Assembly (NCBI GenBank): GCA_030272155.1
Contig: CP126191.1
Location: 6,966,501 to 7,030,500 of the forward strand
Direction of reading: 5' to 3'
Source: Tetradesmus obliquus
Lineage: Eukaryota; Chlorophyta; Chlorophyceae; Sphaeropleales; Scenedesmaceae
DNA: 64,000 bases
Shown here one piece after another: positions 1 through 64,000 of the stretch. Within the stretch, counting starts at the first letter, position 1; every line of letters begins with the position of its first letter. The notes beneath the pieces are model-generated. The model made no database searches, was not told where the DNA came from, and worked only from the letters and a program-made list of their open reading frames with translations. The translations under genes were made by a program, and so were the position numbers.

Positions 1-1734
1 GTGCAGACGATGTGGCCGTCGAATGTCACAAGGTAACAAATCCAGTGCTACAAGCCTGCCAGCCTGCTAGCCTGTTGTTTGTCCTTGCATGCCCTGCCTG
101 CAGCAACAATGCAACAGCAGTGCTTGCTGCAGCACATGCACGCCATGGTGCTGACTTGCTGCTGCATCTCTGGTGTGTTGTGTTTCTGCAGCTGCAGCTG
201 GCTGCAGCGGACAGCGCCGCCTACTGCTGCCGCCTGGCTGAGATCCAGTCTGCTGTAGGCCTGGCCACCATGGGCCTCATGCTGGGCTCACGCCTCATCT
301 TCAAGGTGGGAGGTGCTCCAGCATTAAGTACACAAGCACTGTTGACAGAGAGTTTGCAAAGCTACATGTCAGCATTTCGATCACTGTGTTTGGCCCTGGG
401 AGCTGTCTCTTCAGCGAAATGGTGCGCTTGGCATCAGCAGTGTCTGCATACATGTGGGCTGGAGCCTGCCAAGCAGTGTGCAATGATTGTTCCAGGATCG
501 AGTGCCTGCAGGTGCAGCGTCCTTTACGCTTGTCGTACACGCGCTTAGTTGTGCCAAACCACACGCATATGTGATGTACACCACAAAGATATCTCTGCCA
601 CTGCCGCCACTGATGTCAAGCCGTGTGTGCTGAAGCGATGTGCTGTGCTGCACTGTGCCGCGCTGCAGTACTTGGGCTGGGCTGGCGCTGCACTGATCAG
701 CCCACTCTCGCTGCTGCTGCCAGGGGCAGCTTTCTTCAGCTGCAGCCTCTTGGCAAAGTCAGCAGCAGCAGCAAATACAGCAGCAGCGGCGGCAAGCAGC
801 AGCAGCAGCAGCAGTGCTGGACTTCTCAGCTGGCTGGCAGCTGCAGCAACATCGGCTGGAGCACACTTGGTTGATCAGCTCAGGTCATCAGGGTTGGCTC
901 TGCCTTTTGGGATCACCAGGACTGCTGCAGCTTGACAGTGAGGCTCTAGTTGTGATGGGGCTAAGGGCTGGCTTTGCCACTGCGCTGGCTGCGTGTGCGT
1001 GCCACAACAGCCTGTTCACGCCCTGCAAGCAGATGGTGTACAAGACGCTGCCGCAGCAGCAGCAGGCTGAGAGCAAGGCGGCAGTGGACCTGGTGGGAGG
1101 GCAGGTGAGGGGCTGGCGGGAGGGAGGAGGAGTGGAGAGGTATGGCTTTTCACGAGGGGGGCAGAGGGTCCCCTAGCGCATACTACATAGTGTCTAATAT
1201 GCAAGGATTGCAGCTGTGAGTCGTAACGTCCTTGTTGGTTCCCCGCAGCTGCAGGTGCAACTGCACGGCAGCATGCCCTGGCTGACACCTAAGTTGCATT
1301 CCAGCATGCAGCATTGCGTTGCGGCTCTGTGCTGTGAGTGATCATGCAAGCATGTGTGGCCAGGCTGCACAAGTAGACGCAGCGTAGGCAGCAAGTTGCC
1401 AGCAGACTGCTGGGGCAGTGAGGCGTCCATCCCTTGCACGCCCGTGCCTGACCTGCGGCATGCTGCTGTGTGCCCCGCCTGCTGCAGTTTGCCAAGTCCG
1501 CAGCAGGCTGGCTGCTGCAGGCGCTGCTGCTGGCCTATGGCAACATCGCAGCAGCGCTGCCGGCTTGCTTCATCATCTTCGTAGCGGCACTAGCTGCATG
1601 GCTAGCCGCCACGCTACACCTGGCACAGCAGATGCGCACGTTCTCCGCAGCGCCGCCGGCAGCAGCTACTGCAGCTGAAGGCCTTGCAGTGGAGCTTCTC
1701 GGAGCAGTGGCAACAGGGCAGGCAGCGCTGGCAG

Positions 1735-1766
<32 letters not shown>

Positions 1767-1832
1767 GTTGATGGGTGGTGGCTGCCGCTGCCTCGAGAGC
1801 TTGCTGCTGCCGCAGCTGCTGCGGTGCGCTGA
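1..1832 (+). CDS. NTT: NTT-family ATP/ADP translocase, 5' end missing
   Basis: This is the C-terminal part of a plastid-type nucleotide transporter, a multi-pass protein that exchanges ATP for ADP across a plastid envelope. Proposed exons are 1-32 (tentative), 192-305, 669-869, 931-1104 and 1488-1832. The conserved family segments appear in order: a helix ending GSRLIFK, then LGWAGAALISPLSLLL, then the signature NSLFTPCKQMVYKTLP followed by SKAAVDLVGG, and a last helix beginning FAKSAAGWLLQALL. Known NTT proteins have the equivalent of a YSLFDPCKEMAYIPL segment here. The 669-869 exon carries an Ala/Ser-rich insert, and its donor (TTG|GTTGAT) is weak, so that junction is the least certain. The tail has a polyQ run near 1740-1766. 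The start lies outside the window. Family assignment is fairly sure; substrate and location are inferred from the family. Confidence 0.75.
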
Positions 1833-3756
1833 CCTGCAGCGCCTGCCCCAGCACCAGCTGCACCTACCAGCATGCGCACAGGCGGCGATGCGCCTGGTAG
1901 TGTCACTTCTGACATTTTGTGTGTGATGGTAGGTGGCCGGGCTGTTGTAGGGGGTGTGGCACTGCCCACATCGCCCCACTTGCTGCATGATGCTGCGTAC
2001 TGGGATCGTGTTTTAGCAGCAGTCGTGGCTGATTCACTGCTGCTGGAGGCTGTGGTCACCCGGCGTGAGCTGGATTATGCAGATGCAGCCCAACAGTAGC
2101 AGCAGCAGCGGCGGCAGCAGCAGCAGCAGCCTGGTGGGCTGCAGCAGGAGCCTGCAGCAGCGCTGCTGCATGATGTGGCGGGGCAGAAGCAGGCGCTGCA
2201 CACTGTGTTTGACACCTGATGTCAGTGCCAGGCAGAGACTAGGCAGAGTAAGACATTCAGAGTATCATCAGTATCAGAACCATGGCTGGCGCCATCATGG
2301 CTCAGTGAGCCGGCTTGGCAGGGACTGGTTCTGTAATCTGCAACTTGCGGATAACATACAGAGAAAGCTGGCTCAGAACGTGGCACCACGGTCCGCAATG
2401 CTTGTTGTGTGCTGTTTGGATACATGTAATGCTGGGCTTGCGGAACTGGCATTGAAACATGCTGCTTCAATGTTGCTGGCACCTCAACTTTCTAGGGCCT
2501 GATTGGAACTCTTTGTGGACTGTCATGTGCACTTGTTCATGGCAAACGTCTGATGGTGAATTCAAATTGTTTGTTAGTGATTACTTGAAGTATTTCGTTT
2601 GTTTGCTGTGTCGCAACATGCTTGCACAGTACCGCCTGAGTATGTGTGTATGTCAGTGGAGTTCAGATGGCCAGCACTCAGCAGTGACACCAGCTGTAAA
2701 GAAGAGCTTGCAGTTTTTGACATGTAAGCAGTGTGCGTTGCGCAATACTTCTTCGACTGCTAGCAGGCTGTGTGGGCTACACTAGTGTTAGACGTAAAAC
2801 CAAGTCTCAAGGCCACCACAAGTCAGCATGTTCTGTTACATCCTTTTGACACTGTGTGTCTCACTGCAACCCTTTGCTGCTGCTTGGCACCAACTGCCAA
2901 CCCAGCCGCGTTTTCACTGAAACATCGGCAATGATGCACACAGACTGCATGTGATGCATCATTTGCCGCGCTGCACCAACGGCCAGCCACAAGCCCAGGA
3001 GGCCTATATGCTGGTCACATAAAACCAACCGGGCACGTGCTGCCTGGCATCAATCAGCAACAAACAACACCATGGGATATAATCAGCGAAACTTGCTGTA
3101 CATTTCTTCACATACTACAGTAGTCAAAATTGCGTAGCCGCGTACCAACCACCAGCATGCTGGACTTTGTCCAAAGAGTGCTGAGAAGTCGGTGGCAGCG
3201 AGGTACTACCCTCTCTACAACACACACCTGCACACACAACACACACAACACAATTGATGAAAACCCGCAGCAGCTGGCCATCCTACACGACAACTGGAAG
3301 TAGGCACAGCACAGCACACTGCTTTGCCTGCATGTTGAAAAAGCAGGCTCAATTCTTATTTTGCTGCTCTGGCTGCAGAAACAGCTCATCATACGCCAAA
3401 TCACGGACAACTCTTCAATTGAGCATGCCCCCATAACCCTGCTTCATTTTCGATCACAACCATTGGACGACAGACAAAAAAAGGCTGCAACTTGCAGCGG
3501 CCTCAAAAACGCATTGCTGAGCCCCTGCTCTGTTCCCGTGAGACGAACAATAGGCTATGCATCGCAGCCACAACTGACATGCAGTTTAGGTGTGGACGCT
3601 TTTAGGATTCATGATTAGTGCGGGCCGACTGTGAGCCACAACAGGTGAAACAGCACAAGCTGCTGCTGAGAAGCAGAGTGCCGCCCAGAGACAGGCGCAA
3701 CCAGCAATCATCGCATGAAGCTGCACACAGTGCAGGAGTAGAGGTCAAGGGAGTGC
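1833..3756. other. Intergenic, convergent 3' ends
   Basis: This stretch lies between the translocase stop and the stop of the first eight-cysteine gene, which converge. It contains only short open frames with CAG/CTG-derived composition and no recognisable protein family. It is more AT-rich after about 2400 than the genes beside it. It probably holds both 3' untranslated regions. I see no RNA gene or mobile element. Confidence 0.5.
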
Positions 3757-5091
3757 TTAGCACGCGAACTTCTTGGCCTGTGCTGTGCAGGCTGGGCCCT
3801 TGGACTTGAGGGCGGTCTTGTACAGGGAGGTGCCGTGCTCACAGGGAATGTAGGTGTTCTCCCACACGCTCTGCACGCAAGCAGCAGCAGCAGCAATACG
3901 ATAAGTTCATGGCAGTTGCAAGTTGATGACATGTTCTAATTGCAAGCCTGATCTGTGAAGAGGGTGCATCTTGTACAGCAATGCTGCACTACAACAGCTG
4001 CAGATGCTGAATGGCGGATGCTGCAGGCGCGTGCTGCACGGCAGCCACTGCTGTAGCACACCCGCAGCTGGCGACCGAGAAAACATGGTTTCACTGCACA
4101 ATATACGCTATTGATGTCTTCCAGCAGAGTGTGCTGAAATACTGTGGCACTGGTGATGCTTCGCAGCTGCTGCTTGCAGTTGCAGTAGCACGGCTGCACC
4201 GCATCTGGGCAGCGACCGCTCACCTGGCTAGCCACCTTCTGGGTGACAGTGCAGCATGCGCCGACCTGGGTGTAGGCACCTGCACACGCAAACAGGCAGC
4301 ACAGCAGGAGGGGCAGGGTTGACTCTTGTGAACATTGAAAGCAGCCGCGTTCCTTGCCCTCAGGTCCAGAAGTGCAGGGCACCCACCACACCACATCTGC
4401 CAGCTGCGTCAACGCTGTGCAGCTGCAGCTGTAGCAACTTAGAGCATTAGCTGCAAAGCAGTTTGGTGCAATCAGGCTTGCTAATGGTGTTGACTGGTTA
4501 CCTACAATCAGCTGTGGGAGCTGAGATGAGCCAGGGCTGTGCAGGCAATGTAAGCAGATGCAGCTGCAGCCCACAGGACTGGCTGCAGCCTTGTCTGCCA
4601 GCTACTGCGATGCTCAAGGGCTACTCACTGGTGACCTGGACCTTGGCATCGGGGCAGCTCTTGAAGAAGCTCTCCTTCATGGTCTTCAGCTGGGCGCAGG
4701 GCACAGCGAAGGCGGAGGTACGGCAGAAGGCAGCTGCGACAGCAAACAATCAGCAGCAAGAGGCAGTGCAGGCAGCAGCGAATGTCAGAGGTGGGTTCGA
4801 AGACGCTCATGCAGGAAGGAGCCGCGAGTACCAGCAAGCTTGCGAAAGCAATGAGACCAGGCACATCGATGTCATTGACTGAGCGACATGCACACAGATC
4901 GCTGCTGATGTAGGCTACCATAGTGTTTTTAAATGTCTACCCGTGCGGCTTCACACCAATGCGCGCTGCTGGTGCGGCTTCAGCAGTGTGAGTAACCAAC
5001 ACATCTTTGCCTGGTTGCACAACTCACCATCGCTGTCAGCGACGCAAGCCAGGGCCACCAGGGCAATCAGGGCAATTGCTGCGGTCTTCAT
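3757..5091 (-). CDS. Small secreted eight-cysteine protein, copy A
   Basis: Four exons encode 112 residues: 5028-5091, 4629-4733, 4224-4279 and 3757-3870. All junctions are GT-AG and the total is 339 bases in one frame. The start is the ATG at 5091, beginning MKTAAIALIALVALAC, a textbook signal peptide with likely cleavage around residues 18-23. The mature part is basic and has eight cysteines in the order C-C-C-CC-C-C-C, with segments CPDAKVQVT, GACCTVTQKVASQ and WENTYIPCEHGTS, ending KKFAC. I do not recognise the family; the spacing does not match plant lipid-transfer proteins. The eight cysteines suggest four disulfides and an extracellular or vacuolar location (inference). The protein is identical to that of copy B at 31725-33033. 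A TATA-like box lies 91-98 bases upstream of the start. The gene is in tandem with, and downstream of, the polymerase epsilon gene. Confidence 0.85.
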
Positions 5092-5181
5092 GGTGATTGG
5101 GCGAGGAGTGGACGGAGAGAGCACGAAGGTGTAGTGTGAGTGCAGGTTGGGAGTGGATGGTTGATCACCGTATGCTGTAGA

Positions 5182-5189
5182 CTTTATAT
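5182..5189 (-). promoter_or_regulatory. TATA-like box of copy A
   Basis: Read on the minus strand this is ATATAAAG, 91-98 bases upstream of the ATG at 5091. Copy B has ATATAAGG at an almost equal distance (93-100 bases), followed in both genes by a similar TCTACAG or TTACAG stretch. The matched position in two otherwise diverged promoters is the support. Confidence 0.55.
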
Positions 5190-6446
5190 TCTCAGAGTAA
5201 GCAGATAGTTGTGTATGGGACTGTGTGATACATCCGCTCATACTCCGACTGTGCCCCTAGGCATTCCTACCTGCTCCCTACGACGCCCCTTTCTCGGTTG
5301 TGGTGCCTTGCGGGCCACGAGACCATAAAACACCCAAAAACCAGTTTGGGCATATTAGTTGTGTCATCGGCTGCGCTGGAACGCAGTGATAGGCGCAAGG
5401 AACGCTTCATGATGGGTAATTCACACACACCCATACGACCCTCGCATGAAGTAAACGGTTTCTAACTCTGGCATCGAACCAATCACTTTGAAAGTTGTTT
5501 CACGTCAAAGTTTGAATCTTGTGCTGTGTTTGAGTGGGTGTAACCCGGCACTTGTCCAGTCAGGCACCTAGGGGTCGGTTGCTGAACGGCAAGTAGGATC
5601 ATCGAGATTACATGCAACGTATCGGCAGTGAATGAATTCTACATGCATCAATGCACACCACGGCTTGAACGAAGGAGCCGAGCAGCTGGCCTTGACCTTG
5701 ACTTGCGATGTTACTTGCTGCAAGTGTGCATGCACGTCCTCACATGGATGCAGGGCTGTATGTACCAAGGAGTTTTCATTGCAGGGCGGTGTGCACGATC
5801 CTGCATCAAGCACTTAAGCAGTTGCGCTATCATGACATGTTGTCAGTGCTGTTAGTGCCAGGCGGTGGTGGCGGGCGCAAGGGCCCCAGTACACGCCGTG
5901 ACAGCTTTCCTCTTATTAAGAGCGTAGTACGTCAAGCCGTCGAGTGAAAAAGGGTTGCAACCAGTCCGTGTGATTCCCAACAGCAGACAGCTGTGCAGCC
6001 TGTACGGTGTTGAGCCCTGCCGCTTGGAGCCCTGCCGCTTAGATATGGTCCAACCAGACACACTTGATGCTTGAGACCATCAGCCTGATGAACCTGAACC
6101 TGAGGTTGCGGTGTCACCTACTTGTGCAACTGCGCACATATACAATCACGAAGCAGCTGATGTGCCTCATGCCTCTGCAGCTGTCCTGTTAACAATGCAG
6201 CAACTCACACACACATTCCTGCAACAGCAACCAAGCCACCGCCTACAGCAGCAAGCCACAGCAGCGTGCTCTGCGACAGTGCCGCACTCTGCCCGCATCC
6301 AACCCACACAAGCCTTGTGTTCAAATGAGCACCCCAGGCACTAGCGCAGGCCGCATGCTGAAGGCTGCCTGATGATGCCACAGTACCTGCAGCTGCTACG
6401 GGAACAGCACGCTGCTGCTGCTGCTGGCCGCTGTCAGCCAACTGCT
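5190..6446. other. Intergenic between polymerase stop and copy A
   Basis: The left part is the promoter region of copy A. The right part should hold the polymerase 3' untranslated region. No gene is recognised. There is a direct tandem repeat of 15 bases around GAGCCCTGCCGCTT near 6011-6041. The stretch 5340-5560 is noticeably more AT-rich than the flanking coding DNA. Confidence 0.5.
5415..5440 (-). promoter_or_regulatory. Conserved upstream block shared with copy B
   Basis: On the plus strand the block begins GGTAATTCACA and runs into CCCATACGACC. A matching block occurs at 33352-33383. Both lie roughly 320-350 bases upstream of their ATG, while most sequence between block and TATA box does not align. 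This could be a transcription-factor site kept since the duplication. Confidence 0.45.
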
Positions 6447-6463
6447 CTACACCACTCCTTGTA

Positions 6464-6494
<31 letters not shown>

Positions 6495-7691
6495 CGGCAG
6501 CTGGCCGTCTGCCAGTGCCATGTTGGCCAGCTCCTGCAGCAGCCTGAACTTGTGGAAGCCAGCCAGGTTGCGGAACACCGCCAGCCGCTTGCGCGCAGCA
6601 GCGCCGCTGATGCTGGCAGCCAGGCCGCCTCCACAGGTGGGGCAGTGGCTGCACAGCCGGCTGGACGTGACCTGTGGCGTGGCAGCACGACAGCAGCGCA
6701 GCACGGCTGCCCTTCAGCTCCCACTCTTTGAAGGCAGCAGGAACAATAACACGCAGCAGCTGCCAGTATCCATTCATGCCAGGTACAGCCTGCTGATGCG
6801 CCTATGCTGCCCGCGTGTCACTTTGAGTTGAGGCTGGCACCGCTGCCGGCTGCCCTTGGCCCTACGCCTGACATTACACACGGTTCTGCTCCTGGTAATG
6901 CGCGCCAGCTAGCTGACCACGTGACAAGCGGCTGTGACGGCATCAAGAAGCATGCAACACCCTTGCAACCCAAGGCCCGACCCGCGCCCCACCTGCTTGC
7001 ACTGCTTGCAGACCAGGTCCTGCAGCGCGTAGTCGCGGATCCTGCTCTGCAGCGCCGCCACCAGCCGCGCCTCAATGCCCGCTGCATCGTAGCCCGCCCC
7101 GCAGCAGGGGCAGGCCCAGCTGCCCGCCTGCAGCGCGGGGTCACGGCACAGGTCCAGCTCGCGGCAGTCGTTGCACTGGCTGCGTATCATAAGCAGACAC
7201 ACGCAGCAGGGGCAGCAGGGTGTGTGGTTAGTCCAGGGCATGCTGCTGTGCGACAGACAGAGCTGGTGCGTGCCTGCAGGAGATGAGCATACTTGCCTGG
7301 TGGGCGCTATAGGGTGCGCCGTGCAGCGCAAGCGCGCGCAGCATGGCGACAAGACGCAAACATGCCTGTCACCAGCCGTGGCTGCAGACCAGCAAGCAAC
7401 ACAGTCTTCAAGACCCTCAACCGCCAGCCACGCAGCTGCACAAACCCGCTACAAGTGCGCTGCTGCCTGAGCCAGCCCGCTCCTTTCCCTTCCGCACCTG
7501 CAGATGATGTCGTGCAGCCTGAAGCTCATGCAGGGGTCCACCCATGCGGCCGCCGCGCTGAACTCGTCGCAGCCCACCAGGCGCAGCAGCCGCCGCCGCA
7601 GCAGGCCCACCTCCAGGCCCAGCCCAGGGTCCAGCGCCAGCAGGTGGCCCAGCAGACGCACAAACGCCAGCGCAGGGCTGCCCAGCTCGGC
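6447..7691 (-). other. POLE: Pol epsilon exons 36-38: C-terminal zinc modules
   Basis: Exons: 7498-7691, 6993-7179, 6447-6671. CysA is [13 protein letters not shown] followed by [11 protein letters not shown]. CysB is LVCKQCKQ followed by [10 protein letters not shown]. In other eukaryotes this region binds the second subunit (DPB2/POLE2). The protein ends with a short polyQ run encoded by a CTG tract near 6466-6495, beyond the last family-conserved helix [19 protein letters not shown]. Confidence 0.9.
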
Positions 7692-7701
7692 CTGAGGCGG
7701 G

Positions 7702-7733
<32 letters not shown>

Positions 7734-8551
7734 CAGGTGTGTTGTGGCAAAACAACAGGCAACAGAGGGGACCCCAGCCACGAAGAGCATGCTTCACTTG
7801 GCCGTGGGCATGTTCTGCAGCTTTGTAGCCACTACAATGGAGCAGTATGACTTCTGCGTATAGAAGCCAGAGCTAGCAAGTGCAGGGCTCATCGCGCCGT
7901 CGACACAGGTAGCTGCACAAACACCTCCAGCTGCCACAGTATGCTGCCCCCTGAGCTGCCTGCCTGCACTGCCACATTACGCAGCCCACGGCTCACCTGT
8001 GTGAGGTGTGAGCCCGCCAGCTGGGGGAACACGCAGTCGGGGTGGCTGCTGCCTGCGGGCACGTGGCGCATGATGCCGCTGACGCGGCTCATCACCTTGT
8101 CGCCCCAGCGGCCCCCAACAGCTTCCTGCAGGTAGTCCAGCTGCGGGGCGCAGGCGGGCAACGAGAGTGCATGATATATTGAGCAATGGATGCGGGGGCA
8201 ACAGGCAAAACAGAGCATCCCTCTCCGTGCCACGCAGTCATTCGCAGCTAATATGCATGCAATGCAGAGCATCTACATCTAGGGTGCCGCATAGTGTGAG
8301 CTAGCCAGTGCTGCCTGTATGCTGCTGTAACACAGATGTAAAGCAGCAGCCGCAGCAGCCGCACGCACCTGCACCTGCTCCGCCTGGCGCGCGTCCAGCA
8401 CAGCCTGGCTGCCGCCCTGCGTGGCGCCTGAGGCTGCTGCTGCGGCCCTGTTTGCTGCCTGCCAGGGCAGGTACATCCACTCAGCCAGCAGCAGCACCAT
8501 GTGCTGCTGCAGCGCCCGCGGCAGGAACTCCACCAGGCTCCACTGGTGGCT

Positions 8552-8599
<48 letters not shown>

Positions 8600-11500
8600 G
8601 CAGCAGCAGCAGCAGCAGCAGCAAATGTGTTGAACACACACGCATCGCAGCAGGCACGTCCCACAGCATGAGTAGAGTGTCTTAGCAGGCACACGCGGCT
8701 TCCATCAGCTAAACATCTTGAGCGCAGCATGCTGGTTTGCACTCACGCACTCCCATGCTCCGCTCACCTAAGCTTGGGCCCGCCAGGCGTGCCAATCTCC
8801 GCCTCATCTGCCTCAGCGCCGGCCTCATTTGCTGCTGCTGCGCCGCCTGCTGCGCCTGCCCCCGCCGCCTCCCACATCTCTGCGCTGACGCTGGCCTCCA
8901 CGCCGCCGTAGTTGAACTCGTCCGCGTAGTGCAGCGCGTGCCACCAGCGCTGCGGCGCCAGCTCCAGCCAGCCCAGGCTGTCGCGCTTGCGCAGCGTGTC
9001 CAGCAGGTAGCGGCTGTAGCCCACTGTGTGGTGGATGAGTATGTGCACCAACAGGTCAGTGAGGACGTAAGCAGGGGTACACAGCAACGTAGTGGTGTGC
9101 AGCAGCTGTGTTGGCTGAGTGGCCCACCAACCTGTGCAGAGCACGAAGCCATCTAACTCATTCTCACAATAGCCCCAAGCAAAGCGTGCTAGCGGCAGCA
9201 CTCAGCCCCTGCTCCACTGCTGCATGCATAGCCTGCAGCCGCGCCACGCACCTGCGGCTGCCAGGTTGCGCTTGCCAGTGTAGATGAGCACGCTGCTGAA
9301 GTCTGCCGCCACCACGCGCGCGCCCAGCTTGCCCATCTCGTCCAGCAGCAGCACAAACAGGCGCTGCATGAGCCCCAGCAGCGCCTTGTGCAGCAGCGTT
9401 TGGTGCACCACGCTGCTGGGGTTGCTTACCCAATGATACAGCTGCTTCAGCAGGCTGTCCGCCACCATGCTGCTGTTCTGCGTGGCGTCAGCCAGCCAGG
9501 ACTGCAGCAGGGCAGGGCGCAAGCAGCAGAGAAGTTCAAGTTAGGCAGTGCCATCAGGCAGTGAAAGCGCAAGGCAAGCCAGCAGTGCCCATGTCCTACA
9601 GGCCGGTTACGAGCCGCCACAGGCCAAGCATTTGGTGTCTGGACGCATTGCACCTGCTTGGAGACCAGCTGTTGCGTTCATGCGTAAAGCTCACCTGCAC
9701 CAGTCACAAGCGCTTAAACCACACTGCAGACCTGCCTACAAACACAGCTGCAGCTGCTTCACGTAACACGCCATGTCACTCTGCAGAGTGCACGTTACTC
9801 GGCATGCCACTCTGCAGAATGCTCAATATTCTGCATGCCACTCTGCAGAATCCTTTATATTCTGCATGCCACTCTGCAGAATCCTCGATGTTCTGCATGC
9901 CACTCTGCAGAATGCTCAATATTCTGCACGCCACTCTGCAGAATGCACGATATTCTGCATGCCACTCTGCAGAGTGCACGATATTCTGCATGCCACTCTG
10001 CAGAGTGCACGATATTCTGCATGCCACTCTGCAGAGTGCACGATATTCTGCACGCCACTCTGCAGAGGACACAAAATAATTCACTGCTTGGCATTGGCAC
10101 ACACGCCACACATCTGCGAAAACACAACATGGCTGCTTCACCACACACCCCATATGCATCTCTCACCTGCACTAGGTCCCGCAGCACCTTGAAAGCAGGC
10201 GCAGCAGGCCCCAGCAGCCCCTCCAGCGTGACAGCGCCAGCAGCCTCGGCCAGCTGCGGGGCCTGGTCCACAGCAGCCACAGCCAGGTGGTGCAGCTTCA
10301 GGTGCAGCACCACGCCGCGGTAGCAGCCGGGCCGCGCTACATGTGGTGAGGGCGCGTCCTCTTGCAGGAACACGTCATCCTCCGGCAGCGGCTCGATACC
10401 TGGTGGCGCGGCAGCAGCAGATACAGAGCATGTACGATGCATGAGCACTATACATTTAGAGACAAGCTAGTGGCACGGTCGGCAGGCCAGCAGGGGCAGG
10501 CGTAGCAAGGTTGGCAGCAGCAGGGTAGCTTAGACCATAACGCTGCAAGCTGCTACTAGTGGGGCATTAATGCTGCCTGCATCGTGCCACATGAGCTGTG
10601 CTGCAGCCTTCAAACTGTGGCAGCTCCAGCTGCTCCACCCGCCCCCCCCCCCCCCCCCGCTCACCCAGGTCGGGCAGTGCGGGGTCTGCCGCCCACAGCA
10701 CGTGCTTGGCCTCCCGCAGCCGCCGCGCCATGAGCACGTCAGCGATGTTCATCAGCGCGTCACGCCCCAGGCCCGCCAGCGGCACGTGCGCGTAGCGCGT
10801 GAGCGCGGCGCGGTCGCGCAGCCATGCGCCTGATGCTGCCACTGCCGCCAGCGCGCGGCGTGCGGCGCGCAGCTGCCACTGCAGCGCTGGGTACCTGCAC
10901 CGCAGCAACCAACAAGGTTGTGTCAGATGCAGCGCTAGTGCGAACAACATACCTCCCATTCCGTCAAGCACGACTGCCTGGTTAGAGACAATGATGATGA
11001 GTCCGCTGGCCACATCTTACACAAGGGTTGCCATAGTGCCTGCAGAGCTGGCTATGCCCTGTTCAGCAGAGCTGGCTATGCCCTGTTCAGCAGAAGAGCA
11101 TCGCACACAACGCCACTGCGCCGCGCCTCACTTTGCATCATCCACAGCCACAGGCTTGTCCACGCAGGGAAAGTCACCCAGCAGCGGCATGTCCTGCTGC
11201 AGCCGGCTGCTGCCGCCCGGGCACTGCACCGTTGCCACGCAGGGCCCGCGCTGCGCCTCCCTGTACGCCGTCAGCGCGCGCTGCACGTGGCGCAGCGCCA
11301 CCAGGTGCTCCCGCGCATACTCCACACTGAACTCGATGCTCGACAGCGCCTGCACCTGCAGCAGCGGCAGCAGCGCAGGTTTGGTGTACACTTTCGTCAT
11401 TACATACCAGGGGGTTAACATCGCAAGGAAGGAGCGGCGTTTCTCTTACAGGCGGCATGACACCAGCTCGCAGGGCCAGGACATACTTGCACTGCACGCC

Positions 11501-14335
11501 AAAACATGCCAAAGTCAGCGCAAGCTGGCTGGGAGCTGCCACATCCTTAAGCAGCTGCCTGCCATGCATCTACTTGCGCCTCTGCCGCACCTGCTCCTGC
11601 TGCATGTAGCCGCTGCCAGCCATGCCGGCCAGTGCATCCTTCCAAGCCTTGTCCAGCGCAGCAGGCGTCACCTCCTTGGCAGCAATGCCATTGGGCACCA
11701 GCACCACCACCAGGCAGCGGCCCGTGGCTGGCAGCAGCACGCAGAAGCAGCCGCGGCCGCGGCCGTCATCAGCGCTGTGGTAGATGCTGATGTGGCGCAG
11801 CGCAGGGCCCAGGCCGTCAGGACCGCCACCCTCCAGGTAGCTGCACTCGGCAGCTGTCTTGGCCTGCGGTGGCATGAAATCACATCAGCACTTCACCAAA
11901 GAGACAACCCCACAGACACACTGCATGTGCTTTCCCTAGGGCGACAGAACTGCTATGGTAAGCCTGCTTCTGCTGCCCACTGAGGCAAGCGGTGCGCTTG
12001 CTGCCTGCCGAAATACCAAAGTATAGATCCCTCTTCAATCCTGCCTCCTACAAGCTGTCAAGCATCACACCCGCTTTCTTGATACCCCTGCTTCCCTTGC
12101 TGCAGCAACCCTCCTCCCCAACATCCTGCGGCGCGTACACTGCACTATCTCGCCCCTCCCCTCCCCCGCCCAGCCCACCTGCAGCTCCCGCAGCTCGAAG
12201 CCCTCGCCCAGCTGCCTGCTGCGCGCCGCGGGTGCCACCGCAGCCACGCAGCCCAGGTCCAGGCTGGCAGCCAGGCGCAGCGGCAGCTGGCCCTGGTAGA
12301 CCGCACGCGCCCCCGCAGACATCAGCTGCAGCGCCAGCCGCGTGGTGTTGGCCTGCCACTGCGCCTCAGGCATCTCCAGCTGCAGCATGGAGTGATTGTG
12401 GTTGACAGCATGCCAGCAGCAGCAGCAACAGCAGCTGTTGGAATGCGGTTGAACCCTTACAAGACAATCCTCAGCAATGCACGATACTCTTCTGACACTG
12501 TGATTGCGCCTCACACGCTGGTGCTTTGATGTTTAAACTAAATCACCACCAGCTGCAGCGCAGCACGCCGCACACCATCCGCATCAACAGCCGCACCTCG
12601 TACACGTAGCGCGGCGTGTCGCCGGGCGGCAGCAGAGCCCTGCAGGCGCGCATCTGCGCCAGCAGCGCGCCCAGCCCAGCCTGCTGCTGCTCGCAGCGCC
12701 TGCTGCAGTTGACCACCACCTGGCGCGGCACCCTCAGCGGCACAGCGTACAGGCTGGCGTCCACCAGCACCCACATGCGGAACAGCCCCGGGGTGGAGGT
12801 GGGCGCCAGCTGCAGCAGCTGCCAGTGGGTGTGCGTGGCGACGGCTGCCTGCTGCTTGAAGAAGCGGCCCACGTTGCTGGTGGGCAGCACCTGCAGGGAA
12901 GCAGCGGGATGGTGGGCGCGTGAGGTGCATGGCAGCAGCAGCAGCAGGTGGACGTCAGCTGTGTGCCTGGGTGTCGTGATGGCGACACGACGAGCAAGCA
13001 ATCCTGCTAAGAGACGACCCACAGTCATAATACGCAAAACCCTGCGCATCTACAATACCATGTGTTCGCCCTGTTGTACCTCATAGCATCCAAGATGGTG
13101 CCAGGACCCACACGTAACTTCCCTCCCGCATGAAATTACATCTCGCCCTCCCTTGCGCACGGCGCAATGCCTTCCCCTCCCTTCCTCCCTCCCTCCCTCC
13201 CTTTCCTCTGCCCACCTGCGGCGCCTGCTGGTCTGCTGCTGCGGAGCGCTTGGCAGCCTCCAGCTTGCGCCTCTTGCCCTCCTGCCGCCCTGCACGCCAG
13301 CGCTGCTTCTGCCACTTCACCCACGCCGCGTAGTCGCTCACACGATCCGGCGCCTGCTGCTGCTGCCGCTGGTCCACCTGCATTGCATCCCTGCCTGCAT
13401 CGCCTGCCTGGCCGCCGCCTGCAACAGCAGCTGCCTCGTCTGCCTCTTCTGTTATGACGCGCCCCCGGCCCCTGTGCTGCCGCTGCTGCTGCGCGGCCTT
13501 GGCCTGGTCTTGCGCTGCTGCACCGCCAATCAGGTCCTCCATGTCCCTCATCAGCTTGTCAGCTTCATCGCCAGAGCCTGCTGCCACAGGGTTGTCCCCC
13601 CCCTCCTCATCTGAGCTGTCAGCCGCTGCGTCCAGCTCGCCTGCTGCGATGGCAGCCTGGCGCTGCTCCTCTTTCTTGGCTGCTGCGCGTGCTGCTGCCT
13701 CCTGGAAGAGGGTGTCCAGCTTCAGCTGCTGAGACTTGGAGCTGCGCTCACGCACCTGCAGCAACAGCACATCATTGGAGCCTCAGCAGCACGCACACAA
13801 CATGGCATCAGCTCGCTGGGCTGCGGGGACAAACCGCATCCTGCAAACAGGGCGTGCCATCCAAAGCCAGCCGACATGGTGCTGTGCATCTGGTGCTGTA
13901 TCACAAGATGAGCCGAGGACAGCGCTGCACCCACAACCACAATAATTGGCCACACACAGCAGCAGCAGCAACAACAGGCGCCCTCACCAGCTTGGTGAGC
14001 CAGTCGGGGTGCTTCACGCGCGGCACTGGGTTGGGCACGCCCTGCATGGCCGCGGGAATGGTGATGATCTTCTGAATGGCGTTGCCCAGCCGCTCCTTGT
14101 AGTAGCCCCAGTCCAGGATGTCGCGCACGTCAGGCACGCAGTCGGTGTCCGCTGCAGCAGCGGGTGTGACCGACAGGGCGGCAGGGGTAAGAGAGGTGTA
14201 GGACGCACACTCACACACATGCACTTATGCGAATATTGTGTGCTGACAATGGAGCAGCACGCAAACCTCAGCCTGCCTCCTGGCAAGGCAAGCAGGCCCC
14301 AAGGTGGCAGGCAAGTCCGATCCTTCGCCTGCCTG

Positions 14336-14372
<37 letters not shown>

Positions 14373-15009
14373 TGCCACGGCCCGCGCGCCACTCACCGCT
14401 GCCCAGGTCGCCGCACCACTTGCGCAGCCAGGCGCGGGCCACTGGCGGCTCCGCGGAGAAGATGGAGCAGGGCACGGCGCGCTCGCTGGTGGGCGCGCCC
14501 TCGGGGCGGCGGCTGATGACGTAGGCGCAGTTGAGGCCCTTGTCCTTGATGCGCTCGTCGCCTGGTGGCGGTTGAGATGGCAGCAATTCCGTGGCGATGG
14601 TGCAGGCAGAGGAGGTGCGAGAGAGATACAATCAGCCGCTAGGTCCTAAGAGTAGCAATGGCTTGCTGCAGCACAGGTGCCAGGCGCCTGCCTTGCAGTA
14701 CCTGCTGGCCAGAGATTCACGCAGCGGGCTGTTTGACCAGCAGGCCGTTTCTGTGCTCTGTCCTGCACCCTGCTGGCCGTGGCAGCGCCATGCACTGCCG
14801 CGTCCCTGCAAGCTGTGTGCAGCTCTTGCTGTTGCCGAACTCACCCAGGAAGAGGGAGAGGCGTTTGGCTGTGGTGATGGCGCAGCTCTTCCTGTCTCCG
14901 TACTCCTCCATGGCCTTGCTCATGGTGGTGGACTCGCTGATGTACTCCATCAGCTCGCCGTCAGTCAGGTCCACGCCCTGCAGCAGCAGCAGCAGCAGCA
15001 GCGGCAGCA

Positions 15010-15053
<44 letters not shown>

Positions 15054-18000
15054 GCAACAACGTGAGGCAGAGCAGTGAATGCATGATACATCATTTGGAA
15101 GCGCCTGGCAAGCGCAGCACGGCTGCAAGCGGCAGCCTGTGCAGACGAAAGGGGGCACAGCCACCCGTGCAGCAGGTCCAGGGGTGAACATGAGGTGCTG
15201 AATGATGCGCAGCAGGCGATCTGCAGCCTGCAGGCTTTTATTGTACCCCTCCACCACCGCACCTGCGTGTCCAGCATGTCCAGCCACCTGTTGGCCACAG
15301 CCGCCACCGCGCCGTAGCACTCCTGCAGGCTGCCGCCCGCCAGGAACTGCTCAAAGACCTCCGCCTGGAACAGCTTGATCAGCTTCAGCTCGCCGCGCCG
15401 CTGAGGGGAGAGCAGGCAGAGCAGCAGCAGCAGCAGCAGCGTGTGCAGCAGCAGTGCTCAGGTGAAGCAGTTGTTCAGGAACATGGGTGGTGCCACTGGC
15501 AGGCTGCACAGCGCGGAAGCAGGACGACACAGCTGCAGAAGCACACAGCATACTCTCACGCCCCTAACCAGCTGCAAACACGCCTGCAAGCAACAGCACA
15601 TGTCCAAACACTATGTCCCTGAAAATAGCAGCAACAGCAGCAGAAGCGGACCCCCCCCCCCACCTTGATCTCGAAGCCCTTGAGCTCCGCCAGGCTGCCG
15701 TCAAAGTTGAAGACCGCGTAGCGCTTCTTGATGAGCTTGCCCTCCTCCTTGCTGGCGGGCAGGATCATGGCCTGACAGCAGCAGGCGGCAGCAGGCAAAG
15801 GCAGCAGACAGCAGCGGAAGCAGGGCATGGGCAGCAAGGTTGACTGTACGCTGTCAGCTTCTGCCACAGGCAGTAGCTGACCAACAGCAGCACACACATC
15901 TGTGCCTGTCATACAAAAATTATTTCACAACCCCAACTGCCATGTGTTTGATGGCGCGCAGCCCACAGCCAACACATGTGTCAAACAGCAAATGTAGCAT
16001 ATTGCGCAGCATATCCAGAACCGCGCCTGCCACCTGGGCACTGCTGCTGCTGCTGCTGCTGCTGCTCAGGCGCACCTTGTAGGGCCCGTCCACCTCGAAC
16101 TCGATGCTCATCTGGCTGCTGGTCTCGTAGATGTGGCGCACGGGGTCCACCAGCGTCTGGTACTGGTCGTTGGTGTTGAACTCAGCCACCATCACGTTGA
16201 GCATCACGCACGGGTAGCTGCGGGGGCGCAGCATGCAGCAGAGCAGGCGGGATATGAGTGTGAGACTCCATTTTACAGAAGCAGCACCTGAACGGCAGGG
16301 TTAGCCCACTGGCCACCCTGCATCATGGCCTGCAAGCCTGGCAGACTTTGGCACGCCAATGATGTGAGCACATCACGAACAACGCATGCAGCTGCTGCGT
16401 GCTCGCCGCAGGGCTGCCGCCAGCACGCCCCAGCGCACCTGATCTTGAAGGTCTTGCCGCTCTCCTCGTTCTTGAACGCAAAGTTCTCAGGGAAGCTGCC
16501 GGGCAGGCAGCACCAGATGCCGTCCGTGTCCAGCTCCAGCGGCTTGCCCAGCTGCTCGACCTGCGGCACGTGAGGTGTATATTTAGATTGGCATGCGTGT
16601 GGTGTGTGTTGATATCAGCATCATATAGGTTGCAGGGTTAAGCAAAGAAGCGTGCTGCTGAAGCGAGGGCGCGGCTGCAGCACGCCGCAGGGCACACATC
16701 TCACACAGACTGTGCACTGCGTCAGATGAGGAAAAGCACAGCTGCAGGTGCAGCCGCTGCCTGCCTCACAATACTCACCAGCCTGCAGGCCTGCGCGATG
16801 ATCTTTGCCCCCGTGTTGGTGACCACGCCGGCCATCTCCATGCTGTACCAGCGCGCGCCCTTGCGCATGACGTAGCCGTAAAAGGAGTTGAGGATGCACT
16901 TGTGCGCCAGCTGCAGCGAGTCGTACAGCACCACCATGTCCGCGGCCTCCGCGGTCTTGAGCGCGTTGCCGCTGGCCTTCGCCTCGTCCAGCTTGCCCTT
17001 CCACTTCTGCGGGCGCAAAGGGACACAGCCAGTTGGATCAGTAAGGCATGTTTCGCGGCAATGTTTTTATACCATCTGCAGCAGCCAAAGGCAGCCAAAG
17101 AGGGCGAGGCATCCAAACCCTCAAAATGGCATCGAGCACAGCTGCATCACATCAGCCGCGCCGACCGCCCCACACACAGCCAACCCGCAGCCGGCTGCAC
17201 ACAACCCACCCCCACCACCCGGCGCACCTTGTTGAGCCCCTTGTACTCGTAGCGCCTGTCCCTGAAGGCGCGCACGGTGTCGATGTAGAAGGAGTTCTCG
17301 CGCTGGCAGATGCCCGCGGTGCGCGCCTCCACCACTGGCTTGTCCAGCACGCGCTTGTACACCTGGCGGCGGTGCGTGATGAATGTGTGTGGGGTTGTTA
17401 GAGGGCAGGCGCAGCAGCAGAAGAAGCATTAGCAGAGACGTTGAGGTGATTGCAGGTGCGTATGTGCTGAGCTGCTGGATGCTGGTGCCGCAACTTCCGC
17501 CCTCCGCCAGGCTGCAAAAGCAGGCAGCACAGCACGGGCTGTCATACACAATTAAACTTGTTGAACACTCAGGCACTGTGATGTTATGCACACATCGCCA
17601 CAGAGCTATCCACACACTTGAGCAGCGCCAACTCAGCCGCACCTTCTGCGTGTACTTCTTGAGCCGCTCCTTGAGCAGCTTGCCCTGCTCCTCGGCGCCC
17701 AGCTCCTGCCAGCTGCGCGGCCCGCCGCCCTCACCGTCAGCGTCGCGGCCGGCTGCTGCTGGCGCGTGGCTCTCGCTCATGAGCTGGCGCTTGACCTGCA
17801 GGTACTCGCTGTGGCTGCACGCGTAGTGCTCGCCACGCCACACCTGCGGGCACGCGGCACAGCACAGCAGATGAGCAGCAGGGCAGGCAGCAGCAGAGGT
17901 TGCAGGGTGCTGGCAGGCTGCAGGGGTGCAAAAGGCAAGGCTGGTTACACCAGTCCAGCCCAGCCTAAAAAAAGCTACTTTTGCTGCTGCACGACAATCA

Positions 18001-21000
18001 AACCGTTTTAAACGTATGTATCTGAAGCTTGTGCGTGCTCGAAGCATTGCGTCAGCGCCACGCACCCACTCCATCTGCCGCAGACAGGTCTTCCCCGGCT
18101 TGTTGAAGTCGCAGGCGGCGCAGTCCTCGTCGTTCACAATGGCCGCGGGCTGCAGCCTGTTGGTGAGGATGATGTTGGGGTACATGGCCGCCACGTCCAA
18201 ATGGTAGATCAGCGGCACCTCCTCCCTGCAGGCGCGCCAACAGCAGCACGGGTCAGCAGGCGTGGCTAGTGCTGCCTGCACCTGGCAGCATTCAACGCTT
18301 GTCTGCACAACACTACGCGGCGCGCATCTTTTGCCTAACAGCACCTCTACCTCTCGAGCCGAGCCTCACAAAAACAGCACGCCGCCACTGGCCACAACTC
18401 CCCAATCCACAACCCACCACAAACACCCAGTCTGCAAACACCCCCACCTGTTGGGTGCGTCGCGCAGCGCCTCCAGCTGCTCCCTGATGTCTTTCTTCAC
18501 CTCCTCGTAGTTGCCCACGTCGCCCAGCTCCCACCCGGCATCGTGCTTGATGGCGTAGCCCAGGTCCCTGTCCAGGTGGTCGATCAGGCCCTGGTAGGCG
18601 GCAGCCGTGCACTTGAAGCGCGTGGGCAGGTCGGCGCGGAACACGCCGCTCTGCAGCGCCTCCACCTTGCCGCCGATGTAGGTCTCGCTCTCCAGCAGGT
18701 GGTTCTTGTACAGCACCTCAGGCTGCGGCAGGCACAGCAGGCAGTCGAGATTGCTGTTCAAGCAGGAGAGGGAGCTGCGCTTGCTGCCGTAGCAGTCAGG
18801 ACACTGGCATTTGAAAAGAACCGGGTATCACACGCCATGCACGCACGCGACTTGACCCTGAAGTTGCATACACAGCAGCTGCAGCATGCGGGCCTCACCT
18901 GTGAGGTGTGCTTGTTGGGGCAGATGACGTTGGCGCGGTACGCCTCCACCATCAGCAGCTGCTCGCACAGCGTGCCACTGCCCTTGCGCAGCACCTCATC
19001 GGGCGGCATGGGGATAATGGTGGCCAGCGAGAAAATGAAGGGGTGGATGTAGCTGGTGGCAGCAGCAGCAGCAGCAGCGGGGCAGCGGCGGAGACATGCA
19101 AGGGGCATGTCAGCAAGTGCACCCAAGGCCGCTTGTTGGTGCTGGCAAGGGCCGTGGCTGTGTGTGCATCGTGCTGTTGCATGCACGATGCGATGCTGCA
19201 AGCTGTAACAAGATCAGACCTACCTGGCGCGCTGAACAGCAGGCAGGCAGGCACCACTTGACACATCTAGCCAGGCATCGCCGGCACCGCTATACCTGGG
19301 CCTCATCAATGCTGAGTCATCGCTGCCTGTGCTTCTGTTTTGCTGTCGTTCTCCTTGCTGTCGTTCTCCCCCATCCCCAGCCCACACAATCATACACACA
19401 CACACACACGAACTCACGTCATGTACAGGTAGTACGTGGCCACGGCGTCTGACACGGAGTAGCTGGCCATGGCCTGGGGCGTCTCCGCGGCCAGGCGCAC
19501 CATGTCCTCGGGCGCCACCTCCACAGGGTCGTAGCCCAGCTTGGCCTTGGTCACAGCCTGGGGGGGGGGGGGGGCAAGCAGTGGCAGCAGTGACAGCAGT
19601 GATGAGAGGGCTTTGACTGTGCAGGTGCCAGCAGGCAGAGAAGAGGGAGGGCCGCAGCACCGGCGCACACGCATACTCAGCAACAGCGTGCGAGCGTGTA
19701 CAGCCTGCGCCATATTGCAGGCATCACAGCTGCAGATGAACCTGCTGCCGCCGGTGCGTAGCCGGCCGCTGCCTGGTGTCCAGGGTGCACATACAGCTGC
19801 TGCCATGCCAGTATATACTGCACCCCACCCTGCCCTAGCTCCACACCCTCCTCCCCCACCTTGAGGCCGCGCTGGCCCTGGGGGCAGTCAGCCATGCAGT
19901 GGGGCAGTTAGCCATGCCAGTACATACGCAGCAGTGGCCCCACCCTAGCTGCACACCCATCAAGCCCCACCTTGAGGCCGCGCTGTCCCTGGGGCAGGTA
20001 GCTGTCGCGGTTGACCCAGTGCAGGCAGTCCATGTGCACGCAGGCCTTGCTCAGGCACTCGCCGCCGCCCTGCCCGCACTTGAAGCCCAGCTCGGCCGCC
20101 ATGTCCAGGCCGTGCACCGCAGCCCGCGCCTCAATGAAAGGGTAGTCAAAAAAGTCGCCGTTGTAGGTGACCATGATGCCCGGCTTCACCTGCACAGCAG
20201 CGCGGCCACAGCTCACTTGCTTTTGTTTGTTATCTGTCGCCGCACACTGCCGTTACTGGTGAGAACTGCAAGCAGCATTTCCGGCACAGCCACTGCTTCA
20301 AGGTCATGTCTAGCAGCCCAGCAGCCCAGCAGAGGAGTGGATGCAACTCTCAAACACAAGCAGACACCCAATTTAACAGCAGCCCATCAGCGCGTCCCGC
20401 GCCGCACCTCGCGCATGTGGTCGAACCAGGCGCGCAGCGTGGCCGCCTCGTTGGGCGTGTTGATGACGGTGAAGGGCCCCTGGTACTCGGGCTTGGGCGT
20501 GTACTCAAAGTCTGCGATGTCGCCGCCCACCACCTCGCGGTTGACGATGAGGAAGCCCTTGCGGTCGATCATGTAGGAGATCATGAACACCTGCGGGCGC
20601 GGCGCAAGGACAGGAGCAGTGGTCATTGGTGATGCCGGCATTGCGAGTTTGGGGTGCAGGCAAGGTTTGAAGGGGGCGGAGCTGAGGGTGGTGAGCAGCT
20701 GGCACAGGAGGTGAAGCTGAGTCGCAAGTGGGTTGGCAATGACCCGGCAACATGCTCAGCCGCCCCAATGATGTGTGACGCTGGCGGGTGCACCACCAGC
20801 TGAGAACAGCCTCCAGCTGCATCACAACACAAACAAACACCTGCCTGCCGCTACATGCCTCGTCTCCACTCACCTGATCGTAAGCAGCGTTGGGGAAGCG
20901 CAGCGGCAGCTTGGTCGTCTCAATGTCAAACGCGCAGATCACCGGCTCAGCCCACCGCAGCAGGTCGGGGCGGTGCGTGACGGTGGTCACTCCATCCTTG

Positions 21001-23682
21001 ACGCGCACGGTGTACCAGCGCCCGGCACGGATGTCTGCAGCAGCAGCAGCAGCAACACAGGCCGCGCGCCACGACAGCGGTGATGCACATGCTTTCGTTA
21101 GGAACTTAACGCTGTGCCTGATAGTCGGGTGTGAGACATGTGTAAGCAGCGTGGTCGAAGAATCATAACTGCAGCTGCTCGTCTTGCGTGCTCAGGATGA
21201 TCAGGAAGCTGTTGAAGTACTCAGCGTGTAGCAGCGCCCAGCCGGCTGCCGCGCACCTGTGTCAATGGCGAAGCGCACGTGGTAGGGCACGTCGTACTCG
21301 CGCATGCCCACGATGCACTCCAGCACGTCCTGCACAACGCAGCAGCCACGCAACAGCAGCAGGCAGACAGCACACGCTTCATCAGGTCAAGGCAACATTA
21401 TCTAAGGTAGTTGTCGTGCAGGTGCAGCGAAGCGCTATGCTGCGCCAGGCATCAGCATCACTGCAGGCTGCTGCAGCTGACAAAGCAGCACTGTCACGTG
21501 CATGCACCCATACCAACACTGCGCCTACCTTGGGCCTGCCGTCGCCTCCCATCTGTGCCGCCTGCAGCGCCGCCACCGCGCTGGCCATGGCGCTGCGCCT
21601 GCTGTTGGCGCTGATGGTGGGCTGCACCTCGCGCCGCACATCCATGAGCTGCTGCACGTTGAAGAAGGACACCTTGAGCAGCTTGCGCTGCAGCCCAGAC
21701 AGGTGGTTCTTCTGCAGCACACAGCACGCAGCAGGCAGCAGCATAGGCAGCACATTGCACTAGGCACACTGTGAGTTTGCACATCACAGCACCAGGGCAC
21801 AAGATTTGCAGCACAGCGTACGCCCAGCCAAGCCAAAAGGGGCATTGTAAGAATGTGGCAGTCCACAGCACATTGCAGCAGCGCTCAGCGTGCCCATTGC
21901 TCACTGGAGCGCATGTTTGCTGTGAGACGCATGCATGTGCAAGTGTCTGCTGCGTCTGCTGGCTGAGCACTGCGGCACCCTGCTACCACATGCACTCTGC
22001 AACTGTGCCAGCTTTGCTGCCGGTGCTACCGCTGCTGGCATCTGCTGGTGCCAGCGTCTGCTGCTGCTGGCGTTCGCTGCTGCTGCTGCTGTTGCTGCTG
22101 CTGCCACGCACCAGGTCCAGGTCCTCGCGCATGACCACCTCCACCTGGCGGATGCGGCCCTCAAACTTGCGCCGCAGCCACACCTCCACATCCCGCTCAG
22201 CGTCATCCTGGTGCAGGCAGCAGCAGCATGTGTGGCAAGCTTGTTGATGATGTTGTGCCTGCCGCTGTCGATGTTGCTTTGCTGCTTGGCTCTCAACCAC
22301 ATCCCATGCCGCGGCTGCTGCTACCTCTGGCCAGCAGTCGGCGGATACTTTTGTGCAGCCTAACAAGGCGGGCCTGCTGTGGCAGCCAGGAGAATCCTAA
22401 CGCGCCGCGTTCGTCACTACTCCACTGCTGGTGTTTGCTGGCTGCAGTACAGGAGTGTGCTGGGGCTGCCGCTGCTCCTTGCGGCCTCACCGTGACCTGC
22501 AGGTAGAAGTATGGCGCATGCGGCACCCTGGCCTTGAACATGGAGCCATCCTGCACACAACAGCGGCAACGCAGCAGCAGCGTCTTGATTGTGTCGCCCA
22601 ACCCCCGCGCTCATCATCATCAGCAACCAACAGAGAGGTGGCGGCCAGTGCGCCATCCACAGGTCAGACTGACCAAAGTGCACGCTGCAGCTGTTCTTGC
22701 TGAGTCACTGCATAACAGCATGCCTGCATCTTCTGCAACGCATGTGGCTGTTGGAAACAACAACAACTAGAGCCTGCGATTCACCTAGCCCGTGCGCAGC
22801 TCAAGGTGTGAGCATCTGCTGCCGCATGCTAAGGCTGCCAGTGCAGGAGCCAGGCTGCTGCTGTGCTGCCCCACCTGGCACTGGAAGTAGCAGTCCACAG
22901 CACTCAGCATCTGCCCAGTGTCCTTGTCCTCAAAAGAGGTCTGCAGCCAGCACAGCACAGCCACAACAGAGTACAGCGTGAGCTATGCAGCTGCTGAATG
23001 CTACACAAGCTGCCGATGGCAGCAGGAGGCAATGCCCATCAAAAACCATGCCAGCACATGAGAACATGCATGTGCCATCCGCATGGCAGAGCCTTATTGC
23101 TGATTCAAAGGCTGCAAAGGTGTCATTGGCAAATGAGTACAGCGGCTGTGGGTGCGATTGTTTGCTGCCTGCACCGCACCGTGGTGAAGTTGAGCAGCCA
23201 GCCCAGCCTGTCCTCGCCCTCAGTGAACAGCGGCCAGCCCAGCTGCGCCTCCAGCACGTCTGCAGCGCGCTGCTCCAGCAGCTGCAGCATGGCAATATGA
23301 TTTTGGCATTGACGGGTTGACTGTCATGATGAGTGTCATACTTTGATGTGTTTGATGGCAGTGAATGTGGTTTGCTGCGAAGCCATGCAACTGCATGCAG
23401 CCTGTGCTGCTGGTATCCCATTGAGACACCGACCTCTGCCATGTGCTGCACATGCATGGTTCCTGTGCACCAGCCATGCCATGCAGCTGCATGTGCGCGC
23501 ACCTGGGGCTTGTTGCTGTCATCACCACCACCAGCCTGCCCCTGCTTGATGTAGTTGCCGTTCATCTGCTTCCTGTACTTGTTCACGCGGCCCCTGCCCC
23601 GGCCGCGGCCACCCCCGGCGTCATCCTGGCCCTCCCTGTAGGAGGCGCCCATGCTCTTGTACTTGTTGCCACGGCCCGACAT
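6447..23682 (-). CDS. POLE: DNA polymerase epsilon catalytic subunit, complete
   Basis: This is the family-B replicative polymerase that copies the leading strand in the nucleus. A frame-consistent model of 38 exons, all GT-AG, gives about 2,339 residues, close to the 2,200-2,300 usual for the family. The start is the ATG at 23682 ([14 protein letters not shown]) and the stop is at 6447-6449. Visible in order are an Arg/Gly-rich N terminus, the 3'-5' exonuclease motifs ([33 protein letters not shown]), the polymerase motifs ([38 protein letters not shown]), the Cys-rich segment [13 protein letters not shown], a degenerate second polymerase half and two C-terminal zinc modules. All catalytic acidic residues are present, so both synthesis and proofreading should work. 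Introns average under 300 bases and carry CAG/CTG, poly-C and minisatellite repeats. The gene is head to head with the SMP-C2 gene. Exon lists are in the four block entries that follow. Confidence 0.95.
6466..6495. repeat. (CTG)n tract in last Pol epsilon exon
   Basis: Pure CTG on the plus strand encodes the polyQ tail of the polymerase on the minus strand. It lies after the conserved domain, so length changes should be tolerated. Confidence 0.9.
8550..8623. repeat. Long CAG tract in Pol epsilon intron 33
   Basis: About 74 bases of CAG with one CCG interruption. On the transcribed strand it is a CTG run that ends directly at the exon 34 acceptor (GCTGCAG), taking the place of a normal pyrimidine tract. 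Confidence 0.9.
9771..10068. repeat. 31-bp minisatellite in Pol epsilon intron 31
   Basis: About nine and a half head-to-tail copies of a 31-base unit that begins ATGCCACTCTGCAGAAT. Copies differ at a few positions (AATGCTCAAT, AATCCTTTAT, AGTGCACGAT). Each internal unit holds a perfect inverted repeat, GCAGAAT or a near variant facing ATTCTGC across seven bases. The array lies in the 665-base intron between exons 31 and 32. Confidence 0.95.
10642..10658. repeat. 17-base poly-C beside a splice donor
   Basis: On the transcribed minus strand this is a G17 run starting five bases after the GT of the exon 30 donor (GTGAGC then G). Similar G runs follow the exon 20 donor and, as a C run, precede the exon 11 acceptor. 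Confidence 0.9.
14977..15053. repeat. CAG tract ending at Pol epsilon exon 22 acceptor
   Basis: About 75 bases of CAG with a few interruptions (GGCAGCAGGAG). On the coding strand it is a CTG run reaching the acceptor CTGCAG of exon 22. Confidence 0.9.
15651..15661. repeat. 11-base poly-C at the exon 20 donor
   Basis: On the minus strand the donor reads AAG|GTGGGGG and continues as a G run, so the run forms most of the intron 5' end. Confidence 0.85.
19560..19574. repeat. 15-base poly-G (C run on minus strand)
   Basis: On the minus strand it is a C15 pyrimidine tract leading into the exon 11 acceptor, CCAG|GCTGTG. Confidence 0.9.
19802..20000. repeat. POLE: Tandem duplication of the Pol epsilon exon 10 end
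   Basis: Two units about 109 bases apart (near 19802-19890 and 19911-20000) share GCCATGCCAGTA, CCCTAGCT and ACCTTGAGGCCGCGCTG. The right unit is the real 3' end and donor of exon 10 (GQRGLK|GT). The left unit is an intronic copy that still carries a donor-like GT. Confidence 0.8.
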
Positions 23683-24434
23683 CTCTGCGCTTGGCCTGCT
23701 GCTACGTTGCTTTGGGCTGCTAGGAACTCATGTGCAAGGGGTGACGATGCTCAGCAGCACTAGCAGCACCAGCAGCAGCAGTAGACTGCTGCTCCGGCTC
23801 CACCAGCGTCCTGTGTGCTGTACTAGCTGACCAGCGCTATTTCATTCATGCATCGTTGCAGCCGAAGTGCGCAGGATCAAACAAGGTAACCAGCAGCTGA
23901 ATTTCTTCACTTGGTGCAAGCGATTTCGCTCGTCTAGCACGTGTATTATGTCGATCAAAGCATTCTAAAAGCACACTTCAACCATGATGAAAACATCCGT
24001 CAAGTGTTGCAGGAGCCAGAAAGCATAGTCCCGCTCGACAAGTTCAAACTAAAAAGAACACTTGCACAGGAGCCGAGTCATGCCCAGCCCCGGTATCAAA
24101 CTATTTGCTGCTGCTGATCTGAACAAATCTTAAAGTAAACAAGTATAGCTTGATGAATGAGGGGAAAATGATGATGATGTGTCGAACACCTTTGACATCA
24201 GACGTCTGATTGATTATCCCTATATATGTTTTAGGAACAAAAATACGTGAAAGAACATTCACTGATATGATTGAGCGTTATCGTAACCGTGCTGCGTCCC
24301 TCGGCTTCACTGTACAGTGCAGTAGTACTACTACTGCTGCACCAGGCACGCCACACAAAAGCCTACCAGTGGCAGGGCCAGCAATGAAGTGCTGAACGCA
24401 ACAACGGATTATTAGCACCTAGCACTCAACCGTC
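23683..24434. other. Divergent promoter region, Pol epsilon / SMP-C2
   Basis: About 750 bases separate two head-to-head start codons. The centre (23880-24260) is clearly AT-richer than the genes. A CTATATATG stretch at about 24221-24229 could be a TATA element for the plus-strand gene. A short open frame at 24210-24395 has no family match and is not called as a gene. Confidence 0.5.
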
Positions 24435-27400
24435 ATGCTGTACAGCTTGCTGCTGCTGGTCGCTGCAGCTGGCGCGCTGGCATGGGCAGTGTCAGCAGTT
24501 GTGCTCAGGGCTACCAGAGCCAGCGGCAGGTGGGCAGGAATGCCTTCCATGTGGTTGTTTCAGGCTTTATCATTTCACGTGTGTTCACCAAGCTGTTTCA
24601 TAAGCCTTACAACGATGCAGCTGAAGCAGAGCCAGCCTGAGATGAAGCATATGCAAAGCTCTCCTGCTGTAGCACTTGCAGCCAACACCACAGGCGCACC
24701 TCAGCGGTCCTGTTGCTCACCAGACGCATGTCCATCCGCAGGCATGCCCTGGAGAGTGCAGAAGCGAAGTGGCAACAGCAGCTGCAGCAGCAGCCAGGCG
24801 GTTGTGTGTTTGAGAGCTTCACCCTGGGCTGGCTGAATGTGCTGCTGCGGGTAGGTGCATGCAGCACACAACTCGGACTGCTCAACCAGCTGGGCACAAG
24901 CCACGCAGCAAAGCCTGCATTCTGTGGCACAAGCCGCATTTACACAGGCACCAACCAACATGCCACATGCATTGCAGCTGGTAGGACAGGTGCCGGTGTT
25001 GCTCTTTTAGGAGTCACGCAAGCAGCTGCCTCTGAAAGAGCCGTGGCCTGCAGTGAGGCAGCAAGCTACTGAATTGGCGCAGCTGCATTTGGGCGGGTTT
25101 GCAAGCATTGCAGCAGCTGATATACAATGCAAGTGCTGCCATTTTGCAACTGAACACGCTCGCCTGCATGGCTGCGGCTGCAGAGCCTGTGGACGCCGCT
25201 GCTGGAGAAGCACGTGGCCGGGCTGACCAGCGAGCTGATGCAGAAGATCTTCAACGAGGTGGGAGGCCTGTTGTGCCACTCACACCGCACATGTACTGGT
25301 CAAGATGCCTGGCATTGTCATTGCTCAAGGCCAGCAATCCGCAACAGCTGCAGGCGCACAGCAGCTGGCTTGCAGTAGGTAACATCACATGCAGTGTAGT
25401 TCATCCTATGCTCACCAGCAGCGGAGCCAGAGGGAGCTGCTGCCGGCTGTGGTGTGGCTGCAGGTGCTGGAGAAGGACTCGCACAAGGCGCCCTGGAAGT
25501 ACATCTCCACCATCAGCGTGGAGCAGCTCAGCTTCGGGCTGCTGCCGCCAACCTTCCAAGGTACAGCGCAGCGCCAGCGCGTAGAGCAGCAGCAGCTCTC
25601 ATACGCAATATTGGAGCAGCAGCTGTGATTCACAACGCCGTGAGTCAACCTAATCATATGACGCAGGTAGCGCTGTAACAGTTGCTGCTGCTGCTGCTGC
25701 TGCCAGCTTTGCCTGAGTCATGCCATGCCGCTCCCCAACATGATGGAGTCTGCCGCTCTGCCTGCTGCCAGCCGCGGTGCTCAGGTATGACCCTGCAGCC
25801 TCCCTGCTCAACGTGGGCATGGACGTGGCCTTCACCAGCAACAGTGCGCAGGCAGTGGTGAGCGCTGCATGGGACCAGCAGCATAACAGCAGGAGACGCG
25901 GCGATGGACATGCGATCTGAACAACACAGCAGCTTAATTTGAGCAGCACGTAGTTGTTTGCAGATGCCGGTGGTGCTTTCTGGAGAGTTGGCTGCCACAA
26001 GGCCTGCCAGCAGCGAAAGTGCGCGCGCACACAGTGCTGCTCCTGCAATGTGCTTATGCCAACTTCAAGCCTCCCCACGTTGATGCTGCTGCTGCTGCTG
26101 CTGCAGATCCTGGTGAAGACGCGGGCCATGAAGCTGCTGGCGCCCCTGGCGGCGCGCCTGGAGGCCACACACGTCAGCTTCAGGGGCCGCCTCAACCTGG
26201 GCCTGGCGCTGTCGGCAGAGCCGCCAGGCATCGCGTAAGCCGCAATTCTTTGCCTTCCTGCACGCGCATGTCACCTGCACGCTTGCGCAGCAGCAGGTGC
26301 TCGTGGCACTGCAGCATGATGCTCGCTGTGCCGTTGCATGCGGCTAGCAATGCTGCGCGCAGCGCTGAGCAGCCCACCATGTTGCTTTATGTGCAAGATG
26401 GTGAGTTGCATAGCTTGCAGCAGCACCACTGAGGTGATTGCTGTGGCTGTTGCTCTGCCGCTGCAGTGGCATCTACTACTCATTCGCGTCGCCGCCGCAC
26501 CTGGACATCGCGGTGCGGCCGCTGGGCACGCCGCTGCCGGCAGAGTTTGACGGCGGCATCGCGGGCGCGCTGCAGGTGACGGGCTGGCGTGGGTGCTGCT
26601 GCCTGCACAACAGCGTCCCCACTGTCTGTTTTGCAAACAGGGACAGTGGGTTGGCAAGCAGACGTTTGCTGTGTGTCACGGTCAACCAGCAACTTACGCA
26701 GACACTCTTACATGCACCATGCACGCCACACAGCCACATGCTTACAAGCTGCACTGAGCATTATATGAACTGCTGTTCTGCTGCCGCTGCTGCTGCTGCG
26801 CAGGGTGTGCTGCGCCGCATCATCAGCCGCCGCATGGTGGAGCCGCAGCGGCGCTTCTTCGACCTGCACCGGCTGTACATGAACAAGCACATCGCACGGG
26901 TGAGCGCACGACAAGCATGGTGGGGGTGTCGCATGTCTTGGCGGAGCTGCCAGCTTGGCAATCCATTGCTGTCTAGGCAAGCAAGCCACATGCTGCTTGC
27001 AGATGTTGCCAACGCAAGGAACAGGGGGTGTTGCATGCCATACAATCGGTACTGTCTTGGTGGTCACTTGCCTTGCAACCTCTGCTGCTGCAGGTTGGCG
27101 GCCCTGGTGGTCTGCTGCGGCTGGTGATCAACTGCGCCAAGCAGCTCTCACCGCCAGCAGCAGCGCAGAAGCAGCAGTCTACCCAGGGGGCTGCAGCAGC
27201 AGGCACCAGAGCAAGCAGCGCTGGCAGCAGGCGCATGTCTGAGGCAGCAGCCGCCAGCAAGGCCAAGCAGTCCAGCTACTGCCAGGTCAGGCTGGGGCAG
27301 ACAGTGCTGCGCACACCCATCGCCCACCACAGCGCAGCAGAGGATGCGGTGTGGAACTGGCAGCTCAGCCTCGCCCTGCCGCTAGATCTAGCGCAGCTGG

Positions 27401-29652
27401 CCACAACTCCCCCTGCAGCTGCTGCAAGCGAGGCCACGGTGTGCTCCTTTGCCGTGTACGAGGCGCAGACTGTGGGGGAGCCGCTGCTGCTGGGAAAGAC
27501 GCGGGTGAGCAGGCCGGCACGAGCTAGCCGTGTTTTGCGCTGCATTGAGCTGCTGTGGTGATGTCAGACTCGAGGCACGCTGATTTGTGCAACATTGATG
27601 CCTGGCTTCTGTGTTCTCCTGCACAGCGCATAACCAGCGGCATGGCCTTGTGTCCGGTAGTCAGGTAGGTACCAAACCCAGCTGAGCTGCACACATGCTC
27701 ATCTACGTGCGGCTGCTGTCGCGTGCTGCTGCCGTGAGCTGCTGCGCAGATCTACCTGCCAGCGCTGCAGCTGCTGCCCAACGCGGAGCCGCGCAGTGTG
27801 CTGCTGCCGCTGAAGGGCGCCGCCAGCAGCAAGGCAGCGCTGCACGTGGCCGTGGCTTGGCTCAAGTCCACAAGGCAGCAGCAGCAGGGCAGGCGCAGCA
27901 CAGGCGATGCAGCCCCGCCAGCCGCGGCTGCAGACGCACCAGCAGCAGCAGCAGCTGCTGCTGATGCAGGGTCATCAGCAAGCACGCCTATGGTGTCTGA
28001 GCTGCCCAGCCCAACGCCTGCTGCTGCTGCTGCTGCTGCTGCCGCTGCTGCTGCTGCACGCCATTCAGTGCCTGGCAAGTCAGTCACCTGGCATGATGAG
28101 GTGAGGGCTTCTCTGCTGTTGGAGTTGTGTGCAGCTTGGCGACGGAGCACTTGCTGCTGTGCTGGGATACGGCTGCGTGTGTTGCTGCAGGTTGCAACGC
28201 ATCCACGACGCATGCCATGCAACAGGCTGTAGCACTGGTGGCTGCGGTGTGAGGTGAACAAGGCGCGAGCTGTATTTGACTGACCTCTCTTCTTGGCGGC
28301 GACTGCTGCTTATGCTTGCAGAGTTTCAGAAGGCTGCTGCAAGGCGACGCGGCAGCTGAAGCTGCTGCAGCAGCAACACCCACGGCAGCGCTCAGCACAG
28401 CAGCAGCAGCAGCAGGCAGCCCTCTACAGCAGCGCATATCTAGGTCTGCTGGGGCGAGCCCAATAAGCTCAGGCGCAGGCAACCTGCCTCCTGCAGCATC
28501 GGCAAGGCCAGGCAGCGGCAGCAGCAGCCATAGGCGCTCAGCCACGATTGACTTGTCCAACCTTGGCAGCAGCAGCAGCATTACAGGCCCGCCGCTGCCT
28601 GCAGCAGCGGCAGCCACACCAGATAGGTCGGTGAACAGTGGGCCTGGAGATGATGGCGTGCATTCAGCGCGTGCATTGTTTACAACATCAGCAGCAGGCA
28701 ACAGTCAGCCGATCGGACAACAGGATGGGCCAACCGCTGGCAGCAGCTGGTGGCCCAGCAGCAGCGGCTGGGGCAGCTGGCTGGGGCTGACAACCAGCGG
28801 CGGCACTGGCAGCAGCAATGATGCACAGCCTGCAGACAATGGTGCTGCAGGAGGTGCGCCTGCTGCTGCTGCTGCTGCCAGGCCTGCGCCAGAGCAGCGA
28901 GTATCTGGCGGGGCAGCTGCAGGGCCTGCTGCTGGCAGCAGCAGAGCCAGCAGCCCGCTAGCGCTGCTGGCAAGCGCGGTGCAGATGCAGCGCAACGTTG
29001 AGCAGCAGCAGAGCCAGGTACTGCAGCTGCAGCAGCAGCTTGCGCGCTTGAAGAGCAGCCACCAGCAGCTGCTGCAGCAGCAGCGCAGGGAGGCACGGCA
29101 GGCTCTGCTGCGGGGAGGCCGCTTCCTGCTGCACTGCGCAGACGGCACCACGCAGCAAGTTCTGCTGTACCTCAGCAATAGCGAGCCTGCTGCCGCTGGC
29201 AGCAACAGCAACAGCAGCAGTGCATGCAGCAGCAGAAGCAACAGCATGAGTGCTAGCCAGCAGCAGCAGCAGCAGCAGCAGCAGGTGTCTTTGCTGCAGG
29301 AAGCGCAAGGCACAGCTGGTAGCGGTGGCTGCTTGGTGCTGGCTGCGCTTCCCAGCAGTGCTGATCTGCAGCAAGCCACCAGGCGCAGCAGCGTGGCTGG
29401 TGCTGCGTCAGCAGCTGTGTCGCAGGCAGCAAGCTGGCTGCACCTGCGCAGCGACGCTCAGCCCGCTGCTGCTGCTGATGCGGCGGTGGCTGCCAGCGCC
29501 AGTGGTGCTGCTGCGCCTGCTAGGCGCATGGGGCGGCAGCAGCGCAAGCAGCTGGCGCAGGCAGTGCTGGAGTGTGGTGAGCTGCAGCTGGAGGCACTGC
29601 CGCTGCTGCAGGTGGTGCCACTCAGCAGCTACCTGGGGGTGCAGGCTGGGAT

Positions 29653-29692
<40 letters not shown>

Positions 29693-29926
29693 CGAGGGTT
29701 GGTGAAGAGTGCGGCCACAGACGTAGCAGCTGGCAGCATCGATAATGCGACTGCGGCAGGCGCTGCAGCATGCAGCTTGCAGGATGAAAGCCTTAGTGTG
29801 CGATTCCAGGCAGCAGATGGGACAGTGCAGGCCCTGGCATTGCAGGTGCCTGCTGTGGGAAGTGGGAGGAGCCGGAATGAGTGGGTGTTTGCCCTGCAGC
29901 AGCTGACACCGTCAACCCAGAGCTGA
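24435..29926 (+). CDS. Membrane-anchored SMP-C2 lipid-transfer protein
   Basis: Twelve exons give 1,063 residues: 24435-24529, 24742-24850, 25184-25258, 25464-25560, 25772-25857, 26107-26234, 26467-26575, 26804-26899, 27094-27504, 27627-27656, 27750-28100, 28322-29926. Residues 1-30 form one hydrophobic anchor (MLYSLLLLVAAAGALAWAVS). Residues of about 50-265 match the SMP fold of E-Syt and plant synaptotagmins: FESFTLGWLNVLL, ISVEQLSFGLLPPTFQ, VSFRGRLNLGLALS, SGIYYSFASPPHLDIAVRPLG. A C2-like domain follows (GGLLRLVINCAKQL to VWNWQLSLALP). The SMP tube carries lipid between membranes, so a role at ER contact sites is likely. The last exon is 1,605 bases of Ala/Ser/Gln-rich sequence with a Gln-rich coiled-coil near 28980-29100. 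Exon 10 is the least certain junction. The anchor-SMP-C2 order is seen in the sequence; the contact-site role is inferred. Confidence 0.85.
28020..28056. repeat. CTG tract encoding polyalanine in the SMP-C2 protein
   Basis: CTG/CTGCCG repeats in exon 11 are read in the GCT frame as a run of about 13 alanines between the C2 region and the last exon. Confidence 0.85.
29651..29692. repeat. CAG tract encoding polyQ in the SMP-C2 protein
   Basis: Read in the CAG frame as a run of about 13 glutamines. A second, shorter polyQ run lies at about 29260-29284 in the same exon. Confidence 0.9.
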
Positions 29927-31724
29927 GAACCCAGCAGGATGCTCCCTGTGCACTTGCAGCCAGCGGCAGGACACAGCTGCTGGGCGTGTACACATGGCCA
30001 CGGATTGCCCCAGCCATCCTGGCGCCACTGCCCACGTGGACCTGGTGTGCGGCGGCTGCCTGCAGAGCACCATGTATAGCTGGCCAGGCGATCATCGCAT
30101 GATTATCATCAGCTGACGGTCAAGTTCGCTTACTGGGACGTGCAGAGTGGGGCTGTTGGAAGGAGGAGTAGCCGTACACACTGACGTGGCATGGGTAGCA
30201 CTGCTGCACGGCTCGCTCCAAGGGTGTGCTTCAGATTGCAGAACCATGTGCATGCTAGCGCTACTAGCGCTAGTAGCGCTGCTGGCATTTGAGGGTGTCT
30301 GCAATCTCACCAGCTGATGTAGGTCGATCTTGTGGCTGTGGCGGCAGCATTGGCTGTTGACAGAGAGTTTGCATTATACATGCAAGCAGTGCAGCAAAGC
30401 GGGCTTCGAAATGGCTGTGAGTGGCTCACCTTTCATGTGGTTGTGGAGAAGCAGCAGCAGTTGAGCATGCCGATTGCAACTGCAGGCAGCATGTGTCTGG
30501 CGTCATCAGTGGGTGTGCTGCTGCTGCTATTACCCTGCTGCCTCTGGTGGGGGTGCCAGGGCAAATTAATCAGTATTGCAGCTGTGTACGACCGGTCGAA
30601 AGGTCGGTTCAGATGATGGCGCAGGGCTTACTTGCAACTTATTGGTGCATGATCAAGTAATGTGTTACTGCAGCTGCAGCTGCCATGTGTATTCAGTGGT
30701 TTAAAGCTTCATTCGACTGCTTGGACTGCTGGCTTGGATTGCCGTGGCATGAGCGTATTGGACTGCTGTGCCATGAGGGAACATCTGACTGCCGCGGCTC
30801 TGGCGGGGCCTTTACAGCAATGTGAGTGAGCATTTTGCATGCAGCTATCACAGAACGTACTGTCTTTCCTGCAACTCTTATACTGCTGCAACGACATCAA
30901 CAGAAGCATCTGGTACTGGCACCACCCAGCATACATACACCGTCTGTTACACAATTAGCACGATGCCTGCAACAAAACTGATGCATGCCCCAGCTGGCCC
31001 AGCCAGCGTCTGCCTTTGGTTCACCCCAAAAAGGCTGAGAACAGACAGCCGCCACATCAAGGAAGAGCAGAGTTATCCCAGGAGCTGATCAAGGTAGTAC
31101 ACACAACCAACACATGGCATTAGTACAAGCCACAAGCACTCCATAATTTGCACAAACCCATGCCTTGGCAGACTATACAAACCTCCCACCTGAGCAGGCA
31201 AGGGTCACAGCACTGCCACATATTGTTGTCATCGAGGCAAGCACGATTAGTAAGCTGTTGGGTTGCAAGCCGAAGCAGACACCTGGAAGCAGCCTGCACA
31301 ACAAATGTGTGATTCCAACGGTTGAGCGCAGTGAGTAAAGCAAGCACAGACAAACATGCTGCCCTGCAAAGTGCAAGGGCAGGCAATGCGCTGACACTCA
31401 TTTCTGTCACTTCACAGGTTGTGGTCCCAACATACTGTCCAAATTATGTGGCATCTGCACACCAGCGCCAAGTGCCAATCACTCGACTGCTGGGTCACTT
31501 GCCTATACACAATTGGCACACAGAATCACTTATGAACAGTCTCATGGCAGCAGCAGCTGACAAGCAGCGGTACGTGCTTGAGTTCCGAGTACAGAGGGAA
31601 GTTCACAGCACAAAAGTAGCTGCATGCTGCTGCTGAGCACCATGATGCTACATACTATCGCAATTGCGAATTCACAACTGCGCACAGAACAGTAGCGACA
31701 AGGGCATCCGCAAGCTGAGGGTGC
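29927..31724. other. Intergenic, convergent 3' ends
   Basis: This holds the 3' regions of the SMP-C2 gene and of eight-cysteine copy B. It contains a 24-base perfect palindrome at 30257-30280 and a 20-base sequence at 30354-30373 that also occurs at 339-358. Open frames at 30332-30616 and 30421-30660 have no family resemblance. No RNA gene is seen. Confidence 0.5.
30257..30280. repeat. 24-base perfect palindrome
   Basis: Three AGCGCT blocks separated by ACT and AGT read the same on both strands over 24 bases. It lies in non-coding DNA about 330 bases after the SMP-C2 stop codon. Confidence 0.9.
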
Positions 31725-33033
31725 TTAGCACGCAAACTTCTTGGCCTGTGCTGTGCAGGCTGGGCCCTTGGACTTGAGGGCGGTCTTGTACAGGGAGGTG
31801 CCGTGCTCGCAGGGAATGTAGGTGTTCTCCCACACGCTCTGCACGGCAAGCAGCAGCAACAGCAGCAGCAGTTTGGCTGGTTTGTTTGTATCACAAAAAG
31901 CTTTGCATCACAAAATGTTGTCAGGTGGATGCTACGCCAGGCTGGGCAGTGCTGCACTGCTGGCAGGCTGATTTTGATAGCAACACACAACACAAGCTGC
32001 CGTCTGCTGGCAGAGTACACTGGAACGCCATGGACGGGTGGAACTCCGCAGCTACTGCTGGCCATTGTAACAGTGCGCCTGCACTGCGTGTGGGCACCAA
32101 CCACTCACCTGGCTGGCCACCTTCTGGGTGACAGTGCAGCATGCGCCAACCTGGGTGTAGGCACCTGCACACGCAAACAGGCAGCACAGCAGGAGGGGCA
32201 GGGTAAGCTGCCTTGAACATCACCAAAACAGCAGAAGGATGGTTTGCAGGCTGAGAGAATGAGGGCACATGTGTCATCAGGTTACATCTGCCAGTTTGGT
32301 TGATCTTTGCACCTGCAGCTGCTACACTCCGAAGCGCCAGCTGCAAGACATGGCTGTGGTGCAGGCTCGCCATCCATTGACTTCACTGCGATATCTGCAG
32401 TGTGCTGTGAGGAGGTGAGATAGGCTAGGTGTGCAACAGCTGGCATGTAAGCAGATGCAGCTGCAGCCCACAGGACTGGCTGCAGCCTTGTCTGCCAGCT
32501 ACTGCGATGCTCAAGGGCTACTCACTGGTGACCTGGACCTTGGCATCGGGGCAGCTCTTGAAGAAGCTCTCCTTCATGGTCTTCAGCTGGGCGCAGGGCA
32601 CAGCGAAGGCGGAGGTACGGCAGAAGGCAGCTGCGACAGCAAGAAATCAGCAGCAAGAGGCAGTGCAGGCAGCAGGGTTGAACGTCAGTCGTAGACCAGA
32701 TGAAGACTTCCGATATTTGCGGTCATCAACGCTGCTGTTAGTGTTATCTGGCACAGAATGATCTGATGAGCTGCCCAGGGAGGCCAATGCTGTACAGCTG
32801 CCACGTGTTGCAAGCATGTACAGCAAGTGCGCGCTGCTGCAAATGGCCCTGTGAAGCTGAACAAACAAGCAAGTTTGGACGAGGGCATCAACGGGTGCAA
32901 TTGCAAAGCGCTACGGAGGTGTCACTCGACCGATCTCAGATCATCCATCACACACGCAATCGCACTCACCATCGCTGTCAGCGACGCAGGCCAGTGCCAC
33001 CAGGGCGATCAGAGCAATAGCTGCGGTCTTCAT
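31725..33033 (-). CDS. Small secreted eight-cysteine protein, copy B
   Basis: Exons 32970-33033, 32526-32630, 32109-32164 and 31725-31838 have exactly the lengths of copy A (64, 105, 56, 114) and encode the same 112 residues, signal peptide included. The coding sequences differ at nine third positions: five in exon 1, none in exon 2, two in exon 3 and two in exon 4. Introns are mostly unrelated in sequence and length, except around exon 2. The start is the ATG at 33033, with a TATA-like box 93-100 bases upstream. The gene lies downstream of CDT1 on the same strand. Function is unknown; a secreted disulfide-rich protein is inferred from the signal peptide and cysteines. Two expressed copies with no amino-acid change argue that both are functional. 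Confidence 0.85.
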
Positions 33034-33125
33034 GGTGATTGGATGCGGGGCTGAAGAGCTGTGGATGTAATGGAGAGAGGAGGGATGGCGGGTATGTTGC
33101 TGTTGCTGATTGCTGCAGCTGTAAG

Positions 33126-33133
33126 CCTTATAT
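33126..33133 (-). promoter_or_regulatory. TATA-like box of copy B
   Basis: Read on the minus strand this is ATATAAGG, 93-100 bases upstream of the ATG at 33033, matching the position of ATATAAAG in copy A. Confidence 0.55.
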
Positions 33134-33351
33134 CTACTTGATGATGTATTGGTCGTGAGAGTTGGTGGATGTGTGCAGCCAACGCTCCAACTACCACCGA
33201 TCGGATGTGGTGCCCCTTACTGCCTGCCTACCATCCTCCTCGACCAGGTAGACTGCGAGCGACGAAACTATACTTTATTTGGTGTTTCTGTTTATAATTG
33301 TCGTTGTGGCTGAACTTGGTCGCGGTAGAGGTTGGCGAAAAGTTCACTATA

Positions 33352-33383
33352 GGTAATTCACATACTCCCATACGCATACGACC
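33352..33383 (-). promoter_or_regulatory. Conserved upstream block of copy B
   Basis: GGTAATTCACA and CCCATACG are shared with 5415-5440 near copy A; here CATACG is doubled before ACCA. Its distance to the ATG is about the same as in copy A. Confidence 0.45.
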
Positions 33384-34231
33384 ACCTGGCGACCTGCTTG
33401 CCTGCACAAATAACAGGGGCTTGATATCGGTAAGCATAATGTATAATATCATTTTTTTGCGCTGAAGTGCAGTGGCTGCGCCGCTGGCACGTTCTGCCAT
33501 GCAAGCGCAGCATGTCACGTGCGTCACATGCCAGAGACAAGTCTCGCTCGCCCGCAGGGATTTTAAGATGACCCTGATCTTAATTAGATGCCTTGGGTGG
33601 GCGAGGGGCAACGTCCCGTCATGATGGAGCATGCAATAAAGGCTTGACATTGTGGTGTGTCTTGAGGACCAACTGACAGCGGAGAAGATATTACAATCAA
33701 TAAGCAGGCTGCTGTAAGAACATGTCATGAGGCTGTACTTGCCGCAGCCCTACCAGGCTACAGTGAGTACAGCACTTACAGCAGCGACGCTGCTACTTCT
33801 GCTGCGACCAGGTTTGGGCACCATCAGGCTGCATTGTCTGGCTGTTACAATCGCGTCAGCGGGCAGTGCCCTTCACACTGCGCTGTGGCACAGCACGCAA
33901 CACAGCACACAGCTGGCTGCTTATGCGGCACTCATCAACAACACTGGCAACTCACTGCCGTACACACCATCACTGAAATGTATTCTCATCAACATCCAAC
34001 GTTCCACACATAGCCCGGCCAGGTTCATGCCGCCTGGCTTCTCAGTCAGAGCATCACTCTACACACAAAGCCCTTGGTGGGCATGTGTCTGTGAAAAACA
34101 CGTACACAGCATGCGCTAGGCATGCATCTTTCAGCAGGCTGCATATTCCAGCAGTCCCTGCCTGTCACGCTGCAATGAAATCAAACGCATGCAATGGACA
34201 TAACAAGAAGCCCCTGACTCCATCTTGCTGT

Positions 34232-37200
34232 TTACATGTGCTTGCGGGCAGGCGCCTTGAACGCCAGGCAGCTGAGCAGCATGTCATTGGAGGCCTTCTT
34301 GCCGGTGTCTGCCACTGCTGCCTTGCTGCTGCCAGCTCCACCGCCCAGCAGCATCAGCGCCTCATCACTCACACCATCGGCCTTGCTGCTCGCCTGCTTG
34401 GCTGCGCTGCTGCTGCCGCTGGCGCTGCTGCTACCCCCGCTCAGCTGAGCAAGGATGTCTAGGCCTGCCTGGTCAACAATGCTGAGCTCATCCGCACCAT
34501 CAGCATCCTCCGACATCTCATCACTTGCCTGCTCTGCCGCTGCTGCTGCTGCCGCCTCTGCTGCTGCCAGGTCAGCTGCCTCCTGCCGCTCGCGCTGCTG
34601 CTCTGCTGCCAGTGCCGAGGCAGCAGCAGCAATGCCGGTTGCGCGCGCCTGCGCAGCAGCAGCCAGCAGCTTCTGGCGTGCTGCGGGCCAGCCGATCTGC
34701 CTGTTGATGCGTACTGACTGCGTGAGGCCTGCCAGGGACTGGCCTGGGCTGTTGACCGTGCGCACAAAGTCCGGCACAAAGCGCATCAGCAGCTCCAGCT
34801 GCTCTGCTGCATCTGTGGTGGACATGCCGGCCTTGCAGGTGCTCTTCTGGCGCAGCAGCACCAGCACCTGCAGGAAAGCAGCAATGGACAAGGACAAACA
34901 CACCCAACATTAGCAACACAGTGGTGAAGCACACAGAGGGGCACACTGCCAGCAGGCAAGCACCTGCACAGCTAGCAAAAGCAGGCAAGAGCACCGACAA
35001 GCAAACCCGACAACTAGCCCAGCCACACAGCGCCTCAGCAACCATAGCCGGCTGAGTCAAGCCTGCAGCTGACCCACCTCGCTCTTGGGCTTCACGCAGG
35101 GGCCCTTGTCGCCAAACACAGCACGCAGCACATCAAAGCTGCCCGGCAGCATGTCCAGTGCGCGTTGCTGCTCCAGCTCCTTGGTGCGGTCGGCCTGCTC
35201 CTGCTGCACCTGGCTGTTGGTCACCTTCTCCAGCAGCTGCAGCAGCAATGACAGGGCAGAAGAGGCCCAACAGGTCAGAATAAGAAAAAGACGAACCGCA
35301 ATGAAGTTGGCTGTGTTTTTAAAGCATGTGTTGTGGCCATTTCAGAAAACATCAGGTGGGCAGTCCTGCACACTGCCTGGTGTTGCCTTGCTTTCACACA
35401 CATGCAACGCCTGATCATCGAGGCAGTCCAGCCGGCACACTCACCGCCAGTGCAGAGCCGCCCAGCTCAAACTTGATGCCACCAGGCTTGACCCCGCCAG
35501 CGCCACCAGCAGTAGCGCCAGCGCCGCCACGTGCTGCTGCAGGCACCTTGACCGCGCTGTCAAAGGTCAGCTTGCGCACCTTTACCCCGGTGGCAGGCGG
35601 CGGCACCTCAGGCGTGGCTGCGGCTGCCTCACATGCCTGTGTGGGCGTGGCGTGCATGTCTGCAGGCCGGCGCAGCAGGCCAGTGGACGCCTGCTGCTGC
35701 GGGGTGGCTGTTGCCACTGGGGTGCCAAACAGGTTGCTCGGCCGCATCATGCCGCCTGGCGTCTCAGCGCCGGCGCTGTCGCCTGCACCTTCTGCGCCGC
35801 GCAGTGGTGTGTGGTGGCGCGTAGCTGCGCTGCTGCTGCTGCCGCCTGCCAGGCCGCCAAATGCTGGCAGCGGCAGGCCGCCTGGTGCTGCTGCCTTGGG
35901 GCTGAACAGGCTGGTGGGCTGGCGGAGCATTGGGCTGAAGCTGAAGCTGGAGTCACCTGGAGGGAGGTGAAGAGGTGAGGGCAGAACAGGAAGAAGCAGG
36001 GAGTGAGCAATGGGACATGGACGTAGAGCCATCATGGCAGGATGCAAGGCATCACACAGTAAGGCATGGCAAGGTGTGTTGAAGGCTGGCATTGCAAACC
36101 AGCAAGCGCGCTGCCACCGTGCATGAGCGCACAACCAAGTCAAGAGAACATGAACTGCCGCAACATGGTCGCCTTGTCTCACCGTCCTTGTGGTCTGCCT
36201 GCCTGCTCCTGCTGCTGCGCGTGCGTGCCGGTGGTGGGCTCATCAGCCCTGCTAGGCTTGCTGGCTTCATGCTGGTGGCAGCGCGCTTGGGCGGCGGGCT
36301 CAGGAGCAGCTGCTCGCTGCTCTTGGCGGTGCACGCAGCTGCGCCTGCTGTTGGGGCGGTCTGTGGTGTGCCTGGCAGCGAGTCCATGTTGATGGGCCTG
36401 CGGTTGGGAGTGCAGTCTCGTGCGTTGGGGCCTGCCAGGGGAGGCAGCTCAGCCAGGGGCACCTTGACTTCTCCAGAGGGGCCAGCCTGCAGCACAGTCA
36501 CAGCAGTACAGCAGGTGCTGTTTGTCAGCAGTGAAGGGTGTGCGCAGCTCTCTAGTATCAAAACGAAAGTGTAGACAGAAGCAGCAGCCCAAGCAGCCCA
36601 AGCAGCTGAAATGACGTTGCATGTATATCACAGCATGCTTGGACATGCAGAGATGCAAACACAACATCAACAGCATTGATAACTCCGCAGCTGCCCAGCC
36701 ACAATTGCTGACTCGCCCTGTGCTTCATCATTTGCTGCTGCAGGCGCTTGAAGAACAGCTGCTGCATCTGCGCCGTGTCTGCGCTCTGCTTGGTCTTGCC
36801 CGCGTCCACTGGCAGCTTGAGCAGCAGCTGCTGCTCCTGCTTCTTGCTGGCTGGGTTGACTGCCAGGATGTGCTCCCAGCCCAGCGCCTCAGGGCACAGC
36901 GCCTTGATCTGCTGGATGTGGGTCACCTGCGCACAGCAGTTGAGTGACAGCTTGTCTTGAAAGCAGACACAAGCAGTTGCAATGCGGCCGGCCCTCACCG
37001 CAAAGAAGCCGCATCAGCCACGACAATCGCAAACAGAAGCATGGTGTGATGCTGTCTGTCGATCAATAGTCACTGCGAGGATGCTCTGACATCACTAAAA
37101 TTACACCGCGCTGCAGCACAGCCCTTCCAAAACGGTGCCATGCTATGTAGCAGGATCCGCACCTGGAAGTCGCGCCCTGTGAAGTTCTGTACTGGCACTC

Positions 37201-37845
37201 TCAGGTTCAGGTAGGTGGTGGCCTTGCTCCGAGACTTGACCAGGGGCATCGTTACATACAGCGCACCTGCAGCAGCAACAGAAGTAGGACTTCATCTGAG
37301 TTGCGATCTTGCTGTGCAACTCTGACGGGACAACACTTCTGTGTAACTGCTACAGCTGATACATTTAAGCTTGTTGCCTGCCTGCAACACGTAGACAGCT
37401 GCTGCATCACGTGCTCACCCAGCAGCTGGTGCAGCAGCATCAGATTTGCGGGCAGCTGCTCTGGTGATGCGCTCAGCAGGCCATCCTCCATGCCAGCGCC
37501 TAACTTGCTGCCAGGCGTGTTGAGCATGTCATAGTCCGCTTGTTGCTGCTTGACTGGCGTCTTGGTGTCCTTGAGGCGGGAGCCCTTGGCCTGGAGTCCG
37601 CATAGACCACCTGCAGCGAGACATAGCCGTTGGCACCCTGCTCGCTGCTGTGCGCACAAATAGCACTGGCACATCGATCAAAACCGACCTTCTGCATCAT
37701 CTTCAAAGGATGCCATCTTCCTGCGCTTGGCTGGGCTTGCAAACTGGGCGAAGGCCTGCAGTGTGCGAGAAGCCAGTTACTAGCAGCCGCTGACCCTCAC
37801 TGGCCCGTCGGCTGACAAAACTTTCAATCAACACACCTCGGTCAT
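34232..37845 (-). CDS. CDT1: DNA replication licensing factor CDT1
   Basis: Nine exons give 730 residues: 37837-37845, 37689-37755, 37419-37610, 37163-37266, 36717-36926, 36183-36486, 35445-35956, 35078-35236, 34232-34867. CDT1 works with ORC and CDC6 to load the MCM2-7 helicase at origins in G1. The middle domain is visible across exons 4-5 (VPVQNFTGRDFQ, then IQQIKALCPEALGW). The C-terminal winged helix that contacts MCM is in exons 8-9 (LPGSFDVLRAVFGDKGP, then EQLELLMRFVPDFVRTV and SVRINRQIGWPAARQKL). Between them lies a long Ser/Pro/Ala-rich linker with many TP and SP sites, suitable for kinase control. The N terminus (MTEAFAQFASPAKRRK) has no clear PIP-box degron. The start exon is only nine bases and intron 5 appears to be GC-AG. 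The stop codon overlaps TGTAA, the usual green-algal poly(A) signal. The gene is head to head with the glycosyltransferase gene. Confidence 0.85.
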
Positions 37846-38425
37846 TTTGCTCTGCCGTATGCTGCTGATTCACAGGCTGGCAGCGGGGCAGAGGGGCCAG
37901 CAAGCGAGTGCTGTTGGTGGCTGTGAGAGGTGGATGAGGAGAGCTTGAGTGAGTTCAGGAAGCGCGAAATTACGGATCAGACGTCCTAGCGGGGACGGAG
38001 ACGCCCAAGGGGCTATAAGACCGATAGCCAAATTTGAAGCAATTCGAACTGGACCGAGTAACAGCCGTGCAATGCTTCGGAAAGCTGAAGCACCAAACAA
38101 AAGAACACCTCAAACACACCCCGAATCACCGACTCAGCGCTGGCTAGCTGCATAACCACACCACCGTGTCTGTGACAGAACATGCACAGAACATCTCCTC
38201 TCATGTGCACTCGTACCCCTCACTGGACGGTGTGTTCCGCCGCGATCCTCGCAAGTCGGTTTAATTAATAACAATTGTGGCTGCCAGTTCTGGTGCTGGC
38301 TGCATCTGTGAGAGAGGCCTGGCCAACAGCAACTCAGCCTGACAATGGCTTGCAGGCATAGCTTGACATAGGTGGCCTGCACTGATGCATAGCAGAGGGC
38401 AAATGTTTACTGAGAACACTCGACA
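37846..38425. other. Divergent promoter region, CDT1 / GT69-like
   Basis: 580 bases between opposed start codons. AT content rises around 37960-38120 and 38255-38275. No specific motif could be assigned. Confidence 0.45.
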
Positions 38426-38621
38426 ATGGGGCTTCAGTCTCCGCCATGCCAGGGTGCCTTGCTGCTTGCTGCCCTGGGCATCAGCGTTCTGGCATGCTTC
38501 ATGTCCCTGCCATCCCTGCTGGATGTCAAGCCGGTGGACGTGAGCAACACGACATGGGGTCGTGTGTTCCACCCGGAAGAGCTGTGTGGGCAGAGCGGCA
38601 GCAGCAGGAGCGGAAGAGGCA

Positions 38622-38663
<42 letters not shown>

Positions 38664-40706
38664 CTGGCAGCAGTTTCAGCACAGTGGGCCTTGGCTGCAG
38701 TGAGATCAACAACCCCCAGCCCATGGACATACGGGTAGCTATGCCATCAGGGCTGCAGCTGCTGTCAGGTGATGCAGACCTGGCTCACCTGCAGCAGCTG
38801 CTGGCAGCAGCAGTTGCTGAGGGCTGGCCCGTGCCTCTTGCGCGCAACTTGGTACGTGTGCTGCTGGCGCATTGCAACGCCCAGCAGGGCACATTTGATG
38901 CAAAGCAGGCGCCAGTGAACGCCAATAACAGCGGGTCCCCGCAGGCTGCAAGTTTCTTGTCTCAGCGCTCAGCCAGCTAGCAGAGAGGGGCGACAGCCAG
39001 TTTGTGGCCTGCAGCTTCGACCCTAGCCTACCGCTTGCATTCAGCAACCGCTTCCTGTTCTCAGTCAGCCTGGGGCCACATTCAGCAGCCGATGCCCTGC
39101 CCAGTATGCTGCTGCAGCTGCTGCATGTTGCTGTGCTGCTGGAGCCAGGCCTGCCATACTTCAGCATCCATGCAGCAGCTCCTGCGGGCAAGGCTGGCAG
39201 CAACGAGCTGCTGGCCTGGTTGGACCTGCTGCAGCTGCTGCTGGTGCCACTGGGGGTGCTGCTGCATCTGGTGGTGGACAGAGCAGCACACTCAGCGGAC
39301 CATCACAACAGTGTGGACTTTGCGGCGCATGGCAGGAATGCAGCTGTTGCGCCTTTCTTTCCACGGCAACAGGCAGCGGCAGCAGCAGCGGCGCCGGTAG
39401 CCAGCAGCAGCACAACACACACGTCACAGCAGCATGTCAACAGCAAGCCACCTCCTGCATCAGGCTCCAGCAATGGCAGGCGAAGGCGCATTGCCCGTCT
39501 CCTGGCAAGCAGCCCTGGCAGCAGCAGCTTTGCCAGCAACAGCAGCACCAATGCAAGCGCCAGCATCGGCTTTGGCAGCTGTCCAGCCAACAGACCGGGG
39601 CCTGGCTGCTACAAGCCTGAGCAGGTGGTGTTTGTGGAGCCGCTGTTCTTCTGTGCAGGGGACGTGGTACGGCTCATGCAGTACCCTGCCGACCTGGCAT
39701 GTGGCGTGCAGCTGGCAGCGGCAGCGCGGCCAGGCGCGGCAGCAGCTGTGCCTGGTGTGCAGCTGGGGCGGCAGCAAGAGCCACGCCACCTGCTGCACAG
39801 CAGGGCATCACGCAGGCGCAGACGTCTGCAGCAATGGCAGCAGCAGCAGCAGCAGCAGCAGCAGACCACCCTGGTGGTGGGCAGCCAGGGCCCTCGCCAC
39901 AGCAGCACCATTGCAGAGTGATGTGCCACAAGAGTTTGCGGTGAAGGCAGTACACAGTGTGTACGATGCAACACGCGACGTCACGGGCGGGTTGTTGTCC
40001 ATGCACCCGCCGTACCTGCTGCATGGCCCAGCGCATATGCTGCACATGCTGGACTACCTTTCCCTGTGTACTGCTGCTGGGGAGGGCTGGCAAAGGTACG
40101 CGGTGCGGCATTTGCAGCAGGACTACGCTTCAGGACTGCACTGCAGGGAGAGTGCAGCACAACAGAGACGAGCCTGCTGATGACTTGGCTCGCGCAGGGT
40201 TCAGCCGCAGTGTGTTGGACCCTGGCGTGCGCACGTCAGCTCAGCTACACACCAAGCGGCTGTTTGAGCAGCGCCGCTTCCCGTTCTTCTACTACACAAA
40301 GTGGGAGAGCACATCCTGGTTTGATGTGCAGCCCCTGCTGCCGCTGCCGTACTCGGGTGCTGCGGGTGGCCGCAGCGAGGGCTTTGCAGCCAGTAACAGC
40401 AGCCTTTGTGCTGGTGATAGTAGGCGTATCAACGGCGATGACGTTAGTAATGTCAGGGCTGGCAGCGCCACTGACGGCAGCAGCAACAGCAGCTTTGGTG
40501 CTTTTGAGGGTGATGATGCTGTGCTGAATGGCCCTTGGGAAGTTGGCAGCCACCACATGTGCTGCCAGGTGCGATTGGCTGCAGGCGCGCGGCCCAGCTC
40601 CAGCGAGTGTCACAAGGTGATCAACCAGGGGGAGACAAACTTCACTGCACAGTTCTTGCAGAACTGTGTGCAGCGGCAAGGCAGTATGCTGCAGTTCTGT
40701 TACTAA
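38426..40706 (+). CDS. GT69/CMT1-like glycosyltransferase, type II membrane
   Basis: Four exons give 694 residues: 38426-38851, 38953-39876, 39917-40102 and 40158-40706. Residues of about 9-28 form a signal anchor (GALLLAALGISVLACFMSL), followed by a Ser/Gly stem with a polySer tract, so Golgi residence is likely. The catalytic part resembles fungal alpha-1,3-mannosyltransferase CMT1 (GT69): a run ending LLVPLGVLLHLVVD, then VFVEPLFFCAGDVVRLMQY where the family has a DVxFCAxD-like motif, VYDATRDVTGG in place of FYDxWVxRDxxG, and a Cys-rich end with SSSECHKVINQG. Two Ser/Gln-rich inserts lengthen it beyond the family norm. The junction near 38851/38953 and that near 40102/40158 were chosen because they alone keep the frame. 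Family assignment is moderate; the sugar and acceptor are unknown. Confidence 0.65.
38625..38662. repeat. CAG tract encoding polyserine
   Basis: Read in the AGC frame as about 12 serines in the stem region of the glycosyltransferase. Confidence 0.9.
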
Positions 40707-41065
40707 TGTTCCTTTTCGATCCTGTGGTAACGCATAACAGCATGCGGGGTACTGGATTGCGAGCGGCAAGTGAAGCCTGCAGCAACTAGGGTTTCACGCC
40801 CCCTGCCGCCAATCATTGTCGTCAGGTTCAGGCACCTCAGCATGATTTGGCGGTTGCTGATGCATGCTGCATGTCGGGGTCCAGCACAGCGCTGCGGACC
40901 TGTTCTCTCACACGACAGCAACAACACCCTTATGCATGTATGTCAGCCTTCGAATGTGACATGCTGTGCGAATGCAGTTGGCTCCACCACTTCGGCCTCT
41001 ATACTAGCCAATTGAAGAGAGTAATTGAAGTTAATGAGCTGCCTGTCTTATTGAACAGCCGCACC
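40707..41065. other. Intergenic, tandem genes
   Basis: 359 bases between the glycosyltransferase stop and the start chosen for the NOL11-like gene. The downstream frame stays open back to 40847, so an earlier in-frame start (for instance MSAFECDML) is possible, but those residues lack any family resemblance. Confidence 0.4.
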
Positions 41066-43726
41066 ATGGCAGAACAATCGCTTGCGGCGGTACTCTGCCA
41101 GGCTGATCGCGCTGTGGGCCTGGCTGCAGCACGTAATGGCACCAAGGTTCTAGTAACTGTACAAGGAGACGGTGTGATCAGCTATGATACCTCTAAGCTG
41201 GTGAGTGCCGTGCAGCTGGCTACGGAGTCGCTCGTGTTCTGGCTGCTGCCGCGAGTTCTGACCGTTCGGACGTACAAACATGCTGAATTGCAGGCATCTG
41301 GAAGCATAAGAGCACTTGGATCGAGCCAAGCGCAGCTACTGGCGCCAGTGCAGCAGCTGGGCGGCAGCTATGTAGCAGCACTGCAGCCTCAAGGCAGTCC
41401 ACATGGCTTGCTGGTGCGCACTCCAGTTGCGTCAAAGCAGCCACGTCCCCTGTTGGACGCTGAGGAGCAGCTGCCTCTCCAGTCAGCTCTACACAGTCTG
41501 CACGTCCTGAGTAGCAGCAGCAGCGGCAGCAGCACCGGCTGCGCAGCGGTAGTGCTGCTTGATGGAACAGTGGGCGTTGCAGACTTTGCAGAAGTCACTT
41601 TAAGGAAGTGCAGCAGCAGCAGCATCCCAGCAGCAGCAAAAGGGGCTGGTCAGGGTGCACAGCTCACTGCCGCCAGCAATGGCAGACTGCTTGCTGTTGC
41701 CCGGCAGGCACCTAGCGCTCAGACTGTCACAGTAGACGTCTACTGCACCAGCAGCAGTAGTGACACCAGTGGCAGCCAGCCAGCAGCACCTGCCACTCTT
41801 CAGTTAGCCCACAGCTGCAGCGTGGCATGCCCATCAGACGGCAGCAAGCTGGCAAGCATGTCAGTGTCAGACTCTGTGCTGGCAGTGCAGTGGAAAGATG
41901 GCTCGGTTACGGTGTATCATAGCAGCAGTTTTGGGCAGCGCAGCGGCAGCAGCACAGCTGAGCACGTGGCAACGTTTCCACTGCCGCCAAACCTGTCTGC
42001 AGCAGCAGCAGCAGCAGCTGGCCAGCACTCAACCTGCAAGCGCCGCGCAGCAGATGATGCAGCAGGAGCTGCAGCGAAGCTGCTGTGTGCGGCTGTCTCT
42101 GATACGCACCTGCTGCTAGTCGGCCTGCAGTCACCAGCAGAGGCGCAGTACGCGTTGCTGGACAGCAGGTACGGCTGCTGCCTTGCTTCTGCCCCCCTTG
42201 CACTTGAGGCAGGTGCGGCAGCAGCAGACAGGATCGCCGCACAGCTGCTGCCTCTGCCGCAGAACACTGCTGCGCCAGCAGCACTGCTGGCGTTTGGCAG
42301 GGTGCACCTGCTGCACATGCCGCTGCCCAAAGCTGACCTGGCTGGCCTCGTGTCAAGGCTGGCCCTGGCTGGCTCGGCACAGCCCAAGCCAGCAGCAGCA
42401 CCAGCAGCAGCAGCAGCAGGCACTGTGGTGACACTGAAGCAGCAGCTCCACCTGCACTCCCTTGTAGCAGCAGTCAGCAGCAGCAGCCCAGCAGCAACAG
42501 CAGCAGCTCAGCAGCAGCAGTGTGTGCTGCTGGAGTTGCCCGGGGCGCAGCAGCAGCCGCATGGCTGCTCGGCCGGTGCTCAGGCAGTAGCAGCAGCAGC
42601 GGAGCGGCTGGCAGCTGTCGTTGAGCAGCAGCCAGTGCCAGCAGCAGACCTGCAGCAAGTTGTGCAGCAGCTGGTCACGGCGCTGCAGCAGCAGCTGCAG
42701 GAGTTGAGCAGCCCGCCTCAGCCAGCTCGCAAGATGCGCCACCAGCAGCAGCAGCGGCAGCAGCAGCGGCAGGAAGGCACGCAGCCGCAGCATGCACACG
42801 CAGAGCTGCTGCTGGTGTCGCAGCGGCTGCTGGGCCAGGGGCTTGCAGCACTTGCAGACGCACAGGCATGGCAGCTTCTAGGGGAGCTGCATTCCCTGCA
42901 GCCGCTGCAGTCGCTTGCAGCTTGCCCAGGGCTGCTGCCTGCACTCACAGCTGCGCAGCAGTACCGTCTGCTGCGGCAGGTGCTGCTTGCTGCTCAGGAG
43001 GTGCCCTCAGAGTCACTGGTGCAATCAGTGCAGCACCTGCTAGGCCAGCCACAGCAGCAAGAGGCGGCTGCACAGCAGCAGGAGGCAGCGGCAATGCGTG
43101 CGGTAGCTGAGGCAGCGGTGGGAGCAGCAGAGGCGGCAGCTGCGAACGGCGACGCAGCTGCAGCGCCTGCGCTGCTGGCTATGGCACGCAAGGCAGCTGC
43201 GGCAGTGGATGGCTTCACTGCGAGTCAGGTGCTGCTGCATGTGCTGCTGGCAGCGCCGCTTGATGCAGTGGAAGCTCAAGCAGCGCTGGCGGCGCTGCCC
43301 ACAGCTGCTGTGCTGCGGCTGCTCAAGGTGCTGCGCAAGTGGGTGGCCAAGTACAGCAGCCTGCCGCTGCGTGAGAGCCCCAGCTGGCCCAGCTGGCAGG
43401 CAGTGGGCCTGCAGGGCCAGCTGTTTGCCAGCAGCCAGGCGGCTGCGCTGCTGCTGACTCCCAGCTGGCCGCAAGTACTGGAGTGGTGCAGGCTGGTGAT
43501 GGATGCGCACCTGACGCGGCTGGCGATGCTGCCGGCGGCTGCGGCGCTGCTGCGGCAGATGCAGGCGGCGCTGCAGCCTGAGCTGGGAGCCACGAGCAGG
43601 CTGGGCAGGATGAAGGGCGTGGTGGAGCACATGGCTGCTGGCGGGGCGCTGCCTGCTGCTGCTGAGGCGGCTAACAGCGCATACACGCTGGAGCTGCTGG
43701 ACCTGCGCCTGGCTGGCAGGGGGTGA
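41066..43726 (+). CDS. NOL11-like nucleolar protein (putative)
   Basis: Two exons, 41066-41200 and 41294-43726, give 855 residues. The intron has a strong donor (CTG|GTGAGTG) and acceptor (TTGCAG|GC) but is 93 bases with no in-frame stop, so an unspliced reading is also open. The N terminus (MAEQSLAAVL) leads into a beta-propeller-like half with short hydrophobic strands such as LVTVQGDGVISYD and VLAVQWKDGSVTVYHSSS. The C-terminal half is helical and ends LLRLLKVLRKWVAKYSSLPL, then VLEWCRLVMDAHLTRLAMLP and YTLELLDLRL. That layout resembles NOL11-type proteins, which work in pre-rRNA transcription and U3-dependent processing in the nucleolus. Central stretches are Gln/Ala-rich from CAG repeats. 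The gene is certain; the family assignment is tentative, and another WD-repeat U3 protein such as a WDR43 or UTP member is an alternative. Confidence 0.6.
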   Translation: MAEQSLAAVLCQADRAVGLAAARNGTKVLVTVQGDGVISYDTSKLVSAVQLATESLVFWLLPRVLTVRTYKHAELQASGSIRALGSSQAQLLAPVQQLGGSYVAALQPQGSPHGLLVRTPVASKQPRPLLDAEEQLPLQSALHSLHVLSSSSSGSSTGCAAVVLLDGTVGVADFAEVTLRKCSSSSIPAAAKGAGQGAQLTAASNGRLLAVARQAPSAQTVTVDVYCTSSSSDTSGSQPAAPATLQLAHSCSVACPSDGSKLASMSVSDSVLAVQWKDGSVTVYHSSSFGQRSGSSTAEHVATFPLPPNLSAAAAAAAGQHSTCKRRAADDAAGAAAKLLCAAVSDTHLLLVGLQSPAEAQYALLDSRYGCCLASAPLALEAGAAAADRIAAQLLPLPQNTAAPAALLAFGRVHLLHMPLPKADLAGLVSRLALAGSAQPKPAAAPAAAAAGTVVTLKQQLHLHSLVAAVSSSSPAATAAAQQQQCVLLELPGAQQQPHGCSAGAQAVAAAAERLAAVVEQQPVPAADLQQVVQQLVTALQQQLQELSSPPQPARKMRHQQQQRQQQRQEGTQPQHAHAELLLVSQRLLGQGLAALADAQAWQLLGELHSLQPLQSLAACPGLLPALTAAQQYRLLRQVLLAAQEVPSESLVQSVQHLLGQPQQQEAAAQQQEAAAMRAVAEAAVGAAEAAAANGDAAAAPALLAMARKAAAAVDGFTASQVLLHVLLAAPLDAVEAQAALAALPTAAVLRLLKVLRKWVAKYSSLPLRESPSWPSWQAVGLQGQLFASSQAAALLLTPSWPQVLEWCRLVMDAHLTRLAMLPAAAALLRQMQAALQPELGATSRLGRMKGVVEHMAAGGALPAAAEAANSAYTLELLDLRLAGRG

Positions 43727-45959
43727 CGCGGCTGCTCGGCAATACTGCTTAGCTGCAGCTGCAGAGCACCTGCCAGTGGTGCTGGTGTTGTTGGACCTGA
43801 GCCTGGCTGGCAGGGGGTGACGTGGCTGCTCAGTGTGGCGCAGCAGTGGCTGGCATGGCGCTTGCGTGTGTGCTGGAATTGACTGGTGGCTGCTTGAGCC
43901 TGGTGGATGATATTCGAAACGCCATGCGTCTGTGTTTAATGAGACTGGTACAGAATTGCTGCTAGGATGTGCTGCTGGTTGTGCATGCACATGCGCATGC
44001 TGCCACCAATGGCTGTAGCTGTCTGCATGCATTCCAGCTGGCAGCGGCCGCCGCTGCCCACTGCAACGGTAGTGGCGCTGGCGCTGGTAGGCACATGATT
44101 GCGGCAGCTTTGGCCTGCAATTGCTCCGATGGCCAGGGCTGTGTGTGCAGGCAACGTTGCCTGCAGCAGTGACAGCGTTTGCTTTGCTGTACCTGAGGCC
44201 CAGATGGGTGCTGGACTTTGTTACAGTGGCTGCTGCCTGTGCAACAAAGAGTAAAATGACGAATTCTAGACAAAGCCAGGATGCCGAAGCACGCTGGTCA
44301 TGCACAGCTGCGCACCTTCAAGCAATGCTGAGCCAGAAGACCCCCGCCAAAGTCTCCTGGCACTCCGAGTGGTGGGCTGCTCATGTAGACACGGCTGCCC
44401 GGCACCATAGCATCATGCGAAGTTCTCACCTGTAGGCACAGAGAAGGTTACAGGGCAGGGTCGTTAGGGGTCCAATGGCGGGACCACCTGTGACCCCTGC
44501 CCCCCGGCCTTCAAGTAGTCCTGGGTAGACCGTGGTGTAGGTTCCAGTCATGACAAGGACGCTCGCGTGTTACAGAGCAGCAGCGAGCAACAGCGTATGT
44601 TACAATACACATCACAGTTGGTTCAGGTACAGCTTTGTTTGTGAAGGTAATCCAGCAGCAACAGTCACATATGTAGTACACCGGTTACAACAGACTGCCA
44701 TCACCTTGAGGTCTGGCACAGCTGTGACTACAATCCAGCAACATCATTTGGATATGTATTACAACAGTAGACGGCCACAGAGCGGCCGGCCAAAGAGTAC
44801 ATACAGTGCAGTTGTTCAGCCGTCGGCACCCTTTGAATGGGCTATCATGGCACATACACGCACGGCTTTGCTTGAGGGTGCGCAGCCTTGCATTTAATTT
44901 GTAACTGCGTCTTTTGACACGCAGCGTATGGCTCCTTAGGCTGAGCGGGCAGGCCCTGGATTATCCGGGATTATCGTGATGTCTGTAACTGTCCTCAGGC
45001 TTTGCCAATTGGCAAAGGTAAAAAGCTTGCATAGGCATGTAAACACAGTTTGCAGAGCATAATGCAACATAGTGCGTACTCACATGGCATTCAAGTGGTC
45101 CCCCCTAGAGGCCACCATGGCTGCTTGAACCGCAGTTGTGCAGATGCGCTGTTCCTGCTGCTCCTCTTATGACCTGTGTGTATTACCTGCATTCACAATA
45201 CAACCTGGTCAGCGCCGTCCCCCAGAGCCACGATGCCCCAGGGGGGCAACGGCACTGACGGTCTTCGGTGCTCTTGTAGCCATTGGTAGCCCTGGTAGTG
45301 ACACCTTGTCAGTGACTTCGTTGGTGTGGTCATCTCCAGCATGTGTGCAGTAGATGTTGCCTCGCAATTAAGCAGGAGAAGCAGCAGTGATTTTATGTAT
45401 GAATATGGGGGATAATGTATGCCTGCATTACCGTTCTGTACTGCTGTCCTGATGATTTGCTGTCATGATCAATCCAAGCCTTTGCAAAGGCTTTGCCAAG
45501 CGATCACCAGCCACACAGCTGCTCATGGGACACCGTAAGGACTTTCAGTATCAGCATGTTACCATGTAAGCCCTGGAACCCCGAGGACTTGTAACTGCAG
45601 TGCAGCGGCACATACTACCTGATAGTACCACGGGATAGATGCAAAACTTTGAACGCATCTTTGCCAACCGCCACAGAACTGCAGTCATTTGCACAGCCGC
45701 AATTAGCCCTTCAGCAACCACTGCCTGCATGCCTAGCAGCGCTGCCTAAGATCTGGCTGAGAGGTCTGCACTCAAAGCTACGCTGCACACTGCCTGCTGA
45801 ACAACACAACAAAAGAATGGGCAAGCCAGGACAACACCAGAAACACAACATCCGCCTAGCAGCACACCAAGGAGAGAGAAACGCCGCACAGCACCCATTG
45901 TTCATTCTGTGCCAAGGCAAGCACGCACACCGCTCAAATGCAGGCCACACGCACGCGCA
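43727..45959. other. Intergenic, convergent 3' ends; short palindromes
   Basis: 2.2 kb between the NOL11-like stop and the lysyl-tRNA synthetase stop. It includes a second copy of the NOL11-like stop region (43790-43831), an 18-base perfect palindrome at 45000-45017 and a 14-base one at 45478-45491. The part from 44430 to 45640 is less GC-rich and could be remnant mobile DNA, but I see no transposase, reverse transcriptase, terminal repeat or target duplication. A short open frame at 44550-44897 is not convincing. Confidence 0.45.
45000..45017. repeat. 18-base perfect palindrome
   Basis: CTTTGCCAATTGGCAAAG reads the same on both strands. Part of it (GGCTTTGCCAA) recurs at about 45489 beside the 14-base palindrome GCCTTTGCAAAGGC at 45478-45491. 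Confidence 0.9.
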
Positions 45960-50523
<4,564 letters not shown>

Positions 50524-51206
50524 CGTGAACAAACGATCCTGTACAACGCAAGACGAATGTGAAAGGATCACAGAAAAGGCCACCAGGACAGCAACAGCTG
50601 CAGTAGGTTGAGCTCGCCGCCGGAACACACGGCAGCAAGTACTTCACATTTAGGCGATTAGCATCACGATAAGTTGTTTGTTGCGCTCAGCATACAAGTC
50701 AGAGCAGTGTTCTCGGCTAACATAACACATCATTCAAACGTATTGTCGCTGGCTCTCCATGAATGGCACTACGAACATTGTATAACGTTTAAACGTTCAC
50801 ATGGATGTTGATTCAGCTCGTCAACGATTCAAGGTTTGCTGTACTGCTTCAGCCGGACTGCTTCTGCTCGTGTGCTCGCATGGTGCGCCAGAACCAACAT
50901 CAAACAAAAACAAACACTAGTAGAGTTCGGAACACCTCACCGTGCTCGCTGCGGCAGCTCAAGCCACGGCATCAGGGCAGCAGCAGCGATTGACTGCAGG
51001 GCCTGTTGTACCTGCCTTGATCTCAGCACAAATCTAGAATCTGGGCACAGCTAGCTTGAAACCAAGACAGGCTTATAGCCAGCATATGGGGACGGTGTGG
51101 CTGGCCACAGCTGGGCTCTAAGCTAGGGCAGTCATCAACCGCAACAGAGATGCGATCATACAAGCTAGGTACGGCCGATAATGGAACCCTGCTCATGCCT
51201 GAACTG
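50524..51206. other. Divergent promoter region, LysRS / katanin p80
   Basis: About 680 bases, AT-richer than the genes on either side (especially 50640-50800). No motif is assigned. It may contain a further 5' exon of the katanin gene, whose start is uncertain. Confidence 0.45.
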
Positions 51207-54153
51207 ATGTGCATCCAAGGTGAAGATTCAGAACACCATCACCGCTCTTCTGTGTTGCTGCAGACGAGTTTGTCGCCCACAGTGGCGCAGTGAACTGCTT
51301 GAGGATTGGCAGGAACACTGCAGGCGTGCTGGCAACAGGCGGGGAGGACAAGAAAGTCAACTTGTGGCGGATAGGGCAGCCGCATGTCATTCAGGTAGGC
51401 TGCAAGTCTGGGCTATCAGCTCTGTGCTGTAAAAGCAGCGCCAGCAATGCATAACGCCTTGCACCATCTTTGTCAGTTCAACATCTGTCACCAAGACCAC
51501 TCCTAGGACCACAAACGCTTACCAATGACAGAAGCAACAACATACACAATGTTCTGCTTGGATCAATGCTTGCAGACTCTGGTTGGGCTCAACTCACCAG
51601 TCGAGTGTGTTACCTTTGACCCAGCCGAGGACAAGGTTGGAGCAGGTGCAGCAAACGGCACAGTCAAGGTCTGGGACCTTGACACAGGCAAAGGTGAGCG
51701 CCTATAGCTGATGCCTCAGCTCAACTGCAGGAGTGGCCGACAGCTGTGGCAGCCATACGCTGCGTACAGTGCATCACAACAAGTCCGCTGCTTGTACGGT
51801 GTGCTGCTTTGGTGCTTGCATCGTGCTGCTGCTTGCCGTTCTAAGATCTGCTTCCGTTGTTGCTGCTCTTGCATGGTTGTGCCTTGCAGTATGCTGCAGC
51901 CTGACGGGGCACCGCTCGAACTGCCTAACAATAGAGTTTGGTCCCCCAGAAAGCAACATAGTTGTCACTGGCTCGCTCGACACGAACGTCAAGGTGTGGG
52001 ACTTGCGCCGCAAGGACAGCATCACCACCTACAAAGGCCACAGCCGCGGCGTGCGGAAGCTTGCCATCAGCCCTGACAACAAATGGGTGTGCTCTGGCTC
52101 AGAAAGCGGGGAGCTTAAGGTCAGTAACAGCTTTAGCAGGAAAGTGCAGCCAGCATGCCTGGTGTACCTCACTGCACAGTGCAAGCGTGTGTTGAGTGGC
52201 ACCTTCCAGTTCTTTCAATCATACTGGGCTTACCATTCTGTGTCGGGCACAACCGCAACCCCTGACGTAGCATTGCTGCCGTTTCTGCTGCCACCCTTGC
52301 CTCTATGTTCCTGCTGCCACCCGCCACAGCTGTGGGACCTGGCGTCAGGGCGCAACGTTAAGGACGGCTGGTCCCACGACAACGGCATCACAGGCATTGA
52401 GTTCCACCCCTGCGAGTTCCTGCTAGCTACCAGCAGCAGCGACCGCACTGTGCGGGTGTGGGACCTTGAAGTCTGGGAGCAAGTGGAGACCCTTGGGCCT
52501 GAGACAACAGCAGTGCGGGCCATCGCCTACCACAGGGACGGCCGGCAGCTGCTGACAGCAACATCGGACGCGCTGAAGGTGTGGGGCTGCGAGCCTGCAG
52601 TGCACCATGACACAGTGCAGATGGACTGGCGCAACCTGGTGGACATGCACCTGACGTACAAGGATGACCAGCCGCGCGTGATTGGCTGCTGTTGCAACAA
52701 CAGCGCAGTTGGCGTGTTCCTTGTGGACCTACGCAAGGTGGCACCGTTCAACGGCGGGGCCACGGCAGCAGCAGCAACGGCAGCGGCTGGGCCAGCAGTG
52801 GCCTGCAGCGGCGGCACCCGTGCGTCTGCGCAGCCGCAGCGCAGCGGCATTGGCAGGCACAGCTTGCAGCCTCAGCAGCGCCACCAACCTGCGACGTTCA
52901 TAGAGTCGCCGGTGGTGCCAGGCAGCAGCCCTTATGCCAGCCATGCGGCAGGCTCCCAAGCAGCAGCGTCGGCCGGGCCGCTGATGCAGCAGTTAAGCAG
53001 GCAGCGCACGCCGCCTGGGCTGCCAAGCAGCGCCCACACGGCAGACAAGTGCAGCAGCATAGCAGCAGCCAAGCAGAGGCACAATGGCGAAATGCCGCTG
53101 GGTGTGCCACTGCAGCCTGGACAGCTGCCACCAGCAGATGGTGGGCTAATGCAGCAGCAGCAGCGCCGCAGAACAGGAGACACATTCCCAGAGTTCGAGA
53201 TCCGGGTTCCTGCAGGCCCGCCACCACCCAAGCCAGCAGTAGGTGACTTTAGCGGCCCACACAGGAGCAGCAGCAGGGAGTATGGCAGCAGCAATAACAG
53301 CAGCAGCAACAACAGCAGCAACAGCAGCAGACGGACGTCCGGATATGATGTGGAGGCAGCTGCAGCAGGCATGCGTGGCATGGGCTTCACAGATGCAGCA
53401 CCCGTCAGCTATGCCAGCAGCGCCTCTCAGCAGCAGCAGCAGCAACAGCAGCAGCCGTACAATGCTGCTCCCAGCAGGATGTCCTCCAGGGAGGTGGCCA
53501 GCGCTGGCGGCATTGGCGCCGTGCCTGCCAACGGCCGCGACTGGCAGCCACAGGCCACTGCTGCTGGCCTAGCAGCAGCCAAGTCCAGCTCCGCACCTGG
53601 TGACATGGCTGTTGCCGCCGGCGCAGCAGCGGCGCCGGACCCTATTGTTGCTGCCATGGCGCAGCGGCCGCTGCTCAAGGCAGACTTGACGCGCATGGTG
53701 ACGGCGCTGCAGCTGGCGAAAGGCTTTGTGGCGCGTGGCAACCTTGAGGGCGCCTACAAGGCAGCGCTCAGCCAGGGTGATGCGGCAGTGGCGTGCATGC
53801 TGGTTGAGGCAGTGCAGAGCCGGCAGGATGCCTTTGAGCTGAACTCAGTGGAGCCGCTGATCAAGTTGCTGGAGCTGCTGCTGGCAGCCGGCCAGGAGCA
53901 GCAGCAGGCGGTGGGGCTGTCAGCGCTGGCGCTGGTGCTGCGCGGGCCTGGTCAGGTTGTGCGGGAGGTATGTGGCGGGCCTGGCCCAGTGGGTGTTGAC
54001 TTGAGCTATGAGCAGCGCAAGAACAAGTGCCTGTTGGTGAAGATGTGCCTGGAGGGACTAGGGATGAAGCTTGGGGTGCTAGCGCGTGGCAGCGGGCCAG
54101 TAGCAGCTCGTGCACAGCTGCTGGTGGGGGAGCTGAGGCGAGTAGTAGGGTGA
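51207..54153 (+). CDS. KATNB1: Katanin p80 WD40-repeat subunit
   Basis: Five exons give 771 residues: 51207-51219, 51264-51394, 51576-51693, 51890-52119 and 52330-54153. p80 targets and regulates the p60 microtubule-severing ATPase; in Chlamydomonas the equivalent gene is PF15, needed for the flagellar central pair. WD40 blades are clear: EFVAHSGAVNCLRIGR, GGEDKKVNLWRIGQPHVI, GSLDTNVKVWDLRRKDS, TYKGHSRGVRKLAISPDNKW, HPCEFLLATSSSDRTVRVWD. A Ser/Gln-rich linker of about 300 residues (polyQ at 53429-53455) precedes the con80 domain that binds p60 (LLKADLTRMVTALQLAKGF to the end). The linker may be a site of regulation. The start is tentative: a 13-base exon giving MCIQ fits phase, but an additional 5' exon is possible. 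Confidence 0.92.
53426..53456. repeat. CAG tract encoding polyQ in katanin p80
   Basis: Read in the CAG frame as about nine glutamines in the linker between the propeller and the con80 domain. Confidence 0.85.
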
Positions 54154-55843
54154 GCAGTGCGCCAGTAGTGTGTTTTGCAGGGCTATTGATAGGTCCTGCA
54201 AGGCATGGTTGGCGGTAGCATTCAATGCTAGAACTCGATCTGCTTGTGTATGTGTCTGGCACCCAAGCTTGAGGCTCTTCGGATGATGTGTTGTGGCTGT
54301 AGGTGGCATGTGCAGATGCGCCATTCCTTCGGATATCTGCGGCTTTCGAGGCCAGGCAGACAAGGTCCATTTTACACAGTCTTGTGATGTTGAGCATGCC
54401 TGCTCAGCAAGCAACTGCAGTTGCCCAGCTGGGCTGCACCTTGTATGGGCTGCTGGCAGTGCACATATGTTGATGCATGACAGCTGCAGAGTGCGATTCT
54501 TGCAGTGCTCAGCATGCTTCGCAGCATTGAAAGAGCTGCTGAAAGCTGATGCAATCAAAAAGTACCAAAGCTCACCCACGTGCAACTAGTGCTACTTTTG
54601 TTGGTCCTCATCGTGCATGTACTCGTGTGGCAGCCTGCCGACACCACTGCCAGTGGCAGTGCCTGCTTACGGGGCGGTGCTTGTGGGCGGTAATTGTGAG
54701 TTTCAGACTCACTCAAAGTTGGAGTCATTGCAAAGAGCTGGTCATAAAACTGGCCAGCCACCATGGTGTACTGCTGGTACAGTGCAGTGCAGCTGATGGT
54801 TCCAGTAGAGCTTGGGTTGAACCCAAGTTGGCACCACACTGAAGGGGCCATCAGCCTGCATAATAGCTGGACAGGGAGCAGGCAGGAGGCTCTCTGTGCC
54901 ACCAGTGCACTGCCACATCGGCTTGGCGCCGTCAGGCTTCCTTTATTGTCAGCCATGCCACCAGTGCACTGCCGCTCCATGTGGGCTGTCGCTAGGTTGC
55001 CGCAACCTGCCAGCCTGGCAGCCTACCAGTGGCAGCTAGGTTGCTGGCAGCAGTTTGGCTGCGCTCAGCAGCTGCTATGTGAGCGTGCTATTTTATATAT
55101 TGCCCGACGCACACACCAAATCAAATCTCATGCAGACAGCCATGAAGTACCTATCAGAATGTGCACCAGGCCCTTGTGACCAGGGCACCCCTGAACCTGA
55201 CGCATGGCTGCTGACGTGGGGTGAAGGCACTTCCTTGGACGGGCAGAGGAGCTGTGCTAGGCGACATATTTGATACCAGGGCAAGCAATGTAATCACCAG
55301 ACCAAAGATGATTGTCGACCGCGCAAGGAGCTTCCTGGCCTTGCCCGTTGACCTTTACTATGACCATCGTCGCGACTCTACCACTCCAATTAGTCAGCTA
55401 TGCCTCACATTATCCAATCGCAACAGCATGTCCCTTTTAAAAAAAATGAAGCGAGGCAGAGTTGGTCGGTTTTGGACCTTAAGCTTTGGTCGTGTGGTAG
55501 TTGCCCGGCACATTCGCGCATACTTCACCGTATATGCCTCCGTCCTGAAGTTCGATCCTTGCCTCTCTCACTCATTATCACTGCATATCACGTTTTGAAC
55601 GATCGTTACAGGTTGCGAGCAGACCTTAGTTGAGCAGAAACACACACAAGCTCAACATTGCAACTACAGGACCCAAGTGTGCACCACTTTTCTAGTGACG
55701 TCTTTTGGATTTTCTGTGGTGCAGTTCTACCTTGAGAACGTGCTCAGCAGTTTGGCGCTAGCTACTCCCCCGCTAGCGCCCACCCGGCTTCATCGCCTAG
55801 CAGCCAGCTCCTGAGCAGTCGCTGAGCAAAGCAAGGCATCATC
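54154..55843. other. Intergenic, tandem genes
   Basis: 1.7 kb from the katanin stop to the next start. Short plus-strand frames (54293-54589, 54763-55179, 55221-55598) have no family resemblance. The right end is the promoter and leader of the membrane-protein gene and contains a nine-base inverted repeat at 55754-55780. Confidence 0.45.
55754..55780. repeat. Inverted repeat in a probable 5' leader
   Basis: GGCGCTAGC and GCTAGCGCC face each other across nine bases, 64-90 bases upstream of the ATG at 55844. In RNA this would form a stable stem. Confidence 0.75.
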
Positions 55844-57523
55844 ATGGCATTGCTTCAACTGCCTCGCCTGGAGACGCGCTACACAGCTGTGCAGCTGGGC
55901 AGCAGCAACCAGCAGCAGCTGGAGGGAAGCAGCAGTGAAGAGGAGCTTTGTGGTGCCTCGCCCACTTCTTCCTCAGACTACAGCAGCTCTGACATAGAGT
56001 TCTACTCGGGCAAGGCCAATCAGCACTGTGCACGCTTGCAGCAGCAGCGGCCACCCAGGCGTGCCCTGCGCTGGCTGGTCAGGCGCCTGCATCAGGCAGA
56101 CCGCAAGCAGCAAGCCAGCTTGCCCTCAGGAGGATCCTTCGATTCCCTGTCAGGCTTCAGTGACTGTAGCAGTGAGGCGCAGTATGATGGAATCGTGCTG
56201 CTGCCTCCGCCAGCCCCAAAGCAGCAAGCACAGCAGCAGCAGCAGCTGGAGCAGCAGTTGAATCAGTCAGAGCAGACTGCGGCAGCTGCTGCTGAGGCAG
56301 CAGCGCAGCCGGCAGAGGGCGGTTTCCGCCGCCTGCTGAGGGCTGTGCTGCGGCCTGTGGTGCGCTTTGTGCGCACTGTGTGCAGCAGCGCAGGGCCCCA
56401 GGGGCCTGGCAGCAACGACAACAGCCTGGCTGAGCAAATCATCAACGTGGTCACATCCATCCCCTTCTTCGTCATCGGCATGCAAGGCCTGAGGTGAGCC
56501 CCACAGTGATGTGCCTGAAGCTAGTTAATCACAGGCTGACTAGCTGATCCGTGTGATTGCCTGCTGACTTCTGCTACATGCCAAGCAGCATGGGACACAG
56601 GCGGGTTAGTCCACTCATGTGCACTGTGTTACGATACCATTGGCCCCACCACACATCTGCATGCCTGCAACATCACGCACAAACTCAGCTCCTTGCTTCA
56701 CTACTGCTGCTCGTCACACTTTCTTGCAGGCGGCGCCGCTGCCCCCGGGGCCGCCACTTCAGCCTCGCCTTCATGGCGGTGGGCATCGCAGCAGCAGGCT
56801 ACCACGGCGTCAACCCCAGCAGCCCGCTGCGGCCGCTGCTGCGCAAGATGGACTACTACAGCATCTGCTACTGCAGCAACGTGCTGCGGCGTGCAGCACA
56901 CATCGGCCTGCCAGCGCCCCTGCGGGTTGCAGCGCTGCTGGCAGCGCCTGTGAAGCCGACTGCGGTGACTGGGCTCAACCTGCTGCTGGTGGAGGTGAGC
57001 AGCAGGGCAGGGACTTTTTTGCAGGGAGTGCAAGGCTGTTGACTGAAGCTGGCATGCAGTTTATTCAGTATGTATGCCTGTCCCCTACAGTCCTCAGCAG
57101 CTGTGCTGGCTGGCAAAGCCGGCTGAACGCTGCATACAAGCGACAGCACAAAGTAATTGGCTCGCTCAACAATGTTCAGCCTGCAGCAGCTAATTCCCCC
57201 CTGCAGTGGCACGCAGCCCACACAGCCACCACCCCTGACACTTGCTGCTGCTGTGCCTGCCGCCCCTGCAGAGCAAGTACCTACGCTCCGCGCTGTCTCA
57301 CGCGCACCTGCGCCCCAGCTTCAAGCTGCACCTGGGCACCGGCCTGGTGGGCATGGCTGCCTTTGCCTACGAGGACATCGCCAATGGCATGCGCTGGCCC
57401 CCCGTGCTGCACTCGCTGTGGCACTGCCTGAGCGCGGTTGCCATGGGCTGCTTTGGCCAGCTGCTGCAGCATCAGGAGCTGCTGCTGATGCTGGAGGGCG
57501 TGCAGGTGGAGGCCTGCAGCTGA
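55844..57523 (+). CDS. Conserved multi-pass membrane protein, function unknown
   Basis: Three exons give 388 residues: 55844-56493, 56730-56994 and 57272-57523. The N-terminal 180 residues are Ser/Gln-rich and acidic then basic (SSSEEELCG, RRALRWLVRRLHQ). From about residue 198 the protein is membranous: IINVVTSIPFFVIGMQGLR, HFSLAFMAVGIAAAGYHG, then RPLLRKMDYYSICYCSNVLR, two more hydrophobic stretches, and LHLGTGLVGMAAFAYEDI. The His of YHG followed by an Arg-Lys-Met-Asp-Tyr motif resembles the order of conserved residues in CREST-type membrane hydrolases (ceramidase-like), and similar uncharacterised proteins occur in plants. A chloroplast location is possible because the N-terminal region is long and Ser-rich, but I cannot show it. 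The start ATG follows ATCATC and is the first in frame. Confidence 0.7.
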
Positions 57524-59727
57524 ATCAGCAGCAGCAGCAGCAGCTGGTGTTGTGTGCGCATATTGTGCTGCTGCTGGTGATGGCAGCTGGTGTGCATTGG
57601 CGATGTGCATTGCATCACTGTGCGCATGTCTGTGCGGTGTTTCGGGGCCCCGCATGTTTTGTTGGTGCTGTTGCGGTCAGAGCTGGGTGGCTGTGCAGGC
57701 AGCTGCTCGATTGGCTCTGCCAGTGGTGGGTGTGTGGCAGCAGGGCGCTGCATGCTTGCTGAGCAGCCTTGGCTGGGCATGCTCGGCTGCTCTGTGCTCC
57801 TGTGTATCATCAAGCGGTTGTGTCAGGCACCACGCTGTGGTGTCTCTGAGGGTTTGGTGTGTTGACAGAGGGGTTTCATGTATCGCTGCACCTTGCGTGC
57901 TGTGCTCTGCTGCCAACGACACTGGCTGCATGTGCACTTGCTGGTGCGAGACAGCGTGTTCTGCAGTGACGATGAGTGAGTTTGTACAGTACAAAGTGTA
58001 GGGTGACTGGCAAATATGTCAAGCACCCGCACATGAAGCCTTTCATTGTGCTGATGGTTGGGTCAAGCTATAACTTGGGGTGGAGTGCATGAATTGCAAC
58101 TGCAGCACAGCAACTGCAACCTTGTGCAGCTGTGCTGCACTGCTGCATCGTGCTGTGTGTGCTCTTGCCTCTACACTAGTAGTGTTGTAGGCGTGATGGT
58201 TGCAGCTCTGTTTCATTGTGGCAGGCAGGCGCATGCCAATCAGGCAGCTGCAAAAGCTGCTGCAGGCACACCTGTTGAGGAGTCGCAATCTGGTGTGTGG
58301 TCATTGATGCGCCTGACGTTGGCATTTCTTCTGTGTGTCTTCTCCGGCAGGTATGCGTGCTGGCGGTGGAAGCTTGTGCACGTTGCTTGGTGCAACAGTA
58401 CCTAAAGCACAGCAGCAACCCCTGTTTTTCCAGTTGCAAGTTCTGTTATGTGAGATGTTTAAGCGATTAGTCTGGTGCAGACTTTGCATAGCAGTGCTGG
58501 CTAGGAATGCATATGCATGTGCAGTGCGCATGCCCTGTGTAACACACTAGCTCGCAACATCTTTTCCTGGCTTCGGCAACATGACTGGTTTTGTTGTAGT
58601 ACAGCCTTGCTCAGCATTGCACTGCAATGGACCCAGGGGACCCAGAAACCATGTTAGTTTGCAGCAGTCAAGTGTGTTGCCCTGACAGCAATGCCAACGG
58701 TATCGTCCTGGCTGGAACAAGGCAGTGCCATAAACAAGGCAGCTGCCGATGCAGCGTGCTAGCTCAGCGCATCTTTGTACAGCTCCTTTACATCCAGTTC
58801 AGTGACCTGTGCCCCCGTACTAGTATACTACTTGCCAACATCTAATGCCCTCCAGTGGCATCAGCAGGGACCATTCCTGCTTTAGTGACTAAACAAATTA
58901 CGCAGCGGTGTGTCATGCTCCCGACACCAGTGTGACACTGGTTGATCACAGCCGTGCACCAGCCTGGTGGACAGGCCCTGCCCAGGTGATGCACGCCTTC
59001 ACCACATCACCACACCAGCACTGGCATTGCTGAAAGAAGCAGTGCACCCCATGAGCGTCAGACATCTCAATCATACAAATGCTCGCTATTGTCGCAATAA
59101 TCACCAACTGTTGCAGTTGGAAGGCCAACTGTTGCAGTTGGAAAGCAGCAGCCATGCCCGACACCCATCGTACAACATGAAGCTGCCAGCTCCAAGCTAA
59201 ACAGTTCTGTCTTATACTACCCACTACACAGCATCACGTCGAGGCAAAACATAGCAGAGGTGTCAGCAGCTGCCAGCAATGCCACAGTGTGCCGCACCCA
59301 GCCCCAGTCACGCAACACATTAACGTTTATTGCTGCCAACACATCAGTGCAATGCTAACTGAGCATGGCATGCTCGAGCCGGCTGGTCCTCAGGTCCTGC
59401 TGCACAGCCTGTATAGACAGCCTGCAGCAGAGGCATGTACAGGCAGGCCCTAAGCCAGCTGGTCCCACAAACAGTCAACGCCCCAACCAGCTATCTGATA
59501 TTCCAATCCCGCACCAACACTGCAACACAGCAAGTGCAGTCCTCAACACTCGCCCACATTCAACAAAACACCAGCCTCTCTCACAAGCCCCCAAAGCAGC
59601 CAGCCCTGGCTGCATCACCCCGCTCGGGCATGTTTTGACATCGCCAATGATCAAAGCTCAACACACAAATTGCAAACAGTAGCTGGGTGATACTCATGGC
59701 TGCTAGCTAGCTAGCTGTAGGTACTAC
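57524..59727. other. Intergenic, convergent 3' ends
   Basis: 2.2 kb between convergent stops. It holds a 21-base tandem duplication (AACTGTTGCAGTTGGAA, twice) at about 59107-59147 and a GCTA repeat at 59701-59714. Short frames such as 57552-58001 overlap the 3' region and have no family resemblance. No RNA gene is seen. Confidence 0.45.
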
Positions 59728-62700
59728 TCAAGCCCGCTGCTCAGCGGCCTGCCCAGCAGTCCTCCATCCGGGCAGCAGCCAGCGCAGCAGTCCCAGCTCC
59801 AGCCGGAACGGCAGCAGCGCCGCCCACACCGCGATGCGCCCCGGCAGCAGCGCCCACCACACAGCCATCTCCACCAGCCACGACGCCATGTCCACGCCAG
59901 CTGACAGCGTGTGCCCCACCGCCTGCCAGTACCACACCACAGGCGCGGCAGCAGCACCTACCAGCCTGCTCGCCAGCTGCCAGGCGGTGCACTCTGACTG
60001 GGTGGCTGCTGCACTTGCGTCAGCAGCTGCAGGCGCTGCCTGTGGCCCAGCAGCAGCTGCTGACAGCCACTGCTGTGTGGTGTGCTCGGGGCCGCTGCCA
60101 GCACCCCACAGCGGCCACCAGCCCCTGGCGGCAGGCACTGCAGCAGCATGCTCATAGGCTGCAGGCATTGTGTACAGGGGGGCTGGTGCCATTACAGAGG
60201 TGGCTTCTGGAGCTGCTGCTGCTCCTGCTGTCCTGCTGCCCAGGGGCCGCCATGACCACACACCTGCGGGCCGGCTGCTCCTGGTGTCCTGCATGCCGGC
60301 AAGAGCAGTAGCAGCAACATCTGCCTGGCCACCCAGCGCGCCAGCAGTAGCTGGCATGCTCAGGCGGGACTTGGGCAGCACGTGCGCAGGCACAGGCGCT
60401 GCTTCTGCAGCTGCAGCTGCTGGGGCCAGCTCGTGCGTTGAGGGAATGGTTGGCAGCGCAGGCTGTGCCTTGACCGCTGTCCCGCGCCCTGCTGCTGCTG
60501 CTGCTGCTGCGGCGGCCTTGCTGGGCCCCGCACCCCCAAGCATGCTCCCCAGCATGCCTTTAGGTGTTGTGGGTGCTGACTCATCAGCAGATGATGTGGC
60601 ATCCGGTGCTGCACTGCTGCCTGCCCTGCTGAGGCCGGCCAGTGCTGCTGCTGCTGGCGCGGTGAGGCTGGCCAGCACACTGCTGGGCAGCATGCTGCTC
60701 CAGGAGCGGCCCAGCAGGCTGGAGGCACTCTGCAAGGCAGCAGCAGTAGCAGCAGCAGCAGCAGAGCAAGGAGATAATCAGGTGATGACGCACATCTACA
60801 ACGCCAACTGTGGTGTTGCATGCAGTTGTTTGAAGGAAACTACGGAACTGCCGATGGGTCGGTCACCAGCAAGCGCAGCATGCAGCAGTTCTTTACGGCA
60901 AGTCACCTCGTGATAGCTGGTGCCAAAATGCAACAGAACGGACACTCTCGTTGCCACATCAGATCTGGCCGGCATCACACGCGCAGCAGCATGCCAGCTG
61001 CCCACACACATGACGCGCTGCCCACTCCCCTACACTTCCACAGTCCGCGGCAGCATCCAGACACCACCAGGCCTGCCTGTGACACCCACCTCCAGTGAGG
61101 GTGCAGGCGTGGGGGGCACCTGGCCAGCTGGCCGTCCCCTGCGCAGCCACTTCATGCTGCTGCTGCCAAAGCACGGCGAGGCAGCCTCCTGCTGCTCCTC
61201 TGCTGCCGCAGGTGCTGCACTGACACCTGCTGCCAGCACCCTGTTACTTGGCGCAGCATTTGCAGCAGCAGCAGCAGCATCACAACTACCTTGCGGGCCA
61301 CCAACTGCCTGTCCTGCCTCGCCACCTGCTGAAACAGTAACGGCAGCTGCTGGTGCTGGTGCGGCTACTGGTGCACTGTTCTCTGGTGCCAACAGCGGCT
61401 GGGTGAGCTGCTGCAGCAGCGAAGCAGCAGGCGCCGGCAGCAGCTGCACCGCCAGCCAGCCCCACGCAGTCAAGCTGGCCACTGCAACCGACCACGGCAG
61501 CTGCCAAAACATCAGCTGCAGCACACCCAGCACGCTCCAGCCGCCGGGTGCTGCTGCTGACACTGTCACAGCAACGCCTGCCTCGGGCGCTGCCGCTGCC
61601 GCTGGCACTGCAGCAGGTGGCACCCCTCCACAATTTGCTGCTGCACTTGCAGGGAGCTTGGGCATAGCGCTGTGTGTAAGGGGAGCTGCTGGGGCTGGTG
61701 GTGCGGCTGCTGCCTTGGTGCCAGACATGCTGCTTGCCGCCCAGAGAGCCGTGCGTGGCAAGAACAGAGCAGCGTTGACAGCAGCGGTGGCAGTGCCCTG
61801 CGCTGCTGCTGCCATTTGGCGAGCTGACCACAGCAGGGCACCCCCAGTCAACGCCATAGCAGCGGGCAGCAGCGCAGCACCGCCAGCAGCAACAGCTGCA
61901 GTTGTGCCTAGCCCGGCGGCAGCAGCAGTTGTGCCGAGGCCAGCAGCAGCAGCAAGGCCCGCCAATGCGGAGCGCCTGGCTGTGGGTGTTACTGCTGTGT
62001 TTTCCACCAGGTGCAGCACCCCCATTGAGGATGATGCCAGCACCCCACCAACACGGGCAGCTGCAGATGCCGCCGCTGATGCTGCTGTTGATGCCGCTGA
62101 TGCAGCAGACGCTGCGGGGCTGCTAGGGATCGTCAGCGCACGCAGCCACTCCCCGCTGCCCTCTGCCGCTGCCTGCTGCTCTGCAGACTGCGTGTTGAGA
62201 CGGTTCAGCACATCCGCCAGCCTGCTGCTGCCAACAGATAGCAGCGGCTGCTGCTGCTGCTGCTGGTGCTGTTGCTCTGTGCCCACGCTGCCAGGGATTG
62301 TTTCTGCTGCTGTACCGATTGCCGTGTCCACCTCCTCAGAGGATGGCAGGAGCTGGCTGCTGCCAGGGATGCTGCGGCCAGGCTGCTTTGCAAAAGGCCC
62401 CTCTGCTGCTGCTGCTGCTGCTGGGCCAGGTGCCAAACCAATCAGTGTGTCCACCACCTCTGATGCTGGCACAACCTCGGCGCTGCCCGGCACGCTGCTG
62501 CTGCCTGCTGCTGCCACACCTGCAGCAGCAGCAGGGTGGCTGGCTACGAAGCTCTGCAACTCAGACTGCTCTCCTGTAGCGGCTGCTGCTACTGCTTGGT
62601 TTGGTGCTTCTGCCACCTCTGCTTCCACAGCTGCCACTGCTCCATAGGTCTTGACCCCGCCTGTATCAGGAGCTGGCGCAGCCACAGGTGTGTGTGCTGC

Positions 62701-64000
62701 TTCCTGGGCGGGTGCTGCACTGCTGGCTGCTGGCAGCACTCCTGCAGCAGCAGGGTGGCTGCTAATGAAGCTTCGCAGCTCAGCTGCTGCTGCTGCTGCC
62801 TCTGCTGCTGCCTCTGGCACTTCTGCTGCCACTGCACGTGGTGCTCCTGCTGCTGCAGCAGCAGGCGCTGCAGCTTCCAGCACACCCAACCCCTCAGCAG
62901 CTGCGCCTGCTGCTGCTGCTGCTGGCGCCACCTCCAGTGCAGCTGCCTCATACATCAGCTCACTGTCGCTCCTGAAGGGAATGCCCAGTGCCTCATGCGG
63001 GGGAGGCGCAGCAGCAGGCGGCAGCACCTGGCTGATAGTGCTGCTGCGCCTGCTGGTGCCACTGGGCGCATCAGCCCACTCCGCTGCCTCGTCATCTTCT
63101 GCAACCTCATAACCGATGTCATCACCAGCACTGCTAGCACTGCTGCCAGTGCCGGCCGCAAGTGCAGCTGGCTGTGCTTCAGCCTGCACTGCACCCCCAC
63201 CTGCAGTGATGCTGCTAATGGTGCTGGGGAAGGCAGCCGCAATCATATCGCCCGCTTCTGCTGGAGTCGCGGCGATTGCGGGGGTCACTGCAGCTGCTGT
63301 TTCAGATGCTGCAAGGCCGAGCTCTGTGAGGGCCGCTGCTGGGCTGCTGGCCAGGTGAGCAGCAGGGCTGTGCACGGTGCTGTGCACTGCCACGTTGGTC
63401 TGCACCTGCTGCTTGAGGTGCTGCAGCTCCTGCTGCAGCTTCTCAAGCACGCTGCCACTGCGCGGGGATGCTGCTGCTGCTGTTGGCGATGCTGCTGCTT
63501 GCACTGCTGCTGCCTCTGGTACTGCTGGCATGGTCTCAGCAGGTGCTGCTGCGGCCTCGAATGCGGCTGGAGTGGTGGTGATAGGCGGTGGTGTGGGCAG
63601 CGTTGCTGCTGGCTTGCTTGCCGTTGCTGCTGCTGGTGGTGGCGTTGGCAGTGGGCTGGTTGGGGTGAGCAGCGCTTGGGCGTTTGACATGTGCTGCTGC
63701 TGCACTGGTTGCACAGCAGCCTCTGATGGGGCATCCTCCTCGTCTATGAAGTGCAGCGCTCCTGCAAGCATGGAGCTGCTGCCAGTGCCTGCTGTTGCAG
63801 CTGGAGTGGTGGGGGCAGCAACACCAGCAGCTGAGCCGCCGGTCTCAGCAGCAGCAGCAGCATCTAGCTCTGCTGTTGCTGCTGTTGCTGCTGCCAGATC
63901 ACCCTCTGCTGCTGCGCCAGGTGCCATTGTCACTGCCACGTCTGTCGCTGTTGTCACCACCACCTCCTGCACCTGAGACTCTTCATGGCTTGCTGCTGAA
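59728..64000 (-). CDS. Ala-rich protein with hydrophobic segments, 5' partial
   Basis: Two exons are visible: 61090 to the right edge (possibly starting at an acceptor CTCAG|GTG at 63972) and 59728-60729, joined GAG|GTGGGT to TTGCAG|AGT in phase. At least 1,290 residues are present. The N-terminal two thirds are Ala/Pro/Thr/Ser-rich and acidic, with no known domain. It has paired internal repeats (ELQSFVASHPAAA and ELRSFISSHPAAA; VVPASEVVDTLIG and LLPSSEEVDTAIG). Several hydrophobic stretches follow (AALLPAAMALTGGALLW, VLQLMFWQLPWSVAVASL), and the last 70 residues are again hydrophobic and Trp-rich (MASWLVEMAVWWALLPGRI), ending near GQAAEQRA. I do not recognise the family. A membrane-associated protein is likely; location is unknown. 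The continuous 1-kb and 2.9-kb open frames, with consistent splice sites, support coding. Confidence 0.6.

Follow-up and report, generated by a model that had tools for sequence, protein, structure and literature searches.

Small secreted cysteine-rich proteins are in general short, begin with a signal peptide, carry an even number of cysteines in the mature form and have a narrow taxonomic range, and many defence peptides diversify. The twin genes described here, genes A and B of Tetradesmus obliquus (both within a 64,000-nt stretch of DNA, referred to below as the window), encode a protein that resembles this general type in all of these first four respects, but they differ from it in being two identical copies that are kept alike and whose codons suggest high expression, in contrast to a diversifying family.

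A second point of comparison is provided by the green-algal non-specific lipid transfer proteins (nsLTPs) of the CrLTP1/CrLTP2 type, which are of secreted type, have eight cysteines and several coding-region introns and occur as two copies in one species (PMC9832785), all of them features that the twins share. That paper gives the nsLTP eight-cysteine (8CM) motif as C-Xn-C-Xn-CC-Xn-CXC-Xn-C-Xn-C, and describes the algal nsLTPs as larger and of lower pI than those of land plants, with the LTP2 motif in only half of the paper's algal set. CrLTP1 and CrLTP2 are adjacent (PMC9832785), whereas the starts of the twin genes lie 28 kb apart.

Our preferred reading, to which we would give a probability of about 0.6, is that genes A and B would be old paralogous duplicates, as the decay of their intron interiors and flanks indicates, and that three processes would have kept them alike: purifying selection on the protein, gene conversion in short tracts with genomic DNA as donor, most clearly around exon 2, and, probably, selection favouring the codons that highly expressed genes use. 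The product would be abundant, cationic and locked by disulfides, would reside in the wall, the periplasm or the medium, and would have its output raised by the presence of two co-regulated genes.

Twin genes, their protein and its relatives

Both genes lie on the minus strand and comprise four exons of 64, 105, 56 and 114 nt. Gene A occupies positions 3757..5091 of the window (exon 1, 5028..5091; exon 2, 4629..4733; exon 3, 4224..4279; exon 4 with the stop codon, 3757..3870), and gene B positions 31725..33033 (exon 1, 32970..33033; exon 2, 32526..32630; exon 3, 32109..32164; exon 4 with the stop codon, 31725..31838). All six introns are of the GT...AG type, with phases 1, 1 and 0 as derived from the exon lengths. 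Spliced and translated, the two 339-nt coding sequences yield one identical 112-aa protein, and the splice model is in agreement with the annotation since a database search retrieved an annotated protein identical to it in sequence ('hypothetical protein OEZ86_011758 [Tetradesmus obliquus]', P0001). The coding sequences differ at 9 of 339 bases, every one a synonymous third position, the probability of 9 out of 9 being ~3e-6 to 1e-5 given ~81-95 synonymous among 336 sites. The first-pass annotation had already proposed a pair of four-exon genes 28 kb apart, with equal exon lengths, the same 112 residues and nine exclusively synonymous differences, and both the spliced translation with its annotated match and the recomputed counts bear this out.

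Exon 1 encodes an N-terminal signal-peptide-like start, by which the protein is probably secreted. The mature protein (~90 residues, predicted to start near residue 23, 9.7 kDa, pI ~9.1, charge ~+6.8 at pH 7) has cysteines at 25, 34, 48, 65, 66, 85, 103 and 112, in the order C-X8-C-X13-C-X16-CC-X18-C-X17-C-X8-C, which presumably form four disulfides; a ninth, C16, is located inside the signal peptide. The earlier view that this combination of signal-peptide-like start and eight cysteines matches no described family was upheld in three collections, with no Pfam family up to E 10 for either the twin protein or a hand-joined paralogue (see below), no NCBIfam match for the twin protein and no match among PDB sequences for the single twin protein. 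A two-row profile search of the PDB sequences returned ten rows, the best at E 0.34, which we take as chance. None of the papers searched mentions A0A383VGC7, OEZ86_011758, OEZ86 or OEZ85, and no title or abstract start on the twin protein appeared among the matches listed for secretome, extracellular and lipid transfer proteins of this species or genus.

The twins belong to an undescribed small family, of which database searches found four proteins, two of them from T. obliquus. A diverged copy on contig C11 has six cysteines and is 36% identical to the twins in its hand-joined row. By eye, its introns following exon 1 and preceding exon 4 lie at the same places and phases as in the twins, and intron 2 is absent. 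The copy is apparently decaying; the exon 1-like piece carries a stop in frame close to its end, and the reading frame breaks in exon 2. This copy and the uncharacterised T. obliquus protein A0A383VGC7 (P0002) share with the twins an FCRTS start and cysteines matching twin positions 25, 48, one of 65/66, 85, 103 and 112, but unlike the twins they are without C34 and one of C65/C66, a joint loss from which these two would be predicted to form a disulfide. The FCRTS start, the common cysteines and the intron places of the C11 copy thus unite the twins, that copy and P0002-P0004; the family profile contains near-copies of the C11 piece, and BLASTP of P0001 against P0002 (E 7e-12) serves as the independent test of membership. 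The family as a whole evolves more quickly than the constancy of the twins would imply, as the C11 paralogue with its two fewer cysteines illustrates. Likewise, what had been called an undescribed system is better described as an undescribed family, 'system' being too strong when no partner gene was seen near the twins in the 20 scanned of 76 ORFs of at least 170 aa, which gave one sub-threshold Pfam match.

Several further candidate relatives were discarded. A C1 candidate (L010/L016), attractive by eye and with a first E of 0.017, came out at chance level with the family profile (E 0.11 among 1300 segments), L011, L012, L015, L024, L027, L028 and L029 were dropped after the same test (best L012, E 0.029), and the 30 and 94 stretches matched by patterns in viral and prokaryotic genome collections, respectively, included no confirmed relative.

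One explanation of such a protein is secreted defence against competitors, bacteria or grazers, for which its basic pI and positive charge, its eight cysteines and its narrow set of relatives would all be suitable. However, the two copies are identical instead of diversifying and the protein matches no family, so that we regard a defence role as rather unlikely.

Intron identity, probable gene conversion and possible expression signals

The interiors of intron 1 are 41% identical between genes A and B, that is, at the level of shuffled sequence (mean 43%), while those of introns 2 and 3 reach 60 and 64% (shuffled means 43%). At the borders, intron 2 begins with 81 identical nt, and 44 of the last 47 positions of intron 1 and 42 of the last 45 of intron 2 match. 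The first-pass annotation stated that the introns for the most part can no longer be aligned; this is correct for the interior of intron 1, but not for introns 2 and 3 or for the conserved border blocks. Splicing constraint may account for some of the identity at intron 3' ends.

Exon 2 is identical between the genes (105/105) and is flanked by 93 consecutive identical intron columns (12 + 81), compared to a longest run of 32 in 10,000 permutations that treated alignment columns as independent. Synonymous differences are also unevenly spread, with none in the 23.5 sites of exon 2 and five of the nine in the 17.2 sites of exon 1 (Fisher, exon 1 vs. rest, p 0.017; chance of zero in exon 2, 0.046). 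From the A/B comparison and the permutation test we propose a conversion tract of 231 nt with 2 mismatches between copies, running from the end of intron 1 through exon 2 into the start of intron 2 (minus strand, 4548..4778 in gene A and 32445..32675 in gene B). As selection on the protein cannot act on introns and the identity spans the borders of exon 2, conversion very probably contributes, and from this one gene pair within one genome it seems to act alongside protein selection. The strong purifying selection claimed earlier is thus retained as selection against amino-acid change, but not as the sole cause of the likeness. Because the shared tract extends into both introns flanking exon 2, the donor would be genomic DNA, and we reject cDNA-mediated conversion. 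We also reject a structured RNA as the reason for the conserved intron block. The whole 64,000-nt window has no Rfam match at gathering threshold, and a permissive scan limited to the gene B region (31600-33500) gave a single match (31712-31919, plus strand, 20 bits vs. a cut-off of 70) taken as chance, while the portion of the block within intron 2 is no more stably folded than shuffled sequence (z -0.23).

Purifying selection, with or without codon selection, could in principle keep the twins identical by itself, and the wholly synonymous differences and a codon usage leaning towards LHC exons (see below) are what it would produce. The long identical intron run beside exon 2, set against interiors of 41-64%, and the contrast in synonymous differences between exons 2 and 1 argue for conversion in addition, and make selection alone an improbable explanation. 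An identical protein with diverged introns need not, then, mean pure selection, and in this industrial green alga the twins are a compact pair on which exon-scale gene conversion could be measured.

Measured against LHC exons, codon adaptation is 0.634 for gene A and 0.653 for gene B. Recoding the protein with the codon usage of guanylate cyclases gives 0.464 (sd 0.048), and none of 2000 recodings reached gene A. Loci whose match contained stops were excluded, which left 13 LHC loci (of 15) and 9 cyclase loci (of 11) for the test. Codon bias reflects expression only indirectly. The LHC and cyclase exon ranges overlap, with two LHC exons below gene A and one cyclase exon level with it (0.634), and the LHC mean of 0.732 is inflated because the same LHC exons set the weights. 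TATAAA is found 97 nt before the ATG of gene A (5183..5188, minus strand) and TATAAG 99 nt before that of gene B (33127..33132, minus strand). Further upstream, both genes have a 32-nt element on the minus strand (5406..5437 for gene A, 33343..33374 for gene B; 27/32 identical), with a local score of 39 reached by 0 of 500 shuffles (maximum 29) and a core that occurs, at up to 2 mismatches, only at the twins genome-wide. Downstream of A and B, no common element exceeds chance, the score being attained by 82 of 200 shuffles. Taken together, the LHC-ward codons, the paired TATA motifs and the twin-only element suggest strong, shared expression, with which two copies kept for dose would be compatible. 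Among the extracellular products of T. obliquus, the twin protein is a candidate for an abundant one. The upstream element may also be a leftover of the duplication instead of a regulatory site.

The lipid-transfer label and the predicted fold

The UniRef name on the twin-protein record is 'Bifunctional inhibitor/plant li...', and a green-algal nsLTP carrying lipids outside the cell would fit this name. The twins resemble algal nsLTPs in their secreted type, their eight cysteines, the presence of several introns and the number of genes, and land-plant nsLTPs in size and basic pI (PMC9832785). The cysteines, however, follow the order C-C-C-CC-C-C-C, with three preceding CC and no CXC, vs. C-C-CC-CXC-C-C in green-algal nsLTPs, and at 9.7 kDa and pI 9.1 the twin protein is small and basic where the algal nsLTPs are larger and of lower pI than those of land plants (PMC9832785). 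It has no LTP or trypsin-alpha amylase match among its zero Pfam hits up to E 10, a weak test alone given that only half of that paper's algal nsLTPs have the LTP2 motif (PMC9832785), and its predicted model is mixed alpha/beta (pLDDT 71.4, pTM 0.60) and not made of four or five helices. On cysteine motif and Pfam we reject lipid-transfer membership; the label is not supported and looks wrong, a lipid-carrying role appears improbable, and function studies that trust the automatic name would have a doubtful starting premise.

That model is of moderate confidence, and with it no match in the fold search reaches the trust line; an earlier single-sequence model (pLDDT 58.7) was left out of the fold searches. 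More tentatively than the preferred reading of the gene pair, it is possible that the twins represent an undescribed secreted disulfide-rich family with an alpha/beta fold of its own, confined to Scenedesmaceae or their near relatives. Its two main copies would be actively homogenised at exon scale by conversion and would supply a major wall or extracellular component. The most doubtful reading, a secreted binding protein or small enzyme of ferredoxin-like (dimeric alpha/beta barrel) type, would draw on the model order beta-alpha-beta-beta-alpha...beta and on VIA-align rows, all below the trust line, that include olivetolic acid cyclase, hydroxynitrile lyase and antibiotic-biosynthesis monooxygenase folds.

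Twin genes and the probable source of their identity

Genes A (3757..5091) and B (31725..33033) both lie on the minus strand of contig C1 (11,144,458 bases) in a genome of 104.66 Mb and 17 contigs, with their start codons 27.9 kb apart. They share exon lengths of 64, 105, 56, and 114 nt, and all of their introns are GT...AG, with phases 1, 1, and 0. Splicing and translation bear out the first-pass annotation as to equal exon lengths, a common product and nine synonymous sites, since the 339-nt coding sequences show nine differences, every one at a third position, and encode one 112-residue protein (P ~3e-6 to 1e-5 for nine random changes all hitting synonymous sites). The gene pair is real and annotated: the same 112 residues appear in the database as hypothetical protein OEZ86_011758 of Tetradesmus obliquus, and an annotation arriving at the identical product supports the proposed exon joining.

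Strong purifying selection had been put forward to explain this conservation, together with introns that mostly no longer align. Selection on the protein does explain the absence of amino-acid changes, but it does not account for the pattern of non-coding identity. Intron 1 interiors are indeed no more alike than shuffled sequence (41% identical, shuffled mean 43%), but those of introns 2 and 3 reach 60 and 64%. Around exon 2, a 231-nt block (4548..4778 in A, 32445..32675 in B) has two mismatches and spans 45 nt of intron 1, the whole exon (105/105) and 81 nt of intron 2. Counting intron columns only, 93 consecutive ones are identical (12 + 81), while the longest identical run never exceeded 32 in 10,000 permutations. 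Shorter identical runs, of 42 and 37 silent columns, terminate at exons 3 and 4, and short identities at intron 3' ends may in part be splicing signals. Synonymous differences are uneven across exons (five, zero, two, and two in exons 1 to 4), pointing the same way as the non-coding pattern. At gathering threshold the window yielded no Rfam match, and the portion of the block within intron 2 shows no special fold. The simplest cause of the non-coding pattern would be gene conversion with a genomic DNA donor, selection and conversion jointly keeping the genes identical. The twins would offer a clean gene-conversion case together with a probably misnamed orphan.

A small cysteine-rich protein and its few relatives

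The N-terminus is hydrophobic (best 11-residue Kyte-Doolittle mean 3.12) with plausible cleavage, judged by eye, near residue 22, and the protein is probably secreted. The mature form has ~90 residues (9.7 kDa, pI 9.1) and a charge of about +6.8; it lacks an N-glycosylation motif, and its cysteine spacing is C-X8-C-X13-C-X16-CC-X18-C-X17-C-X8-C. As first proposed, it fits no recognised family, with zero Pfam families up to E 10 and none in NCBIfam. Used singly, it matched no sequence of a solved structure; the ten PDB sequence rows obtained with a two-row profile were attributed to chance, the best having E 0.34.

Its UniRef name, 'Bifunctional inhibitor/plant li...', is probably wrong. According to PMC9832785, green-algal non-specific lipid transfer proteins (nsLTPs) possess a signal peptide, eight cysteines and several introns, as does the twin protein; they are, however, larger and of lower pI than land-plant nsLTPs, whereas the twin protein is small and basic. 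Identity as an nsLTP failed on the motif given there for the algal proteins, C-C-CC-CXC-C-C. No LTP Pfam match was obtained either, a weak test because just half of that paper's algal nsLTPs have a Pfam match. The twin protein may bind lipids.

As sole query among 5.8 billion proteins it retrieved only itself, and its own genome gave a weak match on contig C11 (E 0.15), judged real on reading. By eye, this diverged paralogue comprises a start-like piece, an exon fusing exons 2 and 3, and exon 4, sharing with the twins the places and phases of the introns that follow exon 1 and precede exon 4. A hand-joined version aligns with the twins at 36% identity (BLASTP E 4e-17), but the joining was twin-guided and the fairer figure is that between two database proteins, P0001 (identical to the twin product) and P0002 (A0A383VGC7, UniRef, T. 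obliquus), at E 7e-12 and 38% over 63 columns. In the source genome the reading frame of the C11 copy is interrupted twice, by a stop codon close to where the exon 1-like piece ends and by a frame break within exon 2; P0002 stays in frame there, and a sequencing error may be responsible. Beside the apparently decaying copy there is a partial exon duplication, the first part of exon 4 being repeated, by eye, ~160 nt upstream (4435-4475 and 4593-4711 of L017, the stretch holding it).

The suggested search with the 112-residue product, extended to a profile, returned P0002, P0003, and P0004; a third search added nothing further. P0002 keeps six cysteines, with none equivalent to C34 or to one of C65/C66, and the loss of both suggests that these pair as a disulfide in the twins. 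P0003 and P0004, seemingly incomplete at the C-terminal end, lack the same two. The family as found, by searches that depend on five-residue words in common and can overlook remote relatives, is tiny and narrow. The candidate undescribed system is not a new kind of system.

Signs of expression and neighboring features

Measured against LHC exons, codon adaptation is 0.634 for gene A and 0.653 for gene B. The LHC exons themselves (n=13) span 0.423 to 0.832 (their mean of 0.732 is inflated since the same exons set the weights), and cyclase exons range (n=9) from 0.29 to 0.634 (mean 0.486), overlapping the LHC range, with the top one equal to gene A. Recoding the protein with cyclase codons gave 0.464 (sd 0.048), reaching the gene A value in none of 2000 trials. 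Our best guess from sequence is an abundant extracellular or wall role; literature searches by accession strings found no paper.

In each gene a TATA-like box lies 97-99 nt 5' of the ATG and is accompanied, ~310-346 nt upstream of the ATG, by a 32-nt element (5406-5437 in A, 33343-33374 in B) identical at 27 positions, with a local score of 39 against a maximum of 29 in 500 shuffles. Genome-wide, its core occurs only at the twins with up to two mismatches; three mismatches add two sites, compared to five for a reversed control pattern. These upstream elements suggest shared control, but the 32-nt element could be a relic of duplication.

Elsewhere in the window, a minus-strand ORF (20508-21191) matches a DNA polymerase family B exonuclease domain below cut-off (E 0.00063, 19.6 bits, cut-off 23). 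A tandem array of the 31-nt unit CATGCCACTCTGCAGAATGCACGATATTCTG, a period that is not a multiple of three, occupies 9772-10066 (9.5 copies, 91% matches), and CAG/GCA trinucleotide arrays are numerous within and between ORFs (8552-8623, 14980-15052, and elsewhere).
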